Assembly (NCBI GenBank): GCA_019638615.1
Contig: JAHBTL010000023.1
Coordinates: 1-64,000 of the forward strand
DNA length: 64,000 nt
Reading direction: 5' to 3'
Source of the DNA: Chitinophagaceae bacterium
GTDB lineage: Bacteria > Bacteroidota > Bacteroidia > Chitinophagales > Chitinophagaceae
Shown: piece after piece, positions 1 through 64,000 of the stretch
Numbering within the stretch: position 1 is the stretch's first letter
How the letters are laid out: each line of letters opens with the position of its first letter
Translations under genes and position numbers: made by a program
The notes under the pieces: model-generated
Told to the model about the DNA's origin: nothing
The model's input: only the letters and a program-made list of their open reading frames with translations
The model's database searches: none

Positions 1-159
1 CTTATATTTTAGCCGGGCAATAATAATAAAGAAAGCTCATTGTACCAGTATGATTTTTTAAGGAAATTCTTCAAGGTTTGATGAGAATTGTTCTGCAGGC
101 ACCTCTCAAGATAGAGTATCCAAATTTCAGGAGCCTTACCGGCCATCGTATGAATTCTT

Positions 160-2553
160 ATGCAAAAAATATTTCTTTTATTTTCTGTTGTTTGGTTGCT
201 GGGCTGTCATGCATCCGGAACGAATGAAACTTCCCGGGAACAACTCCATGACCCGCTGATCATGGGCCCCGGTGGCGGAGGCGCCACTTTTATCCCTACA
301 TTTTCGCCGGACAACCCGCTTCATTTCCTCGTTCGCTGCGATATGACAGGCTCATACCTTACCAGGGACGGAGGCAATACTTACCGGCAATTCAATTTTG
401 CCAACGGCGCGTCAGGCTATGCTTTTCATCCTAAAGACAGCAATACGATATATATCGGTTCGGCTACCCTTAACCGTTCGGCCGACGGGGGTAAAACATG
501 GGAAACCCTCTTTCCGGCAAAAGAAGATATTGTAAAAGAAATGTACAGCGGCGATCATGCCAGCTGTACAATTAAAGTAAAAGAAACATCGCTGTATGAT
601 ACGGCAAGCGGCACGATAAGCAATATACGTATCGATCCTGTTACCTCGGACGCTGTTTACTTCAGCATGGGACGTTATTTCTTCTACTCGTTCGATAACG
701 GGCAGAAATGGACAAAGGAAGATTGTAAAGAAAGAATTGACTTCATACACGCAGACAATACTACCGGCAATGAAGTATATATTTTTACTTCAGAAGCTTT
801 ATACAGGTTTGATAAAAATACCGGGGTCATGCATTGGAAAGACTACCCCGGTGCTATGATCCCATCATTTTCTTTTACCGGCGGTGTAAAAAAAGGAACT
901 GACAGTGTAGTATTTTACAGCATTCACCACGATACCAAACAGGAGGTGAACGGCGAGTTCGGCTACAGTGAAATATGGAAGTCGGAAGACAGGGGCAAAA
1001 CATGGGAGCAGGTATCCGACACCGTTATTACCAATGCATCTGCAGGCATCAACCCCAGCTATTCCATGATCAGTTGCGCCGGGCTGGATGCAGACAATGT
1101 ATACGTGGTAACCAACCGCTACCAGGAAAAAAGCGATACTGCGCTGAAATACTGGTATGGAGCGCTGAAAAGCGCTGATGCCGGAAAGAGCTGGCAGTGG
1201 TGCTGGAAAGGCGGCGGCGGTTCAGGCAAATATGGAGTAAAGGATGGAAATGACGCATCCAATCTTTCCGACGCATGGGTTAAACAGGCATTCGGCGGGG
1301 AATATATCCGCTTAATGGACGTAGGTGTTTATCCTGCGGATGGCAATACCGCGATCGTTACAGACTGGTACAGGACCATGAAAACGACCGACGGTGGCAA
1401 CACCTGGCAACAGGTATACAGCAATCCGCAAGCCAAAGGAGGTTTCGGAAGCAGGGGACTTGAAGTAACGACTGCTTATGGTGTTCATTTTGATCCTTTC
1501 GACAGCAACCACATCGCAATCAGTTATACCGACATCGGTTATCATCATTCGTTTGACGGCGGTGCAACCTGGCATCGTTCCACCCGGGGCGTTCCGGCAG
1601 AATGGGTCAATACCTGTTACTGGGCGGTGTTCGATCCCGTGGTGAAAAATAAACTATGGTCGGCATGGTCCGGTATGCACGATTTCCCGAGAGGCAAGAT
1701 GACACGCAATGCTGCGTGGAAAAAATGGGCGCGGGGAGGTATCTGCGTTTCAGAAGATGGCGGGAAAACATGGAAGCCTGTTTACGAAGGAATGGGAATG
1801 GATGCGCCTGCCACCTGCATCGTGCTGGATCCTGCTTCTTCCGCAGGAAACAGAACATTGTATGCGGCAGTATACAACAAGGGGGTTTTTAAATCAACTG
1901 ATGATGGCAAAACATGGACGTTAATGAACAACGGAATTGAAGACAATACCTGCGCCTTTGAACTTACGTTGTCGGCTAACCGGGAATTATTCCTTACAGT
2001 ATCTGCAACGCCTCAGCATATAGACGGAAAAAGGGGCCGTGCATTTTATTCCGGCGCGGTATATAAATCTGCAGATGGTGCATCTACCTGGACAAAGCTG
2101 CAGGTAACTGACGGATTGCTGTTCCCTAACGGTATTGAATGCGATCCGCTGCACCCTGACAGGATATACCTGGGTTGCTGGGCAGATATAGATTTGAGCG
2201 ACCTGGTTGGTGGGGAAACGGCAAGAAATACCGGAGGTAATGAAAAATTAAAAATGCCGGGTGGCGTCTTTCTTTCGGAGGATGGCGGCAAAACATGGCG
2301 CCAGGTATTTGATGACAAACAGTATGTATATGATATTGTTGCCGATGCACGCATTCCCGGCCGGCTTTACCTGAACACGTTTAACAAAGCGGCCTACAGG
2401 AGCGATGACAGCGGCAAAAGCTGGAAAAAGATAAAAGGGTATGATTTTCACTGGGGGCAGCGTCCGGCGCTGGATCCGCGCGATAAAGAAAAAATATTTC
2501 TCACCACTTTCGGCTCCAGCGTATGGTGGGGGCGCCCGGAAACAGAGCAATAA
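160..2553 (+). CDS. Asp-box (BNR/sialidase-like) repeat lipoprotein, 797 aa
   Basis: A signal peptide ends in a lipobox (LLGC, Cys16), so the protein should be an exported lipoprotein. About twelve Asp-box motifs of the form S-x-D-x-G-x-T-W are spread along the chain, for example SADGGKTW and SEDGGKTW. Such motifs mark multi-bladed beta-propellers of the sialidase, GH74 and VPS10 type. I see no residue set that fixes an enzymatic activity. The gene is followed after 25 bases by a paralogue of nearly the same length and layout, so the two look like a tandem duplication and one transcription unit. A role at the cell surface in glycan or glycoprotein handling fits the nearby SusC/D locus, but that is inference. 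The start is the ATG directly ahead of the hydrophobic segment. Confidence 0.9.
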   Translation: MQKIFLLFSVVWLLGCHASGTNETSREQLHDPLIMGPGGGGATFIPTFSPDNPLHFLVRCDMTGSYLTRDGGNTYRQFNFANGASGYAFHPKDSNTIYIGSATLNRSADGGKTWETLFPAKEDIVKEMYSGDHASCTIKVKETSLYDTASGTISNIRIDPVTSDAVYFSMGRYFFYSFDNGQKWTKEDCKERIDFIHADNTTGNEVYIFTSEALYRFDKNTGVMHWKDYPGAMIPSFSFTGGVKKGTDSVVFYSIHHDTKQEVNGEFGYSEIWKSEDRGKTWEQVSDTVITNASAGINPSYSMISCAGLDADNVYVVTNRYQEKSDTALKYWYGALKSADAGKSWQWCWKGGGGSGKYGVKDGNDASNLSDAWVKQAFGGEYIRLMDVGVYPADGNTAIVTDWYRTMKTTDGGNTWQQVYSNPQAKGGFGSRGLEVTTAYGVHFDPFDSNHIAISYTDIGYHHSFDGGATWHRSTRGVPAEWVNTCYWAVFDPVVKNKLWSAWSGMHDFPRGKMTRNAAWKKWARGGICVSEDGGKTWKPVYEGMGMDAPATCIVLDPASSAGNRTLYAAVYNKGVFKSTDDGKTWTLMNNGIEDNTCAFELTLSANRELFLTVSATPQHIDGKRGRAFYSGAVYKSADGASTWTKLQVTDGLLFPNGIECDPLHPDRIYLGCWADIDLSDLVGGETARNTGGNEKLKMPGGVFLSEDGGKTWRQVFDDKQYVYDIVADARIPGRLYLNTFNKAAYRSDDSGKSWKKIKGYDFHWGQRPALDPRDKEKIFLTTFGSSVWWGRPETEQ

Positions 2554-2578
2554 TTAGCACCATTAAAAGAGTGATTGT

Positions 2579-4984
2579 ATGATGACCATGATCAGGATCG
2601 CAGGCTGTTGCCTGGTTGTTTTATTTCATCTTACAGGTTGCAACGGCAACAGGCAGGATAACGTAAACGGTCAACCGAAAACTGAAAAAAAACCCAACGG
2701 ACGAAATGATGCATGGGGATATGCCGGGTATGGCGGAGGCGGCGCCATGTTTTATCCTACTGTAAGCCCGTTCGATCCCGGTCATGCTTTTGTAGCCTGC
2801 GATATGACCGGATCTTTTGTAACGTACGATGGCGGTGAGTCATGGCGGATGTTCAACCTGCGCGGGCCGGTACACTTTTTTACATTCGATCCTTCAGATC
2901 CCAATACCGTGTATGCCAATTCAATAGCTTTATTCAAAAGCACAGATAAAGGGAATACCTGGAACGTTGTCTACCCCTCCGCTTCAGATATAACAGCAGT
3001 CATTTCAAAAGGAGATCATGCGAATGAAGTGCTGGTAACCAGGGACAGTACAATAAGACGCGTCCAGGCTTTCGCGGTAGACCCTGCTGACTCAAAAAAA
3101 TTGTACGCTGTTATTTCAATTGATCAAAAAAACGGTTTTTATACATCTGCAGATGGCGGCAGCAACTGGATTAAGGAAACAGATATGACTGTAACAGCAG
3201 GAAATATCTTTATAGCGCCTTCATCACCTAAAAATAAGCGGACGGTTTACATAGCAACCGGCGATGGTATATTAACCAATGAAAATGGCTCATGGGAAAT
3301 GAATGCACTGCCTGCAGGCGTTAAAAAAATAACGACCTGTACAGGTGGTTATGATAGCGCCCAACAGCGATTTATTATCTATGCTATCGCGGGCCGTTCC
3401 TACTTCAATCCTGATGATGATGAATCTGGTATTTATTTTACAAATGATGGCGGTAAAACCTGGCAGAATCGCCAGGAAGGGATCATCAGCCAGCAATCTG
3501 CAGGGGCAGGTATACCGGAATGGAGAACCATTGCAACAAGTGCCCTGCACCCTGCTACGGTATATGTTTCCTACAACAATTTTATCCTGGGCGATACCAC
3601 TTGCATAGGAGTTGCCAAAAGTGACAACTACGGTAAAACATGGACGTTGGTATGGAAAGACCGGCTAGCCAAAGGCGGCAGTGTGGTATCTGAAAATTTT
3701 ACCGGCGGCTGGCTCAACGAAAGGTTCGGACCTACCTGGGGTGAAAACCCGTTTTCGATCGGCGTGTCTCCCGTCAATCCTGATGTCTGCTATGCAACAG
3801 ATTTCGGCAGGACCGTTAAATCGGATGATGGCGGTACAACCTGGAAGCAGGTATATACCCGCAAAGAAGGGCCGGGTTGGGTATCACGCGGGCTGGAGGT
3901 TACAACAAGCTATGATGTAGTAACTGACCCCTTCGATTCAAATCATGTATTTATCTGCAATACGGATATAGGATTGATGGAGAGCACGGACGGCGGGCAT
4001 AGCTGGAAAAGTGCCACGCAAAACAATGGTGTTCCGCGGCAATGGGTCAACAGCGCTTACTGGTTAACGTTCGACCCGGATATTAAGGGAAAAGCATGGG
4101 CGGTAATGAGCGCCAATCACGATCTCCCCCGGCCTAAAATGTGGCGCAGAGCAGGTGTTGCAAATTATAAAGGAGGTATACTGGTAACCGGTGATGCCGG
4201 TAAAACATGGACACCGGTAAGCTCATCCATAGGTGAGGCGGCATTTACACATATATTGGCTGATCCCTCCAGTAATGAAGACGCGCGAACCCTATATGCC
4301 TGTGCCTTTGGCAAAGGCGTTTATAAATCTGTTGACGGCGGCAAAACATGGCAGCAAAAAAACAAAGGGCTCGAAGGAAAGGAGCCATTTGCTTGGCGGA
4401 TCATGCGAAGGGAAACAGACGGCGTTTTGTTCCTTATGGTAAGCAGGCGGAGTGAAAAAGGAGAGATAGGCACACCCGATGACGGCGCTTTATACCGCTC
4501 AACGGATGGAGCCGAAACCTGGACGAAAATGACCTTGCCCGAAGGTACCAATGCACCAACAAGTATCATTGCCGATGCGCAATCGCCTCAAAGACTGATC
4601 CTTTCCGCATGGGGCAAAGTGAGTGGCGGGAAGTTTTCTACCGATACAGGTGGCGGCATTTTTGTATCGGGCGATGATGGCAACACCTGGAAGCAGGTGA
4701 TGCAGAAAGACCAGCATATTCACGATATTACTTTTGACGATCGGAATAAAACCTATTACGCCTGCGGCTTTAACAGCAGCGCCTACCGTTCAACAGATAA
4801 AGGCGAGACCTGGGAAAGGATAAAAGGATATAATTTTAAATGGGGCAAACGTGTGGTGCCCGATCCTGTGCATCCGGGAAAAGTATACATCGTAACCTTT
4901 GGAGGCGGTATATGGTATGGCCCCGAAAATGGCGATGCCGGTGCTGAAGAAGATATTGTTACGCCGGTGCTGTCGTATAAATAA
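2579..4984 (+). CDS. Asp-box (BNR/sialidase-like) repeat lipoprotein, 801 aa, paralogue of the preceding gene
   Basis: This is the second of two tandem Asp-box lipoproteins. The signal peptide ends at a lipobox (HLTGC, Cys21). I count about twelve Asp boxes (SVDGGKTW, STDGGHSW, SDDGGTTW and others), the same number as in the upstream protein. Segments such as 'SRGLEVTT' followed by a DPFDSNH block and 'QWVN' are shared in the same order, which supports duplication of a whole gene. Three in-frame ATGs cluster at the start; the first one is used here. A beta-propeller surface protein is expected, but the substrate is unknown. A weak stem with a short T-run (AACC-ctgca-GGTT) lies about 40 bases downstream and could end the unit. 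Confidence 0.9.
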   Translation: MMTMIRIAGCCLVVLFHLTGCNGNRQDNVNGQPKTEKKPNGRNDAWGYAGYGGGGAMFYPTVSPFDPGHAFVACDMTGSFVTYDGGESWRMFNLRGPVHFFTFDPSDPNTVYANSIALFKSTDKGNTWNVVYPSASDITAVISKGDHANEVLVTRDSTIRRVQAFAVDPADSKKLYAVISIDQKNGFYTSADGGSNWIKETDMTVTAGNIFIAPSSPKNKRTVYIATGDGILTNENGSWEMNALPAGVKKITTCTGGYDSAQQRFIIYAIAGRSYFNPDDDESGIYFTNDGGKTWQNRQEGIISQQSAGAGIPEWRTIATSALHPATVYVSYNNFILGDTTCIGVAKSDNYGKTWTLVWKDRLAKGGSVVSENFTGGWLNERFGPTWGENPFSIGVSPVNPDVCYATDFGRTVKSDDGGTTWKQVYTRKEGPGWVSRGLEVTTSYDVVTDPFDSNHVFICNTDIGLMESTDGGHSWKSATQNNGVPRQWVNSAYWLTFDPDIKGKAWAVMSANHDLPRPKMWRRAGVANYKGGILVTGDAGKTWTPVSSSIGEAAFTHILADPSSNEDARTLYACAFGKGVYKSVDGGKTWQQKNKGLEGKEPFAWRIMRRETDGVLFLMVSRRSEKGEIGTPDDGALYRSTDGAETWTKMTLPEGTNAPTSIIADAQSPQRLILSAWGKVSGGKFSTDTGGGIFVSGDDGNTWKQVMQKDQHIHDITFDDRNKTYYACGFNSSAYRSTDKGETWERIKGYNFKWGKRVVPDPVHPGKVYIVTFGGGIWYGPENGDAGAEEDIVTPVLSYK

Positions 4985-5164
4985 AACGATCAAGCCTGTA
5001 GAATTTGCAGCGCGGTAATTCAACCCGGCAAACCCTGCAGGTTTTTGTACACCTTAAAAAGTAGTTGCTCAAACGGTTGCGTTAAAAAATTATTTAGTAT
5101 TAAGATATTATTATAATTTTAAGAACGGCTTTTTGATTCAGACAAATGCCATATTATAAATAAC

Positions 5165-5770
5165 GTGATCAACAGGTTCATTCCGGAAGAATATGAAAAA
5201 GAATTGCTCTCGCAGGTACGCGAGGGAGATGTAAAGGCATTTGAACATATCTACAACATTTACAGCACAAGGCTTTATGGAAGCATTTTTAAACTTGTAA
5301 AATCAACCTCCGTTACGGAAGAGTTGCTGCAGGATACCTTTCAGCGTATTTGGGAACACAAGAAAACCATTGATATTGACCGGTCGTTTAAAGCCTATGT
5401 ATTTACCATAGCCAGGAACCTTGTATTCGATTATTTTAACAAGGCTTCGCGGCAAAAACTTTTAGAACGCTACCTGCAGGCAAAAGAAGAAAATGCGGCT
5501 CCGGGGTTTCGCCACCAGTTGGAAGAAAAAGAATCGGAGCTGCTGATGGAAAGAGCTGTACATCAATTGCCTCCGCAAAGAAAGCTGGTATATACCCTCT
5601 GTAAAATTGAAGGCAGAAGCTATGAAGATGTAAGCAAAGCGCTGGGGATATCTGTTTCAACCATCAGCGACCATATAGTAAAAGCCACTAAAAGCATTAA
5701 GGCCTATTACCTTTCAAAGAGTCTTGTAAATAAAACAATTATAACGATAGTTGTTTTTCTGCAGATGTAA
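5165..5770 (+). CDS. ECF-type RNA polymerase sigma factor, 201 aa
   Basis: The protein has the two-domain layout of extracytoplasmic-function sigma factors. Region 2 covers roughly residues 15-85 (GDVKAFEHIYNIY, then ELLQDTFQRIWE and AYVFTIARNLVFDYFN). Region 4 covers roughly residues 125-185 (LPPQRKLVYTLCKIEGRSYEDVSKALGIS, then a helix-turn-helix). The start is a GTG; no better ATG lies in frame. In Bacteroidota, sigma factors of this type are normally followed at once by a FecR anti-sigma gene and a SusC gene. Here the fecR gene lies 4.4 kb downstream, with three other genes between. I infer that this sigma drives the susC/susD genes at 11552-16601. Confidence 0.9.
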   Translation: MINRFIPEEYEKELLSQVREGDVKAFEHIYNIYSTRLYGSIFKLVKSTSVTEELLQDTFQRIWEHKKTIDIDRSFKAYVFTIARNLVFDYFNKASRQKLLERYLQAKEENAAPGFRHQLEEKESELLMERAVHQLPPQRKLVYTLCKIEGRSYEDVSKALGISVSTISDHIVKATKSIKAYYLSKSLVNKTIITIVVFLQM

Positions 5771-5785
5771 TTTCCTCAAACCTGT

Positions 5786-6901
5786 TTATCTTTTTATCAC
5801 TACTGTATGTTCCGGCCCGGCAACACCGGCAAGGTTTTTTACACGGAAAGAAATCTCATATTTTTCCTTTTTCAGTTTTATTTCAACCGAATCAGCCACC
5901 TCTTTCCAGTCGTCGCCCGGTAATTCCCTGGCTTCATAATTTTTAAAATTAGGTGTTTGAGATTTCAACCTGATGAACGCCATTTCTCCTTGTATATCAA
6001 CTTCGGACGAAAGGGTATTAGGTGTCCATTCAATAGCCCGTGGATCGGTAGCCAGGTGGAGGTATCTTGTATTGTACGCCCAATGCGGTTTACCGTTGCG
6101 GATCCACGTATGTGTATCATAGTATTCGTCCCTGTACATAACAATATCACTGCTGTCGTTGGGCCAAAGCGTATATCGGTTATTATATTTGTCCCAACTG
6201 ATCCATGTATAAATTCTTGCAAAAAGCGTTTTGCTCCTGTTATTTAAATCCGGGTAAACTTCGGTCGGAATTCTATCTTTCCCCCTTACCAATGTAATAT
6301 CGGCAGCCTTATTCTTTAAATATTCAGCACGTACTTCCAGCGCTGAAAGCGGAATTCCGTTCTTTTCAAAATGATAATTGTATTTGGCATCAGACAGAAA
6401 CCATTTATGATAAGCGTTCAGCCATATTTCGTTGATACCATGATGCCCTTCAAGAAAATCAGGAGTTCCTTCGCCAGCACCCAGGCAACGTGTAACATAG
6501 CCGTACGCGTTCATCAAAGCGTTTTGCACCAGCATAAAATGCTCACAATGAAAGCCATTTCCTTTTATTGCTTCATCAAGGATACATTCCGGCGAGCCGC
6601 AACCGGGATGAGGGCCCTCATTATTAACAGGAATATGATTTTTTATCCATTCTCTCAAAAGAAGAATCCTTTTCAATTCGTCCGTTTCTCCGTGAAAAAT
6701 AGTGTCTGTCTGATACTTTCTTTTCAGTTCACCCAATTTGGGGGAAGATAAATCTTCGTAACCTGAAAAAATCGTATCAACAACAACAGAAGGATTCTCT
6801 ACTTGTATTGTATAGTAAGTTCTGTTATTGCTGCAACCGGAAGCTAACAGTCCAAAAACCGCCGGAATAAAATATAAAGCTGAAACGTTCTTTATTTTCA
6901 T
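5786..6901 (-). CDS. transglutaminase-like superfamily lipoprotein, 371 aa
   Basis: Translation from the ATG at 6901 gives a signal peptide with lipobox (ASGC, Cys23). An upstream in-frame start at 6943 would add 14 residues before the hydrophobic segment and looks less likely. The middle of the protein carries a transglutaminase/papain-like pattern. A Cys in 'GFHCEHF' (about residue 119) lies ahead of a mobile helix, followed by 'HHGINEIWLNAYHKWFLSDA', which supplies the candidate His (153/154) and Asp (171). The substrate is unknown. The gene runs against its neighbours, and its 3' end lies only 15 bases from the end of the sigma gene. It therefore looks like part of the material that separates sigma from fecR. 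Confidence 0.75.
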   Translation of the reverse strand: MKIKNVSALYFIPAVFGLLASGCSNNRTYYTIQVENPSVVVDTIFSGYEDLSSPKLGELKRKYQTDTIFHGETDELKRILLLREWIKNHIPVNNEGPHPGCGSPECILDEAIKGNGFHCEHFMLVQNALMNAYGYVTRCLGAGEGTPDFLEGHHGINEIWLNAYHKWFLSDAKYNYHFEKNGIPLSALEVRAEYLKNKAADITLVRGKDRIPTEVYPDLNNRSKTLFARIYTWISWDKYNNRYTLWPNDSSDIVMYRDEYYDTHTWIRNGKPHWAYNTRYLHLATDPRAIEWTPNTLSSEVDIQGEMAFIRLKSQTPNFKNYEARELPGDDWKEVADSVEIKLKKEKYEISFRVKNLAGVAGPEHTVVIKR

Positions 6902-6920
6902 TAAAAGTTTGTTTTTTTTG

Positions 6921-7025
6921 CATGAGCAGAGGATACTTTTCACCTGGCCGTATTAATATGAAAAAATACCTTGAGCAGCAAACAACATACCCGTTTATTG
7001 TTAAAAAAACACATAGTAACCAACT
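6921..7025 (+). pseudogene. relic of a fecR 5' end (leader plus first ~18 codons)
   Basis: This stretch aligns with 10121-10226, the leader and first codons of the intact fecR gene, with one single-base gap and scattered substitutions. Shared words include GAGCAGAGGA, GGCCGTATTA, ATATGAAA and CCCGTTTATTG (TCCGTTTATTG in fecR). At protein level the relic reads MSSKQHTRLLLKKHIV against MNSEQHIRLLFKKYLA of FecR. The similarity fades after about 18 codons, where the GH20 reading frame goes on. I infer an old duplication or a recombination scar between two sigma/fecR loci. Confidence 0.8.
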
Positions 7026-9193
7026 ATAAAAATAAAAAGAGAGACTACAGGTTGTATAATCTAATCATTTCTTTTCTGGCTATCTGTTTTTCGCACACTT
7101 CCTTAATAACCCAGGCAGGAGGCATTGCAGATCCGAAGCTGCACGTAATTCCTTACCCGCAGCAGGTAACTGTAAGTGGCAATGATTTTATCTTATCAAA
7201 TTCCCTGGACATTGTTTTGAGCAAAAATCATTCTGCGGATGATGCATTTACCGCAGAAGAATTGGCCCGAGACCTGAAAGCAGAATGGAATATTGAAGCT
7301 GCAATTGGCACGAAAAAGAAAAAGCATGCTATCCTGCTTGTACGCAACAAAAAATCCCGGGCTATTCGTGCGCAAGGGTATGAACTTGTAGTTACACCGG
7401 AAGGTATAACAATCGAGGCCCCGGATGAACAGGGCTTATTTTATGGAACACAAACGCTTTTGCAATTGATTCACAAAGGGGATACAGACCTTAGAATAAC
7501 CGGACTTACCATAAAAGATTGGCCTACCATAGCCAAACGCGCTGTTCACTATGATACCAAACACCACCAGGATAAAATTTCCTATGTAAGAGATTTTATT
7601 AAAGAACTGGCCCGGTATAAAATCAATATGCTTGTTTGGGAATGGGAAGACAAATTCGCTTATCCCAGTCATCCTGAAATAGGAGCCCCGGGCGCCTTTA
7701 CGCCTGAAGAAATAAAAGGGCTTACAAAATATGCCAGGAACTATCACATTGAAATTGTTCCGTTGGTGCAGGGACTCGGACATGTGAGTTTTATTTTAAA
7801 ATGGCCGCAATTCAGCGCATGGAGAGAGATTGCTGCATCGAACTGGCAGTTCTGCCCCCTGAAACAGGGCTCATACGATTTACTGTTTGATCTTTGGAAA
7901 GATGCCATGGATGCCACTGAGGGCTCTTCATATTTTCATATAGGGTCTGACGAAGCATACGAACTCGGTCACTGTGAAAACTGCCAGGCCAAAACAAAGG
8001 AAATTGGAAAGCGGGGACTCTATCACATATTTGAAGACAAAGTTTCGCGGTTCATTGTTTCAAAAGGCAGAACACCGATAATATGGGAATCGCTGCGTTT
8101 GGTGAAAGAAGGGGAAAACAAAAGATTCATGCCCAATAAAAAGGCAGTGCTTACCGAAGACATGGGAGAAGCGGGCATTGAGCAGGCACGAAGGGCAAAA
8201 GATCTCGGCTACAAGGTTTTTTTCTTTGACCCGAACCCTGGTATTGAACCTGTATTCCTTCCCTACTTTTATAGCGAATCGGAAGACGGGCAAATACAAA
8301 AGGGCTGCCTCGAAAAATCTTATACCCTGCTGAAGCAGGCTGCATCCTCCGGTGCTTTTGACGGATTTATCAGAACATCCTGGGACGATGCCGGTCTGCA
8401 CAACCAGCAATGGATGCTCAGTTTCCTCACACTGGCCGAATATTCCTGGAACAGCGAAGGAACAGATCTGGAGCAATTCAAAAAGAATTTTTTCAACAAC
8501 TATTACGGTACCACCAGCGTGAACATGGAAGAATTGTTTAACCTCCTTAACGAAGCGTCTTACTATTACTGGGATACTTTTGAACGCAAAGTGTGGCATT
8601 TCGGAGAAGTAGGAAAAACATTTCTGCCAGACCTTCCGAGAGGCGATATCATTGAATATGATCCTTACTGGAACACCGCACATAAAGCAATGGTAGAACG
8701 CTCATATGCGATGCAGAAAAAGATGGACCGGGTATTGGCAATCATTGCTGCTAACCAGGCACAACAAATAAAGCACATGTATGATCTCGATATCTATGAA
8801 ACGATGGCCAGGCTGGTTCATCATACCTGCCAGACCTATATAGACCTTTCATCACTGGAAAAAGCGATTGCCGCGGCGCATATGCAAGCTTTCCGGAACC
8901 GTGACAGCGCCGGGTACTATCTGCAAAAAGCACAGGACATTATCATTCATAACCTGCAAAGGAGGAAGATCGTACTTAACAACATTGTTGAGGTTTGGGA
9001 AAAAACAAGATTACCCAAAGGCATGAGCACTGCTGAAAAGAAATATTTTTTCCGGCAGGACAAGGCCCGGCATTTTGCCAACAGGAAACCTGATATGAGC
9101 TATTTTATTTACGATGAACAGCAACTGGACCTGGAAGGATATCTGGAAAAATTAAAACTATATGCAGAAAAATTCAGGAATGACTCTTTCTGA
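6971..9193 (+). CDS. glycoside hydrolase family 20 (beta-N-acetylhexosaminidase-like), 740 aa
   Basis: An N-terminal GH20b-like domain (about residues 55-170, with 'PYPQQV' and 'GLFYGTQTLLQLI') is followed by a TIM barrel. The barrel has the family's adjacent Asp-Glu pair in 'HIGSDEAYELG' (D327, E328). In GH20 enzymes the Asp positions the substrate acetamido group and the Glu is the acid/base. A predicted activity is release of terminal N-acetylhexosamine. The first 18 residues match the FecR N-terminus rather than a signal peptide. A TTG at 7052 would give a cleaner signal peptide (LYNLIISFLAICF), so the true start may be 6971 or 7052; 6971 is kept because it matches the start of the homologous fecR. 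The 3' end is followed closely by the isomerase-like gene. Confidence 0.85.
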   Translation: MSSKQHTRLLLKKHIVTNYKNKKRDYRLYNLIISFLAICFSHTSLITQAGGIADPKLHVIPYPQQVTVSGNDFILSNSLDIVLSKNHSADDAFTAEELARDLKAEWNIEAAIGTKKKKHAILLVRNKKSRAIRAQGYELVVTPEGITIEAPDEQGLFYGTQTLLQLIHKGDTDLRITGLTIKDWPTIAKRAVHYDTKHHQDKISYVRDFIKELARYKINMLVWEWEDKFAYPSHPEIGAPGAFTPEEIKGLTKYARNYHIEIVPLVQGLGHVSFILKWPQFSAWREIAASNWQFCPLKQGSYDLLFDLWKDAMDATEGSSYFHIGSDEAYELGHCENCQAKTKEIGKRGLYHIFEDKVSRFIVSKGRTPIIWESLRLVKEGENKRFMPNKKAVLTEDMGEAGIEQARRAKDLGYKVFFFDPNPGIEPVFLPYFYSESEDGQIQKGCLEKSYTLLKQAASSGAFDGFIRTSWDDAGLHNQQWMLSFLTLAEYSWNSEGTDLEQFKKNFFNNYYGTTSVNMEELFNLLNEASYYYWDTFERKVWHFGEVGKTFLPDLPRGDIIEYDPYWNTAHKAMVERSYAMQKKMDRVLAIIAANQAQQIKHMYDLDIYETMARLVHHTCQTYIDLSSLEKAIAAAHMQAFRNRDSAGYYLQKAQDIIIHNLQRRKIVLNNIVEVWEKTRLPKGMSTAEKKYFFRQDKARHFANRKPDMSYFIYDEQQLDLEGYLEKLKLYAEKFRNDSF

Positions 9194-9203
9194 CAAAGCA
9201 ACA

Positions 9204-10070
9204 ATGAAAGTAAGGATCGGCATTGTGTTGTATGCAGCATTTTTTGTTGTATTGCCCGGGTTTTCCACTAAAGAAGAACTTATACCTCAATTAGGCATTA
9301 TAGCTCCTATAGAGCAGGATAGCCTGGTGTATGCATCCGGTTTTCGCATGCTGGGTGAATCGGCAGGCAGGATGATTTCCCCTGCTTTAACAGAAAAACA
9401 ATTTCAGCAAAATCTTATACAAATAAAAAAAGCCAGATGCAAAGTAGTTTTGTGTAATATTTTATTTCCCGGTCATATAAAAATTGCAGGGCCTGATGTG
9501 AATGAGAAGCGGGTATTAGGTTATGCCGATTCTCTTTTTTCAAGAGCCAAAAGGGCAGGTATATCTTTTGTTATTTTAGGCAGCGGGGCTGCGCGCCATA
9601 TTCCTGACTACTATGATGCAGGAAAGGCACAGTCCGATTTTTCGGTACTATGCCGCAAGCTGGCGGCAATTGCAGGCAGGTATAGAATCATGATCGCTCT
9701 TGAAGGCCTTCAAACCGCTGAAACCAATTTTCTGAATACACTACAATCCGCAGCGGAGGTAGTGAGAGCAGTAAACCACCCTAATTTCAGGCTTAATGCA
9801 GATATTTTTCACATGCTGAGAGAAGGTGAGCTGCCGCAAAGTATTGTGGATGCAGCAGATGTACTAGCTTATTGTGAAATTGCAGAAAAACAAAACCGCT
9901 CTTTGCCGGGCGTTAAAGGCGACGATCTTACACCCTACCTGAGAGCTTTGCGAAAAGCGAAATACAAGGGATATATCTTCATCGAAGGAGAGTCGGATGA
10001 TCCCGGGCATGACATCCCCCTGTCTTTTAAATATCTTACCCGCCAGCTTGAAGAAGTATATAAAGAATAA
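9204..10070 (+). CDS. exported xylose-isomerase-like TIM-barrel protein, 288 aa
   Basis: From the ATG at 9204 the protein begins with a signal peptide (MKVRIGIVLYAAFFVVLPGFS). An upstream ATG at 9162 overlaps the GH20 gene and would bury it. The rest fits the sugar phosphate isomerase/epimerase family. The usual metal-binding acidic and His positions appear in 'IALEGLQ', 'NADIFHM' and 'IFIEGESDD'. Members of this family isomerise or epimerise sugars or related polyols with a divalent metal. Its position 10 bases after the GH20 gene suggests action on the released sugar outside the cytoplasm, which is inference. No lipobox is seen. Confidence 0.8.
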   Translation: MKVRIGIVLYAAFFVVLPGFSTKEELIPQLGIIAPIEQDSLVYASGFRMLGESAGRMISPALTEKQFQQNLIQIKKARCKVVLCNILFPGHIKIAGPDVNEKRVLGYADSLFSRAKRAGISFVILGSGAARHIPDYYDAGKAQSDFSVLCRKLAAIAGRYRIMIALEGLQTAETNFLNTLQSAAEVVRAVNHPNFRLNADIFHMLREGELPQSIVDAADVLAYCEIAEKQNRSLPGVKGDDLTPYLRALRKAKYKGYIFIEGESDDPGHDIPLSFKYLTRQLEEVYKE

Positions 10071-10170
10071 AACAGAAGAATTTAACAGGTAACCTAACCC
10101 GGCTTTCCAATTTTTTTCTACAGAGCAGAGGAAATTCCCGGGCCGGCCGTATTAGTATGAAAGACATATC

Positions 10171-11364
10171 TTGAACAGCGAACAGCATATCCGTTTATTG
10201 TTTAAAAAATACCTGGCAAACGACTGCAGCGCATCAGAAGCCGCTGAACTGATTGACATGATCCGGTCGGGCGAAAACAAAGTGCTGATAGAAAACCTTA
10301 TCAGTCAGCATCTTGGCAATTATGCTGCTGATGAGTCGTTATATAAAGCGGCTTCAGAGCAATTGTTTAAAAAGCTGGATCTGTCAGCAGGCAGCGAAGA
10401 AATCTTAATAGCGCCGCACAGAAAACCCATGTATCTCAAAATCGCCGCCGCTATTGTCGTAATGCTGGCAGCTTATACCACTTTTTATTTCTTAAAGTCA
10501 ACCGCTGCCAACCGGTCTACAGTAATTACGGTCCCGCAGGATGATGTATTACCGGGAGGAAATAAGGCTATCCTGGTTTTATCGGACGGTCACCAGGTTG
10601 AGCTGAATGAAATGCAGGTAGGAAAGAACATAGCCGAAGAAGAAGGTGTGATTATAAAAAAGTCTGCCGACGGACAGCTCGCCTATCACTCCGGCAATAA
10701 TCATAAGCCCGGCGGACTTAATACGGTAAAGACCCCTAAAGGAGGACAGTTCCAGGTGATTTTACCCGATGGTTCCAAAGTATGGCTGAATGCAGCATCC
10801 TCTGTTACTTACCCTGCCGTTTTCAACGCTTCCGAACGCCGTGTCATTCTTACCGGTGAGGGATATTTTGAGGTCGCAACTGTAATGAGAAATAACAAAA
10901 AAGTACCATTCATCGTGGAGTCTGGAAAGCAAAAAATAGAAGTGCTCGGTACCCGGTTTAATGTAAACGCGTATGATGATGAAACCGGCATTAAAACAAC
11001 ACTGATAGAAGGCAAAGTGAAAGTGGTAACCGAAAATGAAACGGTTATACTCAAACCCAGCCAGGAGTTCAACCTTCGGGCCGAAGGCATATCAACCAAA
11101 AAAGTGGATGTAGAGCCCGTTATAGACTGGAAAAACGGGGACTTCATTTTTGCCGACGAAGACATTAAAAGCATTATGCGGAAAATAGGCCGCTGGTACA
11201 ATGTAGAGCTGGTATATGAAAGCGAGATACCCAATGAAAATTTAAGCGGTCAGATTTCGCGCAGCAGGAATCTTTCCGATGTACTGCGGATGCTGGAATT
11301 GTCGGGCGATACCAAATTCAGGATCATCAATAATACGATTCACATTTCTTATTCCAAAAAATAA
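10171..11364 (+). CDS. FecR-family anti-sigma factor, 397 aa
   Basis: The layout is typical of membrane anti-sigma factors. A short cytoplasmic N-terminal domain is followed by one membrane segment at about residues 89-107 (IAAAIVVMLAAYTTFYFL). The periplasmic FecR domain spans about 180-290 ('TPKGGQFQVILPDGSKVWLN', 'GEGYFEVA', 'VLGTRFNVNAY'). A C-terminal DUF4974-like domain closes the protein ('IDWKNGDFIFADEDI'). The start is the TTG at 10171; the ATG at 10156 opens only a five-codon frame. It should bind the ECF sigma encoded at 5165-5770 and receive a signal from the SusC protein made just downstream. The separation from that sigma gene is unusual. Confidence 0.92.
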   Translation: MNSEQHIRLLFKKYLANDCSASEAAELIDMIRSGENKVLIENLISQHLGNYAADESLYKAASEQLFKKLDLSAGSEEILIAPHRKPMYLKIAAAIVVMLAAYTTFYFLKSTAANRSTVITVPQDDVLPGGNKAILVLSDGHQVELNEMQVGKNIAEEEGVIIKKSADGQLAYHSGNNHKPGGLNTVKTPKGGQFQVILPDGSKVWLNAASSVTYPAVFNASERRVILTGEGYFEVATVMRNNKKVPFIVESGKQKIEVLGTRFNVNAYDDETGIKTTLIEGKVKVVTENETVILKPSQEFNLRAEGISTKKVDVEPVIDWKNGDFIFADEDIKSIMRKIGRWYNVELVYESEIPNENLSGQISRSRNLSDVLRMLELSGDTKFRIINNTIHISYSKK

Positions 11365-11551
11365 AAAATCATTTTAAATCAAACCAAACTAAAGGCAATG
11401 AAAACGTATAACCCAACCTGATCGGACATAACGGGTATACTCAAAAGAATACCGGAAATGCCTGCCAGCACTCCCGGTTGATATTTGGGTAAGTCATAAC
11501 CCGATTTTTTGCTGCAATCCAATTAATCATTCACCCAAACTTTACAAAAGT

Positions 11552-14500
11552 ATGCAATTTGATACTTTAAAAGGTAACTCATGTGGCTGCTATCCGCGGG
11601 AAGTATATTTTCTTCTCACTAACAGGATGCGCCGCCTGCTCATGGCATTACCGGTTTCAAAACTAATTATGCAGATGAAGCTTATTTCTTTCTTCCTGAT
11701 CGTGATCTGTCTTCAGGCAAGCGCTTCTGTTTCAGCGCAAAAGATCACATTAAACGAAAAAGGAGCTTCTATCCAAAAAGTGCTGCGGGAAATAAGGAAA
11801 CAAAGTGATTTTGATTTCATTGTAAATGCCCGCAGCCTGAAAGAAGTTCAGCCTTTAACCATCACCGTAAAAGACATGCCTCTTGAAGAGGTGCTTCAGT
11901 TGATATTTGCCAACCAGCCGGTTGATTATGTTATTGATAATAAAACCATCATTATCAGGGATAAGACCAATGGCAGCAGCGCAGAGCCCGTTCAAAAAGT
12001 ACAAAGAGTAACCGGTACCATTACCAACGATAAAGGCGAACCGCTGTCGGGCGTGAGCGTAATAGAGAAAGGGACACAAAATGGTGTGGTGACCAACGAG
12101 AACGGGCGTTTTTCCATTACGGTGAAAGATCAGACTTCCGTCCTGCAAATAACCTATGTGGGTTACAAAAGCAAAGAAGTTTCTGCCGCATCATCACAAG
12201 TTAATATTGTACTGGAATCTGACAACGGGAGCTTAACGGATATCGTAGTGGTGGGTTACGGCACACAAAAGAAATCGGATCTTACGGGGTCGGTTAGTTC
12301 GGTAAAAGGATCCGATTTAACCAAATTACCCACACAACGCGTAGACCAGGCATTGCAGGGACGCGCTGCCGGTGTAATGGTGCAGAACACAGACGGCGCT
12401 CCCGGCGGTAATGCCATGATACGCGTGCGGGGAGGCAATTCTATCACAGGTAGTAATAACGCGCTGGTGGTAGTGGATGGAATACAGGGAGTGAACATCA
12501 GCACCATCAATCCTAACGACATTGAATCGCTCGAAGTATTGAAAGATGCTTCCGCTACTGCTGTTTACGGAGCGCGTGGAGCAAACGGTGTAATATTAAT
12601 TACTACCAAAAGAGGCGCATCCGGCAAACCTGTTTTCAACTATGGGTTCAGCATCGGCACACAAAAATTAAATCATAAGCTTAGTTTGATGAATGCAGGT
12701 GACTATGCCCGTAAGTCGAACGATTGGGCTGCCACCCAGAACGGTACTCCCAGCGCACCTATAGAGCCTGTTATCCCGTTTACAAAAGAGCAGATTGCAG
12801 CCCTGGATGCCAATGGAGGAACAGACTGGCAGGATGAAATTTACAGGAACGGCATGTTACAGAATCACCAGTTGTCGGTAAGCGGAGGAAATGATATGGC
12901 CCGTTATTTTGTATCGGGCGGTTATATGAACCAGCAGGGTATTGTGCTGAACACAAAATACGTAAGGTATAATTTAAGAAGCAACCTGGACCTTAAACTC
13001 AACCGCTGGCTGAGCGCGGGTGTTAACCTTAATGTAATAAAAGATAAAGGCAACGTGCCACCCGTGGGTGAAGGAACACGCTTTGGCGATATATTGGGGC
13101 AGGTGATCAATACCGTGGCACGATTTGACCCCATTACGCCTGTGTACGACGCGGATGGAAATTATAATTTTAAAGCGTTGAAAGGCGGCCCTGATGGTTC
13201 AAAAATTTATGCCGATAACGATGTGTGGAACCCAATGGCCACGGCACTGGAAACAAAAGCCGAAAAAAATAATATCATCAATGAGATCAGCACTTTCCTG
13301 GATTTTAAATTACTGAAAGGGCTTTCGTTGCGTGTTACAGGCGCTGCCAGCATCAACAGCAGCGACGATAAGCATTATTACGGCGCCAAAACACAACCCG
13401 GTCGTGGCGTGAACGGAATGGGAGACCTGTCGGAGAGTAAGTATGAGTATTTCCAGAATTCTAATATTCTTACCTACACCAATACTTTTAGCGATAAGCA
13501 TGCATTAACTATAACCGGTGTTGCCGAACAACAGTTGATTGAATCAAAAGGATCATTCATAAGCGCACAGGGATTTTTCAGCGATGAAACAGGGATCAAC
13601 GACCTGGGAGGTGCATCCCAGATCAATGAGCGTTATAATTCGTCTTCCAAACAAACCATTAATTCTTTCCTGGGGCGTGTAAATTATGTATTTGATGAAA
13701 AATACATGATCACCGCCAGCTACAGGGCCGACGGTTCATCTGTATTCGGGGCTAACAACAAATGGGGATATTTCCCCTCGGCAGCCGCTGCATGGAGAAT
13801 ATCGGAAGAAGATTTTATGCAGGAGATAAAAGCGATCTCTACCCTGAAGTTGCGCGGCAGTTGGGGGAAAACCGGCAACCAGGCGATTCAGCCTTACCAA
13901 ACACTGGCAACAGTGGCATCCGGGTTTAACTATCCTTACGATGGCAATACCAATCCTAATATTGGTTTTTCCATGAGCAGGGCTGCCAATCCCAACCTGA
14001 AATGGGAAACAACAGAACAAAGCAATATAGGAGTTGACCTGGGCTTTTTTAATGACCGGCTTACCGCTACTGTGGATGTATATAAAAAAGTAACTACCGA
14101 CCTGCTGCTGAATAAACAGGTAGAAGCTTACACGGGGTTTGCTACCATCCTTTCCAATGTAGGATCCATACAAAATAAGGGACTTGAAATATCGGTAGGC
14201 GGCAAGCCGTTGCAGGGCAACGACCTGAGATGGAATACCGCGGTAAATATTTCTTTTAACAGGAGCAAGGTGCTGGCCCTGCTGGACGATCAGCCCCTGG
14301 CGATACGGACCAATACAGGTGGAGGCTACCAGATATATGGCAGTGGATTTTCTTTAAAATATTTGCAGATAGGCCAACCCGTAGACCAGATGCGTGGTTA
14401 TGTAAACCTGGGCACCTGGAGCGAAGCAGAAAGAGAACAGGCTAAAGCTATGGGCCAGGCCCCCGGTGATCCCAAATGGAAAGATGTGGACGGCGACGGC

Positions 14501-15085
14501 AGGATTACCAGGGCAGCCGACGGCAACGAAGTAATAGGCAATGCTACTCCCAGATTTATATACGGCTGGAACAATAACATCACTTACAAAAATTTCGATC
14601 TCACCTTCCTGATACAGGGCAGCCATGGCAATGATATTTTTAACGCGGTACGGATCAAAACAGAAAGCCCGACAAACGGGTTAAGCACTAACCTGAACAA
14701 CCGGTGGACACCTGAAAATCAAAAGACAGATGTTCCGGTATTCCTGAGTTCGAGAGACCGAAATCAACTGAATCTCGGATCCAATCAAACCTCAGGAATA
14801 GGCAGTGATCAACGCTCCAGCAGATGGATAGAGGACGGATCTTATCTGCGCATGAAGAATATAACGTTAACGTATACCCTTCCAATGTCGGTATTGAGTA
14901 AAATACATATCAGCAGGTTAGCCGCGTATGTTACAGCCATTAACCTGTTTACCATTACCAAATACACGGGTTACGACCCGGAAGTGAGTTCCTTTAATGC
15001 GGGAGGTGCAGGAGGACTGGGGATTGATCTAAGCAACTACCCCACTTCAAAGGCATTTATGTTTGGTATCAATTTAACTTTTTAA
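11552..15085 (+). CDS. SusC/RagA-type TonB-linked outer-membrane transporter, 1177 aa
   Basis: After a long N-terminal region with a hydrophobic signal (MKLISFFLIVICLQ at about residue 42), the domains follow in order. A secretin/TonB N-terminal (STN) domain covers about 65-130. A carboxypeptidase-regulatory-like domain covers about 150-225 ('VTGTITNDKGEPLSGVSVIEKGT'). The TonB plug lies at about 235-360, with 'DIVVVGYGTQKKSDLTGSVS' and 'LEVLKDASATAVYGARGANG'. A beta-barrel runs to the end. The STN domain is typical of transporters that signal to FecR, which sits directly upstream. The start is uncertain: internal ATGs at residues 26 and 40 also precede the signal. Substrate is unknown; the neighbourhood suggests an amino-sugar glycan. 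Confidence 0.95.
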   Translation: MQFDTLKGNSCGCYPREVYFLLTNRMRRLLMALPVSKLIMQMKLISFFLIVICLQASASVSAQKITLNEKGASIQKVLREIRKQSDFDFIVNARSLKEVQPLTITVKDMPLEEVLQLIFANQPVDYVIDNKTIIIRDKTNGSSAEPVQKVQRVTGTITNDKGEPLSGVSVIEKGTQNGVVTNENGRFSITVKDQTSVLQITYVGYKSKEVSAASSQVNIVLESDNGSLTDIVVVGYGTQKKSDLTGSVSSVKGSDLTKLPTQRVDQALQGRAAGVMVQNTDGAPGGNAMIRVRGGNSITGSNNALVVVDGIQGVNISTINPNDIESLEVLKDASATAVYGARGANGVILITTKRGASGKPVFNYGFSIGTQKLNHKLSLMNAGDYARKSNDWAATQNGTPSAPIEPVIPFTKEQIAALDANGGTDWQDEIYRNGMLQNHQLSVSGGNDMARYFVSGGYMNQQGIVLNTKYVRYNLRSNLDLKLNRWLSAGVNLNVIKDKGNVPPVGEGTRFGDILGQVINTVARFDPITPVYDADGNYNFKALKGGPDGSKIYADNDVWNPMATALETKAEKNNIINEISTFLDFKLLKGLSLRVTGAASINSSDDKHYYGAKTQPGRGVNGMGDLSESKYEYFQNSNILTYTNTFSDKHALTITGVAEQQLIESKGSFISAQGFFSDETGINDLGGASQINERYNSSSKQTINSFLGRVNYVFDEKYMITASYRADGSSVFGANNKWGYFPSAAAAWRISEEDFMQEIKAISTLKLRGSWGKTGNQAIQPYQTLATVASGFNYPYDGNTNPNIGFSMSRAANPNLKWETTEQSNIGVDLGFFNDRLTATVDVYKKVTTDLLLNKQVEAYTGFATILSNVGSIQNKGLEISVGGKPLQGNDLRWNTAVNISFNRSKVLALLDDQPLAIRTNTGGGYQIYGSGFSLKYLQIGQPVDQMRGYVNLGTWSEAEREQAKAMGQAPGDPKWKDVDGDGRITRAADGNEVIGNATPRFIYGWNNNITYKNFDLTFLIQGSHGNDIFNAVRIKTESPTNGLSTNLNNRWTPENQKTDVPVFLSSRDRNQLNLGSNQTSGIGSDQRSSRWIEDGSYLRMKNITLTYTLPMSVLSKIHISRLAAYVTAINLFTITKYTGYDPEVSSFNAGGAGGLGIDLSNYPTSKAFMFGINLTF

Positions 15086-15146
15086 CATCATCAGTATCCA
15101 CCACCGGTTAGTACGGGCGGCTGGAGAAACAAAAAATACGCAGCAA

Positions 15147-16601
15147 ATGAAAACGAATACAATACATTCATTTAAAAGCATGCTTTCGCTGCTTTTGATT
15201 GTTGCAGGACTTTCTTGTCAAAAGCTGGATGAAAAACCGGAAGGCATTTCCACCCCGGCTAATTTTTATGGTACTCCCGAGCAATGCGAGGCCGCTTATG
15301 CCGGTTCCATGAACGCATTATACTCTACCTGGAGTGGTTACCAGAACGGCTATCAATTTTCCGACGGCCAATATGAAGGAGCTAGCCTGGACATAGGCAT
15401 CACTGCGTTCAACGAGGTATGGACCCTTCATTATAAGGCCATAGCGAACGTAAATGGAGTACTGAAAGCAATCAAAGCGGGCAGCCTCGAGGGCAATGCT
15501 GAAGAGGTGATCAACAACGTGATAGCGCAGGGTCGTTTTCTAAGGGCATTCAATTATTTCTACCTGGTAAGGCTCTACGGTAAGATCCCTTATATAACGG
15601 AAGATACACCTGATCCGGTATCTACTCCGCTAACATCCGAATCACGTCTTGAGATTGCCGCCGTATACGACCTGATTGAATCAGACCTTATGTTCGCTAC
15701 CCAACATTTGGGCGATTACGATGGAGCTATTCCGGGAAGACCCAATAAATGGATAGCCAAAGGCTTACTGGCAAAAGTATATTTAACAAGAGCTACCGCG
15801 CCGTTAAATCAAACCGAGAACTACGCAAAAGCACGCGACATGGCGCATGATGTGATTGAAAATGGTCCATATATACTGTTGCCCGACTTCAGAGATGTGT
15901 TCAAAACATCCAACAACCGCAATATGGAGATCATGTTTGCTTTCTATGAATCTCCACAAACACCTTATATGCCTGGCAATGTATGGGCACCTTCGGAAAT
16001 GGACGGATGGAGCGCCGGCCCGGTAAAAATATTATGGGCTACCGATATCTATCCTGAACAGCCGCGCAAACATAGTTACCTGCTGCTGGATTTTACTTCT
16101 AATATATACGATCCTTCAGCACCTATTATCAACTGGTCCGAATCTGCTGATGGCGTTCCGTACATAGGGAAATATAACATTCCTAATCTTACATACGAGC
16201 AACAGGTAGGCGGCGGCGATGCCGGCATAGAAATGAAAATACTGCGCTTCGCGGATATTTTGCTGATATATGCGGAAGCAGCCAATATGGCCAACGGCGG
16301 GCCCACACAACTCGCTGTAGACCGTCTGAACATGATCATTGACCGTGCAAATGCAGGTACCGGTACCGAAGCACGGGCAACCATGGCCATGAGCCAGGCG
16401 GAATTTGACAAGAAAGTAATTGATGAGCGAAGCTTTGAGCTTTGTTTTGAGAACGACCGCTATTTTGACGTATTGCGTAAACGTATACTGGAAGAAGTAA
16501 ACCTGCCGGACAATGCACAGGGATACGATGAAAATGACTATCTGTTGCCCATACCGGCGCTGGATGCAAAAGCTATCGGACAAAACCCGGGATACGAATA
16601 A
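15147..16601 (+). CDS. SusD/RagB-family outer-membrane lipoprotein, 484 aa
   Basis: A lipobox (AGLSC) ends the signal peptide. The sequence has the usual SusD order: an N-terminal 'FYGTPEQCEAAYAG' segment, the TPR-like helices around 'RFLRAFNYFYLVRLYGKIPYITE', and the C-terminal 'DERSFELCFENDRYFDVLR' and 'NPGYE' endings. It should form the lid of the SusC pore encoded 61 bases upstream and bind glycan or oligosaccharide at the cell surface. At 484 residues it is at the short end for the family. A stem-loop at 16618-16650 follows. Confidence 0.95.
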   Translation: MKTNTIHSFKSMLSLLLIVAGLSCQKLDEKPEGISTPANFYGTPEQCEAAYAGSMNALYSTWSGYQNGYQFSDGQYEGASLDIGITAFNEVWTLHYKAIANVNGVLKAIKAGSLEGNAEEVINNVIAQGRFLRAFNYFYLVRLYGKIPYITEDTPDPVSTPLTSESRLEIAAVYDLIESDLMFATQHLGDYDGAIPGRPNKWIAKGLLAKVYLTRATAPLNQTENYAKARDMAHDVIENGPYILLPDFRDVFKTSNNRNMEIMFAFYESPQTPYMPGNVWAPSEMDGWSAGPVKILWATDIYPEQPRKHSYLLLDFTSNIYDPSAPIINWSESADGVPYIGKYNIPNLTYEQQVGGGDAGIEMKILRFADILLIYAEAANMANGGPTQLAVDRLNMIIDRANAGTGTEARATMAMSQAEFDKKVIDERSFELCFENDRYFDVLRKRILEEVNLPDNAQGYDENDYLLPIPALDAKAIGQNPGYE

Positions 16602-16617
16602 TATTGGGGCTGTATAA

Positions 16618-16650
16618 AAAGGCTGTGCCTTTTCAAGCAGGCCAGCCTTT
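16618..16650 (+). terminator. putative terminator after susD
   Basis: An eight-base stem (AAAGGCTG/CAGCCTTT) extended by GCC/GGC after a one-base bulge is followed by a T/C-rich tract. It lies 17 bases after the susD stop codon. The T-run is short, so termination may be partial. Confidence 0.5.
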
Positions 16651-16790
16651 CTTTCCTCTGCCAATATTTACAATAAATATACACATGCAAAAGAATGCCC
16701 GGCAAAACGTCCACCCATTCTTTATATACAAACCGTTTGCTATATAGTTGCTACATGAATAAGTGTATACAGAAGAATACTTTCATAACT

Positions 16791-18125
16791 ATGACAATGA
16801 TAAAAAAGATTGGCAGTTATTATATATATACCTGTTCATGGCTTATACTAATGATAGCATGTAATGTTCCTGCATCCCAAACAAACGGTGATAATCACTC
16901 AAAATCTGATATTAAAGAACTCAACGCTTCTGAGATTGAAGCAGGTCAAAAAACGATCGCGATCATTGGCGTAACTATTATAGATGGCAATGGCGGAGCG
17001 CCGGTAGAAAACGGAACAGTTGTAGTGAAAGGAAACCGGATAGAAGCGGTGGGCGGTCCGTCCGTGCCGGTACCCAAATATGCAGAAGTTATTGACGGAA
17101 AGGGACTGAGTGTATTGCCCGGCTTTATTGATTCGCATTTTCATCTTGATAACATGAGCGGGTTGCCGGCATTGTTCCTGCAACATGGAGTTACTTCCGT
17201 CCGTGACCCCGGCGCCTGGAATGAAGCATACGAGGGTGAAAGAAAATACGGCAACATGATCCCCCGCCTGTTTTTATGCGGACCTCATCTTGATATGTAT
17301 CCCCCCGCGTACCCGCATGACGCGTATGTAGTACGCGACTCGCTGGAAGCAGTGAACCATGTAAACCGTGCGGCAGATGAAGGCGCAACAGCTATCAAAG
17401 TATACTTCAGGCTGCCGCCTCACCTCATTCGTGTTATTTGCAAAGCCGCGCACGTGCGCGGGCTGCCGGTAACGGCCCATCTTGAAATAACAGAAGCAAT
17501 GGAAGCGATTGAACAGGGATTGGATGGCATAGAGCACATTACTTCTTTCGGACTGTCCCTTCAATCCAAAAGAAAGGGTGAAAAATACAGGCAAATGGTT
17601 TTGAACGACAACAATGCGCGTAAGCAGGGGCGTTATGATGTATGGAGTAACATTGATCCAAATGACAGATTAACAGACAGTCTTTCAAGGTTCCTGGTAA
17701 AGAAAGGAACTTTTGTAAGTCCAACGCTGGGGCCTTTCGAATACCAGCCTTCGGATACTTTAACCGACACTGTTAAGCTGAACGGATTTAAAAATATGAA
17801 AGCTGTTACCCAAAAACTAAAGCAGGCCGGCGTTCGTATTGTACTGGGCTCACACTCCAGCGTTCCCTATGCCGAAAACGGCTGGGCTTTTCAACACGAA
17901 ATGGAGTTGTTCGCCGAAAGCGGTATCAGCAATTCGGATATCATAGTGGCGGCAACCATGGAAAACGCCCGGTTTTTCAGAATAGATGACAGGCTGGGCA
18001 GCATCGAAAAAGGCAAGATCGCCGACCTGGTACTGGTGAAGGGAAATCCTTTACAGGATATTAAGGCGGTAAGAAACATAAGCAGGGTAATGCTGAATGG
18101 GAAATGGGTTCCAGCCGGTTTATAG
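16791..18125 (+). CDS. amidohydrolase (imidazolonepropionase-like) lipoprotein with altered active site
   Basis: The likely start is the ATG at 16791 (or 16797), which puts a signal peptide and lipobox (LMIAC) at the N-terminus. Starts at 16695 and 16755 give long non-hydrophobic extensions. The metal-dependent hydrolase pattern is clear: 'DSHFHLDN' (HxH), 'TAIKVYF' (bridging Lys), 'VTAHLE' and 'GIEHIT', and the C-terminal 'GSIEKGKIADLVLVKGNPL'. The position that normally reads G-T-D and supplies the catalytic Asp here reads 'LGSHSS'. That makes standard hydrolysis doubtful, or points to a different catalytic group. The gene follows susD on the same strand; a role in processing the imported compound is inference. 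Confidence 0.8.
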   Translation: MTMIKKIGSYYIYTCSWLILMIACNVPASQTNGDNHSKSDIKELNASEIEAGQKTIAIIGVTIIDGNGGAPVENGTVVVKGNRIEAVGGPSVPVPKYAEVIDGKGLSVLPGFIDSHFHLDNMSGLPALFLQHGVTSVRDPGAWNEAYEGERKYGNMIPRLFLCGPHLDMYPPAYPHDAYVVRDSLEAVNHVNRAADEGATAIKVYFRLPPHLIRVICKAAHVRGLPVTAHLEITEAMEAIEQGLDGIEHITSFGLSLQSKRKGEKYRQMVLNDNNARKQGRYDVWSNIDPNDRLTDSLSRFLVKKGTFVSPTLGPFEYQPSDTLTDTVKLNGFKNMKAVTQKLKQAGVRIVLGSHSSVPYAENGWAFQHEMELFAESGISNSDIIVAATMENARFFRIDDRLGSIEKGKIADLVLVKGNPLQDIKAVRNISRVMLNGKWVPAGL

Positions 18126-18164
18126 TATCCCATCCGGAGAAAGCAATTTTTTAAATGAAAAAAC

Positions 18165-18782
18165 ATGCTGGATCAAGAAACTATACAACAGGAAAAGTTG
18201 AGTTTTGTAAACAAGCGGCAGATTTGTGACGAGGTAGTATGGATTGATTTCAAAAACGGCGACAGGAGCGCATTCGCTTTGCTGTACCTGCGGTATTACA
18301 AAATATTGATACATACAGGTACAGGTATTTGCGATGATAAGGATTTGATCCTGGATTGTATACAGGACCTGTTCGTTGAATTATGGAAGAACAAAAGCGG
18401 GTTGGGCCAACCTCAATCGGTAAAAGCTTATCTCACACGTTCGTTGCAAAGAAAAATATTACGGCAGCTAAAAAGAATACGGTCCGGCCTTTACCATTGC
18501 CAAGTGGAAACAGTACCCGATACCCAAACTGTTCAATGCGTTGAATTGAAAATGATTGCCGAGCAGTTCGGGAAAGAACAAAAAAGCCAGGTTCGCAAAG
18601 CCATTACATTGCTTACGCGCCGGCAAAAAGAAGCGGTATATCTTCGCTTTTATGCCAACCTGAGTTATGCAGAGATAGCAGGCAAAATGTCGATCAGTAC
18701 TGATTCTATTTATAACCTGATATCTAAAGCCATGGGCAACATGCAGCAGGAACTGGGAAAAATACCGGTGCGTACTTTATAA
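18165..18782 (+). CDS. ECF-type RNA polymerase sigma factor, 205 aa, no adjacent anti-sigma
   Basis: Region 2 is visible at about residues 30-110 ('GDRSAFALLYLRYYKILI', then 'DCIQDLFVELWKN' and 'VKAYLTRSLQRKILRQLKR'). Region 4 is at about 145-195 ('LLTRRQKEAVYLRFYANLSYAEIAGKMSIS'). It differs strongly from the sigma factor at 5165 and is not a recent copy. No FecR or other anti-sigma gene follows; the next genes are an amidohydrolase and a DUF4139 protein. Two hairpins lie immediately downstream. The partner may be encoded elsewhere, or the factor may be controlled by its expression level. Confidence 0.88.
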   Translation: MLDQETIQQEKLSFVNKRQICDEVVWIDFKNGDRSAFALLYLRYYKILIHTGTGICDDKDLILDCIQDLFVELWKNKSGLGQPQSVKAYLTRSLQRKILRQLKRIRSGLYHCQVETVPDTQTVQCVELKMIAEQFGKEQKSQVRKAITLLTRRQKEAVYLRFYANLSYAEIAGKMSISTDSIYNLISKAMGNMQQELGKIPVRTL

Positions 18783-18798
18783 AGTGGTTATCACATAA

Positions 18799-18851
18799 CG
18801 GAGACCGAGTCTCCGGAGAACATAATAAGTACGAAGTCAGAGACTTCGTAC
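18799..18851. repeat. pair of REP-like hairpins
   Basis: Two perfect stem-loops stand in tandem: CGGAGAC-cga-GTCTCCG at 18799-18815 and GTACGAAGT-cagag-ACTTCGTAC at 18829-18851. No T-run follows, so they look like repeated extragenic palindromes rather than a terminator. Both stems lie between the sigma gene and the next amidohydrolase. Confidence 0.65.
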
Positions 18852-18884
18852 AGCAAAGGGGTCAAACTTTTAAAACCAGGAATT

Positions 18885-19970
18885 ATGTTTAAAGCTTTTT
18901 CTCTTTCACTGTTGTTGCTATTGCTGATCAATGAATGTATGGCACAGCGGCCAGACAGCATCCTGCTCAAAAATTACCGGCCAAAGTCTATTTACAAAAT
19001 ACCGGTCACCAAAATCACAAAAGCCAAATTCCCGGTGATCGATATGCATTCTCATCCATGGCTGGCAAAGAATGAAGAAGAAATAAAGCAATGGATCGAA
19101 CGGATGGACAGGTTCGGCATTGAAAAAACCGTTTTGCTTACTATGACTTCGGGCGCCGCATTCGATTCAATATACAAGGTATACGCGCCTTATGGCGACC
19201 GCTTTGAAATGTGGTGCGGATTTGATTATACAGGGTATAACGAACCCGGCTGGAGCGAAAAGGCGGTGAAAGAGCTGGAACGCTGCGTAAAAGCCGGGGC
19301 TAAAGGGGTTGGGGAATTGGGCGATAAGGGGTTGGGAGAATTGTTTTCCGATCCGGTGCCTGCCTATGGTATGCATATTGACGATCCCCGGATGAAGCCT
19401 CTTTTTAAAAAATGTGGCGAGCTGAAAATACCGGTAAACGTACATGTGGCCGAGCCTATGTGGATGTATGAGCCCATGGATTCAACAAACGACGGGTTAA
19501 TGAACGCGTACGACTGGAAGATCGACAAGACCAAACCGGGTTTGCTGGGCCACGCGGAATTAATACAAACACTTGAAAACGTAGTACGCGATCATCCCAA
19601 TACAACTTTTATTGCATGCCACCTGGCCAACTGCGAATACGACCTGTCTATCCTTGGCCGGTTACTGACTAAATACAATAACCTGTATGCCGATTTCGCC
19701 GCGAGATTCGCTGAAATAGCCCCTATTCCACGCTATATGCAGGAATTCTTTGATAAATTCCAGGACAGGCTGGTATACGGAACCGATATGCAGCCGGAAG
19801 ATTTTATGTATGAAACCACTTTCAGGATATTACAAACAAACGATGAACACTTTTATGCGATAGATCTTACCGGCTATCATTGGCCCTTACACGGCTTTGG
19901 GCTGAATGATACCATTTTAAAAAAGATATATAAATTAAATGCTGAAAAGATTTTTAAAAAACGGAAGTAA
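18885..19970 (+). CDS. exported amidohydrolase family 2 protein (TIM barrel), 361 aa
   Basis: The protein starts with a signal peptide (SLSLLLLLLINECMAQ). 'VIDMHSHPW' supplies the first metal-binding HxH. 'VNVHVAEP' and 'TFIACHLANC' carry later His ligands, and 'LVYGTDMQPEDF' carries the catalytic Asp. This is the usual amidohydrolase-2 pattern, as in decarboxylase- and lactonase-like members. Length is normal for the family. The substrate cannot be read from sequence. It lies between the orphan sigma factor and the DUF4139 gene on the same strand and may belong to the preceding sugar-utilisation locus. Confidence 0.88.
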   Translation: MFKAFSLSLLLLLLINECMAQRPDSILLKNYRPKSIYKIPVTKITKAKFPVIDMHSHPWLAKNEEEIKQWIERMDRFGIEKTVLLTMTSGAAFDSIYKVYAPYGDRFEMWCGFDYTGYNEPGWSEKAVKELERCVKAGAKGVGELGDKGLGELFSDPVPAYGMHIDDPRMKPLFKKCGELKIPVNVHVAEPMWMYEPMDSTNDGLMNAYDWKIDKTKPGLLGHAELIQTLENVVRDHPNTTFIACHLANCEYDLSILGRLLTKYNNLYADFAARFAEIAPIPRYMQEFFDKFQDRLVYGTDMQPEDFMYETTFRILQTNDEHFYAIDLTGYHWPLHGFGLNDTILKKIYKLNAEKIFKKRK

Positions 19971-20036
19971 AATACCTGTATGCCGGGTTTATGCAATCCT
20001 CCCGCTTTGTGCATCCAGGCTTAAAAGCTTCCTGTT

Positions 20037-21851
20037 ATGTTTAAAAAATATTTCCTTTTGCCCGCATGGTTGTTCTGCACTGTTTCATCGCTGGCTGGCA
20101 CTGAACCACAGCATGTTCCATCTACGCTCAAAACAGTTACCGTATACCGGAATGGTGCCGAAATGCAGCACCACGCCAACGTGCAGCTTGCACAGGGTGC
20201 CAACGAATTGATCGTGGAAAACATAAGCAATAACATCGACCTTAACAGTATCCAGGTAAATTGTCCTGATGCCATTACCATCATGAGTGTTGAATTTTCC
20301 AATAATTTCCTGCTACCGCCTGCAGCCAACGGAAGAATACAATTGCTGAAAGACTCACTTGAGAAAGTGGAAAAGGAAATTGAAAAAAATAATAGCCAGA
20401 TCAATATTTTAAACGACCTGGTAACAGTATTAAAGGCCAACAAAGACATCAAAGGCGCCCAGAATGGGTTAAGTGTGGCGGAGCTGGCAAAATTGATGGA
20501 CTATTACAGGAATAAATCGCTTGAACTGCAACAGGAACTGATCATCCAGCAGGACAAACAAAAAAAATGGAATGAGCTGCGAAACAGGTTAATAAGCCAG
20601 ATGCAGGAAGAAGAGAAGAAAAATACCCGTAAGTCCGGTCAAATCACCCTGCAACTGAATGTTGCGGCAGCAGGCAAATACGAGTTTGCTGTTTCTTATA
20701 TTACACCCAATGCCTACTGGACACCTTATTATGATATCCGGGTAGATGATATCAAAAATCCCTTAAAGGTTATTTACAAATCCAAAATTGTTCAAACCAC
20801 GGGCATCGATTGGAAAAAAGTAAAACTATCACTTTCTACTTCTGTGCCTAACCAATGGGGAAACGCTCCGGTGGTAAGGTCATGGTTTCTCAGCTACATC
20901 AACCCTGTTACGGCAATGGAGAAAAGACTGGCAGGCAAATTAGCAGGAGTGGATGTACAGAATGATGAAGTCAACAGCTTAAGTGAAGTGGTCGTTACCG
21001 GTTATGGTATACGCGGCGCATCTGCTGTTGAAACAGAAGCCATAAAGGAACCATTATACATCGTAAACGGAGCTGTTATGAGCAAAGAAGAATTTTCAAA
21101 AATCAACAGGATATCCATTAAAAGCACCGAAGTATTAAAAAGCGCGGCTGCAACAGCGCTTTATGGATCAAGGGCTGAAGGAGGAGCCGTACTGGTGACC
21201 TTAAAAGAAGGCATGAGCGATTATGTTTCGGTAACTGACAATGAACTGAATGTTACTTTCGATATAGAATTGCCCTATGATGTTGCTACCAACGGCAAAG
21301 AGCAGGCTATTGTTTTAAAAGAATATACAGCAGGCTCAGTATATAAATTCTACTCGGCGCCACGATTGGATAAAGACACTTATTTGCTGGCAGATATTAC
21401 CGACTGGGAAAAATTAAACCTGTTGCCCGGAAATGCCAACATTATACTCGAAGGAACCTATGTCGGTAAATCTTTTATAGATCCCAATGCTATATCAGAC
21501 ACACTGAACCTTACATTAGGGCGCGATAAACGCGTTGTTGTGAAAAAAGAAAAGCTGGTAGATTACAGCAGTGTAAAATTCTTAGGCAGCAATAAACTGC
21601 AAAAATTTACTTACGAGATCTCCGTTAAAAACAACAAAAAGGATAAAATAAGCCTGTTGTTGAAAGATCAATATCCATTACCGTCGCTAAAAGAAATAGA
21701 AGTTGATCTGCTGGAAACAGGGAATGCATCTGTAGATAAAGAGCTTGGAATTCTTTCGTGGAATATGGAGTTGGCCCCGGGAGAAAATAAAAAGATCAGG
21801 TTCGCATACAGCGTAAGATATCCCAAAGACCGTTTATTGAACCTGAACTAA
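20037..21851 (+). CDS. DUF4140/DUF4139 protein with a TonB-plug-like insert, 604 aa
   Basis: A signal peptide (FLLPAWLFCTVSSLAG) is followed by a DUF4140-like domain (about 30-100), a charged coiled-coil stretch (about 100-195) and a DUF4139 beta-rich domain (about 200-600). This is the layout of the MuiA 'mucoidy inhibitor' family. Residues about 295-392 interrupt DUF4139 with a segment that reads like a SusC plug. It has 'RLAGKLAGVDVQN', 'SEVVVTGYG', 'LYIVNGAVMS' and 'STEVLKSAAATALYGSRAEGG', in the same order as in the SusC protein at 11552. No beta-barrel follows. A periplasmic or outer-membrane-associated role is likely; function unknown. Confidence 0.85.
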   Translation: MFKKYFLLPAWLFCTVSSLAGTEPQHVPSTLKTVTVYRNGAEMQHHANVQLAQGANELIVENISNNIDLNSIQVNCPDAITIMSVEFSNNFLLPPAANGRIQLLKDSLEKVEKEIEKNNSQINILNDLVTVLKANKDIKGAQNGLSVAELAKLMDYYRNKSLELQQELIIQQDKQKKWNELRNRLISQMQEEEKKNTRKSGQITLQLNVAAAGKYEFAVSYITPNAYWTPYYDIRVDDIKNPLKVIYKSKIVQTTGIDWKKVKLSLSTSVPNQWGNAPVVRSWFLSYINPVTAMEKRLAGKLAGVDVQNDEVNSLSEVVVTGYGIRGASAVETEAIKEPLYIVNGAVMSKEEFSKINRISIKSTEVLKSAAATALYGSRAEGGAVLVTLKEGMSDYVSVTDNELNVTFDIELPYDVATNGKEQAIVLKEYTAGSVYKFYSAPRLDKDTYLLADITDWEKLNLLPGNANIILEGTYVGKSFIDPNAISDTLNLTLGRDKRVVVKKEKLVDYSSVKFLGSNKLQKFTYEISVKNNKKDKISLLLKDQYPLPSLKEIEVDLLETGNASVDKELGILSWNMELAPGENKKIRFAYSVRYPKDRLLNLN

Positions 21852-22057
21852 TATACTTTCTGACGAAATAGCTTTTATATGTACGAGGATTGCTTCTCCC
21901 GACCTTTGGTTAAGATTGCAATGACCGTAATTTTTTCCGTCCCTGCGAGTTACTAATTAGGCGGCGCCTCCATCATTGCGCCGTGACAAGTTGCATTTGT
22001 TTGTCACAGCTTTCTGATTGGTAAGTATCCTAAGTCGGCTAAGTTATCAGCAAACGT

Positions 22058-22184
22058 ATCAGGGCTCTGTTGCTGAATTCACAGTAGTACTAAAGCTTCA
22101 TCAGAGCGTTCCGGGAAATTGCGGTAATCATTTCCCGGCGGCTTTTGGGTTACTTTTTTCCGCAAAAAAGTAACAGAAAAAAGC
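22058..22184 (-). repeat. 127-bp structured repeat, copy A
   Basis: This copy matches the reverse complement of 59694-59820 along its full length, by eye at about four in five bases. It contains two perfect hairpins: an 11-bp stem GTTACTTTTTT-ccgc-AAAAAAGTAAC at 22149-22174 and a 9-bp stem CCGGGAAAT/ATTTCCCGG at 22111-22138. The second stem differs in sequence from copy B but pairs just as well. That points to selection on the fold, or to mobility that depends on it. Confidence 0.8.
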
Positions 22185-22292
22185 GGAGGGATTGTAGTTG
22201 AAAGGAAAACCGGGTTTGTGGAACAACAAATTGAAGTTCATAACCAGTTGATAAATAGCAAACTGGATGATATGTCATTGACATACCGCGAC

Positions 22293-22338
22293 AGGGTTGT
22301 ATTAAATTAAAAGTATGCTGGCGCGGGAGAAGCAGTCC
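22293..22338. repeat. 46-bp direct repeat, copy 1
   Basis: It starts AGGGTTGTATTAAA and ends GCGCGGGAGAAGCAGTCC, and it matches 22518-22563 with about six differences. Its function is unknown. Confidence 0.75.
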
Positions 22339-22517
22339 CTGTAGTATGCATTGATTTAAACGTATATTTTAACGGGAGAGCACCGAAGGTAAATCTGACA
22401 CGCAGCAGTACAAATGCTCAATGGATTTCTTCCTTGCATAAAAACAATTAAAGTATAGCCCTCTCGTTGGATCAGTAGAAATGACGTAACCCGCGAACGT
22501 CACTGCTATACCGCTAT

Positions 22518-22563
22518 AGGGTTGTATTAAAATAAAAACATGTTGGCGCGGGTGAAGCAGTCC
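22518..22563. repeat. 46-bp direct repeat, copy 2
   Basis: This is the second copy of the element at 22293-22338, in the same orientation and 225 bp further on. It ends GCGCGGGTGAAGCAGTCC. Confidence 0.75.
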
Positions 22564-22727
22564 ACGAAGTAGGACAACTGCTTCTTTTTCTGCGAGGATT
22601 GCTTTGCCCGCCGCAAGATGCGTTTAAGTCAAACGTTTATCCAGGCGGACTCGCAAAGACGGGTGAGAGGTTGATCGAATTGATACTTTGTTTATAGTGC
22701 TACTACTAAAAAAACATACTCTTGGAA

Positions 22728-23417
22728 TCAATAATTCACCGGCAGCATTTTCATATATTCATTCAGATCGACATGCTCCTGCCTGCGGAACGGCGTATGG
22801 GTATAATGAAGCTTAAGAATACGAGATACCCTGAAATCGCGGTATTCATTGCGCCACCAGCACCAGGCGATCATATGCCAGTTGAAAGCGTAAAAAATAA
22901 GCCCTACTGGTTCTACTGACCTTGAGCTAACCTCGTCGCGGTTATTCTGGTATTCAATATCCAGTATGATCTGTGATGCAATAGCATTTTGAATTGGCGA
23001 CAGGTACGCGAAATCGCTGCCGGCATACTTGCAATTCACTGCTCTTATCTGCGCCGATAGCTGCTCCGCTTTTTCCTTTTGGCTGCTGCGCAGCACCGAT
23101 TTCACCTTGTTCAAAGCGCTTTCATAATGCTGCCTGATAGATTGGTCGGCAAACCTGCCGGCAATGCTTTCCATTAATATCAACGCATTGGCTTCTTCAT
23201 TACTGAAAGAAACAGGCGGAAGAAAATATCCCTGCACAATGAAATAACCCCTCCCGTTTTCAAAACTTACCGGCACCCCGATTTCAGTGAGCGCCTTTAC
23301 ATCGCGGTATACCGTTCTCACACTGATCGAAAACTTTTCCGAAATGCGCTCTGCGGTCACAAATTTCCTGGATTGCAGCATGGTAAGGATTCCCATTAAC
23401 CTGTCTATCCTGTTCAT
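22728..23417 (-). CDS. YafY-type transcriptional regulator (HTH and WYL domains), 229 aa
   Basis: The N-terminal winged helix-turn-helix (about residues 5-60, 'RLMGILTMLQSRKFVTAERISEKFSIS', 'VRTVYRDVKALTEIGVPV') is of the HTH_11/DeoR-like type. A WYL-type ligand-sensing domain follows at about 130-215 ('PVGLIFYAFNWHMIAWCWWR', 'FRVSRILKL'). Such proteins are usually DNA-binding regulators responding to a small molecule or nucleic acid. It is transcribed away from asnB, so the 230 bases between 23417 and 23647 hold both promoters. Its target cannot be named. Confidence 0.88.
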   Translation of the reverse strand: MNRIDRLMGILTMLQSRKFVTAERISEKFSISVRTVYRDVKALTEIGVPVSFENGRGYFIVQGYFLPPVSFSNEEANALILMESIAGRFADQSIRQHYESALNKVKSVLRSSQKEKAEQLSAQIRAVNCKYAGSDFAYLSPIQNAIASQIILDIEYQNNRDEVSSRSVEPVGLIFYAFNWHMIAWCWWRNEYRDFRVSRILKLHYTHTPFRRQEHVDLNEYMKMLPVNY

Positions 23418-23598
23418 TTTCTGTTTTTTGGTGAGCAGTCAGCAAAAATACGCATGCGGGAGCAGGCTTTTAAGTGTAAATCCGGTATATTTCACCGATA
23501 CATAGTTTTATTTTGAATATTTTTCGCCATATCTGTTTAAATATTGAAAAATTTCAACTAAAAAAGGAAAATTATTTTCTTTTTCGTAATCAATACCC

Positions 23599-23606
23599 TA
23601 ATTTTG
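23599..23606 (+). promoter_or_regulatory. putative -7 element (TAATTTTG) of asnB
   Basis: The word fits the Bacteroidota -7 consensus TAnnTTTG and lies 41 bases before the asnB start. No clear TTTG box is seen at the -33 position, so only the -7 half is supported. Confidence 0.4.
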
Positions 23607-23646
23607 GAAAAATTTTTAAACCTCTAAATAGAATAAATTTAATATT

Positions 23647-25341
23647 ATGTGTGGTATAGTTGGCGTGTTTGACTGTAAGACCGGCACGGAAGCGCTCAGA
23701 CCGAAGATCCTTAAAATGTCTAAAAAAATCAGGCACCGTGGCCCGGACTGGTCGGGTATTTACAGCGATGATCATATTGTGCTGGCGCATGAACGTTTGG
23801 CCATTGTTGACCCGCAATCGGGCGGACAGCCCCTGTACACCAAGGATAAAACCCTGGTACTGGCAGTAAATGGCGAAATTTACAATCACCAGGAAATAAG
23901 AGCTACGCTGCCCGACTATGAGTTCCTCACACAGTCGGACTGTGAAGTCATACTGGCACTTTACCGTAAAAAAGGGATCAACTTCCTGGAAGATCTCAAT
24001 GGCATATTCGCTTTTGCATTATATGACAAGGAAGATGGCTCTTACTTCATTGCCCGCGACCACATCGGCATCATACCTTTTTACATGGGCTGGGATGAAT
24101 GGGGCAATTTTTATGTGGCGTCCGAATTGAAAGCGCTGGAAGGCGTATGCAACAACATCCGGGAGTTTTTGCCTGGCCATTACCTGTACAGCAAAGATGG
24201 TGGTTACGAGCTGAAAAAATGGTATAAACGCGACTGGGAAAAGTATGAAAATGTAAAGGACAATAAAACAGATATCGCGGCGCTGCGTAAATCGCTGGAA
24301 GATGCAGTGCATCGCCAGTTGATGTCGGACGTTCCGTATGGCGTATTGCTTTCGGGAGGTCTTGATTCTTCCATCATTGCCGCAGTAACCAAAAAGTTTG
24401 CTGCAAAAAGAATTGAGTCCGGCGACACCCAGGCTGCCTGGTACCCGCAACTGCATTCTTTTGCAGTGGGATTGAAAGGCTCACCCGACCTGGCGGCGGC
24501 CCGCAAAGCTGCCGACCATATTGGTACCGTTCACCATGAAATTCATTTTACGATACAGGAAGGCCTGGATGCCATCCGCGATGTGATCTATCACCTGGAA
24601 ACCTACGATGTAACTACGGTGCGGGCTTCTACGCCTATGTACCTCATGGCAAGGATCATCAAATCCATGGGTATTAAAATGGTATTGTCGGGAGAAGGGT
24701 CTGATGAGCTTTTCGGCGGCTACCTTTATTTTCATAAAGCGCCCAATCCTGAAGCATTTCACGAGGAAACCGTCAGGAAGCTCGGAAAGCTTCATTTGTA
24801 TGACTGTTTGCGCGCCAACAAATCGCTGGCGGCCTGGGGCATTGAAGGAAGGGTTCCGTTCCTTGATAAAGAATTCATGGACGTTGCCATGCGCCTGAAC
24901 CCCGCAGATAAAATGGCCGGCAATGGCAAAATAGAAAAATGGGTGCTCCGCAAAGCCTTTGAAGATTATTTACCCCAAAGCATTGCATGGCGCCAGAAAG
25001 AACAGTTTTCAGATGGCGTGGGATATAGCTGGATCGATACCCTGAAAGCAGTTGCTGCCGAAAAGGTAACTGATGAGCAATTGGCGAACGCCCGTTACAG
25101 GTTCCCTGTTAACCCGCCTATGTCTAAAGAGGAATATCATTACCGCTCCATATTCAGCGAGCATTTTCCTTCAGACACTGCTGCCGCCTGTGTACCTTCT
25201 GTACCTTCTGTTGCCTGCAGCACACCTGAGGCGCTGGCATGGGATAAATCGTTCCAGAACCTCAACGACCCGTCCGGCCGTGCTGTTATCAACGTGCACA
25301 ATGAGGCGTATGAAACAGTGGAACAGCCACAGATACAGTAA
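23647..25341 (+). CDS. asnB: asparagine synthase B (glutamine-hydrolysing), 564 aa
   Basis: The protein begins MCGIVGVFD, so Cys2 becomes the N-terminal nucleophile of the class II glutamine amidotransferase domain (about residues 2-200, with 'RHRGPDWSG' and 'NGEIYNH'). The synthetase domain carries the pyrophosphate loop 'LLSGGLDSS' at about residue 235 and the downstream 'LSGEGSDELFGGYLYF'. It makes asparagine from aspartate, glutamine and ATP in the cytoplasm. Length and layout match bacterial AsnB. The gene stands alone and ends at a strong palindromic terminator. Confidence 0.96.
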   Translation: MCGIVGVFDCKTGTEALRPKILKMSKKIRHRGPDWSGIYSDDHIVLAHERLAIVDPQSGGQPLYTKDKTLVLAVNGEIYNHQEIRATLPDYEFLTQSDCEVILALYRKKGINFLEDLNGIFAFALYDKEDGSYFIARDHIGIIPFYMGWDEWGNFYVASELKALEGVCNNIREFLPGHYLYSKDGGYELKKWYKRDWEKYENVKDNKTDIAALRKSLEDAVHRQLMSDVPYGVLLSGGLDSSIIAAVTKKFAAKRIESGDTQAAWYPQLHSFAVGLKGSPDLAAARKAADHIGTVHHEIHFTIQEGLDAIRDVIYHLETYDVTTVRASTPMYLMARIIKSMGIKMVLSGEGSDELFGGYLYFHKAPNPEAFHEETVRKLGKLHLYDCLRANKSLAAWGIEGRVPFLDKEFMDVAMRLNPADKMAGNGKIEKWVLRKAFEDYLPQSIAWRQKEQFSDGVGYSWIDTLKAVAAEKVTDEQLANARYRFPVNPPMSKEEYHYRSIFSEHFPSDTAAACVPSVPSVACSTPEALAWDKSFQNLNDPSGRAVINVHNEAYETVEQPQIQ

Positions 25342-25360
25342 AAGCTTTACTACTATAAAT

Positions 25361-25390
25361 AAAAAACCCGGCTGATCAGCCGGGTTTTTT
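25361..25390. terminator. bidirectional rho-independent terminator
   Basis: A perfect 30-bp palindrome with A6 and T6 ends and a GC-rich core (CCCGGCTGATCAGCCGGG) lies between the convergent asnB and M56 peptidase genes. It can serve both strands. Confidence 0.93.
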
Positions 25391-25432
25391 ATTTATGTGA
25401 TGACTGCCTGAACATCTTCCCGCGCATGCGAA

Positions 25433-26701
25433 CTAATTCTCGTCTTGAATTTGAAAAGTGAGCGGCTGTTTATAGATAGAAGCAACTTTCTTTCCATTGA
25501 TGGTTGCCGGTATCCATTGGGGGCCGTTTTCAAGCGCTCCAACCAGAATCCGGGCTAACAATGTACCCTCCATTTTCGTTACTTTCAAATCAGACAGGGT
25601 CCCATTTTCATGAATTACAAAAGTAGCCGCTGTGGTTCCCTGCCTGCCTTCTTCCTGCAAAGAATCAAGCTTCTCATTGACCTGCGTTGTAATATATTTC
25701 AGCCATGCGCTTTCCCCGCCGGGAAAGGAAGCTTTTACAGTATCCTGTACCACCCCTTGTGCACTATTAAAGAAATAATGATCATTAACATGCAGCGCCT
25801 GGCTTAATTGTTTTTTTGACACAGGTTTGTTCCTAAGCGAGAAAGCCGCTATTACAAATAAAAGCAGCGGCAATACAAGCCATCGGGTAAGCGACCCGAA
25901 TCGCGTTTTTTGTTGATTGATAAACATATGCAATCGTCTTTTTATAGGTGAAGTAAAAAAATGACTCGTAACGGTTTTGTACTGCAGGGGAAATGCGGCA
26001 GTTAATAACATCCTGGCAAATTCATCCGGATCTTTGCTTTCAACAGAATGTTCGTCTGCAATAAATTCATGCACTAAAAACAACTCCTTGCGTACCCACC
26101 AGAACACGGGATTTACCCAGAACACTACCATCACCATATTGACCAACAACCTGTCAAGGCTGTGCAATTGCCGGACATGCACCAGTTCATGCTTTATAAT
26201 TTGCAAACCGGCAGCGCTATCCCAATCTATTTCGTTGTTCCAGAAAATATACCGGAAAAATGAGAAAGGTGTATTTTTTACATTCGCGTCAAGAATAACA
26301 ACGCCATCCATCGTTAGCTTTTCAGCACGTATCGCCCACCGGGCAAGGCGGAACAGAGAGAACAACAGGGATACGGCAAATACCAAACAAATAGCCACAT
26401 AAACAAATACAATCACCTGCTGTGGCTGTATTGCCTTTTGCTTCAGCGCACTGACAGTGAAGCTGATGTTAGCGCCTTCTGAGGTAATTCCGGCTGGAAG
26501 CAACGGCTGTAAAGACCGGACCAAAGAAAAAGAACCCGGCAATGTTATGAATGGGATGATGATGCCGGCAGCAAAAATAGCAAGCAAAAAAAAGCGATTC
26601 CAGTTGTGCATCTGCCGGTTTCGGAATAACAAATGATAGTAGCTGTATAATATCAGGGATATTACAAATACCTTCACAAAATATACTGCTATGGCACTCA
26701 T
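25433..26701 (-). CDS. BlaR1/M56-family membrane metallopeptidase with TonB-like C-terminus, 422 aa
   Basis: Hydrophobic segments at about residues 5-22, 38-55, 90-110 and 270-290 indicate a multi-pass inner-membrane protein. The zinc motif HELVHVRQLHSLD (about residue 165), followed by 'HEFIADEHSV', marks an M56 (BlaR1/MecR1) peptidase. The C-terminal 90 residues ('DLKVTKMEGTLLARILVGALENGPQWIPATINGKKV') resemble the C-terminal domain of energy transducer TonB, a fusion frequent in Bacteroidota. It lies 27 bases after a BlaI-type repressor gene. By analogy it senses an outside signal and triggers cleavage of that repressor. There is no beta-lactamase-type sensor domain. Confidence 0.88.
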   Translation of the reverse strand: MSAIAVYFVKVFVISLILYSYYHLLFRNRQMHNWNRFFLLAIFAAGIIIPFITLPGSFSLVRSLQPLLPAGITSEGANISFTVSALKQKAIQPQQVIVFVYVAICLVFAVSLLFSLFRLARWAIRAEKLTMDGVVILDANVKNTPFSFFRYIFWNNEIDWDSAAGLQIIKHELVHVRQLHSLDRLLVNMVMVVFWVNPVFWWVRKELFLVHEFIADEHSVESKDPDEFARMLLTAAFPLQYKTVTSHFFTSPIKRRLHMFINQQKTRFGSLTRWLVLPLLLFVIAAFSLRNKPVSKKQLSQALHVNDHYFFNSAQGVVQDTVKASFPGGESAWLKYITTQVNEKLDSLQEEGRQGTTAATFVIHENGTLSDLKVTKMEGTLLARILVGALENGPQWIPATINGKKVASIYKQPLTFQIQDEN

Positions 26702-26728
26702 ACCGCGGGTTTTATAATGAGTAATGAA

Positions 26729-27097
26729 TTACTTTTTCTTATTCTTCAGTTGCTTCAGTAACAATTCCAGGTCTTTCACATTCAATTGCTCGTCTTTTAA
26801 TATAAAGGATACAGCGCTGGTAACGGATCCATTGAAATAGCTTTTTACAATGGACTGGAGAGATGCTTTTGAATATTGCTCCTTTGTAATAAGCGGATAA
26901 TACCGGTGTATGCGCCCAAAGCTTTCAATACCGACAAAACCTTTTTCCACCAACACTTTCAATACAGTAGCAACCGTGTTCTGATGCGGGCGCGATTTAC
27001 TCAGCTCATCCATTATTTCCCTCAGGAAAGCTTTTTCAAGCTTCCATAAAACCTGCATGATCTGTTCTTCGGCTTTGGTAAGCGTCTTTTCCTTCAT
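26729..27097 (-). CDS. BlaI/MecI/CopY-family repressor, 122 aa
   Basis: The small winged-helix protein ('LTKAEEQIMQVLWKLEKAFLREIMDEL', 'HQNTVATVLKVLVEKGFV') has the length and motifs of the BlaI family. The C-terminal helix-rich part would form the dimer interface. It is the first gene of a two-gene unit with the M56 peptidase. Two abutting palindromes directly upstream are very likely its own operators, so the unit should be autoregulated. The inducing signal is not evident. Confidence 0.92.
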   Translation of the reverse strand: MKEKTLTKAEEQIMQVLWKLEKAFLREIMDELSKSRPHQNTVATVLKVLVEKGFVGIESFGRIHRYYPLITKEQYSKASLQSIVKSYFNGSVTSAVSFILKDEQLNVKDLELLLKQLKNKKK

Positions 27098-27123
27098 TTC
27101 AATATTGTTATGGGCACAAATAT

Positions 27124-27163
27124 AAAACTATATTTATAGTTTTAAAACTATTTTTATAGTTTT
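27124..27163 (-). promoter_or_regulatory. two tandem operators of the BlaI-type repressor
   Basis: Two 20-bp palindromes abut each other. Positions 27124-27143 have 9-bp arms AAAACTATA/TATAGTTTT. Positions 27144-27163 have 8-bp arms AAAACTAT/ATAGTTTT. The centres are 20 bp apart, close to two helical turns, which suits side-by-side binding of two dimers. They lie 27-66 bp upstream of the repressor start. Confidence 0.82.
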
Positions 27164-27185
27164 TTTTTTAAAAGTATTCTCCAAC

Positions 27186-27326
27186 ATGAACACTGTAGTT
27201 AAATCTTTTGCAAGGATAACTTTTCGCATCGGCGCCGGAAGTGTAGTTTCCGCGAACAACGTAGTAAGTAAAGATATTCCCGCTAACTGCATTGCAGTAG
27301 GCAATCCTGCTGTAGTAGTAAGGTGA
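27186..27326 (+). pseudogene. C-terminal relic of a hexapeptide sugar O-acetyltransferase
   Basis: The 46-codon open frame reads 'IGAGSVVSANNVVSKDIPANC', then 'IAVGNPAVVVR' and a stop. This is the signature C-terminus of maltose/galactoside acetyltransferases (Maa/LacA type, left-handed beta-helix). The first 14 codons do not match the family, and the catalytic part is absent. It is therefore a remnant of a gene lost here, not a working enzyme. Confidence 0.75.
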
Positions 27327-27399
27327 TATTAATTTTTTCTTTCTCTCGTGTGCCTCCCATTGATATATTTCCAGGAATCTCAGAAGCTGGGTTCATCTC

Positions 27400-28719
27400 T
27401 TATTTTCCCGCTTTTGACAGGTAAGGGCCAAATACATCTTTAACCGGCATATCAGCCCTGCTGTCGTCGAGGATAATAACATAATATGCTTTACCTCCCG
27501 GCAATACGCGCACTACTATATGTCCCTGCAAGCTTTTATAGGAACGGTCTATCAATGGCCCGATTACATGCCTGTTCGATTCCAGCATATTCGTAGTAAA
27601 AAGATCGCGTGGCCCTTCGTACAGGTAAGGCGTGGTTAAACGCCGCAATACTTCCTCTCCCGGGTGATCAGACGACCACGATTGCTGTATCCATACACGG
27701 GGCTTAAATGTTTTTACCTGGAATTCATTTACTGCATCACGATTGCCATGATGATCAAGCGTGGCTATATCTACTTCGCCAACCACTTTAGCTACAGGTG
27801 TTTCCACATCTTTCCATAAAGGATCGCCATACGAAACAACACCACCGCAATCACCCCCTGTATAATATACAAAGGGACCGTAGTGTATAGTAAATACCAG
27901 GCTCAGGCCATTTTCGCCCGGCCATGTTTTAGCATCAGCCATATTCACCGGTGGAAAAAACTGGGATACGGAACTGTCTTTTCCCGTCCAGATCAAGCCA
28001 TTTGCTTTAATATTCTGCACATAAAAGCCTGGAAATAACTGCGGTTTATTTTTAAGTATTATTTGAGTCCTGCTACCTGCCCTGAACAATGCTGCCTGCA
28101 TGCCTGTTGTTTGTTGCGTGGCTATAAAAGCAAGGTAGTTTTGCATGGTTTTATTGATATTGATCTCCCCGGTAGTTTTATCGCTTATTTGCTGAAGACT
28201 GACAGGATAGCTGTATCCGGGATACCCTCTGTCGAGCAATAATTTTATAGGAACCAGCTCACCTACTCCTGTAATCCCGGTAAGGTCATACTTACCCGTG
28301 CCGGATCGTTTAGCTCCGGGATACCAGCTTCCAAAATGATCATCGTGAAAATGCGAGATGGCTGCATAATCTATTACAGCATTTTCTTTCAGCGGGGATA
28401 CCTGCCTGATATAATGGACGATCCATTCATAAGCCCGCTTGCTGTAGTCGGGGCGCATGGGTGCATTCCGCGGAGTGAATGCCCTTGCATCAGTAGGATT
28501 CATTTCCCCGGCGTCAAAAAGCATGGTGGTTCCGTCAGGGAATATATAAAAGGCAGCGTCTCCCCAACCGGTATTGATATGATGCAGATCCATATAACCT
28601 TCCTGCCATGCAGGTAAAGCGTCTCCTTTTTCTGCTGCCTGTGCCATGGTTACAGCCTGTAAGCCCATAGCCAGAAATACGATAATGGAAAAATGCCTGA
28701 TCCCTGGTAATGATTTCAT
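27400..28719 (-). CDS. exported metallo-beta-lactamase-fold protein (ComEC-like domain), 439 aa
   Basis: Starting from the ATG at 28719 gives a signal peptide (HFSIIVFLAMGLQAVTMAQA); the in-frame start at 28779 adds 20 residues ahead of it. The MBL fold shows as 'LHHINTGWGDAAFYIFPDG' and 'MLFDAGE', then 'ISHFHDDHFGS' (HxHxDH zinc motif), 'GDCGG' and 'LDHHGNRDA'. This resembles the hydrolase part of ComEC/Rec2, but without its membrane domain. The substrate is unknown. It lies 77 bases after the last gene of the large minus-strand unit. Unlike those proteins it is exported, so it may not belong to their system. Confidence 0.82.
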   Translation of the reverse strand: MKSLPGIRHFSIIVFLAMGLQAVTMAQAAEKGDALPAWQEGYMDLHHINTGWGDAAFYIFPDGTTMLFDAGEMNPTDARAFTPRNAPMRPDYSKRAYEWIVHYIRQVSPLKENAVIDYAAISHFHDDHFGSWYPGAKRSGTGKYDLTGITGVGELVPIKLLLDRGYPGYSYPVSLQQISDKTTGEININKTMQNYLAFIATQQTTGMQAALFRAGSRTQIILKNKPQLFPGFYVQNIKANGLIWTGKDSSVSQFFPPVNMADAKTWPGENGLSLVFTIHYGPFVYYTGGDCGGVVSYGDPLWKDVETPVAKVVGEVDIATLDHHGNRDAVNEFQVKTFKPRVWIQQSWSSDHPGEEVLRRLTTPYLYEGPRDLFTTNMLESNRHVIGPLIDRSYKSLQGHIVVRVLPGGKAYYVIILDDSRADMPVKDVFGPYLSKAGK

Positions 28720-28796
28720 GCTGGTGGATTTAGCGTGTCCGAAAATACAAAGCATCCACCATATTTGTTCATCCGTCACTACTCAATTCTAGTAGC

Positions 28797-30680
28797 CTAT
28801 TTTCTTTCCCTGGTAATCGGATCCAGGGCATCAAACTGTAACCCGCTTGAGCCTTCGCCCCTGCCCAGCTTTTTGCGGCGTCCGAGCCAGTTAACGGTTT
28901 TTCCGTTATACCAGCGGGTTCGTTGAAAGTTGCTTGTCACCCTTGCCCCCGCGCGCGGCACTTCTTCTTCATTTACAAACATGGGCGATGTAACTGCGTC
29001 TGTTTCGTTTATACCTGTACGTAATAAACTGGTAGCCGGGCGAACGGGCGCGTATTCCTTCTTAAACCAACGGGGCATGCTGGCGCGCTGCAGCCTCACA
29101 GCCCTGTACTGTCCCGGTATATGAACGGGCACAAAAGGGATCCAGTTTTCGGGCACTGTATTTTCAATCATATATTTGAACATCGCTTTTTCATCCACCG
29201 GTAACAAGGTGCCTGCAGGTGGTTCAATCAGCTCAATGGCATTGCGAAGATAATTGGCTGCGGCATCGCCTGCCATATTAATGCCTGCCAGGCTGTTCAT
29301 TCTTGTTTCAATGGCCCATACCATATTCGCCATTTCATCGCGTATAAAATGTATTTCTTCCAACGGCTCGCTTTCCTGCGTCTTAGCTACACAGGGTGGC
29401 AGGAACAAACGTGTATCCGCCGGTGCATTTTTCATATTATCTGCCGTCCGTACACTCAGGTTGAACAGTCCCCAGGCTGTCCAATCGTCTGTATTGCCCT
29501 GTATAGCAGGTTTAACCAGTGAACGTTCTCCAAAAACATCCGTTATTACGATGGCTGGTATTTGCGTAAGGCTTCCTACCGGCAATGAATAGGGTACCAC
29601 CAGCCAGTCGTTGCCATAAATAAGCGCGTATTCCGATACGATCAATTTTGCAATGTCCGTTGTGTCTGCATCTATATCGCCCAGGTCTATATTACCGTCT
29701 TCAAACTGCCACCACCGGGGATGCGGCATGCCGCCATATTTTGCAAGGGTAGGTATTACCGTTACTATTTTCTCATCCACTTTGGGCAGCTCATCGTCAG
29801 TGGCATTTCCAGTCAGTCCCTCTATCGTTTCACCATCTGCCGACACATCAAACGAATACCATTCCATATCGCCGGTATAATATTCTTCCGCTTTCAATAC
29901 GGTATTAGGCTTTTCTTTTTCGGGCAATGCTACCGCAAACTGGTATTCCATTTGTTCGTTCAGCCAGGCGCCTTTGCCATTGGTATTGTGTTGCGGCTTG
30001 TATGTTTTTTCAAACCATTGCACATAGGCTTCCAGCGCCTGCTTCAGCGCATCTGTATGCCCCGGGTCAACCAATGCAATGGCAGTTGCAGCAGCCGGCA
30101 ACCCGGCTTTTGCAGCGTTGTACAACAACGCTCCGTCAAACCACTGCGTTCCATTAGCCGCTAAAAAACTGTTTAGCGGATTATTAACAAGAGTACGCAA
30201 CTTCAGCACCGTGTTTATATGGTTGTCATTCGTATCAACACTTTCAGGTAATACCAGCGCATACAATGTTCTCAGCTTTTGCAGGTAACCGGCATAATCA
30301 AAACCCGCTGCGCCGGTTAATTTATTTTTCAGCAGTTTCATGAAAAAAGAAGCAGATTGAACGCGGCAATGATAATCCAGCCGGGGATGTTCGCTCTCCA
30401 CCTTCGTTTCGGCCGGTATAACATCCGTATATACTTCACCGCTTTCCGTTGCTGATTTATACCTTGTGATCTGCGTGCTTTGCATTTTTATTTTTGCAAA
30501 AATCGCAGAGCCGGTATCTTCGCCCTGGAACTCGCCAAACTGCCATTGCCGCGTAAGCATCCATAGCGGGTCGTGTATCGCACATTTCAGAACATCATCA
30601 AAATCCTGTTTGCGTGTTCGCGGCTCCAGCCTGTTCCAGGCGCGGAATGGTTCACATGAAACACTGTCTATTCTTGGCAT
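28797..30680 (-). CDS. hypothetical protein of a conserved 'DPLW..RQWQ..EFQGED' family, 627 aa
   Basis: No function is recognised. The start at 30680 gives a short N-terminus followed by 'DPLWMLTRQWQFGEFQGED' at residues 37-55, a stretch I recognise from uncharacterised proteins of other phyla. There is no signal peptide, membrane segment or catalytic motif. The C-terminus is basic, with 'NFQRTRWYNGKTVNWLGRRKK'. It is the last of eight close-packed genes and starts 10 bases after the 2180-residue protein ends. The pair is probably translated together and may interact. Confidence 0.88.
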   Translation of the reverse strand: MPRIDSVSCEPFRAWNRLEPRTRKQDFDDVLKCAIHDPLWMLTRQWQFGEFQGEDTGSAIFAKIKMQSTQITRYKSATESGEVYTDVIPAETKVESEHPRLDYHCRVQSASFFMKLLKNKLTGAAGFDYAGYLQKLRTLYALVLPESVDTNDNHINTVLKLRTLVNNPLNSFLAANGTQWFDGALLYNAAKAGLPAAATAIALVDPGHTDALKQALEAYVQWFEKTYKPQHNTNGKGAWLNEQMEYQFAVALPEKEKPNTVLKAEEYYTGDMEWYSFDVSADGETIEGLTGNATDDELPKVDEKIVTVIPTLAKYGGMPHPRWWQFEDGNIDLGDIDADTTDIAKLIVSEYALIYGNDWLVVPYSLPVGSLTQIPAIVITDVFGERSLVKPAIQGNTDDWTAWGLFNLSVRTADNMKNAPADTRLFLPPCVAKTQESEPLEEIHFIRDEMANMVWAIETRMNSLAGINMAGDAAANYLRNAIELIEPPAGTLLPVDEKAMFKYMIENTVPENWIPFVPVHIPGQYRAVRLQRASMPRWFKKEYAPVRPATSLLRTGINETDAVTSPMFVNEEEVPRAGARVTSNFQRTRWYNGKTVNWLGRRKKLGRGEGSSGLQFDALDPITRERK

Positions 30681-30690
30681 ATTATTATGG

Positions 30691-33600
30691 TTATGGCTGT
30701 GGTTGTATTGGTTCTATTGGTGAAATGGTTATTTTCCGGGGTTGCCTGTTAAAAGAAAAGTCCATTACCACCTGCACACCCAGCGGGTTGGAATCGTTGA
30801 TATCACCCATTTGGGGTGGCGCTACTTCCGATAAAATGCCTGGCAGTATATGCGACAATGCGCTCTGGTCTACATGATCAGGCTCTACCGCCCTGTTCTT
30901 CGCCATCTCCAGTGTATCAAGCAATGCAAACACAATATCTTCCCACTCCCACTTACCGGTTACCACGGGCGTAACCGCCAGCAATAACGACTGGGGCGGC
31001 ATAGCATTGGGCTGGTTGTAATGAAAGCTGATACCTGTAGTCTCTATTTTATTCGGTATGATCTCCATCCATTCATCTAAAATAATGCCTGCCTGGTCCT
31101 GCACTCCGGAGTTGACCCATTGCTGCGGATTGACCATGACCAGCGAAAGCTTATCGCCTGTTGGCATATAGGTTTCCGGGAACTCTGTGCCCAGCCAGTA
31201 ATCATCCTCCTCATAATTCAATTGTACGGGCAACAGATCAATGCCCCGATCATTCGCCGTCAGTACCATATCCAGCATTTCAAGCGAACCCATTTTGGGG
31301 CGTACCTTTGCCACACTTTGCAACCATTCCGCCATTACCATAGCCCGGCCACTTCGAATAATATTCTTTTCATCCGGAGCAGTTACTTGTTTTGAAATAT
31401 CTCCCTGGTTCGGCGCCTGGTACAAAGGCAGTGATACAAATGCTTTTCCGAAAACTATTTTCAATACATCATTGTAAAAAGACAGCTTTTGTTTGGTGGA
31501 TGTTTTAGCATTGATCTTATTCAATGTATCTGTTGCCTGCTTCAGGCGTTCTTTCGTTTGCTTAAAGGCAATCATGGTTTGCTGCACGTATTTCTGCGAC
31601 GCTTCTTTTTTATCCGCAGCCTGCTCATGCAACAAAGCCGGAACGGCATTGGGAACGCCATACGTATTGACCGAAACCAAAAAGTGCTGCATGAGCTGCA
31701 GTTGAGCATCACTTAACATATCATCCGGCGCTTCCAGTATTTTTTTTGCCTCCAGCAGGTCTTTTATGGTTACATCTGCTGTTAAAGCATTTACTGCAGC
31801 AGCAAGCTGTGTTACGGCCTCCTCTGTTCTTGTTTTGTATTGGGTCTCATCGTGATTGCCGGGATTGTCAGGATCAGGAGCAGCGCTGGTTTGTACCAGT
31901 TGCTCTGCGCCTGCGGCCCGTGCCTGTAACAAAATATTTCTCAATTGCATAAGCAGATGCTCCTGTTCGTAAAAACTACGAACAGAAGCACTCCAGGTTT
32001 CAAGCCGTGATTGCAGGTCAACCGTAATGGCAGCATTGTTCGGCAATGAAAGTTTTTCGCGCAGTTTGTAAGCGATGTATTGTTTAAAATCCGCCTCGTT
32101 GGCTGCTGCAAAAAGATAATCGAGGGGCTGCAGGTTCAGCTCGTTCAGCGATAATTCACTGGTTTGTATCACCGCATCCGGATCATTCGCTTTATGCTCT
32201 GCAATACACCTGATGCTTGCCGGGTTGCCTATAACAGTCGCCAGCCAGGTATTCAGCACGGGTTCCGCTTTTGCCCTGGGCGACGCATCTGCCGTCCAAC
32301 CCGGAGGTTGCGTAAATGTTTTTTGCGACTGAAAGTTCAGCACTACCCGTTGTGTTACCACGGTGCCGGAGCGTGGTGTATCTACCATTTGCGGTTCAGG
32401 GATATTTTTTCCCTGGGCAAGACTGTTCATCATTGCCGAAGCTCTTACATAGTTGCCCTGCACCACCTGGTATACGCTTTCAGAAACCGCCACATCACCC
32501 AACGCGTCCAGCGCGTCAGCCATACGATCAATTTCTTTCGCTATCTGTACAAATTCCGTGTTGCCCCCACCGTTACCGGTTACAAGGTCGTGCAGCCATT
32601 GTAGTACGGTATTGTTGGCAGGATCGGTAAGTACTTCAAACATGGTTCTATCGGAAGGAAAATCCAGCCATTTTATCACATCATAAATCTTGTTGAGCAA
32701 TGCCATACCGTCTACTACATTGCTGTTATAAGTAGGCGGTTTGCCCTCCTGCGCATTGTCTTTTACAGGCACTACCAGCGGAAAGGCGTTCCTGAAGGGA
32801 AGAATGAATTTATCCAGCTCGGCCAGCTTGTATCTTTCATGCAAGCCTTTTTCAAACTGGAAACCCAATATGGCTCCTATCTGTAAACCATTCTGCACGC
32901 CATCAATCAGGTTCATCGCCATCCTTACACGCGATGAAGAAATATTTACCGCCAGCCTGTTGCTGATGTCCTCTTCGGAGTAATTGGCTTTGTATGCGCT
33001 TCTCAGCACCGCGGCTGTAATGGCATGGTTCAGCGAAGGCGCGTGAATAAAGCCGTCATTATCCGGGTCATCGTATACTTTCACGCCTTCAGGGCTTAAT
33101 CCTGCAGGTAAATCGGCAGCCTTCGCCTCCTGCTTGTTGGTATCCCTCCTCAAATCTTCCAGCCAGCCATAAGCGCCGAGATAAATACCTTCCTTGCTGA
33201 CTACACGCTGCTCGCTCAGCCGCCTGTTTACCAGCCCGGTCAGCCATGCATCCAGCCGGTAGCTGCATACATCTATATGTTCTGACAACAAGTACGATAG
33301 CTCTTCGGTGGGCAGGTTGTTTAATATGCCATAGGCCTTGCGTACATCTTCAGTTTTCTGTAATATCTTTTTGTGCTGGGCAGCATTTACATAGCCATTC
33401 AGTAATGGATTTGATTGTGGCTTGTATATATAAGTAGCCATTGAGCTCCTGCCGCTGCCACTGTTGTTACTGGTGCTTACTACATAATTATAAAATGCAT
33501 TGCCGTTATCGAACTTATCGAATACAAACCCCTTTAGCTCGTCTATATCTTTTAACAACAAATGCCATTTGGTGTTGTATTTCCGAAGGGAGCCCATGCC

Positions 33601-36600
33601 TCCCCACTCACTATAGGTACTTTCATCACCTACTATGCGTCGTTTGTCCTCGGTGATCAGCCCTTCCAGTTGCAAAATATCCAATGCAGCTTCCTGGTAT
33701 GCCTGCATCAGCGCTTGCCTCATCATTAAAAACAGCAGGCTGCGGCTGGGGAAACTGGCGGGATTATTCCCCGCCAAAATCGTATCCATGAAACTGTTCA
33801 GCAACCAATCAATGTACGATCCTCCTTCCCCTCTCTCAACAGGATCAACGGGCGATAATTCTTTGCCATCGATCAGAAACCCTGTAAGCTGCTTTAACTC
33901 TTTAATGCCGGCAATGAACCGGTTCCGGAATATCCTGCTTTGCTCAAACTGGTCTCTTATACGGGAATATTTACTGTCTGTAAGCCTGAACAACACATTA
34001 AAGAGATCAGGTATTGTTTCATCCGGGAAACTAAAGGAAGGTGCAAACACGCCTTTGATCATCATTTCCTTGAACCAGGCGCGCATGTATTCTGCACCGT
34101 GTGTAGCCCTTATATCATACTCAGTGCTGCCGGAGCCTGTATATACGCCTTTGCGTGTAATATTGATACCGTAGCGATAATAGTGTTCCACAGAACCAGC
34201 GTTCAGTCCAAGCATTTCAATGAACTTTTGCTGCGGATTGCCGTTTTCCAGTTGTGCGTAATGCGCTACTTTATTTTTCCGGAGCTCTGTCCAAACACCA
34301 TTGAACATCTTTAATATTTCATGCAGCCGCAAATCATACCGGAGCTGCTTCGCTACTTCGGCATTCGAGCTTGTTATTTCCGGCAAATGATAGGCATCGT
34401 ATTGCGCAGACAACTTAAGACGTGAATACGCTGTAACAGGCAGGATACCATAAGGCTGCGCACCTACGCGTATGGAAGGCAGTATGCCCCGCGCGGGACA
34501 GTTATTGATAAAATATTTTTCAGTACGCCTGATGTTGTCATAAGTAAAAATATGATCCCACATTTCTTCCATTGTATGCCCCAGCGTGGCATGCCACAAA
34601 GCCCTGTTCATGGTAATAGCGTTGCTGACCTGCGTATTCAGCCGGTTGTTTACTTTTTGCAGTACAGCGGCAGACAAACCCAGTCCATCAGCCAGGCGTT
34701 TACCATCTGTTTGAACCATCGGATCGGCTGCAGATACATCGAACAACCGGTTGGCTATTTCAATATCAAAACGTTCGTCTTCGTCATTGTCCCGCGCGCT
34801 GTAGCCCGCTGTTGCGTTTTCCGTATTATTGGTAGGTGTTCCCACTTTTAAAATACCCATGCCGTCGGCAGCGTACACATGGTTAAGCAACAGCTTTTCA
34901 AGCAATGTTTTATTGTTAATAGCATCTCCCTGTTTTACACCAACCACCAGCAACTTGTCAAATCCGGTATCGTACTGTTCCTTTGTAAGCGGCAGGGTTA
35001 CCCCCATACCGGTTTCAACGGCCCTCCTGTATTCCGTCATCCACTTCATACCATCTTCGATCTCCAGGTCGCCGTTTTCGTTTATTTTATAAACAGGCTC
35101 TCCGTTCTCATCTTTATTCGAAAAAAAGGCCGGGTCGGGGCCTAGTTGCAGATTATCCGGTACTTTATTGCCCACTACAATGTGCTGAAAGCGATTATTG
35201 GTAATGGTAATAACCGCGAACCGTTCGGGCAATACATAAGTATGCGGTGCTTTTGTCCATACATTTTCTTTTATTTCAGGATCCGTATAATCAAATGCCG
35301 GCTGGGGCAGCTCATTTACCAACTGGTCAACGGACTTGCGCTCAATGGCATTGATCGTTTCAACCAGCTTACTGAAATGATCCGTAACCAGCTTAAAAGC
35401 GGCCAGCTTATCGGCAAACTGTACTTGTTGTGCCGGGGTAATCGACGTGGTCTTGGAGATGATGGACTGTATATCACCCTGGGCCCGCACTACCTGCACT
35501 TCCAGTTCCTGCATCATAATATCGGGCGCAGCGGTAACAGGTTGTAAAAGGGAAGTGAGCTTATTAATTCGTGTATCCAGCACCGTTATGGCATTCAGTA
35601 TCACAGATGTCCAGAAACGGTCGGGATCCAGCGTAGGATTAAGTGATTGAGATGCCGGTGGAATACTTTTGGCGGCTTCCTGTATATCCGCAAAAAAAGC
35701 ATAAGGCTTTTGCTGTAATTGTTGCGCGTTACGCGCTATACCTGATTTACGCGGATCGATCAGCGAAGCGATCCATGAAGCTCTTTTGGTACCGTGGGTA
35801 GTGCATAGTCTTTTCCAGGCCGCTTTTTCCAGGGTCTCATCATTGCTTGCCATCCACCAGGCGCTCCAGAAACGTTTGCCCGATTCATATTCTTTTTGGG
35901 TCAGTCCTTCTTCATGCGTATGTACAAAAATATCATCTGGATAAATCCGCACCCACAGCTCATGTACTTTTTTTAATGCAGGCTCCAACACCGTTTTGGC
36001 TTTGTCGATTACTGCCGCAGCATCACTGCTGATGTATTTCGACAAAGCATCAATGCCGTATCGCTGGCTCCTGTTTTTTGCATTGATACCACTCAGGCTT
36101 TGGCCTACTTTGCTCAACTCAGGCATCAACAGGTTATATACTTTGTCTAAACGTTGTGCCTGGCTGGCGCCTTTTAATGGGATGGCAGAAACAGACCTGT
36201 CAATATATCCTATGCCTGATTTTACCCTGGCTTTAAACTTTGATACTGTTGCATAAGGAGCCGCCGGCTCTACTGAAAATTTTTTAAGATGAAGATAGGT
36301 CTTCATTGCCTGCAGCAACAAGTCGTTGTAATCGTATGGGGGCGGCTCAGGCAAAGCCTTTATTGCCGGCAACGATACCGTTTCAAATTCTTTGATACCG
36401 CTTTCTATATCCGCTACCAACGGTGCGGCTTTTTCCGCAACAAATACGGCCCAGGTTGCATCGGCATGGATCACCAACAGGTTGGGCAACACTGCAACAA
36501 TTCCCCTGCTTACCTGGGTATGCAACTGCTGTAGCTGCGTAAACTGGTTTTTAGCAATATATTGCATACCGGCAACGGCTGCCGCCTGGCTTTTATAAAA

Positions 36601-37233
36601 TGTAAGCACCTGGTCCAGTCCATTTTCTATATACCCGAAGAGGTCCTTTTTATTCTTGATGTTTTGATAAGGGGTTTTAGCACGGTTCGAAAGCACGTCT
36701 ATCGTACCGGCTACTTTATGCAACTGCTCCAGCAGGTTGCGGGCCGGCATCAGCACCCCATGCGGGTCTACTATCAAAGCTTCAATAGCAGCCACCAACC
36801 CGCTTACAGCATTTTTTAACGCCGTAAAATTTATTGCCGGGAACTGCTGCGATACAAAATTCACGGTGTCTGTAAGACTAGCGCCCATTTCTTTCAAAAT
36901 GCGCTTGTTCTTTGCCGTGAGCAGGGTGATCTCACTTACCATTTTACCGGCATCCTGAATGTTTTTTATTGATTTACCGATCGCGCCGCCCGCCTGCGAT
37001 GCGCCCTGTACATCCAGCAGGTCAACCTGCACCAGCAGCAACAGATCCAGTATGGTATCAATATTATCGGTAGACGTTGTTTGCGAGGGCTCATCCAGTT
37101 CCATGAACCGGGTTTCGGTACGTACAGGCAGCAGCAAAATAGGGATGCCGTCATTCTTGGTGGCGGTCATGTTCTTTATTTCACTGATCCTTTTATCTTC
37201 CAGCAGCGCGTTTAACGTAGAAGGCATATACAT
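30691..37233 (-). CDS. giant hypothetical protein, 2180 aa
   Basis: The most likely start is the ATG at 37233, eight bases after the upstream stop codon; a TTG at 37236 would add one residue. The first ~420 residues are helical and low in motifs. Conserved-looking stretches include 'LWVRIYPDDIFVHTHEEGLT' near residue 430 and 'IRVGAQPYGILPVTA' near 920. The final third is rich in Gln/Asn and helices and ends in a proline-rich tail (IEPIQPQP). There is no signal peptide, membrane span or known catalytic motif. Its size and position between two other large proteins suggest a structural or scaffolding part of a complex. I do not recognise a named family. Confidence 0.9.
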   Translation of the reverse strand: MYMPSTLNALLEDKRISEIKNMTATKNDGIPILLLPVRTETRFMELDEPSQTTSTDNIDTILDLLLLVQVDLLDVQGASQAGGAIGKSIKNIQDAGKMVSEITLLTAKNKRILKEMGASLTDTVNFVSQQFPAINFTALKNAVSGLVAAIEALIVDPHGVLMPARNLLEQLHKVAGTIDVLSNRAKTPYQNIKNKKDLFGYIENGLDQVLTFYKSQAAAVAGMQYIAKNQFTQLQQLHTQVSRGIVAVLPNLLVIHADATWAVFVAEKAAPLVADIESGIKEFETVSLPAIKALPEPPPYDYNDLLLQAMKTYLHLKKFSVEPAAPYATVSKFKARVKSGIGYIDRSVSAIPLKGASQAQRLDKVYNLLMPELSKVGQSLSGINAKNRSQRYGIDALSKYISSDAAAVIDKAKTVLEPALKKVHELWVRIYPDDIFVHTHEEGLTQKEYESGKRFWSAWWMASNDETLEKAAWKRLCTTHGTKRASWIASLIDPRKSGIARNAQQLQQKPYAFFADIQEAAKSIPPASQSLNPTLDPDRFWTSVILNAITVLDTRINKLTSLLQPVTAAPDIMMQELEVQVVRAQGDIQSIISKTTSITPAQQVQFADKLAAFKLVTDHFSKLVETINAIERKSVDQLVNELPQPAFDYTDPEIKENVWTKAPHTYVLPERFAVITITNNRFQHIVVGNKVPDNLQLGPDPAFFSNKDENGEPVYKINENGDLEIEDGMKWMTEYRRAVETGMGVTLPLTKEQYDTGFDKLLVVGVKQGDAINNKTLLEKLLLNHVYAADGMGILKVGTPTNNTENATAGYSARDNDEDERFDIEIANRLFDVSAADPMVQTDGKRLADGLGLSAAVLQKVNNRLNTQVSNAITMNRALWHATLGHTMEEMWDHIFTYDNIRRTEKYFINNCPARGILPSIRVGAQPYGILPVTAYSRLKLSAQYDAYHLPEITSSNAEVAKQLRYDLRLHEILKMFNGVWTELRKNKVAHYAQLENGNPQQKFIEMLGLNAGSVEHYYRYGINITRKGVYTGSGSTEYDIRATHGAEYMRAWFKEMMIKGVFAPSFSFPDETIPDLFNVLFRLTDSKYSRIRDQFEQSRIFRNRFIAGIKELKQLTGFLIDGKELSPVDPVERGEGGSYIDWLLNSFMDTILAGNNPASFPSRSLLFLMMRQALMQAYQEAALDILQLEGLITEDKRRIVGDESTYSEWGGMGSLRKYNTKWHLLLKDIDELKGFVFDKFDNGNAFYNYVVSTSNNSGSGRSSMATYIYKPQSNPLLNGYVNAAQHKKILQKTEDVRKAYGILNNLPTEELSYLLSEHIDVCSYRLDAWLTGLVNRRLSEQRVVSKEGIYLGAYGWLEDLRRDTNKQEAKAADLPAGLSPEGVKVYDDPDNDGFIHAPSLNHAITAAVLRSAYKANYSEEDISNRLAVNISSSRVRMAMNLIDGVQNGLQIGAILGFQFEKGLHERYKLAELDKFILPFRNAFPLVVPVKDNAQEGKPPTYNSNVVDGMALLNKIYDVIKWLDFPSDRTMFEVLTDPANNTVLQWLHDLVTGNGGGNTEFVQIAKEIDRMADALDALGDVAVSESVYQVVQGNYVRASAMMNSLAQGKNIPEPQMVDTPRSGTVVTQRVVLNFQSQKTFTQPPGWTADASPRAKAEPVLNTWLATVIGNPASIRCIAEHKANDPDAVIQTSELSLNELNLQPLDYLFAAANEADFKQYIAYKLREKLSLPNNAAITVDLQSRLETWSASVRSFYEQEHLLMQLRNILLQARAAGAEQLVQTSAAPDPDNPGNHDETQYKTRTEEAVTQLAAAVNALTADVTIKDLLEAKKILEAPDDMLSDAQLQLMQHFLVSVNTYGVPNAVPALLHEQAADKKEASQKYVQQTMIAFKQTKERLKQATDTLNKINAKTSTKQKLSFYNDVLKIVFGKAFVSLPLYQAPNQGDISKQVTAPDEKNIIRSGRAMVMAEWLQSVAKVRPKMGSLEMLDMVLTANDRGIDLLPVQLNYEEDDYWLGTEFPETYMPTGDKLSLVMVNPQQWVNSGVQDQAGIILDEWMEIIPNKIETTGISFHYNQPNAMPPQSLLLAVTPVVTGKWEWEDIVFALLDTLEMAKNRAVEPDHVDQSALSHILPGILSEVAPPQMGDINDSNPLGVQVVMDFSFNRQPRKITISPIEPIQPQP

Positions 37234-37240
37234 CAAAAAT

Positions 37241-40200
37241 TTATAAATTCAGTAAATCTTCGTTCAGCATTTCGCCGGCGTGCCTTGCAAACAACACCGG
37301 GTCCTGGTATAGTATGGAAGCTACTTCGGCGGAATTTGAGTTATTGGTCCAGCCAGGCACTTCGTTCAGGTATTTATCTTTTACATCTGCATCATTCGCT
37401 TTGGTGATGCTGATCGATTTTGAAAAAGTAAGCTGGTAATTATCAAGCTCTACTTTTTGCGCTACCAGGTGTTCCCATGTAAAGTCGTTCCAGGTTTCGG
37501 GCATGCCGGCCGGCATGGTAGTCGTATCGCCCAGTTCAGTAGTAAAATCATCCAGCCCGAACTGGATTTGCCCGGGCCTTTCTTTGAACACAAAAAACCA
37601 GCCCGGGTTTTTACCTGCCGTACTTTCAGCAGGATTGGTAATGCGATGACCGTTCGCCTGCTCGGCCGTAAGATCAAACCCAAACAAAGTAATATCGGGC
37701 TTTAAGGTGGCTTTAAACAAGGGAAATTTGGTATTGGCCTGCGTTACTGTTGCAGGCAGCTTGCGGGGTTTGGCGGGATTTGCCGGATCGTATGCCGCTT
37801 CCTGCGCATATACCATTGTATCAGGATATTTTTTAAACAGGTCTCCTCTTACCACCAATACCAGTATATCTTTATCGCCTGCCGGACGATGAAAGCCCAG
37901 GGCTTCCGTCCATTTATCCATTACTTCAATGTCTTTTTTCTTTTCGGCATCCTGCTCAAAAATATTATCCTGCGTATTCCAGAACTGGCGGAAACAGGAG
38001 CCTCTCTGATCTGTAGGATATTCTCTCCACAACAGCTCTCTTGCCATTTCATGGTTCAATCCTGCCAAAAAAGATTCAATAAAACGATTGTTGGTTTCCA
38101 GCAATGTGATGGTATTTCTCGGCAGCTTGTCTACATTCGGTAAAATAAAATTCTGCGAAATCTCTTCTAAATATTCATATACAGGTTCTATAAATTCCGG
38201 ATATGCCATTGCGGGCTTCAGCTCTTTGGCCGGTTTGAATTGTACGCCATCCCATATTTTAATAACGTTGCCTACACGAAATTTCATGGTAAGCTCCGGG
38301 TTGATCTGCTTTATTACACTCGTTTTAACAGCCAGCAGGTTGCTGATAGGCGACTTTGCCGTTACGGCATCCATCTCTGCCAGCCTGGAACCAAACGACT
38401 CCATGGTGCTTTTATAATTTGTAACGTCTTCGCCGGACGTCGAAGCCGCTACAACAGCATTTATGTCAGTCGCTAAGGCCGCGTTCATTACGGTAGCGGA
38501 AGCATACACTCTTCCTCCGCTGAAATCATCAAACACCGTTTTGTAAGAAGTTTCGCTTACCGTTACCTGCACCTGGTCAGCGACGTCTTTCTTGTACTCA
38601 GCAACATTGTTGATAAGCCCGGTAACCGTTGCCGCTACTTCAACCGACACGCCTGGTTTGGCGGCAAGCGCGGTTTGCAAGCCTGCTTTGGCACCCGCGG
38701 TATCGCCACTATTGAATGAAGTAGTATTGAGCAGATCAAAAAAAACATCCTTGGCAAGGTTCTTTACATTGGCAGTATAAAAATCTTGTGCGCTGTTTAC
38801 CAGTTGTGTAGCAGCAGACATGCTTAACGCGGAGGAGGGCGCCTGTTTTAACCGGGCGGCAGTTATCGCCGCAGCATCGGTTTCGGGCCTGTTAAAATTA
38901 GCAACAACATTGCTGGCAAGACTCAGTTTTTTATTGCGCTTTGTGGTTCGGATCATTTTTTGAAATGTTGCGCTCTGTACCGCCAGGGGAATGGAACTGT
39001 TGGCTACCGCCTCATTCACGCTGGAATCACTGGCATCATCCCATACCAGGTACTGCACAGCGCCTGTGGTACGCAACAGCTTATCGGCCTTTGCACCTAC
39101 AAAATGTTTTTTGAAAATGGCATTGTTCACCAGTTTGCCCAGCAGGGCTTCGTTTATTTTCCTGTTGGCATCATTGATCTTTCCCACCTGTTGCCAGGCG
39201 CGATTCATGAATATTTCCTGTCGCTTCTGAATTACTTTGGTTCCCAAGCCGGCAGCGGCCCTGTTACGGAAATCGAGGTTCAGCTCCAGCAGCCATGGCC
39301 AGTTATTGCCGGTTTTTAAATCTTCCGCCAAACCATGCCATGCGCCATATACAGGCGGTACGATCATGGGATCATCCGTAAACGATACTTCGTAAAAAGG
39401 ATTTTCTGCAGTATCGCCACCATTGTTTTGAGGGCGGTTAATAGAAGGCGACAGGTTTAAAAATGTTTTTAGCTGTTCATATACGTCGGTTTCGCCGGGC
39501 GTGGAAGGAAAATTTTTCCGTATGGTCTCGAATGACGGCGGTCGCAGGGCCGCTTCCATACCCATGGTAGTGCTTTCCATTTTCTGATCCATGCCATAGC
39601 CTATTTCCTGTACATCCATGGGCATCATCCCCGACTCGGGTTCCATTACAATAGGCTTCAGCTTTGATACCAGGCTTTCAAAATCGCCATCTATACCGGT
39701 TTGAAAAGACCATTGGTAATATACAGGAAAGTCAAAGCCACGGGGTTTCGCTTCCTGCCCTGTTTTCGTCCAGGAGCTTTCCTGGGCGGGCACTCCCGTA
39801 GTTTCCAATCCTAATCCAATCCTCCTGCCTGTTTCAAAAGCGGGGATCAAACAGGCGGTATAAGAAGTATTTTTTGCGAGCTTCCGGGGACATAGCAAAC
39901 GACACAACGCATTATCAGGATCGCTGTTCAGCTCCTGCGTAACGCGCGTTTTCAACGCTGCCGGGTCTGCCTCTTCCAGTATTTCATTGAAATGCACATG
40001 CGCCCATGCCCAGCTATCTGCGGGACTTCCAAATACATCGTTGAATTGATCGTTGGGTACGGTAACGAACGGCAGCGAGTCGGGCAATTGTTTTTGAGTA
40101 AACTCTCCTTCCTTCAACACGATCAATGCCAGCCAGGGACGTAATTTTTTGGGGTTGGACTCGTTAGGTGATGCAGGTGTATACCTCCACAAAAAATCTT

Positions 40201-40516
40201 CCTCATAAAATTCTATATAGGCAAGATTATTAGACTCGTAGTTATTTACATTCCGGGCAGGGTTCACTCTTACTACCACCCGGTCGCTGATGTTCAATAC
40301 ATCACCCGGTCCCAGCACATTGATGGTTTTAGCAATCACCTGGTCGTTACCGCCATTGCCTTCCACCGCATCGGCATGTACCGTCAGCTCAACATTCAGT
40401 TGTGCACGTTCCATAGCCGCACCTGCGCCTGTAGCCAGGTTGTCTTTTTCAACGATCTGTGCATTCAGCCCCTGCCTTAGCCAGGGTAAAAATGAATAGT
40501 GCGCTATATCTGCCAT
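37241..40516 (-). CDS. large hypothetical protein with N-terminal 'FLPWLR' motif, 1091 aa
   Basis: The N-terminal 140 residues look like a conserved module: 'FLPWLRQG' (9-16), 'VLGPGDVLNIS' (about 68-78), 'YIEFYEEDFLWRYTP' (about 100-114) and 'LRPWLALIVLKEGEF' (about 125-139). The middle is Ala-rich and helical (about 500-720). The rest is mixed, with 'GSCFRQFWNTQD' and a C-terminal domain ending 'ILYQDPVLFARHAGEMLNEDLLNL'. No signal peptide or enzyme motif is seen. The gene stops 7 bases before the 2180-residue gene starts, which implies coupled translation. Function is unknown. Confidence 0.9.
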   Translation of the reverse strand: MADIAHYSFLPWLRQGLNAQIVEKDNLATGAGAAMERAQLNVELTVHADAVEGNGGNDQVIAKTINVLGPGDVLNISDRVVVRVNPARNVNNYESNNLAYIEFYEEDFLWRYTPASPNESNPKKLRPWLALIVLKEGEFTQKQLPDSLPFVTVPNDQFNDVFGSPADSWAWAHVHFNEILEEADPAALKTRVTQELNSDPDNALCRLLCPRKLAKNTSYTACLIPAFETGRRIGLGLETTGVPAQESSWTKTGQEAKPRGFDFPVYYQWSFQTGIDGDFESLVSKLKPIVMEPESGMMPMDVQEIGYGMDQKMESTTMGMEAALRPPSFETIRKNFPSTPGETDVYEQLKTFLNLSPSINRPQNNGGDTAENPFYEVSFTDDPMIVPPVYGAWHGLAEDLKTGNNWPWLLELNLDFRNRAAAGLGTKVIQKRQEIFMNRAWQQVGKINDANRKINEALLGKLVNNAIFKKHFVGAKADKLLRTTGAVQYLVWDDASDSSVNEAVANSSIPLAVQSATFQKMIRTTKRNKKLSLASNVVANFNRPETDAAAITAARLKQAPSSALSMSAATQLVNSAQDFYTANVKNLAKDVFFDLLNTTSFNSGDTAGAKAGLQTALAAKPGVSVEVAATVTGLINNVAEYKKDVADQVQVTVSETSYKTVFDDFSGGRVYASATVMNAALATDINAVVAASTSGEDVTNYKSTMESFGSRLAEMDAVTAKSPISNLLAVKTSVIKQINPELTMKFRVGNVIKIWDGVQFKPAKELKPAMAYPEFIEPVYEYLEEISQNFILPNVDKLPRNTITLLETNNRFIESFLAGLNHEMARELLWREYPTDQRGSCFRQFWNTQDNIFEQDAEKKKDIEVMDKWTEALGFHRPAGDKDILVLVVRGDLFKKYPDTMVYAQEAAYDPANPAKPRKLPATVTQANTKFPLFKATLKPDITLFGFDLTAEQANGHRITNPAESTAGKNPGWFFVFKERPGQIQFGLDDFTTELGDTTTMPAGMPETWNDFTWEHLVAQKVELDNYQLTFSKSISITKANDADVKDKYLNEVPGWTNNSNSAEVASILYQDPVLFARHAGEMLNEDLLNL

Positions 40517-40567
40517 ATTAATTCATTTAATACAATTTGTGATGTAGTGTTTCTCCCGCCGGCTATG

Positions 40568-43500
40568 TTATTCCATTTCCATGTGATATGCCGGCACCAC
40601 TTTTATTTTTCCTTTCATTTCCGGATTAGCTCTTACATAATCGTTCAATGCGTCTGTAGCATCTGAATAGCTGCCGCCGGAAAATCCATTGTGGGCTACC
40701 GCATCCATACTCGCCTTGTTCATTATTACAAACGCTTCTTCATTTACATTCACCGCAGCACCTTTCTGCATCACTTTTTTATTCGCATACTCGCGCGACA
40801 GTGAAGAGTTACCTATTGCCCCGCCTTTGGTCATCAGCTTAAATATGTTTTTATCGAATGTAAACAACGGAGTTTCCGGTGTTGGATCGAAATCCGAAAC
40901 ATGCACTTCATATTCCACTTTCCGGTTCGCTCTTGACAACACAGTGATCTCATCTGTTTCCGTTACCTTCACCCCGCTCTTCATATTTTCGTAAGACGGC
41001 GCGCTCAGCTTTTGCTTATTATCCAGCTTTTTGAACATAGCCGGTGCAAACGCTTCTACAGGATATTCATTAGATACGATGCTGTTACCGATCTTAACCC
41101 GGGCAATGTCTATCTTTTTGATATCCGCCGGGATGTTTTCGCCGAATTTATCAAGCACCTGCCCTACCGGTACTACTGTTTGACTTACCCTGAAGGAACC
41201 GAAGGGTTGTAATACGATGCTGCCCGGCTCAGAAGGAATATCGCGAACACCTACCAGCGTAGAACGATTGGCCGGCAACTCCGTGGTCCAGTTCGCATCC
41301 AGTTGCAGGGCTTCCATCGCTTTGGGCAGTACCGCGATCTTCGGATATTCAATGCTGCTCTTATCGCCCCATTCTTCATCAAAATGTACTTTAATGGTAA
41401 AGAACAAAATGCTGAACGAAGCCGTGCCTTTGGCGTTCCATGGAGTGGGGCCTGCGAGCTCAAACTCAAGATTAATACCAAAGAGCGTGCAATCACCGAT
41501 CTTTACTTCCAACCCTGCGCCAACGCCTACAATAAAACGGAAGGGCGAGAACTGGAACAATGCGTCAAAGTAGAGATAACCCACTACCTTAAACTCAGAA
41601 ACGGCAAACCGGAAATCTATTTTAGCGCCGAACTGCACGGTGTTGGAGGTTACGGCAAAATAACAGGTAAGTATCAGCCTGGGATTGTCTGCCAGTATGG
41701 TGAGCGTAAGCCGCTTCATGGAAGGTACTTTCAGCTCAGACGGTGGTTTGAACTGCGGATGGAAGCCTCCTACAGATAATAAAAATCCTTTTGTTTGTCC
41801 CCAGCCCAGGCGCAGGGCCATATCGCCTTCGAGGGTAAACGTGAGTATGCGCGAATTGTAGAGGCTGGCATCGAAAGACAACATGCCTTTTTCAAAATCA
41901 ATGATGCCCACAAAATTTACCTGCAGTTGCAGGATGGCTGCCTCTTCGGTAGGCAATGCAATTTTCACCACCCCTAAAATGGCAATACGGGTAGGACTGG
42001 CAAACTCAATGATCAAGCCAAAATCGATGGTGATCAATGCAGGTACGCCCCAGGTAATTCTCGCCATCAGGCCGATAATGAACTGATCTTTCTTGGGCGG
42101 GAAGATGGTGCTGATCTGCTGAATGATGGTTGTGATATTGGCAACCACATCTTCTGGGAACATAATGTGGTCGATGGCGTTGTTCTTTACCCCCTCGCGC
42201 ATCGCGTCTACATTAATGGTGCGGTTGATGCCCAGCATACCGCCGAGTCCGCTCAGGAAAAAGCCCATGCTCAGCGATATACCCGGACTGAATGTAACGC
42301 TGATGATGATCAACAAAGAAAAGCCGTCACTGCCGTCAGGCATGCGCGTCGTAATAACACAAATAGCCGCCACCTGGAAGCTGTCCACAATAGAAAGCTC
42401 CAGCGCGCCGGCGTATTGTTTGTTCACATCATCGAACAAAATATAACCACCACCTTTTACCACACCCGCGTCAATGCTCAACCCGATACCCGTAGGAGGT
42501 TTAAAAGCAAATTCCAGGTTTGCAGGCCCTATATTGCCTTGCTTAAACTGCAATTCGGTACGCAACCCGATATTTTCAACCACCGCTACAATAGGCCCTA
42601 ATGATAGCTTAAGATTAGCACCTGCATCCAGATTGAATTTTTCGGTAGCGGGAGTAAGCGCTATGCGCATGCCATTGATGGCCACCGGGCCCAATTCAAT
42701 ATGCACAGGAAGGTCAATAGCGAACTGTGCGCCGCCACTGATGCTGAAGCCATGCAGCAGACTGAATTTAAAAGCAACATTGGAGTCTATCTGTATATTA
42801 ACGCCCGACAGCATTTTCTGCAAGAAGCCATCGCCATCGCCCCCGCTGATCACCAGGCGGATGACCTGTATCTCTCCTTCCATCCCGAGGTCTACTTTTC
42901 CACCGGAATTACCAACAAACCATTTCACACCCAATCCTTTTAATGCAAAACGGGTACCGTTGCGCGATCCAACCAAAATGATCTCATCTATTTTATCAGC
43001 CTTTTCCCTGATAGCAATGGAAGCATTATAGTTAGAAGTGAAATTGAGGATACCTTCCGCGTTGAAGGGCGGGCGTATTACAAAACCCACTCCTTTAATA
43101 TCTGCCGAAGATTGAAATACCAGTTCACCCCGGTCGCATACATTGAACTGGAATTCCGCTGCCCCCATTATGTATGGCAGCAAAGCAACTCCCTTTTTCT
43201 TTCCTCCCTGCGCATCAGCCGGAGAAAAAGTAACACCAAACTGTGCATAAGTTTCAGGAGTAAACCCTTTCTGGAAGAAAGGAAAACGCAACTCCTTCTG
43301 ACCGGCGGTGGTATTTCCCAAAATGGTGCGGGTGGTTTCAGCCTGGGGGTACAATCCACCCGGCAATGAGGCGGCTTTCATCAGCCGCTCAAGCCTGAAA
43401 AGAAATTTGCCGGCGTCAAAATTGCTATCCCACTGGTAAACATCATTAAACAACTGCCGTGGATTAGAGAACATCAACCCAAGCCTGTTCCAGTTAACCA

Positions 43501-43972
43501 GGCGCATAGGTTGCCCCGCCGGAGCCTCCGGCTCGAACTCTGTTAACCCCAGTAAAAACAATGCATCATGCAATTGTGGCTTTTGATGCTCGAAATAATC
43601 CAGTATCAGGAAATCAGTAAGCCTTCTTGGGAAATCATTAATACCCGGTATACCTGCCCCTCCGCCGGATTTGATCTGGTTATGCAGCGTTACGATAGCA
43701 TTCACCAGCGTACCAAAACGAGTTCCCACCGCTGCAAGCGCGGCAATCACTTCCATATCGCCTTCCGCATCTACCAGGGTACGTACCGCATTTACCAGTT
43801 GTGTTCCTTCGGTAGCCACGCCCGATAATGCAGACCCCACGGCGCTTGCGGGTATATCATATCCTAACTTTTTAAACAGGTCAGCCGCTTTTTGCGGCGT
43901 ATTTACCGACCGTAAAGGCGACAATGCAAGCCCCGCTTCGGTTAATACTGATTGTAGTGCATCCTGTGGCAT
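40568..43972 (-). CDS. large beta-rich protein, DUF6603-like, 1134 aa
   Basis: A short helical N-terminus (about 1-110) is followed by a very long run of alternating, Gly-rich amphipathic strands with few Cys. Near residue 840, 'GPTPWNAKGTASFSILFF' followed by 'HFDEEWG' matches my memory of the DUF6603 family. The strand pattern would suit a beta-barrel, beta-solenoid or tube-like fold. There is no signal peptide, so it is not an ordinary outer-membrane protein. The C-terminal 150 residues look globular. It sits between the MCKTT-tagged genes and the other giant proteins, 50 bases from each. Family assignment is from memory and unverified. Confidence 0.82.
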   Translation of the reverse strand: MPQDALQSVLTEAGLALSPLRSVNTPQKAADLFKKLGYDIPASAVGSALSGVATEGTQLVNAVRTLVDAEGDMEVIAALAAVGTRFGTLVNAIVTLHNQIKSGGGAGIPGINDFPRRLTDFLILDYFEHQKPQLHDALFLLGLTEFEPEAPAGQPMRLVNWNRLGLMFSNPRQLFNDVYQWDSNFDAGKFLFRLERLMKAASLPGGLYPQAETTRTILGNTTAGQKELRFPFFQKGFTPETYAQFGVTFSPADAQGGKKKGVALLPYIMGAAEFQFNVCDRGELVFQSSADIKGVGFVIRPPFNAEGILNFTSNYNASIAIREKADKIDEIILVGSRNGTRFALKGLGVKWFVGNSGGKVDLGMEGEIQVIRLVISGGDGDGFLQKMLSGVNIQIDSNVAFKFSLLHGFSISGGAQFAIDLPVHIELGPVAINGMRIALTPATEKFNLDAGANLKLSLGPIVAVVENIGLRTELQFKQGNIGPANLEFAFKPPTGIGLSIDAGVVKGGGYILFDDVNKQYAGALELSIVDSFQVAAICVITTRMPDGSDGFSLLIIISVTFSPGISLSMGFFLSGLGGMLGINRTINVDAMREGVKNNAIDHIMFPEDVVANITTIIQQISTIFPPKKDQFIIGLMARITWGVPALITIDFGLIIEFASPTRIAILGVVKIALPTEEAAILQLQVNFVGIIDFEKGMLSFDASLYNSRILTFTLEGDMALRLGWGQTKGFLLSVGGFHPQFKPPSELKVPSMKRLTLTILADNPRLILTCYFAVTSNTVQFGAKIDFRFAVSEFKVVGYLYFDALFQFSPFRFIVGVGAGLEVKIGDCTLFGINLEFELAGPTPWNAKGTASFSILFFTIKVHFDEEWGDKSSIEYPKIAVLPKAMEALQLDANWTTELPANRSTLVGVRDIPSEPGSIVLQPFGSFRVSQTVVPVGQVLDKFGENIPADIKKIDIARVKIGNSIVSNEYPVEAFAPAMFKKLDNKQKLSAPSYENMKSGVKVTETDEITVLSRANRKVEYEVHVSDFDPTPETPLFTFDKNIFKLMTKGGAIGNSSLSREYANKKVMQKGAAVNVNEEAFVIMNKASMDAVAHNGFSGGSYSDATDALNDYVRANPEMKGKIKVVPAYHMEME

Positions 43973-44022
43973 ATAATGTGTTTACTATAAATTCAATTCA
44001 TTGCTTTTTATATAAAAAGATT

Positions 44023-46011
44023 TTACGGGCTGAATGTTAACCGGTCTCCATACCTGTCTGAAGGACATATTGCCAGTTCCGTCAAAACATGATCATCCTG
44101 CAGCATGGGTACCCGGCGCGACTGCGCAGTACCTATAGCAGCGCCTGTACTCTGGTTAGCAGCGCCCGAAGGCAATGTTTCCGCCCATATACATTTGTAC
44201 CACGACTGCATTGCTGCATTGTCGTGCGGTTGTAATACCATTAAACCGTTGCGGCTGATCGCGTTCCTGTTGAAAAAGAAAACAGGCAATCCTGCAAACA
44301 GCATATAGTAGTACAAACCATCACCCGTTTGCAAACTATCCTGTGCCGCCTGCATAAAATTTTTTACAGGGGTCAATTGTGTTGCCAGGTGATCCAGCAA
44401 TTGTTGCTGATACTGTTGAATGATGGCAATCGTTAACGGATTAGGAGCTGTTGCAGGCACAATGTTTTGCGACAACGCTGTGTTGATCTGCTGCAGGCTT
44501 GTAAAAAGAGATTGAAGCGTGGCGGCAACAGGTGTTGCAAAAAGCGTTTGACTGTAAGACGTAGCGGAGCTCACTATAGAAGCGACTCCTGTTAGTTGCG
44601 TAGCCGAAGGCACTGATGCTGCAGGCACATTGAAATAATTGGTAAGATTTGTTATCACTGCTGCAAAAGCCAGCCCGGATAATGAAGCCAGTCCGGGTGT
44701 TGGAATGAACAATGCAGGTATGCGGGTGCGCCATGTAAGATCGCAAAAACGCAACGCATGCCCGCTTAAAAGATCTGTCCAGAAAGCGGTGTGAAGCGGT
44801 TCTACTTTAATCAATCCGGCCCACGACAGCACCGCGCTTCGCTGCTCGGCCGGCGGTACAGCATTCGCAAAAATACTCCTGGTAAGATAGGCTGCTATAT
44901 CGGCGCGATTCCTTGGTCGCTCCCAGCCTAACGGGGGGTATGACTGGAACCATATGGGCGCAGAAGCACGGAGTCGTGGATTCTGCGGCCTGTCAAAAAA
45001 TTCACGTAATGCCACCAGGTAATCACTGTCATCTCCTGCACGACAACCCCTGATATCTATTGTGCTTGTTACGGCAAAACGCTGTCTTGCCCGGTTAAGA
45101 TTTGCCCTGAAATCTGCGGCAACCGCCCTTGCAGCATTATCAAGCGTAGGATAATAGTTCATATTATCCGGTACATAATCGGATAATGTATATTGAAATG
45201 TGTCTACATTTAAATTGGTTATGCCCAGGTGCGTGATGGCTTCCCTTAAGGTATTTACCTGTGTGGCTGTAACGCTGCCGCTTACCAGGCCCTTACCCAT
45301 TTCGGTAAGGATAGCCCCTTTAAATCTTGTGCAGATAGTGCGCTGCGCAGGTGTGATGGCCGATCCGTTCCGGCTTCTTACTCTCCCTGCTGTTCCGATG
45401 AATACATGGTTAAAACATTCTTCAAAAAATGACCTGAGCGTACCCGATGGAGTTCCTGACGTTTGCAATCCGAAAGGATTGAGCGCATTGGCATATTGGG
45501 CATTGGCGCTTATGAATGTTCTCAGGTTGCCCATAATGGTTGAAAAAACAGAGCTCCAGTTAAAAACCGGGGGATCGAAAGGATCCAGGTATTTTAATCC
45601 GTCCAGGTCACTTTTCGCAAATTCCCTGAATACTTCCTTATTGGTTCCGTTTACGCCGCCCGTAAAAAAAGGCATAATAACGCCACGGGGATGCGCGTGC
45701 GAAACCAACAGCATTCGCTGATACGTGGTAGTAACAGCAGGATCGGCCAACAGTTGTAACAAGTGTTCTATGGAGTTTACATCGCGTGGCTGCAGTCCGA
45801 AATAACCGTAAAACTGCCGTGCGCTTTGCAAAAAACCGGCGGTTCCCGCAGTTGATATAAAAGTTACATCGGGAACATGCTCCTGGAATCCGTCAAACTG
45901 GTTGGCGGGCGGAGCGGGAGTTGGAGGCGTAACCACTCCACCGGTATTGGGCTGAATCCCAATTATTTGTGAACCTGCCGCGGCTTGTGTTCCTTTTGTT
46001 GTTTTACACAT
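44023..46011 (-). CDS. MCKTT-tagged protein with caspase-like His/Cys pattern, 662 aa
   Basis: It begins MCKTT, as do the next two upstream genes, followed by a low-complexity Gly/Pro/Thr linker to about residue 38. 'MLLVSHAHPRGVIMPFF' (His105/His107) and 'STIDIRGCRAGDD' (Cys323) each follow a hydrophobic strand. That is the order and setting of the catalytic dyad in clan CD peptidases (caspase, CHAT, DUF4347-like). A long segment lies between the two motifs, so the assignment is tentative. The C-terminal half is mostly Thr/Ala-rich helix and strand of unknown type. No signal peptide is present. Confidence 0.8.
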   Translation of the reverse strand: MCKTTKGTQAAAGSQIIGIQPNTGGVVTPPTPAPPANQFDGFQEHVPDVTFISTAGTAGFLQSARQFYGYFGLQPRDVNSIEHLLQLLADPAVTTTYQRMLLVSHAHPRGVIMPFFTGGVNGTNKEVFREFAKSDLDGLKYLDPFDPPVFNWSSVFSTIMGNLRTFISANAQYANALNPFGLQTSGTPSGTLRSFFEECFNHVFIGTAGRVRSRNGSAITPAQRTICTRFKGAILTEMGKGLVSGSVTATQVNTLREAITHLGITNLNVDTFQYTLSDYVPDNMNYYPTLDNAARAVAADFRANLNRARQRFAVTSTIDIRGCRAGDDSDYLVALREFFDRPQNPRLRASAPIWFQSYPPLGWERPRNRADIAAYLTRSIFANAVPPAEQRSAVLSWAGLIKVEPLHTAFWTDLLSGHALRFCDLTWRTRIPALFIPTPGLASLSGLAFAAVITNLTNYFNVPAASVPSATQLTGVASIVSSATSYSQTLFATPVAATLQSLFTSLQQINTALSQNIVPATAPNPLTIAIIQQYQQQLLDHLATQLTPVKNFMQAAQDSLQTGDGLYYYMLFAGLPVFFFNRNAISRNGLMVLQPHDNAAMQSWYKCIWAETLPSGAANQSTGAAIGTAQSRRVPMLQDDHVLTELAICPSDRYGDRLTFSP

Positions 46012-46024
46012 ATACTACGTTCAT

Positions 46025-46804
46025 TCAGGGCGATAATATTTTTAACGTATCTCTTATAATATCAATCTGGGCAACAGAAAACTGTGTTGTGCCGGGTTGA
46101 TACGTCTCGTTCATAACTGTGCCACTATGATGAGTCAAAGAAAACATATGTCCCAGCTCATGCTCTACAACGCTTTTAAACTTGTCTGCCCCCGAGCTCC
46201 ATCCCGTGATATTCTTAAGTACCGCGTCTGCTTTTATAATTCCCAGTTTCCTGCAGAATTTTCCCAGGTAATAATTGCCTGCAAAACCAAATCCTAAAAC
46301 ATTCTCAGCGCTCCAATCTTCTTCTATACCCTTATATACATCCCGTGTAGGAACGAGGGTCTGAGCAGAAGGGTCATCCTCTATTTTCCTAAGCCATATA
46401 TAAGAAGCTACCTGGTGTTTCTCCATTAAACGCTGTATCTCGTCTGCAGAAGTACTATTCGCCGACAATCCGGGAGTATTAAAAACATAGAAAGGGAAAT
46501 CCATCCTACCCATTCTCTGGATTTCATCACCTGCAGGACTGAAAGATTTATAGGTGACTTCAAAAGTATATAGCGCTAAATCGTTTGACAGATCCGGAGA
46601 TAACCCGGGCATATCTTTCAAACTATTATAAAAATTCTGAACTCCCATCAACGCAGCCTTTAAATCATTTCTGCCATCAATTATTTTTTTGGGATCATAG
46701 ATTGCTACTTTCACTTTCTTACCTGCTACCTCCTCGGCGCATTGAGGAAAGATTCTTCGTACCCTGTCTGCCGAAGCTGTATTATTAGTTGTTGTTTTAC
46801 ACAT
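46025..46804 (-). CDS. MCKTT-tagged metzincin-like metalloprotease, 259 aa
   Basis: The zinc site HELGHMFSLTH (His215, Glu216, His219, His225) has the HExxHxxxxxH spacing of metzincins. A Met-turn candidate follows in 'SGTVMNE' (Met231). The usual Gly at position 8 of the motif is Ser here. The protein starts with MCKTT and a short Thr/Asn linker; there is no signal peptide or propeptide of the normal kind. The middle part (about 28-110) would form the upper subdomain. The gene is 13 bases from each tagged neighbour. A peptidase acting on an unknown protein target is likely. Confidence 0.85.
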   Translation of the reverse strand: MCKTTTNNTASADRVRRIFPQCAEEVAGKKVKVAIYDPKKIIDGRNDLKAALMGVQNFYNSLKDMPGLSPDLSNDLALYTFEVTYKSFSPAGDEIQRMGRMDFPFYVFNTPGLSANSTSADEIQRLMEKHQVASYIWLRKIEDDPSAQTLVPTRDVYKGIEEDWSAENVLGFGFAGNYYLGKFCRKLGIIKADAVLKNITGWSSGADKFKSVVEHELGHMFSLTHHSGTVMNETYQPGTTQFSVAQIDIIRDTLKILSP

Positions 46805-46817
46805 ATCATTTTCTGTT

Positions 46818-48026
46818 TCACGGATGACCTGCAGCTACTACATTGGCCAATGCCACAGCCAGGTCTTTTAATCTTTGTTTGGATGGCGCCCTGGAACACC
46901 CGATCGCATATCTCAACATTCCGGCATCCGTATCTTCTGACAAATAAGCGGCTTCACTGAAATTAGCTCCGAACACGCCTACTTTGGCAAAACACTGGGT
47001 GATCACTCTTCCCTTCTTCTCCAATTCATCTCTTATCCAGCTTGTATTATACTCTTTGTCCCATAGCTCGTCTGCCACTATCCGGTCCATTACCATCAAC
47101 ATTTCCTGCGATGTTTCGGCATCTGCCAGCTTTCGTTTTATCAGCAGCGCCATAAACCTGGCAAGCACTTCGGCATTTCCGCCTTGAGTAGTGATCTTTT
47201 GCGGATTGTTGTTTTTAAAATCATTTTCAAAGGACGTTCCCGCATAGTTACCGCTTAGCCATAGCCCGCCTATAGTTGTTGAGTTCTCGTCGAAAAAGCC
47301 GGCTGCCGACATGCAACCATTCACAAACTGAAAACCGAGCGCATTGATGCAGGAACCTGCCGCATTATTGTCTGACCAGCCGATCATCAGCTCCAGGCGG
47401 TCTCTGAAACCAAGCCCATTGATAACGTTCAACGACTTTCCGTGTTGATCCGCTACGTTGAGCAACGACTCTCCCCTGGCGGGCTCCGAGTAGTCAAAGT
47501 CAGATGTAAAATCTATCTCCCATTCACCATTTCCTTTTTTTGTTGCATTGAAAATTGTATGCAGGTCGGGCGGCCAGGCATGTCCCGAAAATTTCCCGGG
47601 ATATTTCTGCGCAGCACCTACCCAGCTTATCTTCAACCCGTCGAACAAAGCATTTTTATCCGTAGCATTTACTCCTTTTGCATTTTCACGAACGGTTTTC
47701 CGCAGCCAGAAAGCTGCAAACAATACCGCAATTTTGGCAGTACTGGCAATGAAGGTGTGCTTTGTATCATTATGCCCCAAATAAACAGGAGCCGATCCGG
47801 TAACATCAAGCAGGGCAAAACGGAGATCCTTGAATTTTGCATTTGCCTTAACTGTATTAAATGTACCTGTCATTATCTGCGACGGTACACCATTTATTAC
47901 AAAAGTTTGTACCGGTGGAAATAACCCGGGAGGGGGCTGCGAAGGAGCCGGTTGCTTCTGAATTTGTATCAGCTCTTTTTCGCCCGGCGATGCGGTTTGT
48001 GTTGCCCTGTTGGTTGTTTTGCACAT
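46818..48026 (-). CDS. MCKTT-tagged serine hydrolase (beta-lactamase/PBP-like), 402 aa
   Basis: After MCKTT and a Pro/Gln-rich linker (to about residue 40), the sequence shows the penicilloyl-serine transferase pattern. STAK at 95-98 is S-x-x-K with the nucleophile Ser95. SDN lies at 218-220 ('GWSDNNAAGSC'), and a late 'KVG' stands where KTG is usual. Members act as beta-lactamases, D,D-peptidases or esterases. Class A-type enzymes are normally exported, but no signal peptide is present here. The target may be peptidoglycan or an ester; this cannot be decided from sequence. Confidence 0.82.
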   Translation of the reverse strand: MCKTTNRATQTASPGEKELIQIQKQPAPSQPPPGLFPPVQTFVINGVPSQIMTGTFNTVKANAKFKDLRFALLDVTGSAPVYLGHNDTKHTFIASTAKIAVLFAAFWLRKTVRENAKGVNATDKNALFDGLKISWVGAAQKYPGKFSGHAWPPDLHTIFNATKKGNGEWEIDFTSDFDYSEPARGESLLNVADQHGKSLNVINGLGFRDRLELMIGWSDNNAAGSCINALGFQFVNGCMSAAGFFDENSTTIGGLWLSGNYAGTSFENDFKNNNPQKITTQGGNAEVLARFMALLIKRKLADAETSQEMLMVMDRIVADELWDKEYNTSWIRDELEKKGRVITQCFAKVGVFGANFSEAAYLSEDTDAGMLRYAIGCSRAPSKQRLKDLAVALANVVAAGHP

Positions 48027-48057
48027 AAAGGAATAAAATCAAATCTGAAAAAGGGCA

Positions 48058-49041
48058 TTAAGCCGTTGCTATCGGACCTTCTTTGTAATGCCTGCTGATC
48101 CAGTGCGCTCTTGTTCCATTCATTCCTGCAAGCACATCATTAAAGTTGGCCCCGCCGAAATACCGGTTCCTTAGCTCCTCCAATATCCTTCCGCATTGGC
48201 TAATGTTACTTTTAGGAAAACGAACAAGATTGAACAGATCAATTTTTTTATTATCACCAAGAGCCGCTAAAGCCTCCCGTAACTCCTGGTCTGCTGAGGC
48301 TCTTATGCTGCTTGGCTCAGGTAATTCCGTCCAGGGCAACCCACCCGGTAAAACCATGGCATGCAATGCCAACCGTATCCTGCATACACCGGCACCTTCT
48401 GCAGCCAGGGCTACAAAATCTCCCGCATCTTCATTAAGCGATGCCGCCAGCTCATCTAAGTGCGCCTTTCGTTGTTGTATATTTTGCTGCAATGCCCCCT
48501 CCGACACCATACTGAAAACAAATCTTTTAAAACCATCACCGGTTTCAGGTGTTTGCAGGACTACCTGCTGGTAATAGGGATTGTGGTCATTCACCAATTC
48601 CCTGGCAACATCAAGATTGCCTATGCCCGGCCCCGGAGTTTCAGCGGCTGTTGCGATTAATGCTTCCAGTTCTGCGTTCAATTGCACTATCTCCTGGTTG
48701 AGTGTAATACCGGATTTGACTGAATTGTCTGCTCCTTTCACTTTTACAGCAACAGTTAACGCTCCTGTTGCCTGCGGGATGTAAGTAAATTCCCCAACCG
48801 GGGTTGTTTCGGTAACCACAGGAGTTCCATTTTCACTGAATGTCCATTCATACGATGAAGCGGCATTTGCTGTAGCTGTATCTGTAACAAATACAACATA
48901 GGTATTCTGCCTGTTAATAACGAGGGGTGACCTTATATAAGAAACGATCACTGCATTGTTTTCCTGCGCCTGGGCGCTTTCTCCCAGGTCGTTGGCTGTG
49001 AATCCGTCAGGAAGCCGGCTTTCTGTTTTACGAGCAGGCAT
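48058..49041 (-). CDS. first gene of the giant unit; Ig/PKD-like segment plus unknown domain, 327 aa
   Basis: Residues about 30-115 read like an Ig/PKD fold ('YEWTFSENGTPVV', 'GEFTYIPQATGALTVAVKVKG'). Residues about 145-320 are mostly helical ('KRFVFSMVSEGALQQNIQQRKAHLDELAAS', 'SQCGRILEELRNRYFGG') and match nothing I know. It does not begin with MCKTT, and it has no signal peptide. Its basic N-terminus is 'MPARKTESRLPDG'. The gene opens the eight-gene unit, 31 bases ahead of the first tagged gene. Possible roles are adaptor, chaperone or another passenger; none is shown by the sequence. Confidence 0.85.
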   Translation of the reverse strand: MPARKTESRLPDGFTANDLGESAQAQENNAVIVSYIRSPLVINRQNTYVVFVTDTATANAASSYEWTFSENGTPVVTETTPVGEFTYIPQATGALTVAVKVKGADNSVKSGITLNQEIVQLNAELEALIATAAETPGPGIGNLDVARELVNDHNPYYQQVVLQTPETGDGFKRFVFSMVSEGALQQNIQQRKAHLDELAASLNEDAGDFVALAAEGAGVCRIRLALHAMVLPGGLPWTELPEPSSIRASADQELREALAALGDNKKIDLFNLVRFPKSNISQCGRILEELRNRYFGGANFNDVLAGMNGTRAHWISRHYKEGPIATA

Positions 49042-49051
49042 GGGTATCCCG

Positions 49052-49092
49052 TTTGATTATTAATCAAAAAAATTAGCGTGCAGACAAATATA
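49052..49092 (-). promoter_or_regulatory. putative promoter and leader palindrome of the giant unit
   Basis: On the minus strand TATATTTG (49092-49085) fits the Bacteroidota -7 element TAnnTTTG. Its end is 43 bases before the start codon at 49041. No good -33 box is visible at the right distance. Between it and the start lies a perfect inverted repeat TTTGATT-att-AATCAAA (49052-49068), which could be an operator or a small leader hairpin next to the ribosome-binding region. Confidence 0.4.
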
Positions 49093-49475
49093 TCCGCACC
49101 CGGTTCACAATAGAAGGCTTTGACCAGGCCCTTTAATGAGAACATATTACACTCAGGAATTTCAGCATGGATTAAAACAGGAGATTAACATAGATGCTTT
49201 CTTTCATCACTTTGGGGAGGGGAACATGCTTCGGGCAGGAGACTGATGATCATGCAATCAAACATAGACAATCATTAACCTGCCAACAAGATAATACTTA
49301 ATAACCAGAAATTATAATAGTGCGAAAAATTTTTTTTATCGGACTGGCAACCTAAGAATTTCGGGATGTGTTTTGAATTTGTGGTTGCAGGTTCGGGTTT
49401 ATGGTTAACAAAACCAGAAACAAAAAACTATAAACCGATTTCTGATTTGTTGATTTTTGATTTGAGATTTGATAT
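49093..49475. other. non-coding stretch upstream of the giant unit
   Basis: No gene is seen. The part nearest the insertion sequence (about 49370-49475) consists of word-like AT-rich repeats (AACTATAAACC, TTTGAGATTTGAT). They continue on the other side of the insertion at 50798. The rest shows no structure I can name. Confidence 0.6.
49466..49475. repeat. target-site duplication, left copy
   Basis: GATTTGATAT is repeated directly at 50788-50797. Ten bases fits the 9-12 bp usual for many IS4-family elements. Confidence 0.88.
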
Positions 49476-50787
49476 CATTAGTGTCCGGTTAAATTAGGTT
49501 GATTTTCAATTGAGTATAATTTTGTTCTTTGACATCTTGGGATAAAGAGTTTTCAAAAAGTTGCCTTAAAGGTGTTTTATCTAAAAGAGATACATTCAAC
49601 ACCTGTAAGATTTCATAGGTTGATTGTTTCAACCTCAACTTGCTTTTGATAATTGCTACCATCGTGTAGGTAATGATAGCAATGTAGACTTGTATTTTCA
49701 CTGCGTTAGCAGAAGTGCCCCAAAAGGATTTTATTTTGAGGTGTTGCTTGATCCATTTGAAAAACAGTTCTATTCTCCATCTATACTTATACAACATAGC
49801 GATTTCGATAGCAGGAAGTGTAAGGTTATTGGACAGAAAGACAAACGTTCTGTTTTGCTCAGCATCATAAAATTTTATCCTCCGAAATTGCTTCGGGTAG
49901 GATTTGTAAGAGTAATGACCCGTAAGTATTACCCGCTGATCACACATCACGCCTTTCAATTTGTCTGGCTTTGAAGATGATATTCGTTTCAGCTTAGTAT
50001 TACTCTTGGCCCTGGTGACAAAAAAGGCTTCATGCTGGTCAATAATGTAAAGTCTTTCAAAGTCAACGTAGCCGCGGTCCATGATGTAGTATCCATCAGT
50101 TTCGTAAACAAGTTTATCCAATCCATTTATATCGTGCACGCTTGCAGCAGTAATATGTATGAAAACAGGAATGGAGGTCTTTACATCAAACAACGTGTGC
50201 AGTTTGATAGCGGCTTTAGCTTTTCGGAAAGTAGCCCACCAGAATATATTTAAGCATAAATCTATCACAGTGCTATCAAAAGCATATACGTTTCCCTGAA
50301 CAGACAAATCAAAATCGCTATCAGGTATGCAGCATTTACGGGCTTCGGCAATCATTTCATAAGCAAACATCTCAAAGATCCGATAGTCCCTTTTCTCATT
50401 GGCCTCAGCAAGATTAGACCGGGATATACGTTTTCCTAATCCTAAATGATAATGCTTTGGCTGATGTGCATTTATGCAAACAAGTAAGTCTCTGAGACTA
50501 TCGCGGTTAGTTAATTGTCCAAACATCATACACAACAGTTGGTTCCAGCACGTAAAATGTTTTACCCACTTATCGCCTTGATATTTACGTACACAACGAT
50601 CAAATATTCTGGCGGGAAGAAAGGTAATTGCTTGCGCAAAGACATATTTGCCTTGATTCATAACTATGCTGATTTTCAGTAAGTTATAAAATGGCTCATT
50701 TCAAATCGTCACCAAACTAAATTTTGATCAAACCTTTATCCAATAAGACTTTCAAAGAACTAATATTATTTTTTACCGGACACTAAT
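49476..50787 (-). mobile_element. complete IS4-type insertion sequence, 1312 bp
   Basis: Both ends carry the same 13-bp inverted repeat: ATTAGTGTCCGGT at 49477-49489 and its complement at 50775-50787. The flanks show a 10-bp direct repeat GATTTGATAT (49466-49475 and 50788-50797), the expected target duplication. One full-length transposase gene fills the element. Intact ends, duplication and gene indicate a fairly recent insertion into a non-coding repeat array. Confidence 0.93.
49489..50661 (-). CDS. IS4-family transposase, 390 aa
   Basis: The catalytic DDE set is visible: Asp in 'YAFDSTVIDL' (about 150), Asp in 'YYIMDRGYVDF' (about 200), and Glu in the family signature 'YKYRWRIELFFKWIKQHLKI' (Y-x2-R-x3-E-x6-K, about 315). 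The N-terminal part ('FTCWNQLLCMMFGQLTNRDSLRDLL') matches the helical domain common to this group. The frame is unbroken, and its stop codon overlaps the left inverted repeat. It should catalyse cut-and-paste movement of the element. Confidence 0.95.
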   Translation of the reverse strand: MNQGKYVFAQAITFLPARIFDRCVRKYQGDKWVKHFTCWNQLLCMMFGQLTNRDSLRDLLVCINAHQPKHYHLGLGKRISRSNLAEANEKRDYRIFEMFAYEMIAEARKCCIPDSDFDLSVQGNVYAFDSTVIDLCLNIFWWATFRKAKAAIKLHTLFDVKTSIPVFIHITAASVHDINGLDKLVYETDGYYIMDRGYVDFERLYIIDQHEAFFVTRAKSNTKLKRISSSKPDKLKGVMCDQRVILTGHYSYKSYPKQFRRIKFYDAEQNRTFVFLSNNLTLPAIEIAMLYKYRWRIELFFKWIKQHLKIKSFWGTSANAVKIQVYIAIITYTMVAIIKSKLRLKQSTYEILQVLNVSLLDKTPLRQLFENSLSQDVKEQNYTQLKINLI

Positions 50788-50797
50788 GATTTGATAT
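50788..50797. repeat. target-site duplication, right copy
   Basis: This is the direct copy of 49466-49475 on the other side of the insertion sequence. Word-like repeats (ACTATAAACTATGAACCC and similar) carry on after it to about 50890. Confidence 0.88.
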
Positions 50798-50912
50798 GAC
50801 TATAAACTATGAACCCAAAACGATAAACATTCCATCCATTGTCCACCGTCAACTATCCACTGTCCATTACCTGAAAGCTGACTGCTGATGGCCCATTGGT
50901 AACCTCTTCTCA

Positions 50913-52340
50913 TCAGCATTCCTTCAATCCCAACGGAATATTCACCGCCAGTCCGCCTTCTGAAGTTTCTTTGTATTTATGATTCATGTCAATCGCCGTG
51001 TCCCACATGGTCTTTACAACGGCATCGAGCGATACCTTGGCAAAGTCAGGCGTGCTTTGCAATGCGAGCTGCGATGCGGTAATCGCCTTGATGGCGCCCA
51101 TGGTATTTCTTTCGATACAGGGTACCTGCACCAACCCGGCTATAGGATCGCAGGTTAAGCCCAGGTGGTGCTCCATCGCGATCTCTGCCGCCATCAATAC
51201 CTGTCGCTGGGTTCCGCCCATTGCCTCCGTGAGGGCCCCTGCCGCCATGGCCGACGATACGCCTATTTCTGCCTGGCATCCGCCCATCGCCGCAGAAATG
51301 GTTGCGCCCTTTTTAAAAATACTCCCTATTTCGGAAGCGGTCAATAAAAAAGCACTGATCCTGTCGTCGCTGTCTCCATCACAAAAAATGATATAGTACA
51401 TCAGCACAGCGGGTATTACACCGGCAGCTCCGTTGGTAGGGGCAGTTACTACCCTTCCAAACGAGGCATTCTGTTCATTTACCGCCAATGCAAAACAACT
51501 CACCCAATCAAGCGTATATTTAAAATCATTCCCTCCCGCACGGATCACTTTTTTCCATTCCCCGTAATGATGATATACTGATTCCCCGGTTAGTTTTTTA
51601 TTCAAAGCGGCTGCCCTGCGCTTTACATTTAATCCTCCCGGCAGCACGCCTGTTGAATGACAACCACTGTAAACGCAATCTCGCATTACAGAGAATATCC
51701 GCATCAGGCCCATCTTTGTTTCCCCCTCCGGACGCCAGGCGTTTTCGTTTTCAGCAACAACTTCGGGTATGCTCAACCCGGTTTTCCTGCACCAATGTAA
51801 AAGATCCGAAGCCGTATTGATGGGAAAAGACAATTGAACGAATGATTGAACACCGCTATCTTCACCCTCCTGCTTTACAAAACCTCCTCCCACGGAATAA
51901 TACGTTTCCGAGAATTGTTCTCCGTTGGCAAGCGTTACCAGAAAGCTTAATGCGTTTGGATGAAAGGGAAGCGATTCGTTTACCAGGAATACAATATCCG
52001 CAGCGGGGTCAAATTGAATCTCGACTGTATGCTGCAATTTAATTTTTAGTCCCCCGGATATGGCAAGTATTTTACTTTGTATTTCATCTACCACACATGT
52101 TTCCGGGTCTTCACCGCACAAGCCCAGTTGAACGGCAATATCCGTTCCATGCCCTTTTCCTGTTTTTGCCAGCGATCCGTATAGCAATACCTTTAATTGC
52201 ACCACACTTTGCAGAAGATGCAAGCCTGACAGCTTACGGGTAAACAATTGCGCAGCACGCCAGGGACCGAGGGTATGCGAGCTGGAGGGCCCTACCCCTA
52301 TCTTAAACATGTCAAATACAGAAATGGCCTCGTGTGGCAA
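50913..52340 (-). CDS. sdaA: L-serine ammonia-lyase (iron-sulfur type, single chain), 475 aa
   Basis: The N-terminal half carries the beta-domain hallmark '[24 protein letters not shown]'. The C-terminal alpha domain has the cysteines expected to hold the [4Fe-4S] cluster in 'MGGCQAEIG', '[18 protein letters not shown]' and their surroundings. The enzyme turns L-serine into pyruvate and ammonia in the cytoplasm and is oxygen sensitive. Length matches one-chain SdaA. The N-terminal start at 52340 fits the family. It lies downstream of the FKBP lipoprotein gene, separated by a stem-loop. Confidence 0.95.
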
Positions 52341-52366
52341 TTGAAAAAGATTTATCCATAAAGTTA

Positions 52367-52398
52367 AAAGCTTTGGTATTAGGAAACACCAAAGCTTT
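52367..52398 (-). terminator. putative terminator between the FKBP and serine dehydratase genes
   Basis: A perfect 11-bp stem (AAAGCTTTGGT/ACCAAAGCTTT) with a ten-base loop lies 30 bases after the FKBP stop codon on the minus strand. The T-run behind it is weak, so it may act as an attenuator or mRNA stabiliser instead. Confidence 0.55.
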
Positions 52399-52428
52399 AC
52401 TTAAAGTAATATTTTTCCGAACCTGCTG

Positions 52429-52950
52429 CTATTGCACTTCGTCCAGCGCCAGCTCAAAAATAAGGGTTGAATTGCGGGGAATGACCACTTCACCGGTATT
52501 GGGATCTTTTCTTTCTGTATCGCCATACCCCAGGTAAGGAGGAATATACAGCTTCATTTTCCCTCCGCCGCCTTTGATGAATTTTAACCCTTTTTGCCAG
52601 CCCACTATTAAATCGCCCAATGTGAACACACTCGGCGTGCTCATCGCATCAGCAAACACATTATCGTTGGTAAGCCAGCCCTTATACCTGAAAGTAACCA
52701 CGGAACATACATTGGGCGAAACAGTAGTACCGGGAGATTCAACTTTATAAAAAATGCCGGAAGTTGAATCTAAGGTAACCTCGTCAATAAGACCTTTATC
52801 TGTCAGGTAAGTCTTTATTTTGTTCACCTGTGAATCAGGCGCTTTCCTGGTGGATTCGGTAAACGGGCAGCCGGGATCTTTACTTTTTAAACACCCTGAA
52901 AATATAATTCCTGCAACAAGCGCAAATAAACCAAACAAAATCTTATTCAT
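52429..52950 (-). CDS. FKBP-type peptidyl-prolyl isomerase lipoprotein, 173 aa
   Basis: A signal peptide with lipobox (IFSGC) precedes a linker and one FKBP domain at about residues 75-170. Family landmarks are 'VTFRYKGWLTNDNVFADA', 'GDLIVGWQKGLKFIKGGGGKMKLYIPPYLGYG' and the ending 'IPRNSTLIFELALDEV'. It should speed proline isomerisation and help folding of envelope proteins. Only one FKBP domain is present, as is common for Bacteroidota lipoproteins of this size. Confidence 0.93.
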   Translation of the reverse strand: MNKILFGLFALVAGIIFSGCLKSKDPGCPFTESTRKAPDSQVNKIKTYLTDKGLIDEVTLDSTSGIFYKVESPGTTVSPNVCSVVTFRYKGWLTNDNVFADAMSTPSVFTLGDLIVGWQKGLKFIKGGGGKMKLYIPPYLGYGDTERKDPNTGEVVIPRNSTLIFELALDEVQ

Positions 52951-53008
52951 AACTTAAATTCTATATTTTACATCACTGAGTTCATATCGATAAAAAACGT
53001 TGCATCCG

Positions 53009-53332
53009 CTACATTTCATTTTCACCGCTTTCAGCTTTCGACTTCAATTCCAGGTAACGTTGTTCATTCATTTCCCAACGATGCCGTTTATTAAATATTG
53101 CAAAAAAAACAGCAATAATAATTGCCGCACTGATCAATACAGCCGGGTTGAACTGTGCACGTCCTACCATATCGGCTCTTTTATACCAGCCCGATATGAA
53201 ATTAATCAATATGGGAAGTGTAAATATCAAACCCAATGGCAATCCGATCAGCAATTGCCGGAACGTCCGCTTTTCCTTCAGCCGGTTTTGTTCCCAATAT
53301 ATCATAAAAGACTTTTCCTCATCGGTTAACAT
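53009..53332 (-). CDS. small two-span membrane protein, 107 aa
   Basis: The ATG at 53332 begins 'MLTDEEKSFMIYWEQNRLKEKR'; a GTG two codons earlier is less likely. Two hydrophobic segments follow, at about residues 28-45 (LLIGLPLGLIFTLPILI) and 65-82 (VLISAAIIIAVFFAIF), with charged ends facing the cytoplasm. This type of small protein is common in Bacteroidota, but I know no function. It is transcribed ahead of the FKBP gene with 58 bases between them and could share its transcript. Confidence 0.8.
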   Translation of the reverse strand: MLTDEEKSFMIYWEQNRLKEKRTFRQLLIGLPLGLIFTLPILINFISGWYKRADMVGRAQFNPAVLISAAIIIAVFFAIFNKRHRWEMNEQRYLELKSKAESGENEM

Positions 53333-53687
53333 ACACACGGGTATTATTGAGAGTGCAAATATAGATGATATAAGCCAACCGCTGTGTTTACGCGCTTTCT
53401 GTGTTCTACAATACTTTCACGCCATAGCAACAGGCCGCTTTTGCGCGGAATGGGTAGCACCTATGGTGCATGAGGACGTATTGTTATTATTTTTACCAAC
53501 AGGTAGCCTCCATGAGGCATCATAACAACCTGCCTTTTGCCCCGCCGCGGCGGGCAATCCGTTTGTAACCACTGACAGACTCACCTGTTTGCTGCTGTAT
53601 AAAACTTATAATCAATTAATTTTGAGTTTTTTGTAACTTACGCTCTCATTTTAACGGTATATTCTTTCTTTATTAAAAGAACGAACA
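53333..53687. repeat. 355-bp intergenic region with twin short hairpin repeats
   Basis: Two related elements lie 49 bp apart. Each starts GGTAGC and contains a perfect small hairpin: GCACC-tat-GGTGC at 53457-53469 and GCCTC-cat-GAGGC at 53506-53518. The stems differ in sequence but both pair fully. Near 53555 there is also GCCCCGCCGCGGCGGGC, a GC-rich palindrome. No gene is seen; the promoter of the next gene probably lies in the AT-rich end. Confidence 0.65.
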
Positions 53688-54614
53688 TTGAAAATTGCAC
53701 ATTTATTAGGTCAGTACCTGCTACAGAATAAAACAATGAGGTTGCAGGGTTTAGGGGAGTTTACAATGGAGAATTTCTACGACAATCCTTTTGAGCACGA
53801 AAAAGGAAAAGTTAAAATTCCCGATAATGCCATCAAATTTACCCCCAATAAGAAATGCGGAGAAGATGCGGATTTAATTGAATTCATATCAAAACATACG
53901 GGAAAAATAAAACCGCTTGCGTCATCGGATCTTGAAGATTTCTTAAACATCGGCAATCAATTGCTCAATGTCAGCAAACAGTTTTATATTGAAGGGCTGG
54001 GTACGATGGTATTGGACGCAAATAATAATTTAAATTTCAGCCAGGGAAACGAGCTGGTTCCAGCCGCTGTTACGGAAGAGACGCTTTCCAAAAAGAAATA
54101 TGAAATAAAAGAGAACGTCGATCCAGTATCTTTTACCGACGACGGACGTTCCGGCAGTGCAGGCAACAGTACAAGAAAGTTTTTGGTAACACTGCTTGTA
54201 GTAGCAGCATTAGCGCTTCTGGGATGGGGTGTATATTATTTTTACGATCAATGGCAAAGCAAAACGAACTCTTCCATTCCACAGGATATACAACCTGTTT
54301 TACCCACCCCGGTTACGGCGCCCGATTCAACCATACCGAAATCAGCCAATGACAGTGTGAATACCATCGGGGCTGACTCTGCAGCCGCACCTCCGTCTTA
54401 CAAAGTAATTATTGAAACTTCTAAAAGAGCGCGGGCGCTGAAACGTCACCAGGATTTGCTTGATATGGGTTATAAAGTAAACATGACTACAGAAGATTCG
54501 GTTACATTCAGCATATTTACCATTATTAACGGTCCCCTGTCAGACACTGCAAGAGTGAGGGATTCCATTGCCCGCTTCTTTGGACGAAAAGTGATCATTG
54601 ATACAAGTAAATAG
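53688..54614 (+). CDS. CCDC81-type HU domain / SPOR-like membrane protein, 308 aa
   Basis: Residues 1-130 ('IAHLLGQYLLQNKTMRLQGLGEF', then 'LLNVSKQFYIEGLGTMVLD') fit the paired HU-like domains of the prokaryotic CCDC81 family. One membrane span follows at about 163-182 (FLVTLLVVAALALLGWGVYYF). The periplasmic end at about 235-308 ('YKVIIETSKRARALKRHQDLLDMGYKVN') resembles a SPOR domain, which binds denuded peptidoglycan at the division site. The start is a TTG; no nearby ATG precedes the first HU motif. A link between the cytoplasmic DNA- or protein-binding part and the cell wall is inference. Confidence 0.8.
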   Translation: MKIAHLLGQYLLQNKTMRLQGLGEFTMENFYDNPFEHEKGKVKIPDNAIKFTPNKKCGEDADLIEFISKHTGKIKPLASSDLEDFLNIGNQLLNVSKQFYIEGLGTMVLDANNNLNFSQGNELVPAAVTEETLSKKKYEIKENVDPVSFTDDGRSGSAGNSTRKFLVTLLVVAALALLGWGVYYFYDQWQSKTNSSIPQDIQPVLPTPVTAPDSTIPKSANDSVNTIGADSAAAPPSYKVIIETSKRARALKRHQDLLDMGYKVNMTTEDSVTFSIFTIINGPLSDTARVRDSIARFFGRKVIIDTSK

Positions 54615-54718
54615 ATAACAATAGCTTATTAACAAGAATAACTTATATATAATTTACTAATTACTAGTATATTTATATAAAATGGTTGTTATTTTCTATT
54701 CTTTTCAATGTACAAACA

Positions 54719-54747
54719 TTGATTTTTTGCAGGATTTCGTACCTTTG
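54719..54747 (+). promoter_or_regulatory. promoter of the small-protein unit
   Basis: A TTG at 54719-54721 and TACCTTTG at 54740-54747 are 18 bases apart, close to the Bacteroidota TTTG-N18/19-TAnnTTTG form. The start codon of the 52-residue frame is about 200 bases further, so a long leader would be made. The leader (54755-54954) contains small stems TTATGC/GCATAA and AGCGG/CCGCT. Confidence 0.6.
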
Positions 54748-54954
54748 CGTGATCATTATCTGATAACCAAACCTCATTACACTAACTGGCTTATGCGAAT
54801 TGCATAATAATACCGCCCGCCTTGCCATAATAAAAACGCATTGCTCTTAAAGTTTTTTGTGATTGTGATACATATGAGATGAGCATTCGGCTGAAAATGT
54901 GAAAATCCTGATTTAGCGGACCATCAGCAACCCGCTGTATTAAAACAATGACGT

Positions 54955-55113
54955 ATGCAAGTAGAAACATGTATTAAAGATCTCACGTTTGATAAAGAGA
55001 TAGTAAGCAAGCTGGAGGCCAGGAGGCTGGATATTGACGTGTTGTATGTTTACCTGATGAACGGGAAAATAAGCATGCAGGAATATTTGTACCTGTGTGG
55101 TGTGCAACAATAA
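54955..55113 (+). CDS. small protein, 52 aa, in its own transcription unit
   Basis: The frame encodes MQVETCIKDL, then a helix-prone stretch 'KEIVSKLEARRLDIDVLYVYL' (about residues 14-34) and an ending 'YLYLCGVQQ'. No domain is recognised and there is no signal peptide. A good promoter lies about 200 bases upstream and a strong terminator 26 bases downstream. That makes a self-contained unit and speaks for a real gene, although the RNA leader itself could be the functional part. Confidence 0.6.
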   Translation: MQVETCIKDLTFDKEIVSKLEARRLDIDVLYVYLMNGKISMQEYLYLCGVQQ

Positions 55114-55139
55114 AATTTCAGCAACCTGATAAAAGTTAC

Positions 55140-55172
55140 CAACCTCCGCGCAACAGCCGGGGGTTGTTTTTT
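55140..55172 (+). terminator. rho-independent terminator after the 52-aa gene
   Basis: A nine-base stem (CAACCTCCG/CGGGGGTTG, one G-U pair) with a short loop is followed directly by a run of six T. It lies 26 bases after the stop codon at 55113. Confidence 0.82.
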
Positions 55173-55310
55173 AGGTACACACAAACCACAAACCATAAAC
55201 TTCAAACAATTTATAGTTCCTGGTTTTTTGTTTATAGTTGAGAAACCACAAACTATAAACTACAAACCATTCAATCTCAAATCTCAAATCAAAATAGCTG
55301 ACTGCCATTC
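55173..55310. repeat. word-like repeats after the small-protein unit
   Basis: The stretch is built of near-repeats such as ACAAACCACAAACCATAAAC, TTTATAGTTGAGAAACC and ATCTCAAATCTCAAATC. The same words occur at 49370-49475, 50798-50890 and 57205-57560. No gene is present. Confidence 0.7.
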
Positions 55311-55706
55311 CTAATTCCCGCTTACAGAAGCTACGGCAGAGGCGCCTAATTTTTTAGCGGTCTGAAGCACTTTGTACACATCGCCCCAGTGGCCGGCAGT
55401 ATCGGCATTTACTACTACAGAAGGTTTATCTGTTTCTTTGGAAAGCACCGCTTTCAGCTCATTTTCCAGGTCGTTGAGTGAAATCTTTTTTTGCCCGATA
55501 TATGCCTGGTTATTTTTATCAATGGAAATTACTACGGTTTGTTTTGCCTTGGTATCACTTTTGCCCCTGGGAGCAGATACTTTAATTACATTGGGGTTGG
55601 CCAGGGTAGAAACGATCAGGAAGAACAGCAACAATATGAATAATATATCATTCAGCGCACCGGTATGTACCTCGCCATGATTTCGTAGCTTTTTTCTTAA
55701 ATTCAT
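55311..55706 (-). CDS. exbD: ExbD/TolR-family biopolymer transport protein, 131 aa
   Basis: One N-terminal membrane span (about residues 18-38, 'ALNDILFILLLFFLIVSTLA') carries the Asp (D20) that conducts protons in this family. A periplasmic domain follows, ending 'VNADTAGHWGDVYKVLQTAKKLGA'. It would work with the ExbB protein encoded 12 bases upstream to energise a TonB-type transporter system. No TonB gene is adjacent. Confidence 0.92.
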   Translation of the reverse strand: MNLRKKLRNHGEVHTGALNDILFILLLFFLIVSTLANPNVIKVSAPRGKSDTKAKQTVVISIDKNNQAYIGQKKISLNDLENELKAVLSKETDKPSVVVNADTAGHWGDVYKVLQTAKKLGASAVASVSGN

Positions 55707-55718
55707 TTTCGCTTTTTA

Positions 55719-56420
55719 TTATTTCGTTGGCTCCTGCAATACATCAATAAACTCAGCGCTGGCAGCTTCCATTTTATTTACGTTTTTATCCACCTGCGCA
55801 TTCAGGTAATTATATCCCACGTATGCCAGCAATCCAATGATCAGCCCGGTAGCCGATGTTACCATTTTGGTATATATACCACCTGCAATTGTGCTCAGTG
55901 TATATTCACCGGTGGAAGAAATACCGTAAAAAAGCTGCACCATCCCTACAATGGTTCCCAAAAAACCAAACATAGGGGCAATACCTGCTATTAACGACAA
56001 CACGGAAATATTACGTTCCATTTTATAGATCTCCAGCTTACCTACGTTTTCCATGCTTTTCTCAATGGCTTCAATGGGTTTGCCTATACGCTGCAATCCC
56101 TTGTCGATCATTCTTGCAACAGGGTTGAACGTATTACGCGCCAGCGACCGGGCGGCTGTAACGTTCCCCGATACAATATGGTCGCGAATGATGCTCATAA
56201 AGTTATAGTCAACTTTTCCTGCATTGCGGATGGCTATCAATCTTTCAAAAAAGAAGAAAATAGCTACTACCAGCAACAAAGCCAGGGGAACCATGATCCA
56301 TCCACCGGAAAGCAACAAATCCCAAAGACTAATAGTTGTACCGGGCTCAGGAATTCCGTGTTGAGCAGCGATCGCTTTGTTTACAGAATCAGTAGCAACC
56401 TGCAGAAAAAACAATTTCAT
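55719..56420 (-). CDS. exbB: MotA/TolQ/ExbB-family proton channel, 233 aa
   Basis: The start at 56420 (MKLFFLQVATDSV) is preferred; an in-frame ATG at 56459 adds 13 polar residues. Three hydrophobic segments are seen: about 34-54 (WIMVPLALLLVVAIFFFFERL), 138-165 and 180-205. The family hallmark is 'GLQRIGKPIEAIEKSMENVG' followed by 'APMFGFLGTIVGMV'. It forms the inner-membrane channel that, with ExbD, feeds proton-motive force to TonB-dependent transporters such as the SusC protein of this window. Confidence 0.92.
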   Translation of the reverse strand: MKLFFLQVATDSVNKAIAAQHGIPEPGTTISLWDLLLSGGWIMVPLALLLVVAIFFFFERLIAIRNAGKVDYNFMSIIRDHIVSGNVTAARSLARNTFNPVARMIDKGLQRIGKPIEAIEKSMENVGKLEIYKMERNISVLSLIAGIAPMFGFLGTIVGMVQLFYGISSTGEYTLSTIAGGIYTKMVTSATGLIIGLLAYVGYNYLNAQVDKNVNKMEAASAEFIDVLQEPTK

Positions 56421-56621
56421 ATTATAATTTTGTTGAAAGTGCGACAAATGTAAGAACAATACAACAACTTTAGTAAGTCCTTTGCCGAACGTGAAAATAG
56501 TGTGATTATTTTTTTATCAATCAGCTTCGTCTTTCTATTAACAATTCTTATAGATAATTGTATGCAGCGAAAATGAAGGAAGCGGCTACGCAGGCGCATA
56601 AAAAGAAAAAGTAAAGCCGGT

Positions 56622-57131
56622 TCAGGACATGATTTTTTTAGCTTCAAACTTCAATGCATCCAACACTACCGTATGCAAAGACGTTTTGGGATCGGCATCC
56701 AGCAAATCCAGCACCCGTTTCCCCAGGTCCAGTCCGCTCGAACCAGGAGGTAGTGTATTCATTAATTGGTGGAGAATAAAAATGTTCTGTTCTTTAAGAC
56801 TGCTTACCGCCTGCCAGGCCTGTCCGGAAACATACAACTGCTGGGAAAGATTATAGTCGTATTCCTGCCTGATGTTTTCTGTCAGCAACCCCTGGTATGC
56901 GATGGCATTCATATCGCCCGGCTGTACTCTCGACACCAGGTTACGCAATGCAATACGTTCTGCCAGTATTACCAGTCTTTCATAAGCCTGCAGTTGCAAA
57001 GCCTTATCATACGGCGGCGTTTTTTCCTCTTTTTTTATACCTTTTATGTCGCTCCGGTATACCAGGAGGTACACTCCAAAAACCGCCACAACAATTACAA
57101 TAGCCAGGATAATGATGGTACTGTTGTCCAT
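56622..57131 (-). CDS. conserved Bacteroidota membrane-anchored protein, 169 aa
   Basis: An N-terminal membrane span (residues about 5-24, IIILAIVIVVAVFGVYLLVY) is followed by a helical soluble part. That part contains 'LQAYERLVILAERIALRNLVSR', 'YDYNLSQQLYVSGQAW' and 'VVLDALKFEAKKIMS'. I recognise the type from other Bacteroidota genomes, next to ExbB/ExbD-like genes, but no function is known to me. It is transcribed towards exbB with about 200 bases between them. Confidence 0.85.
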   Translation of the reverse strand: MDNSTIIILAIVIVVAVFGVYLLVYRSDIKGIKKEEKTPPYDKALQLQAYERLVILAERIALRNLVSRVQPGDMNAIAYQGLLTENIRQEYDYNLSQQLYVSGQAWQAVSSLKEQNIFILHQLMNTLPPGSSGLDLGKRVLDLLDADPKTSLHTVVLDALKFEAKKIMS

Positions 57132-57571
57132 ATTTTTATTTTATGGTAGTATAAACAAAAATAAGCGTATTGTGTTGTGTAAGAAGGGTAAACTCTTTAA
57201 AATTTATGGTTGATGGTTGAAATAGCTATCAGCTATGGGCTGTGGGCTGTCAGGTATCAGGTAAGAGTCCAGGTTTATAGTTTTTTGTTTGTGGTTGAGA
57301 CTGCAGGCTATTGCTTTTTGAACCACAAAGCCACGAAGGCACAAAGGTACACCAAGGATATTCCGGCTGTCAGATATCAGTTTATTATTTATAGTTTTTA
57401 GTTACCATAAACAACAAACCCGAAACTATAAACCTCAAACTCCTAACCTGAAACAAAGGTTTAAGACGGAAGGTATAGGGTATAGAACATAAACCCGAAA
57501 CCACAAACTGCGACAGCCATCAAATCTCAAATCTCAAATTTCAAATAACCGTAACCTGAAACCTGCAACTT
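57132..57571. repeat. 440-bp array of word-like degenerate repeats
   Basis: After the small-protein-like promoter side, the stretch from 57205 is a chain of near-repeats: GGTTTATAGTTTTTTGTT, GAAACTATAAACCTCAAAC, CATAAACCCGAAACCAC and ATCTCAAATCTCAAATTTC. At 57321 it holds a variant of the 'ACCACAAAGCCACGAAGGC' element often seen between Bacteroidota genes. Stop codons break all frames; no gene is supported. Confidence 0.75.
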
Positions 57572-58069
57572 TCAATGCACCAGCTGATGTGTTTGTTTGA
57601 TGATGCCCATTACAAATACGCTCTGCACGTTCCCGATATTTTCCGCTTCGCTTAGCTTGTTAACGTGAAAATTGTAATAGTCTTCCATGTTTTCGGTCAC
57701 TACTTTCAGCATAAAATCAAAATCGCCGGATATATTGTAACACTCGATCACTTCATTCATTTCCCGGATGGATTTTATAAACCGGGCGCCCGCTGTTTTG
57801 TTATGCTGCTTTAAGGATACGTAACAAATCACCATCAGCCCTTTCTTCACCTTCGCATGGTCCAGCAAAGTGGCATACTGCCTTATGACGCCTGATTCTT
57901 CCATCCGCTTGATCCTTTCGTGCACCGGGGTGGTGCTGAGGTGTATCGCATCCGAAATTTCTCTTACCGTTATACGTGCGTTCTGCTGCAACAAACGTAA
58001 AATCGCCAGGTCCTTCTCATCCAGGTCTGCCGAGACAGGAGGTTTTTCTTTTTGAAGTATTTTTTTCAT
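57572..58069 (-). CDS. Lrp/AsnC-family transcriptional regulator, 165 aa
   Basis: The winged helix-turn-helix is at about residues 18-70 ('LDEKDLAILRLLQQNARITVREISDAIHLS', 'TPVHERIKRMEESGVI'). An AsnC ligand-binding domain follows at about 80-160 ('GLMVICYVSLKQH', 'YNISGDFDFMLKVV'). It is transcribed away from the adenosylhomocysteinase gene, 136 bases apart, and could control that gene in response to an amino acid such as methionine. That link is inference from position. Confidence 0.93.
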   Translation of the reverse strand: MKKILQKEKPPVSADLDEKDLAILRLLQQNARITVREISDAIHLSTTPVHERIKRMEESGVIRQYATLLDHAKVKKGLMVICYVSLKQHNKTAGARFIKSIREMNEVIECYNISGDFDFMLKVVTENMEDYYNFHVNKLSEAENIGNVQSVFVMGIIKQTHQLVH

Positions 58070-58159
58070 TACAAACAGGACATTTGTTCTTTAAAAATAG
58101 AAAAAAAATTATTTTATCCTGAATACTGATAATACTGCTAATATTTTGTTCTGGAACTG

Positions 58160-58168
58160 TAGCTTTGC
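58160..58168 (+). promoter_or_regulatory. putative -7 element of ahcY
   Basis: TAGCTTTGC fits the Bacteroidota -7 form TAnnTTTG and lies 38 bases before the ahcY start. The matching -33 box is weak. Confidence 0.4.
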
Positions 58169-58205
58169 AATTTAGATCACATTCTTATTACTTAAATAAT
58201 TAAAT

Positions 58206-59531
58206 ATGTCAACTGTTTCCAAATCCATTGATTTTTCGTTACCGCATAAGGTAAAAGATATGAGCCTGGCCGCATGGGGACGCAAAGAAATCCGTTTAGC
58301 TGAAGCAGAAATGCCCGGACTGATGTCAATTCGTGAAGAATATAAAGGGCAACAACCCTTAAAAGGCGCCAGGATAGCGGGCTGCCTGCACATGACCATT
58401 CAAACTGCGGTGCTGATAGAAACTTTGATTGAGCTGGGAGCTGAAGTAAAATGGAGCTCCTGCAATATTTTCTCTACCCAGGATCATGCCGCTGCCGCCA
58501 TAGCCGCTGCCGGCGTAGGCGTATTTGCATGGAAAGGGCAAACCCAGGAAGAAGCAGACTGGTGCATTGAGCAAACTTTATTTTTCGGCAGCGCCGACCG
58601 TCCTTTGAATATGATACTTGACGATGGAGGCGACCTTACCAATATGGTATTTGACAAATACCCCGAGCTGATACAACATGTAAAAGGATTAAGCGAAGAG
58701 ACCACCACCGGGGTACACCGTCTGTACGAAAGAATGCAAAAAGGTACGCTCCCGGTTCCTGCTATCAATGTAAATGATTCTGTAACCAAGTCGAAGTTTG
58801 ATAACAAATACGGCTGCAAGGAAAGTCTTGTAGATTCTATCCGCCGCGCTACCGACGTAATGCTGGCCGGTAAAGTAGCTGTAGTGGGCGGATACGGCGA
58901 TGTAGGCAAAGGATCCGCCGCATCGCTGGCCGGAGCAGGCTGCCGGGTAATAGTTACTGAAATAGACCCGATATGCGCGCTGCAGGCCGCCATGGACGGC
59001 TACGAAGTAAAGAAGATGAAGGATGCGGTAAAAGAAGCCGACATCATCGTAACAGCAAGCGGTTGCCGCGACCTGATAACGGGAGAGCATTTTAAGCTGA
59101 TGAAGGACAAAGCCATTGTATGCAACATTGGTCATTTCGACATTGAAATTGATGTTGCCTGGTTAAACAAAAATTACGGCAACACCAAAGACACGATTAA
59201 ACCGCAGGTAGATATTTACAATGTTGATGGCAAAGACATCATACTGCTGGCTGAAGGCAGGCTGGTGAATCTTGGCTGCGCCACAGGGCATCCCAGCTTT
59301 GTAATGAGCAATTCTTTCAGCAATCAAACACTGGCACAGATTGAATTGTGGCTGCATCACAAAAACTACGAGAACAAAGTATATGTTCTTCCAAAACATC
59401 TTGACGAGAAAGTAGCCCGTCTGCACCTGAAAAAAATAGGTGTGGAACTTGACGAGCTTACCTCAACACAGGCTGAATACCTGGGCATTTCAAAAGAAGG
59501 CCCGTACAAGCCTGAACATTACAGGTATTAA
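58206..59531 (+). CDS. ahcY: adenosylhomocysteinase, 441 aa
   Basis: The sequence follows the S-adenosylhomocysteine hydrolase family throughout: '[33 protein letters not shown]', '[14 protein letters not shown]', the NAD-binding loop '[10 protein letters not shown]' at about residue 228, and the end '[10 protein letters not shown]'. It splits S-adenosylhomocysteine into adenosine and homocysteine in the cytoplasm, which keeps methylation reactions running. The internal ~40-residue insert of some bacterial forms is absent. It is divergent from an Lrp/AsnC gene and is followed by a hairpin. Confidence 0.97.
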
Positions 59532-59571
59532 AATGGAATAGTTTTCAATGAAGCCTACCCAAAAGGTCGTC

Positions 59572-59611
59572 ATTGCTTCTCCTCTCCGAATATTCAGGGA
59601 GGAGAAGCAAT
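59572..59611 (+). terminator. putative terminator of ahcY
   Basis: A 12-bp stem (ATTGCTTCTCCT/AGGAGAAGCAAT) with a loop rich in further pairs lies 40 bases after the stop codon. The following T-rich stretch is short. Confidence 0.6.
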
Positions 59612-59693
59612 TTCAGTTTTATGTTTATCAATTGGTCATAAAATTCAATTTGTTACTATATAAATTCTGTCTTCCTTTCAATTACAAGCCTTT

Positions 59694-59820
59694 GGCTTTT
59701 CTGTTACTTTTTTGCGGAAAAAAGTAACGCAAAAAGCCGCCCGAAATCGACTACGGCCGATTTCGGGAACTCCCTGATTAAGCTGTAATACTACTGTGAA
59801 CTCAGCAACAGAACCCTGAT
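59694..59820 (+). repeat. 127-bp structured repeat, copy B
   Basis: It matches the reverse complement of copy A at 22058-22184. Its two hairpins are GTTACTTTTTT-gcgg-AAAAAAGTAAC at 59703-59728 and CCCGAAATCG/CGATTTCGGG at 59740-59767. It lies between ahcY and the azurin terminator, in a 376-bp stretch without a gene. Confidence 0.8.
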
Positions 59821-59840
59821 ATATTTACCATCATCTCCAC

Positions 59841-59873
59841 AAAAAAGCCTGCTGGATTTCAGCAGGCTTTTTT
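59841..59873. terminator. bidirectional terminator between ahcY and azurin
   Basis: A perfect 14-bp stem (AAAAAAGCCTGCTG/CAGCAGGCTTTTTT) with a five-base loop is flanked by A6 and T6, so it can act on both strands. It is 35 bases after the azurin stop codon. Confidence 0.92.
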
Positions 59874-59907
59874 AACAGTAACAGCTATCTTAATTCTTTT
59901 CGCTTAA

Positions 59908-60423
59908 CTATTCAACAATAAATTCACCTTTCATGAATCCATAGTGACCAGGGAAGCTGCAGATAAAGGGGTAAGTTCCGGCAGCAGGAGCTGTAAACTC
60001 GATGGTATCGCTTTCACCACCTCCAATCAATTTAGTATGAGCAATTACGTTCGCTGCTTCAGACTGGGGAAAATAGTCATTGTCTTTAGCATCTACAGCT
60101 TTCGCAGCAAAAGCCGCAACATCAGTGCCTGTGTTTAAAATTACCACGTTATGCCCCATTGCCTCTTTAGCCAGCTTACCGGAATGCTTCAAAGTAAGCG
60201 TAACTTTTTGGCCGGCTTTCGCGCGAAGCTCTTTTTTATCAAACTGCATTACATCGTTTCCTGTAATTTCCAGCATTGCGCCTTCTACGGCAGGAGTTGC
60301 GGCAGGCGTTTCAGCTTTAGGTTCTTCAGCAGCGGGCTGATCTGCTTTTTTGGAGTCATCTCCACCACCGCATGCTGCAAGGCTAACAACAGCGGCAATC
60401 ATTGCATACTTAATAATTTTCAT
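59908..60423 (-). CDS. azurin-family copper lipoprotein, 171 aa
   Basis: The start at 60423 gives a signal peptide with lipobox (SLAAC). A Lys/Ala/Pro/Glu-rich linker precedes the cupredoxin domain at about residues 50-171. The blue-copper ligands are in place: His in 'MGHNVV', and Cys, His and Met in 'FICSFPGHYGFMKG'. A longer open frame reaching 60606 runs through the promoter and is not used. The protein should carry single electrons in the periplasm, tethered to a membrane. Confidence 0.95.
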   Translation of the reverse strand: MKIIKYAMIAAVVSLAACGGGDDSKKADQPAAEEPKAETPAATPAVEGAMLEITGNDVMQFDKKELRAKAGQKVTLTLKHSGKLAKEAMGHNVVILNTGTDVAAFAAKAVDAKDNDYFPQSEAANVIAHTKLIGGGESDTIEFTAPAAGTYPFICSFPGHYGFMKGEFIVE

Positions 60424-60440
60424 GACATTTAAAATTTTTG

Positions 60441-60470
60441 CAAATGTACGCCCCAAATCGGAACGACAAA
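60441..60470 (-). promoter_or_regulatory. Bacteroidota-type promoter of azurin
   Basis: On the minus strand TTTG (60470-60467), 18 bases, then TACATTTG (60448-60441) is a near-perfect fit to the Bacteroidota housekeeping form. It ends 17 bases before the start codon, so the 5' leader is very short. Confidence 0.82.
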
Positions 60471-60653
60471 GCCAAAAAAGAGAATTATATATAAAAAAAC
60501 TAATAATCGAAGGCTTATCGCAGATTGTCACTATAATATCATTCAAAAAAAGGCTTTGACTTTTATACCAGCAGTAAAATACAGCCGTCAGCACTGCTAT
60601 TTCCACTAAATTGCCTGTATCAAAAAAGCTTTTCCATCATTATATTATTGGCC

Positions 60654-61244
60654 ATGTCTGTTTTCAAAAATTACCTGCTGCAAAAAACGAGTATTACCGA
60701 AGATGAATATTCAAAAATTACTGAAAACCTCATTACCCGGAAAGTATCAAAGGGCGAAATACTCCTGCGGCAGGATAAAATTTGCAGTGAAGTTTATTTT
60801 GTACAGAGTGGCCTGCTCCGCTCCTATACCATAGACCATGCGGGCAAAGAACATATTATTCAATTCGCGCCTGAAGAATGGTGGATTGGTGACAGGAACA
60901 GCTTTTATTTTAATGAACCCGCTTTATTTTTTATTGATTGCATTGAAGATTCAGAGCTGATGGTATTGAACCATCCTTTTTTTGATGCGGCCAATCTTAT
61001 CCCTTCATTCAGTGATTTTAATACCAAAGTATTGCACAATCACATACGCACACTGCAAATCCGGTTGAATATGCTGGTAGCAGCCACTGCAGAAGAAAGA
61101 TACCTTGATTTCATAGAACGCTATCCCAACCTTACCCTGAGAGTGCCTCAATGGATGATCGCTTCCTACCTGGGCATTACACCGGAGTCGCTCAGCAGGA
61201 TAAGAAAAGAGCTTGCCAGGAAAAACTTCAAGCCTCATTCCTGA
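60654..61244 (+). CDS. Crp/Fnr-family regulator (cyclic-nucleotide-binding-like), 196 aa
   Basis: The effector domain (about residues 10-115) has 'KVSKGEILLRQDKICSEVYFVQSGLLRSY', typical of Bacteroidota Crp-like proteins. The C-terminal helix-turn-helix (about 150-190) reads 'VPQWMIASYLGITPESLSRIRKEL'. No cysteines for an iron-sulfur cluster are seen at the N-terminus, so it is not a classical Fnr. The ATG at 60654 is preferred over a TTG two codons earlier. It precedes the first pirin gene by 66 bases on the same strand and may regulate it. Confidence 0.9.
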   Translation: MSVFKNYLLQKTSITEDEYSKITENLITRKVSKGEILLRQDKICSEVYFVQSGLLRSYTIDHAGKEHIIQFAPEEWWIGDRNSFYFNEPALFFIDCIEDSELMVLNHPFFDAANLIPSFSDFNTKVLHNHIRTLQIRLNMLVAATAEERYLDFIERYPNLTLRVPQWMIASYLGITPESLSRIRKELARKNFKPHS

Positions 61245-61310
61245 TTCTTATCACAAATCAAGATGTTCCATCCCGGCTATTCCTAGCTTTGCCCCTTAAA
61301 CGATCATATT

Positions 61311-62168
61311 ATGGAAAAAGCGATTCTTCATATATTAAAAGGCAGGGAAAAAAAGATCACCGCTAATGAAACTGTGCTTCAGCCGCTTCCTCATCAGGAT
61401 TTCCGTTTTGCCAATCCATTTATAGTAATACATCACGGCGTGCCACATGACATAAAGGCCGGCGGACAAGTACGCATTCATCCGCACCCGCACAGGGGCT
61501 TTGCTCCGGTTACTTTTCAACTCAGGGGCGAAGGATATCATAAAGACAGCATGGGACATAATAATATAGTAAGAGCGGGTGACGTGCAGTGGATGTTTGC
61601 CGGAAAAGGATTGTTACACAGCGAAGGACCTTCACAGGATTTTTTAAATACAGGCGGCTCTTTTGAATTTATACAATTATGGATAAACGTACCGCAGGCC
61701 AATAAATGGGATGAGCCCTTTTACCAGTCTGCAAAAAAAACAGATCTGCCTGCTGTTTTGAAACAGCCTGGCGTAAACCTTCGCCTGGCGAGCGGCATAT
61801 ATAAAGGGGCTACCGGACCCATGAAAAGCTATACCCCTGTTATTTCTATTATAGGCGAAATGGAAGAAGAAAAGGAGATACAACTCTATGCCACGCCAGG
61901 CTACTGGACGCTGCTGTATATAGCACACGGCAGTATTATCATAAACAATAAAGAGCAGGTTGCCAGGCACAATCTTGTAATTTTTGAAAAAGAAAATGAC
62001 AACATCGCGTTAAAAGCCGTAACCGATACACAACTGCTTTTTCTTTCTGCAGAACCTATTGATGAGCCCGTAGCAGCTAAGGATAATTATGTAATGAATA
62101 CCTCCGTGGAAATTCAACAGGCTATGGAAGATTATGCGAACGGCTTATTCGGAATACTCGAATCTTAA
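61311..62168 (+). CDS. pirin-family cupin protein, 285 aa
   Basis: The N-terminal cupin holds 'RIHPHPHRGFAPVTFQL' (two metal-binding His) and 'MFAGKGLLHSEGPS' (the later His and Glu), matching the iron site of pirins. 'FEFIQLWINVP' and the second cupin complete the fold. Bacterial pirins are iron-binding oxygenases or stress-linked factors; the substrate is not predictable. A second pirin gene follows 430 bases downstream, with a broken GNAT gene between. Confidence 0.92.
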   Translation: MEKAILHILKGREKKITANETVLQPLPHQDFRFANPFIVIHHGVPHDIKAGGQVRIHPHPHRGFAPVTFQLRGEGYHKDSMGHNNIVRAGDVQWMFAGKGLLHSEGPSQDFLNTGGSFEFIQLWINVPQANKWDEPFYQSAKKTDLPAVLKQPGVNLRLASGIYKGATGPMKSYTPVISIIGEMEEEKEIQLYATPGYWTLLYIAHGSIIINNKEQVARHNLVIFEKENDNIALKAVTDTQLLFLSAEPIDEPVAAKDNYVMNTSVEIQQAMEDYANGLFGILES

Positions 62169-62178
62169 AACAAAGTAT

Positions 62179-62462
62179 ATGGAACATATCATTGTTAATA
62201 ACGAAAAAGAAAACCGGTTTGAGCTTATTTCAGCAGCAGGAAAGGCATTGGTGGCGTATAAGCTTTTTGATGGCGGGATTGCTTTTTACACACAGAAGTT
62301 CCTGTTTCCATGGAAGGAAAGGGTATTGGATCAGCGCTGGCGAAGCATGTACTGGAATACGCAAAAGCCAAACAGCTCAAAATAATTGTCTATTGCCCGT
62401 TTATTCAAATGTATATGCGAAGGCACCCTGAGTACAACGAACTGCTGGCATCTGTAAGATAA
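62179..62462 (+). pseudogene. frameshifted small GNAT N-acetyltransferase (YidJ-like), ~94 aa if repaired
   Basis: The first 37 codons read 'MEHIIVNNEKENRFELIS', then 'FDGGIAFY'. The continuation 'HTEVPVSMEGKGIGSALAKHV' and 'YCPFIQMYMRRHPEYNELL' lies in another frame. One missing C after TAC at about 62289 explains the break exactly: 284 bases are present where 285 would give 95 codons. The repaired protein has the acetyl-CoA loop (EGKGIGSAL) of the family. It is either a recent pseudogene or a sequencing error. Confidence 0.85.
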
Positions 62463-62554
62463 ACGTCCCTCTTCCCCGACGGGGCTGAACCATTTGTACC
62501 CTATCTGCAAAATCGTTCTTATCTCACATCAATAACAGCGGGTAGACAATGATC

Positions 62555-62562
62555 TAATTTTG
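62555..62562 (+). promoter_or_regulatory. putative -7 element of the second pirin gene
   Basis: TAATTTTG fits TAnnTTTG and lies 34 bases before the start codon. The -33 region shows no clear TTTG. Confidence 0.35.
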
Positions 62563-62596
62563 CACTTATCCATCCAGATCATAAAAAATAAAAGAT

Positions 62597-63475
62597 ATGA
62601 GCACTAAACAGGTACAACAGGTATTAGCCCCTCCTGCCCCGCACATGGTAGGCGATGGATTCCGGGTGCATAATTTTTTTCCGGGTGGCTATAATATGGA
62701 TAAAAAAAGAATGAGCCCTTTTTTCTTACTGGACTATAATTCAAAAATTGATTTTCCCGCCAGGAAAGAACCAAGAGGCGTAGGCGTACATCCGCACCGC
62801 GGCTTTGAAACGGTTACTATCGCTTATCATGGAAAAGTAGCGCACCACGATAGTGCGGGTAACAGCGGCGTAATTGGCGAAGGCGATGTGCAATGGATGA
62901 CTGCCGCTTCGGGCGTGCTTCACAAAGAATATCATGAAGCGGAATACAGTCAAAAAGGCGGACCATTCCAAATGGTGCAGTTATGGGTAAACCTGCCGGC
63001 CCAATACAAAATGAGCAACCCCAAATACCAGTCTATTACCAAAGATATCATTCCCGCTTACGCGCTGCCCAACGAAGCAGGAAAAATTGAAGTAATAGCA
63101 GGAAATTATAAGGGAACACAAGGGCCTGCTTATACCTTTACCCCTATTGAAATGTATAATGCGAAGCTGAAGAAAGGAGGAGTTGCCGAATTCAATTTCC
63201 GGCAAAGCTTTAATACAGGCATGCTTGTAGTAGAAGGCAAAGTAAAAGTAAATTCCACTACGGAAGCTCCGGCAGATCATTTCATACTGTTCCAAAACGA
63301 AGGAGAACAAATAACAATAGAAGCGGAAGAAGACAGCGTGCTGCTGGTATTAAGCGGAGAGGCGATCAATGAACCCATTGCGGCTTACGGCCCGTTTTTA
63401 ATGAATACGTACGATGAGGTGCAACAGGCTTACAGCGATTTCAATCACGGTAAATTCGGGTACCTGGAAGAATAG
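62597..63475 (+). CDS. pirin-family cupin protein, 292 aa, second copy
   Basis: The metal site is closer to the classical pirin form than in the first copy: 'VGVHPHRGFETVTIAYHGKVAHHDS', then 'GDVQWMTAASGVLHKEYHEAE'. The order of motifs is the same, but the two proteins differ throughout, so the duplication is old or they came separately. The end 'MNTYDEVQQAYSDFNHGKFG' parallels 'MNTSVEIQQAMEDYANGLFG' of the other copy. The substrate is unknown. Confidence 0.93.
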   Translation: MSTKQVQQVLAPPAPHMVGDGFRVHNFFPGGYNMDKKRMSPFFLLDYNSKIDFPARKEPRGVGVHPHRGFETVTIAYHGKVAHHDSAGNSGVIGEGDVQWMTAASGVLHKEYHEAEYSQKGGPFQMVQLWVNLPAQYKMSNPKYQSITKDIIPAYALPNEAGKIEVIAGNYKGTQGPAYTFTPIEMYNAKLKKGGVAEFNFRQSFNTGMLVVEGKVKVNSTTEAPADHFILFQNEGEQITIEAEEDSVLLVLSGEAINEPIAAYGPFLMNTYDEVQQAYSDFNHGKFGYLEE

Positions 63476-63477
63476 AA

Positions 63478-63519
63478 ATACCATAGCGGCAGAATATTCA
63501 CATTCTGTCGCTATGGTAT
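63478..63519. terminator. long hairpin between convergent genes
   Basis: An 18-bp stem (ATACCATAGCGGCAGAAT against its complement with one G-U) and a six-base loop starts just after the second pirin stop codon. There is no T-run. It probably ends or protects transcripts from both sides. Confidence 0.6.
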
Positions 63520-63604
63520 AATGCCCGCGCTGTCTTATTAAGTCCTGAACAGGAGGCTGCAATTTCAGTTCCACCATAACAATGGACTGGTGTTGCATTA
63601 CCTG

Positions 63605-64000
63605 TCATCCCTCATAACTTCTCAGCAATCTTTTGTAATAAACAGAACGCATGGAAATTACAGTTACGATCAGCCCTGCTATTCCTGTAATTGTAAAAAG
63701 CAATGCAAGTCCCCGGTCTTTACCGGTGCCAAACCAGTGGCCAAGCAAGTCCGCACCCGAGCCGGTAGTCATAAACGGTATGAAAATAAATTGTGCAATG
63801 GGGCCTATAACAAAGGCTGTAACAGGTGAAGCTGCCTGTTCAATGCTTTGAGCAAATCCAAAAACCCTTCCCTGTCTTTCGGGCGGAATGAGCTTCTGTA
63901 TAATAGTTTGCTCTGCTGCTTCCACTACGGGTATAAGGCACAGGTATATAAACAACCCTGTGGTCAATAAAACAATAGAAGGTTGAATGGTAAAGAATAT
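63605..64000 (-). CDS. MFS transporter, C-terminal part (gene runs off the window)
   Basis: The frame is open to the last base of the window, so the start is missing. The visible 131 residues contain three hydrophobic segments and 'LIPPERQGRVFGFAQSIEQAASPVTAF', a loop typical of EntS/macrolide-efflux-like members of the major facilitator superfamily. The final segment 'ALLFTITGIAGLIVTVISM' is the last membrane span. The substrate cannot be told from this part. The gene converges on the second pirin gene. Confidence 0.85.
   Translation of the reverse strand: MFFTIQPSIVLLTTGLFIYLCLIPVVEAAEQTIIQKLIPPERQGRVFGFAQSIEQAASPVTAFVIGPIAQFIFIPFMTTGSGADLLGHWFGTGKDRGLALLFTITGIAGLIVTVISMRSVYYKRLLRSYEG

What the first reader, a model, noticed from the sequence alone, without database searches (positions are those of the whole stretch)
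28797..49041. Eight-gene, 20-kb unit of giant signal-less proteins with enzymatic partners: candidate undescribed system
Eight minus-strand genes follow each other with gaps of 7-51 bases: an Ig/PKD-like protein, three enzyme-like proteins, then proteins of 1134, 1091, 2180 and 627 residues. None of the eight has a signal peptide or membrane span. The large ones contain conserved-looking signatures (FLPWLR, IYPDD, DPLW..RQWQ, a DUF6603-like stretch) but no known activity. The arrangement resembles a structural assembly plus passengers, as in phage-tail-like or particle systems, but no tail sheath, tube or baseplate protein is recognisable. The assembly idea is inference.
Basis: partly seen in the sequence, partly recalled or inferred. 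Interest (0 to 1): 0.88.

Follow-up and report, generated by a model that had tools for sequence, protein, structure and literature searches.

The report
Four-gene core with interchangeable enzyme cargo
A set of four very large proteins of unknown function, encoded side by side in many unrelated bacteria and in salt-loving archaea, sits behind a slot that holds a different enzyme from species to species, which looks like an undescribed machine for carrying or deploying enzymes.

Summary
The four large genes (DUF6603, 'FLPWLR', 'IYPDD', 'RQWQ') form a fixed-order core: all four, in order, on one strand in 69 of 80 named relatives; 9 of the other 11 are cut by contig ends. FLPWLR and RQWQ were found in the same 8 of 395 sampled genomes. 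The core reaches many bacterial phyla and haloarchaea. Upstream there is usually a variable enzyme: trypsin-like, subtilisin, caspase-like, M64, PhoD, phospholipase D, tyrosinase, galactose oxidase. Its type needs at least 23 changes on the FLPWLR tree. Against the nearest relative the core is 86-94% identical, the shared enzymes 30-42%, yet their short MCKT(T/S) start is kept. Elsewhere trypsins and subtilisins share a C-terminal domain. Signal-like N-termini are rare in core and cargo. So: a conserved carrier with interchangeable passengers. That it delivers them out of the cell is inference, at about even odds. No phage-tail part was recognised. I found nothing in print.

The parts
48058..49041 (-). 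PKD/Ig-like protein, 327 aa; candidate adaptor (stand-alone here and in 4 of the 80 kept loci; fused in front of the caspase-like enzyme in others)
   Evidence: Pfam PKD E 4e-4, below cut-off; relatives L023, L044, L074, L080 stand-alone, L025, L098, L125 fused, weak match in L053; 73% identical in L023; single copy in the genome
46818..48026 (-). Cargo: class-A beta-lactamase-type serine hydrolase, 402 aa, starts MCKTT
   Evidence: Pfam Beta-lactamase2 E 7.4e-10; STAK and SDN motifs read (motif names recalled)
46025..46804 (-). Cargo: metzincin-like metalloprotease, 259 aa, starts MCKTT; no counterpart in nearest relative L023
   Evidence: Pfam Peptidase_M10 E 4e-4, below cut-off; HELGHMFSLTH and GTVMN read; no relative found among the loci
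44023..46011 (-). Cargo: caspase-like (candidate clan-CD cysteine peptidase), 662 aa, starts MCKTT; immediately upstream of the core
   Evidence: H105, D319, R321, G322, C323 invariant in all 8 aligned sequences, window included; shares the RGC block with a second cargo family, hhalign E 9.4e-7; no Pfam match over cut-off
48012..48026 (-). MCKTT N-terminal tag (five codons), beta-lactamase-like cargo
46790..46804 (-). MCKTT N-terminal tag, metzincin-like cargo
45997..46011 (-). MCKTT N-terminal tag, caspase-like cargo
40568..43972 (-). Core 1: DUF6603 protein (D66), 1134 aa; helical residues 1-220, then about 39 strands, most with one hydrophobic face
   Evidence: Pfam PF20248 E 4.9e-130; AlphaFold2 pLDDT 79.0, pTM 0.47; strand amphipathicity
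37241..40516 (-). Core 2: FLPWLR protein (FLP), 1091 aa
   Evidence: no Pfam or PHROGs match up to E 1, one NCBIfam match far below cut-off (E 0.0046), no PDB sequence better than E 1.4; AlphaFold2 pLDDT 84.9, pTM 0.61; no PDB fold match with E of 0.001 or less
30691..37236 (-). Core 3: IYPDD protein (IYP), 2181 aa
   Evidence: conserved family, 34 rows; no Pfam match over cut-off (best E 0.33), no PDB sequence better than E 1.3
28797..30680 (-). Core 4: DPLW..RQWQ protein (RQW), 627 aa
   Evidence: conserved family, 51 rows; no Pfam match up to E 1, no PDB sequence better than E 0.078
27400..28779 (-). Possible ninth gene: metallo-beta-lactamase-fold protein, 459 aa from the GTG, signal-like N-terminus, 17 bases after core 4
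   Evidence: Pfam Lactamase_B E 0.015, weak; hydropathy 1.72 at residue 30

Best explanation
A four-protein carrier that is made in the cytoplasm without export signals and is loaded with exchangeable enzymes. Shown: the four core genes are kept as one unit, and the enzyme genes directly upstream are exchanged over a conserved core. Inferred: enzymes are recruited by small recognition elements, of which I see three kinds. These are a short N-terminal tag (MCKT(T/S) here), a PKD-like adaptor that is stand-alone or fused to the enzyme, and a C-terminal domain of about 100 residues shared by trypsin-like and subtilisin enzymes elsewhere. Inferred with less confidence: the loaded complex acts outside the producing cell, as a new kind of enzyme-delivery or enzyme-display assembly. 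DUF6603 would provide a long amphipathic beta scaffold or pore, FLP (with a hydrophobic middle stretch in one large clade) the membrane contact, and the enzymes would attack material outside or in a neighbour.
For: Unit: 69 of 80 kept loci (of 390 found) have all four genes in order on one strand, 9 more are cut by a contig end. FLP and RQW are in the same 8 of 395 genomes (Fisher p 7e-17). Exchange: 9 cargo types on 53 labelled rows need at least 23 changes on the FLP tree. Of 63 upstream genes scanned at E up to 0.01, Pfam gives Trypsin_2 10, NAL1_N 8, PhoD 6, M64 5, PLDc_2 4, S8 3, tyrosinase 2, galactose oxidase 1, Beta-lactamase2 1; counts overlap and many trypsin matches are below Pfam's cut-off. 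Recognition: core 86-94%, adaptor 73%, enzymes 30-42% identical to L023, yet the MCKT(T/S) start is kept. The C-terminal domain is in 34 proteins including two subtilisins and four stand-alone genes (profile started by eye from five segments, among them subtilisin L069 and stand-alone L031). Across 395 genomes it is in 4, of which 3 carry the core. Export without signal: hydrophobic N-termini in 3 of 56 cargo, 5 of 296 core and 69 of 232 other neighbouring genes. Outside: the enzyme types are typically secreted ones (established knowledge); Salinigranum IYP carries a BGTF surface domain (NCBIfam E 1.7e-15); lamin-tail and VCBS labels on RQW and FLP in plasmid records.
Against: No secretion, release or binding was shown for any part. 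No ATPase, chaperone, lysis gene or channel was recognised in the core, so a route out is missing. The MCKTT tag is known from two related loci only, and in L023 the caspase-like frame has an earlier start (MLAMCKTS). The C-terminal domain and the PKD adaptor each occur in some lineages only, and 1 of 4 genomes with the C-terminal domain lacks the core. The slot is not universal: 17 of 75 loci have no same-strand gene within 250 bases upstream of DUF6603, of which 5 are cut inside that gene, six are Algoriphagus-type loci with a long DUF6603 gene, and two (L030, L036) have a trypsin-like gene downstream instead. Cargo type is partly inherited with the core: 0 of 200 shuffles had as few changes. 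The beta-barrel resemblance of DUF6603 is loose (rmsd near 10). NCBIfam did not confirm the lamin-tail label on two haloarchaeal RQW proteins (not tested in Pfam). The MBL-fold gene downstream has an ordinary signal-like start, unlike the rest.
Confidence: 0.5

Rival explanations
1. An intracellular conflict (defence or cell-death) system: the core senses an invader and unleashes the recruited protease, lipase or phosphatase inside the producing cell.
For: Repeated replacement of effectors in a fixed operon, and small domains that couple proteases to a core, are hallmarks listed for such systems in PMC7159879 (passages and section 30 read). Trypsin-like and caspase-like enzymes are named there too. 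Few signal-like N-termini. Patchy distribution: 8 of 395 genomes.
Against: No NTPase profile in the core and no PADLOC match for the nine genes. The C-terminal domain was found in no core protein, against the EAD pattern. Tyrosinase, galactose oxidase and M64 peptidase would be unusual suicide effectors (my judgement). Surface-type domains or labels on core proteins in haloarchaea and Streptomyces plasmids.
Confidence: 0.22
2. A lipid-handling or membrane-bridging scaffold: DUF6603 is a long hydrophobic beta groove that carries lipid, and the enzymes are incidental or modify the envelope.
For: 39 predicted strands with a marked hydrophobic face (mean face difference 3.22 against 1.56 with sd 0.19 and maximum 2.16 in 500 shuffles). 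In an Algoriphagus relative (L038) the protein is extended by an array with a period near 64 residues, as in length-variable groove proteins. Some cargo are phospholipase D and PhoD.
Against: No Pfam match to AsmA, TamB or chorein families. No coordinates were at hand to test for a groove. Alternation of hydrophobicity also fits barrels and other beta sheets. Does not explain proteases and oxidases in the slot.
Confidence: 0.13
3. A phage-tail-like or contractile injection particle that has diverged beyond recognition.
For: Architecture (large structural genes plus loaded enzymes with N-terminal tags) resembles loading in extracellular contractile injection systems (PMC11495950, abstract and outline read). 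A sub-threshold eCIS_core match (E 0.031) lies in a neighbouring peptidase gene.
Against: No sheath, tube, baseplate or AAA ATPase profile in the unit (core). No confirmed FLP relative in IMG/VR. No viral fold match with E of 0.001 or less for FLP. Core of four giant proteins instead of many small ones.
Confidence: 0.05
4. Unrelated genes that happen to be neighbours.
For: Three core families and several enzymes lack known relatives, so a link cannot be read from names.
Against: Order and contiguity kept across phyla and in haloarchaea; same 8 of 395 genomes for FLP and RQW.
Confidence: 0.02

Closest known systems
DUF6603 (Pfam PF20248)
   Same: Core 1 is a full member (E 4.9e-130).
   Different: The family is only a name. 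Of 16 sampled genomes over its cut-off (of 395), 8 carry the window's core and 8 were found without FLP and RQW; in the latter a short FLP-like gene stands beside DUF6603 in all nine loci read.
Extracellular contractile injection systems (e.g. Photorhabdus virulence cassette)
   Same: Enzymes encoded beside the machine, no Sec signal, short N-terminal loading tags (PMC11495950 abstract).
   Different: No sheath, tube, baseplate or loading ATPase recognised in the unit by profile; two of four core proteins were compared by fold.
NTP-dependent conflict systems with effector-associated domains (PMC7159879)
   Same: Conserved core, swapped protease-type effectors, small coupling domain shared among effectors.
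   Different: No NTPase profile in the core; coupling domain not found on a core protein.
Repeating beta-groove proteins (AsmA/TamB/VPS13 type; passages of PMC11014939 read)
   Same: Very long array of amphipathic strands that varies in length by repeats.
   Different: No sequence relation found; groove not shown.
NAL1-type trypsin-like proteases
   Same: The most frequent cargo type matches Pfam NAL1_N (8 of 63) and Nal1_C (7 of 63).
   Different: Here often with an extra C-terminal domain and placed before the core; the plant protein is a different context (recalled).

Membership tests
DUF6603 family | match to PF20248 over its curated cut-off | tested here: met
   434.9 bits against 27
Extracellular contractile injection / phage-tail-like particle | sheath, tube and baseplate proteins recognisable by profile | tested here: not met
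   no such family among the genes of the unit in Pfam and NCBIfam, nor among the four core proteins in PHROGs
Extracellular contractile injection / phage-tail-like particle | tail or baseplate folds | tested here: inconclusive
   FLP has no PDB or viral fold match with E of 0.001 or less; DUF6603 was compared with PDB only; IYP and RQW were not folded
Extracellular contractile injection / phage-tail-like particle | AAA loading ATPase in the operon | tested here: not met
   no NTPase profile in the genes of the unit
NTP-dependent conflict systems (PMC7159879) | NTPase core (MoxR, GTPase or STAND) | tested here: not met
   no NTPase profile in core proteins
NTP-dependent conflict systems (PMC7159879) | effectors repeatedly displaced in a well-preserved operonic context | tested here: met
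   at least 23 changes of 9 cargo types on 53 labelled rows, one quick tree
NTP-dependent conflict systems (PMC7159879) | one copy of the coupling domain fused to a core component | tested here: not met
   34 hits, none in a core protein
Repeating beta-groove (AsmA/TamB/VPS13) | sequence match to a member family | tested here: not met
   only DUF6603 over cut-off in the window protein and three or four long relatives
Repeating beta-groove (AsmA/TamB/VPS13) | continuous hydrophobic groove | not testable with these tools
   amphipathic strands shown, coordinates not available
Outer-membrane beta barrel | closed barrel of the DUF6603 meander | tested here: inconclusive
Clan-CD (caspase-like) cysteine peptidase, gene 44023-46011 | conserved candidate catalytic His and Cys | tested here: met
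   H105 and C323 invariant in 8 sequences, window included; H60 and C123 in 5 sequences of the second family
Clan-CD (caspase-like) cysteine peptidase, gene 44023-46011 | caspase-haemoglobinase fold and activity | not tested
Type IX secretion cargo | Sec signal and type IX C-terminal domain | tested here: not met
   no signal-like N-terminus in the eight genes and no C-terminal sorting domain in Pfam or NCBIfam

The most novel reading that the evidence does not exclude
A previously undescribed, inter-domain (bacteria and haloarchaea) protein-delivery machine built from four giant proteins, mechanistically unrelated to numbered secretion systems and to contractile tails, that takes up interchangeable folded enzymes through short N-terminal tags, an Ig-like adaptor or a dedicated C-terminal docking domain and deploys them outside the cell. 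A second, distantly related arrangement (type B) shares DUF6603 and the N-terminal part of FLP.
Probability: 0.4. Interest if true: 0.95.

Novelty: categorically new. Interest (0 to 1): 0.84.

Why it matters
Core units this large, this strictly ordered and this widely spread are rare among undescribed genes. If the passenger reading is right it is a new way for microbes to carry folded enzymes, with a natural record of at least 23 cargo exchanges that shows which recognition elements are needed. It puts three large families without any annotation into one testable unit and gives DUF6603 a context. If it is instead a conflict system, it is one without a recognisable NTPase. Either way the question is directly testable in harmless laboratory strains.

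Tried and rejected
Phage origin: the FLP scan of IMG/VR found no relative (69 pattern matches, none confirmed). The single 'phage' record with an RQW match (MT835531) is an unverified scaffold that holds FLP, IYP, RQW and the cut end of DUF6603. By eye I saw no phage gene among its frames (no family scan was run). I read it as a bacterial fragment.

Homology among core proteins: FLP, IYP and RQW do not match each other, nor does the C-terminal cargo domain match IYP. IYP and RQW do not match the large type-B protein.

MCKTT as a genome-wide tag: the only further match of the pattern in the own genome is inside a heavy-metal-associated motif (motif recalled), not a start. So the tag is confined to this operon here.

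SelU-like P-loop gene as a fifth component: next to the core in 22 of 80 loci, in both orientations, but relatives occur in 84 of 149 class genomes, mostly in frames of MnmH length. The link stays open.

Recent gene transfer by composition: GC of the eight genes is 0.41-0.49, against 0.38-0.49 in eight flanking genes. No case.

Limits of the counts. Only the best 80 of 390 loci were returned. The genome searches score only a few first-look candidates per genome (2-3, up to 12), so misses are possible. Cargo labels for the tree were set by hand from clusters and Pfam results. 23 of 76 tree rows had no label and were not counted. The tree is a quick one: 40 of 73 inner branches starred, 17 open. 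Upstream genes of L042 and L043 (gaps 180 and 203) were left out of the cargo N-terminus count. A9 is a deliberate mixture of unrelated proteins, used only to scan 63 of 95 upstream genes in one call. The C-terminal domain profile was started by eye. Four of 13 plasmid records with an FLP match were read.

Literature: DUF6603, PF20248 and IPR046538 (accession recalled) give no paper, and a keyword combination gives none. Papers: PMC7159879 passages and section 30, PMC11014939 passages, PMC11495950 abstract and outline; others as search listings only.
Full report
WHAT IS THERE. A ninth, a metallo-beta-lactamase-fold gene with a signal-like start, follows after 17 bases. An insertion-sequence gene (49489-50661) lies upstream. 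The genome is a 7.18-Mb draft. Its closest named relative at this locus among those returned is a Chitinophagaceae metagenome bin (L023, FLP 92% identical).

THE FOUR LARGE GENES ARE ONE UNIT. I searched the FLPWLR protein as a six-row profile through one genome per species. It found 390 loci and kept the best 80, from Bacteroidota, Acidobacteriota, Chloroflexota, Pseudomonadota, Actinomycetota, Cyanobacteriota, Gemmatimonadota, Planctomycetota and Myxococcota (phyla judged from the record titles). Profile searches of all reading frames show the order DUF6603 - FLP - IYP - RQW, all on one strand, in 69 of 80. Nine others are cut by contig ends. L069 lacks a recognisable RQW and L084 a recognisable DUF6603 gene. 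In an even sample of 395 genomes of the window's phylum, FLP and RQW were found in the same 8 genomes and in no other. DUF6603 is over its cut-off in 16: those 8 and 8 more; it rings in none of 14 control genomes. Of 13 plasmid records with an FLP match I read four: two haloarchaea (Salinigranum, Halalkalicoccus) and two Streptomyces, all with the four genes in order.

A SECOND ARRANGEMENT. In the 8 DUF6603 genomes without FLP and RQW I read nine loci. All nine have a shorter relative of the N-terminal part of FLP beside DUF6603 (alignment; profile-profile E 1.2e-9, probability 96.4, columns 41-285). Six of nine also have a large protein with an HLHWALPD-like motif, which does not match IYP or RQW. 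Directly upstream of DUF6603 I saw metallo-beta-lactamase-fold genes in two loci and a DUF4135 gene in one. So DUF6603 plus an FLP-like protein is the deeper kernel.

THE SLOT UPSTREAM. In 58 of the 75 loci whose DUF6603 gene was called, a same-strand gene ends within 250 bases of it; median gap 6.5. In 17 there is none: 5 are cut inside DUF6603, six are Algoriphagus-type loci with a long DUF6603 gene, and L030 and L036 have a trypsin-like gene downstream instead. Of 95 same-strand upstream genes of at least 190 aa, 63 were scanned: Pfam gives trypsin-like (with NAL1 domains), PhoD phosphatase, M64 peptidase, phospholipase D, subtilisin, tyrosinase, galactose oxidase and a beta-lactamase-type hydrolase (E up to 0.01; single examples). 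Two further families share an invariant His and an Arg-Gly-Cys block. I read them as caspase-like peptidases, which is inference. The Salinigranum locus has a PhoD cargo.

THE ENZYMES ARE EXCHANGED. On a quick maximum-likelihood tree of FLP (76 rows, 53 with a cargo label) the nine cargo types need at least 23 changes where 8 would be the least possible. Shuffled labels need 31.2 on average and none of 200 is as low, so type is partly inherited as well. Nitrosomonas ureae L060 (tyrosinase) and a Methylococcales bin L071 (trypsin) have nearly the same FLP (end branches 0.05 and 0.03). Between the window and L023 the core proteins are 86-94% identical, the adaptor 73%, the two shared enzymes 42% and 30%, and the metzincin has no counterpart.

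RECOGNITION ELEMENTS. (a) All three window enzymes start MCKTT, and both enzymes in L023 keep MCKT(T/S) although the rest has diverged; one of them has an earlier possible start. The one other match of the DNA pattern in the genome is not a start. (b) The PKD-like protein is a separate gene in the window, L023, L044, L074 and L080, and is fused in front of the caspase-like enzyme in L025, L098 and L125. (c) A C-terminal domain of about 100 residues is shared by trypsin-like enzymes, by subtilisins (L063, L069) and by four stand-alone genes: 34 proteins. Its profile was started by eye from five segments, L069 and the stand-alone L031 among them; L063 and the other three stand-alone genes were found by the search. 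In 395 genomes it is found in 4, of which 3 have the core (Fisher p 2e-5). I take these as docking elements; binding is not shown.

WHERE IT ACTS. Hydrophobic N-termini are rare in core (5 of 296) and cargo (3 of 56) against 69 of 232 for other neighbours. The enzyme types are mostly secreted kinds elsewhere (established knowledge). Core proteins in haloarchaea and Streptomyces carry surface-type domains: a BGTF domain verified in Salinigranum IYP; lamin-tail and VCBS as record labels only, the lamin-tail label not confirmed by NCBIfam. In 29 of 77 FLP frames a hydrophobic stretch, mostly a pair near residues 600-650, sits in the middle; none of the 28 rows of the window's side of the tree has it. 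This points to an extracellular or membrane role, but no step of export is visible.

STRUCTURE. DUF6603: pLDDT 79.0, pTM 0.47, helices to residue 220 and then a long antiparallel meander whose strands have a marked hydrophobic face. Its nearest solved folds are outer-membrane barrels and ushers, at low TM-score and rmsd near 10. In an Algoriphagus relative it is extended by a repeat array with a period near 64 residues. FLP: pLDDT 84.9, pTM 0.61, no PDB or viral match with E of 0.001 or less. IYP and RQW were not folded.

WHAT IT IS LIKE. It works like a carrier with loaded passengers, as contractile injection systems do, but none of their parts was recognised. It shows the effector displacement described for NTP-dependent conflict systems (PMC7159879), but has no NTPase profile in the core and its coupling domain was not found on a core protein. 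I found nothing in print (subscription journals are not covered).

VERDICT. The genetic unit and its exchanged enzymes are shown. Recruitment by tags and domains is likely. Delivery outside the cell is my best reading at about even odds, an intracellular conflict role the main rival. Filed as categorically new because three of four core families and the arrangement match nothing in the libraries searched.

Noticed in passing
Downstream of the core in L024-L029, L031, L034, L035, L037-L044, L053, L070, L081, L099, L102; own genome G000:C24:19229-19885 (L147 9172-9834): A P-loop protein related to tRNA 2-selenouridine synthase MnmH lies next to the core in 22 of 80 loci, in both orientations. 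Twelve of the 22 frames are short (195-253 aa, two of them cut by the locus end); the four tested are below the MnmH cut-offs. The window's genome has a 220-aa open copy elsewhere, 44% identical to the Dyadobacter one.
   Followed up: partly
L115-L123: Second arrangement (type B): DUF6603 with a short FLP-like gene in nine of nine loci, a large gene with HLHWALPD-like motif in six, a separate gene of about 300 aa in three; upstream MBL-fold (L117, L119) or DUF4135 (L115) genes; a protein with an S74 chaperone match and a tail-collar-like gene (recalled) in L119.
   Followed up: partly
27400-28779: MBL-fold gene with signal-like N-terminus directly behind the core; MBL-fold genes also stand before DUF6603 in two type-B loci.
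   Followed up: partly
L038-L043, L070, L081, L012: Algoriphagus-type DUF6603 proteins of about 2100-2200 aa; in L038 the extension is an array with a period near 64 residues. These loci lack a clear separate cargo gene.
   Followed up: partly
L045-L101 (29 of 77 FLP frames): Hydrophobic stretch, mostly a pair near residues 600-650, in the middle of FLP, absent from the window's side of the tree.
   Followed up: no
L135 (MT835531.1): Record labelled Bacteriophage sp. holds FLP, IYP, RQW and a cut DUF6603; no phage gene seen by eye; probably a mislabelled bacterial scaffold.
   Followed up: partly
49489-50661: Insertion-sequence transposase (DDE_Tnp_1 with DUF4372) directly upstream of the unit; part of a similar gene lies next to another core locus (L124).
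   Followed up: no
L139 (G134): The one sampled genome with the C-terminal cargo domain but without a core match: a 470-aa NAL1-like trypsin (the NAL1 reading is by eye).
   Followed up: partly
25433-26701: M56/TonB-like gene near the unit with a sub-threshold eCIS_core match (E 0.031), probably chance.
   Followed up: no
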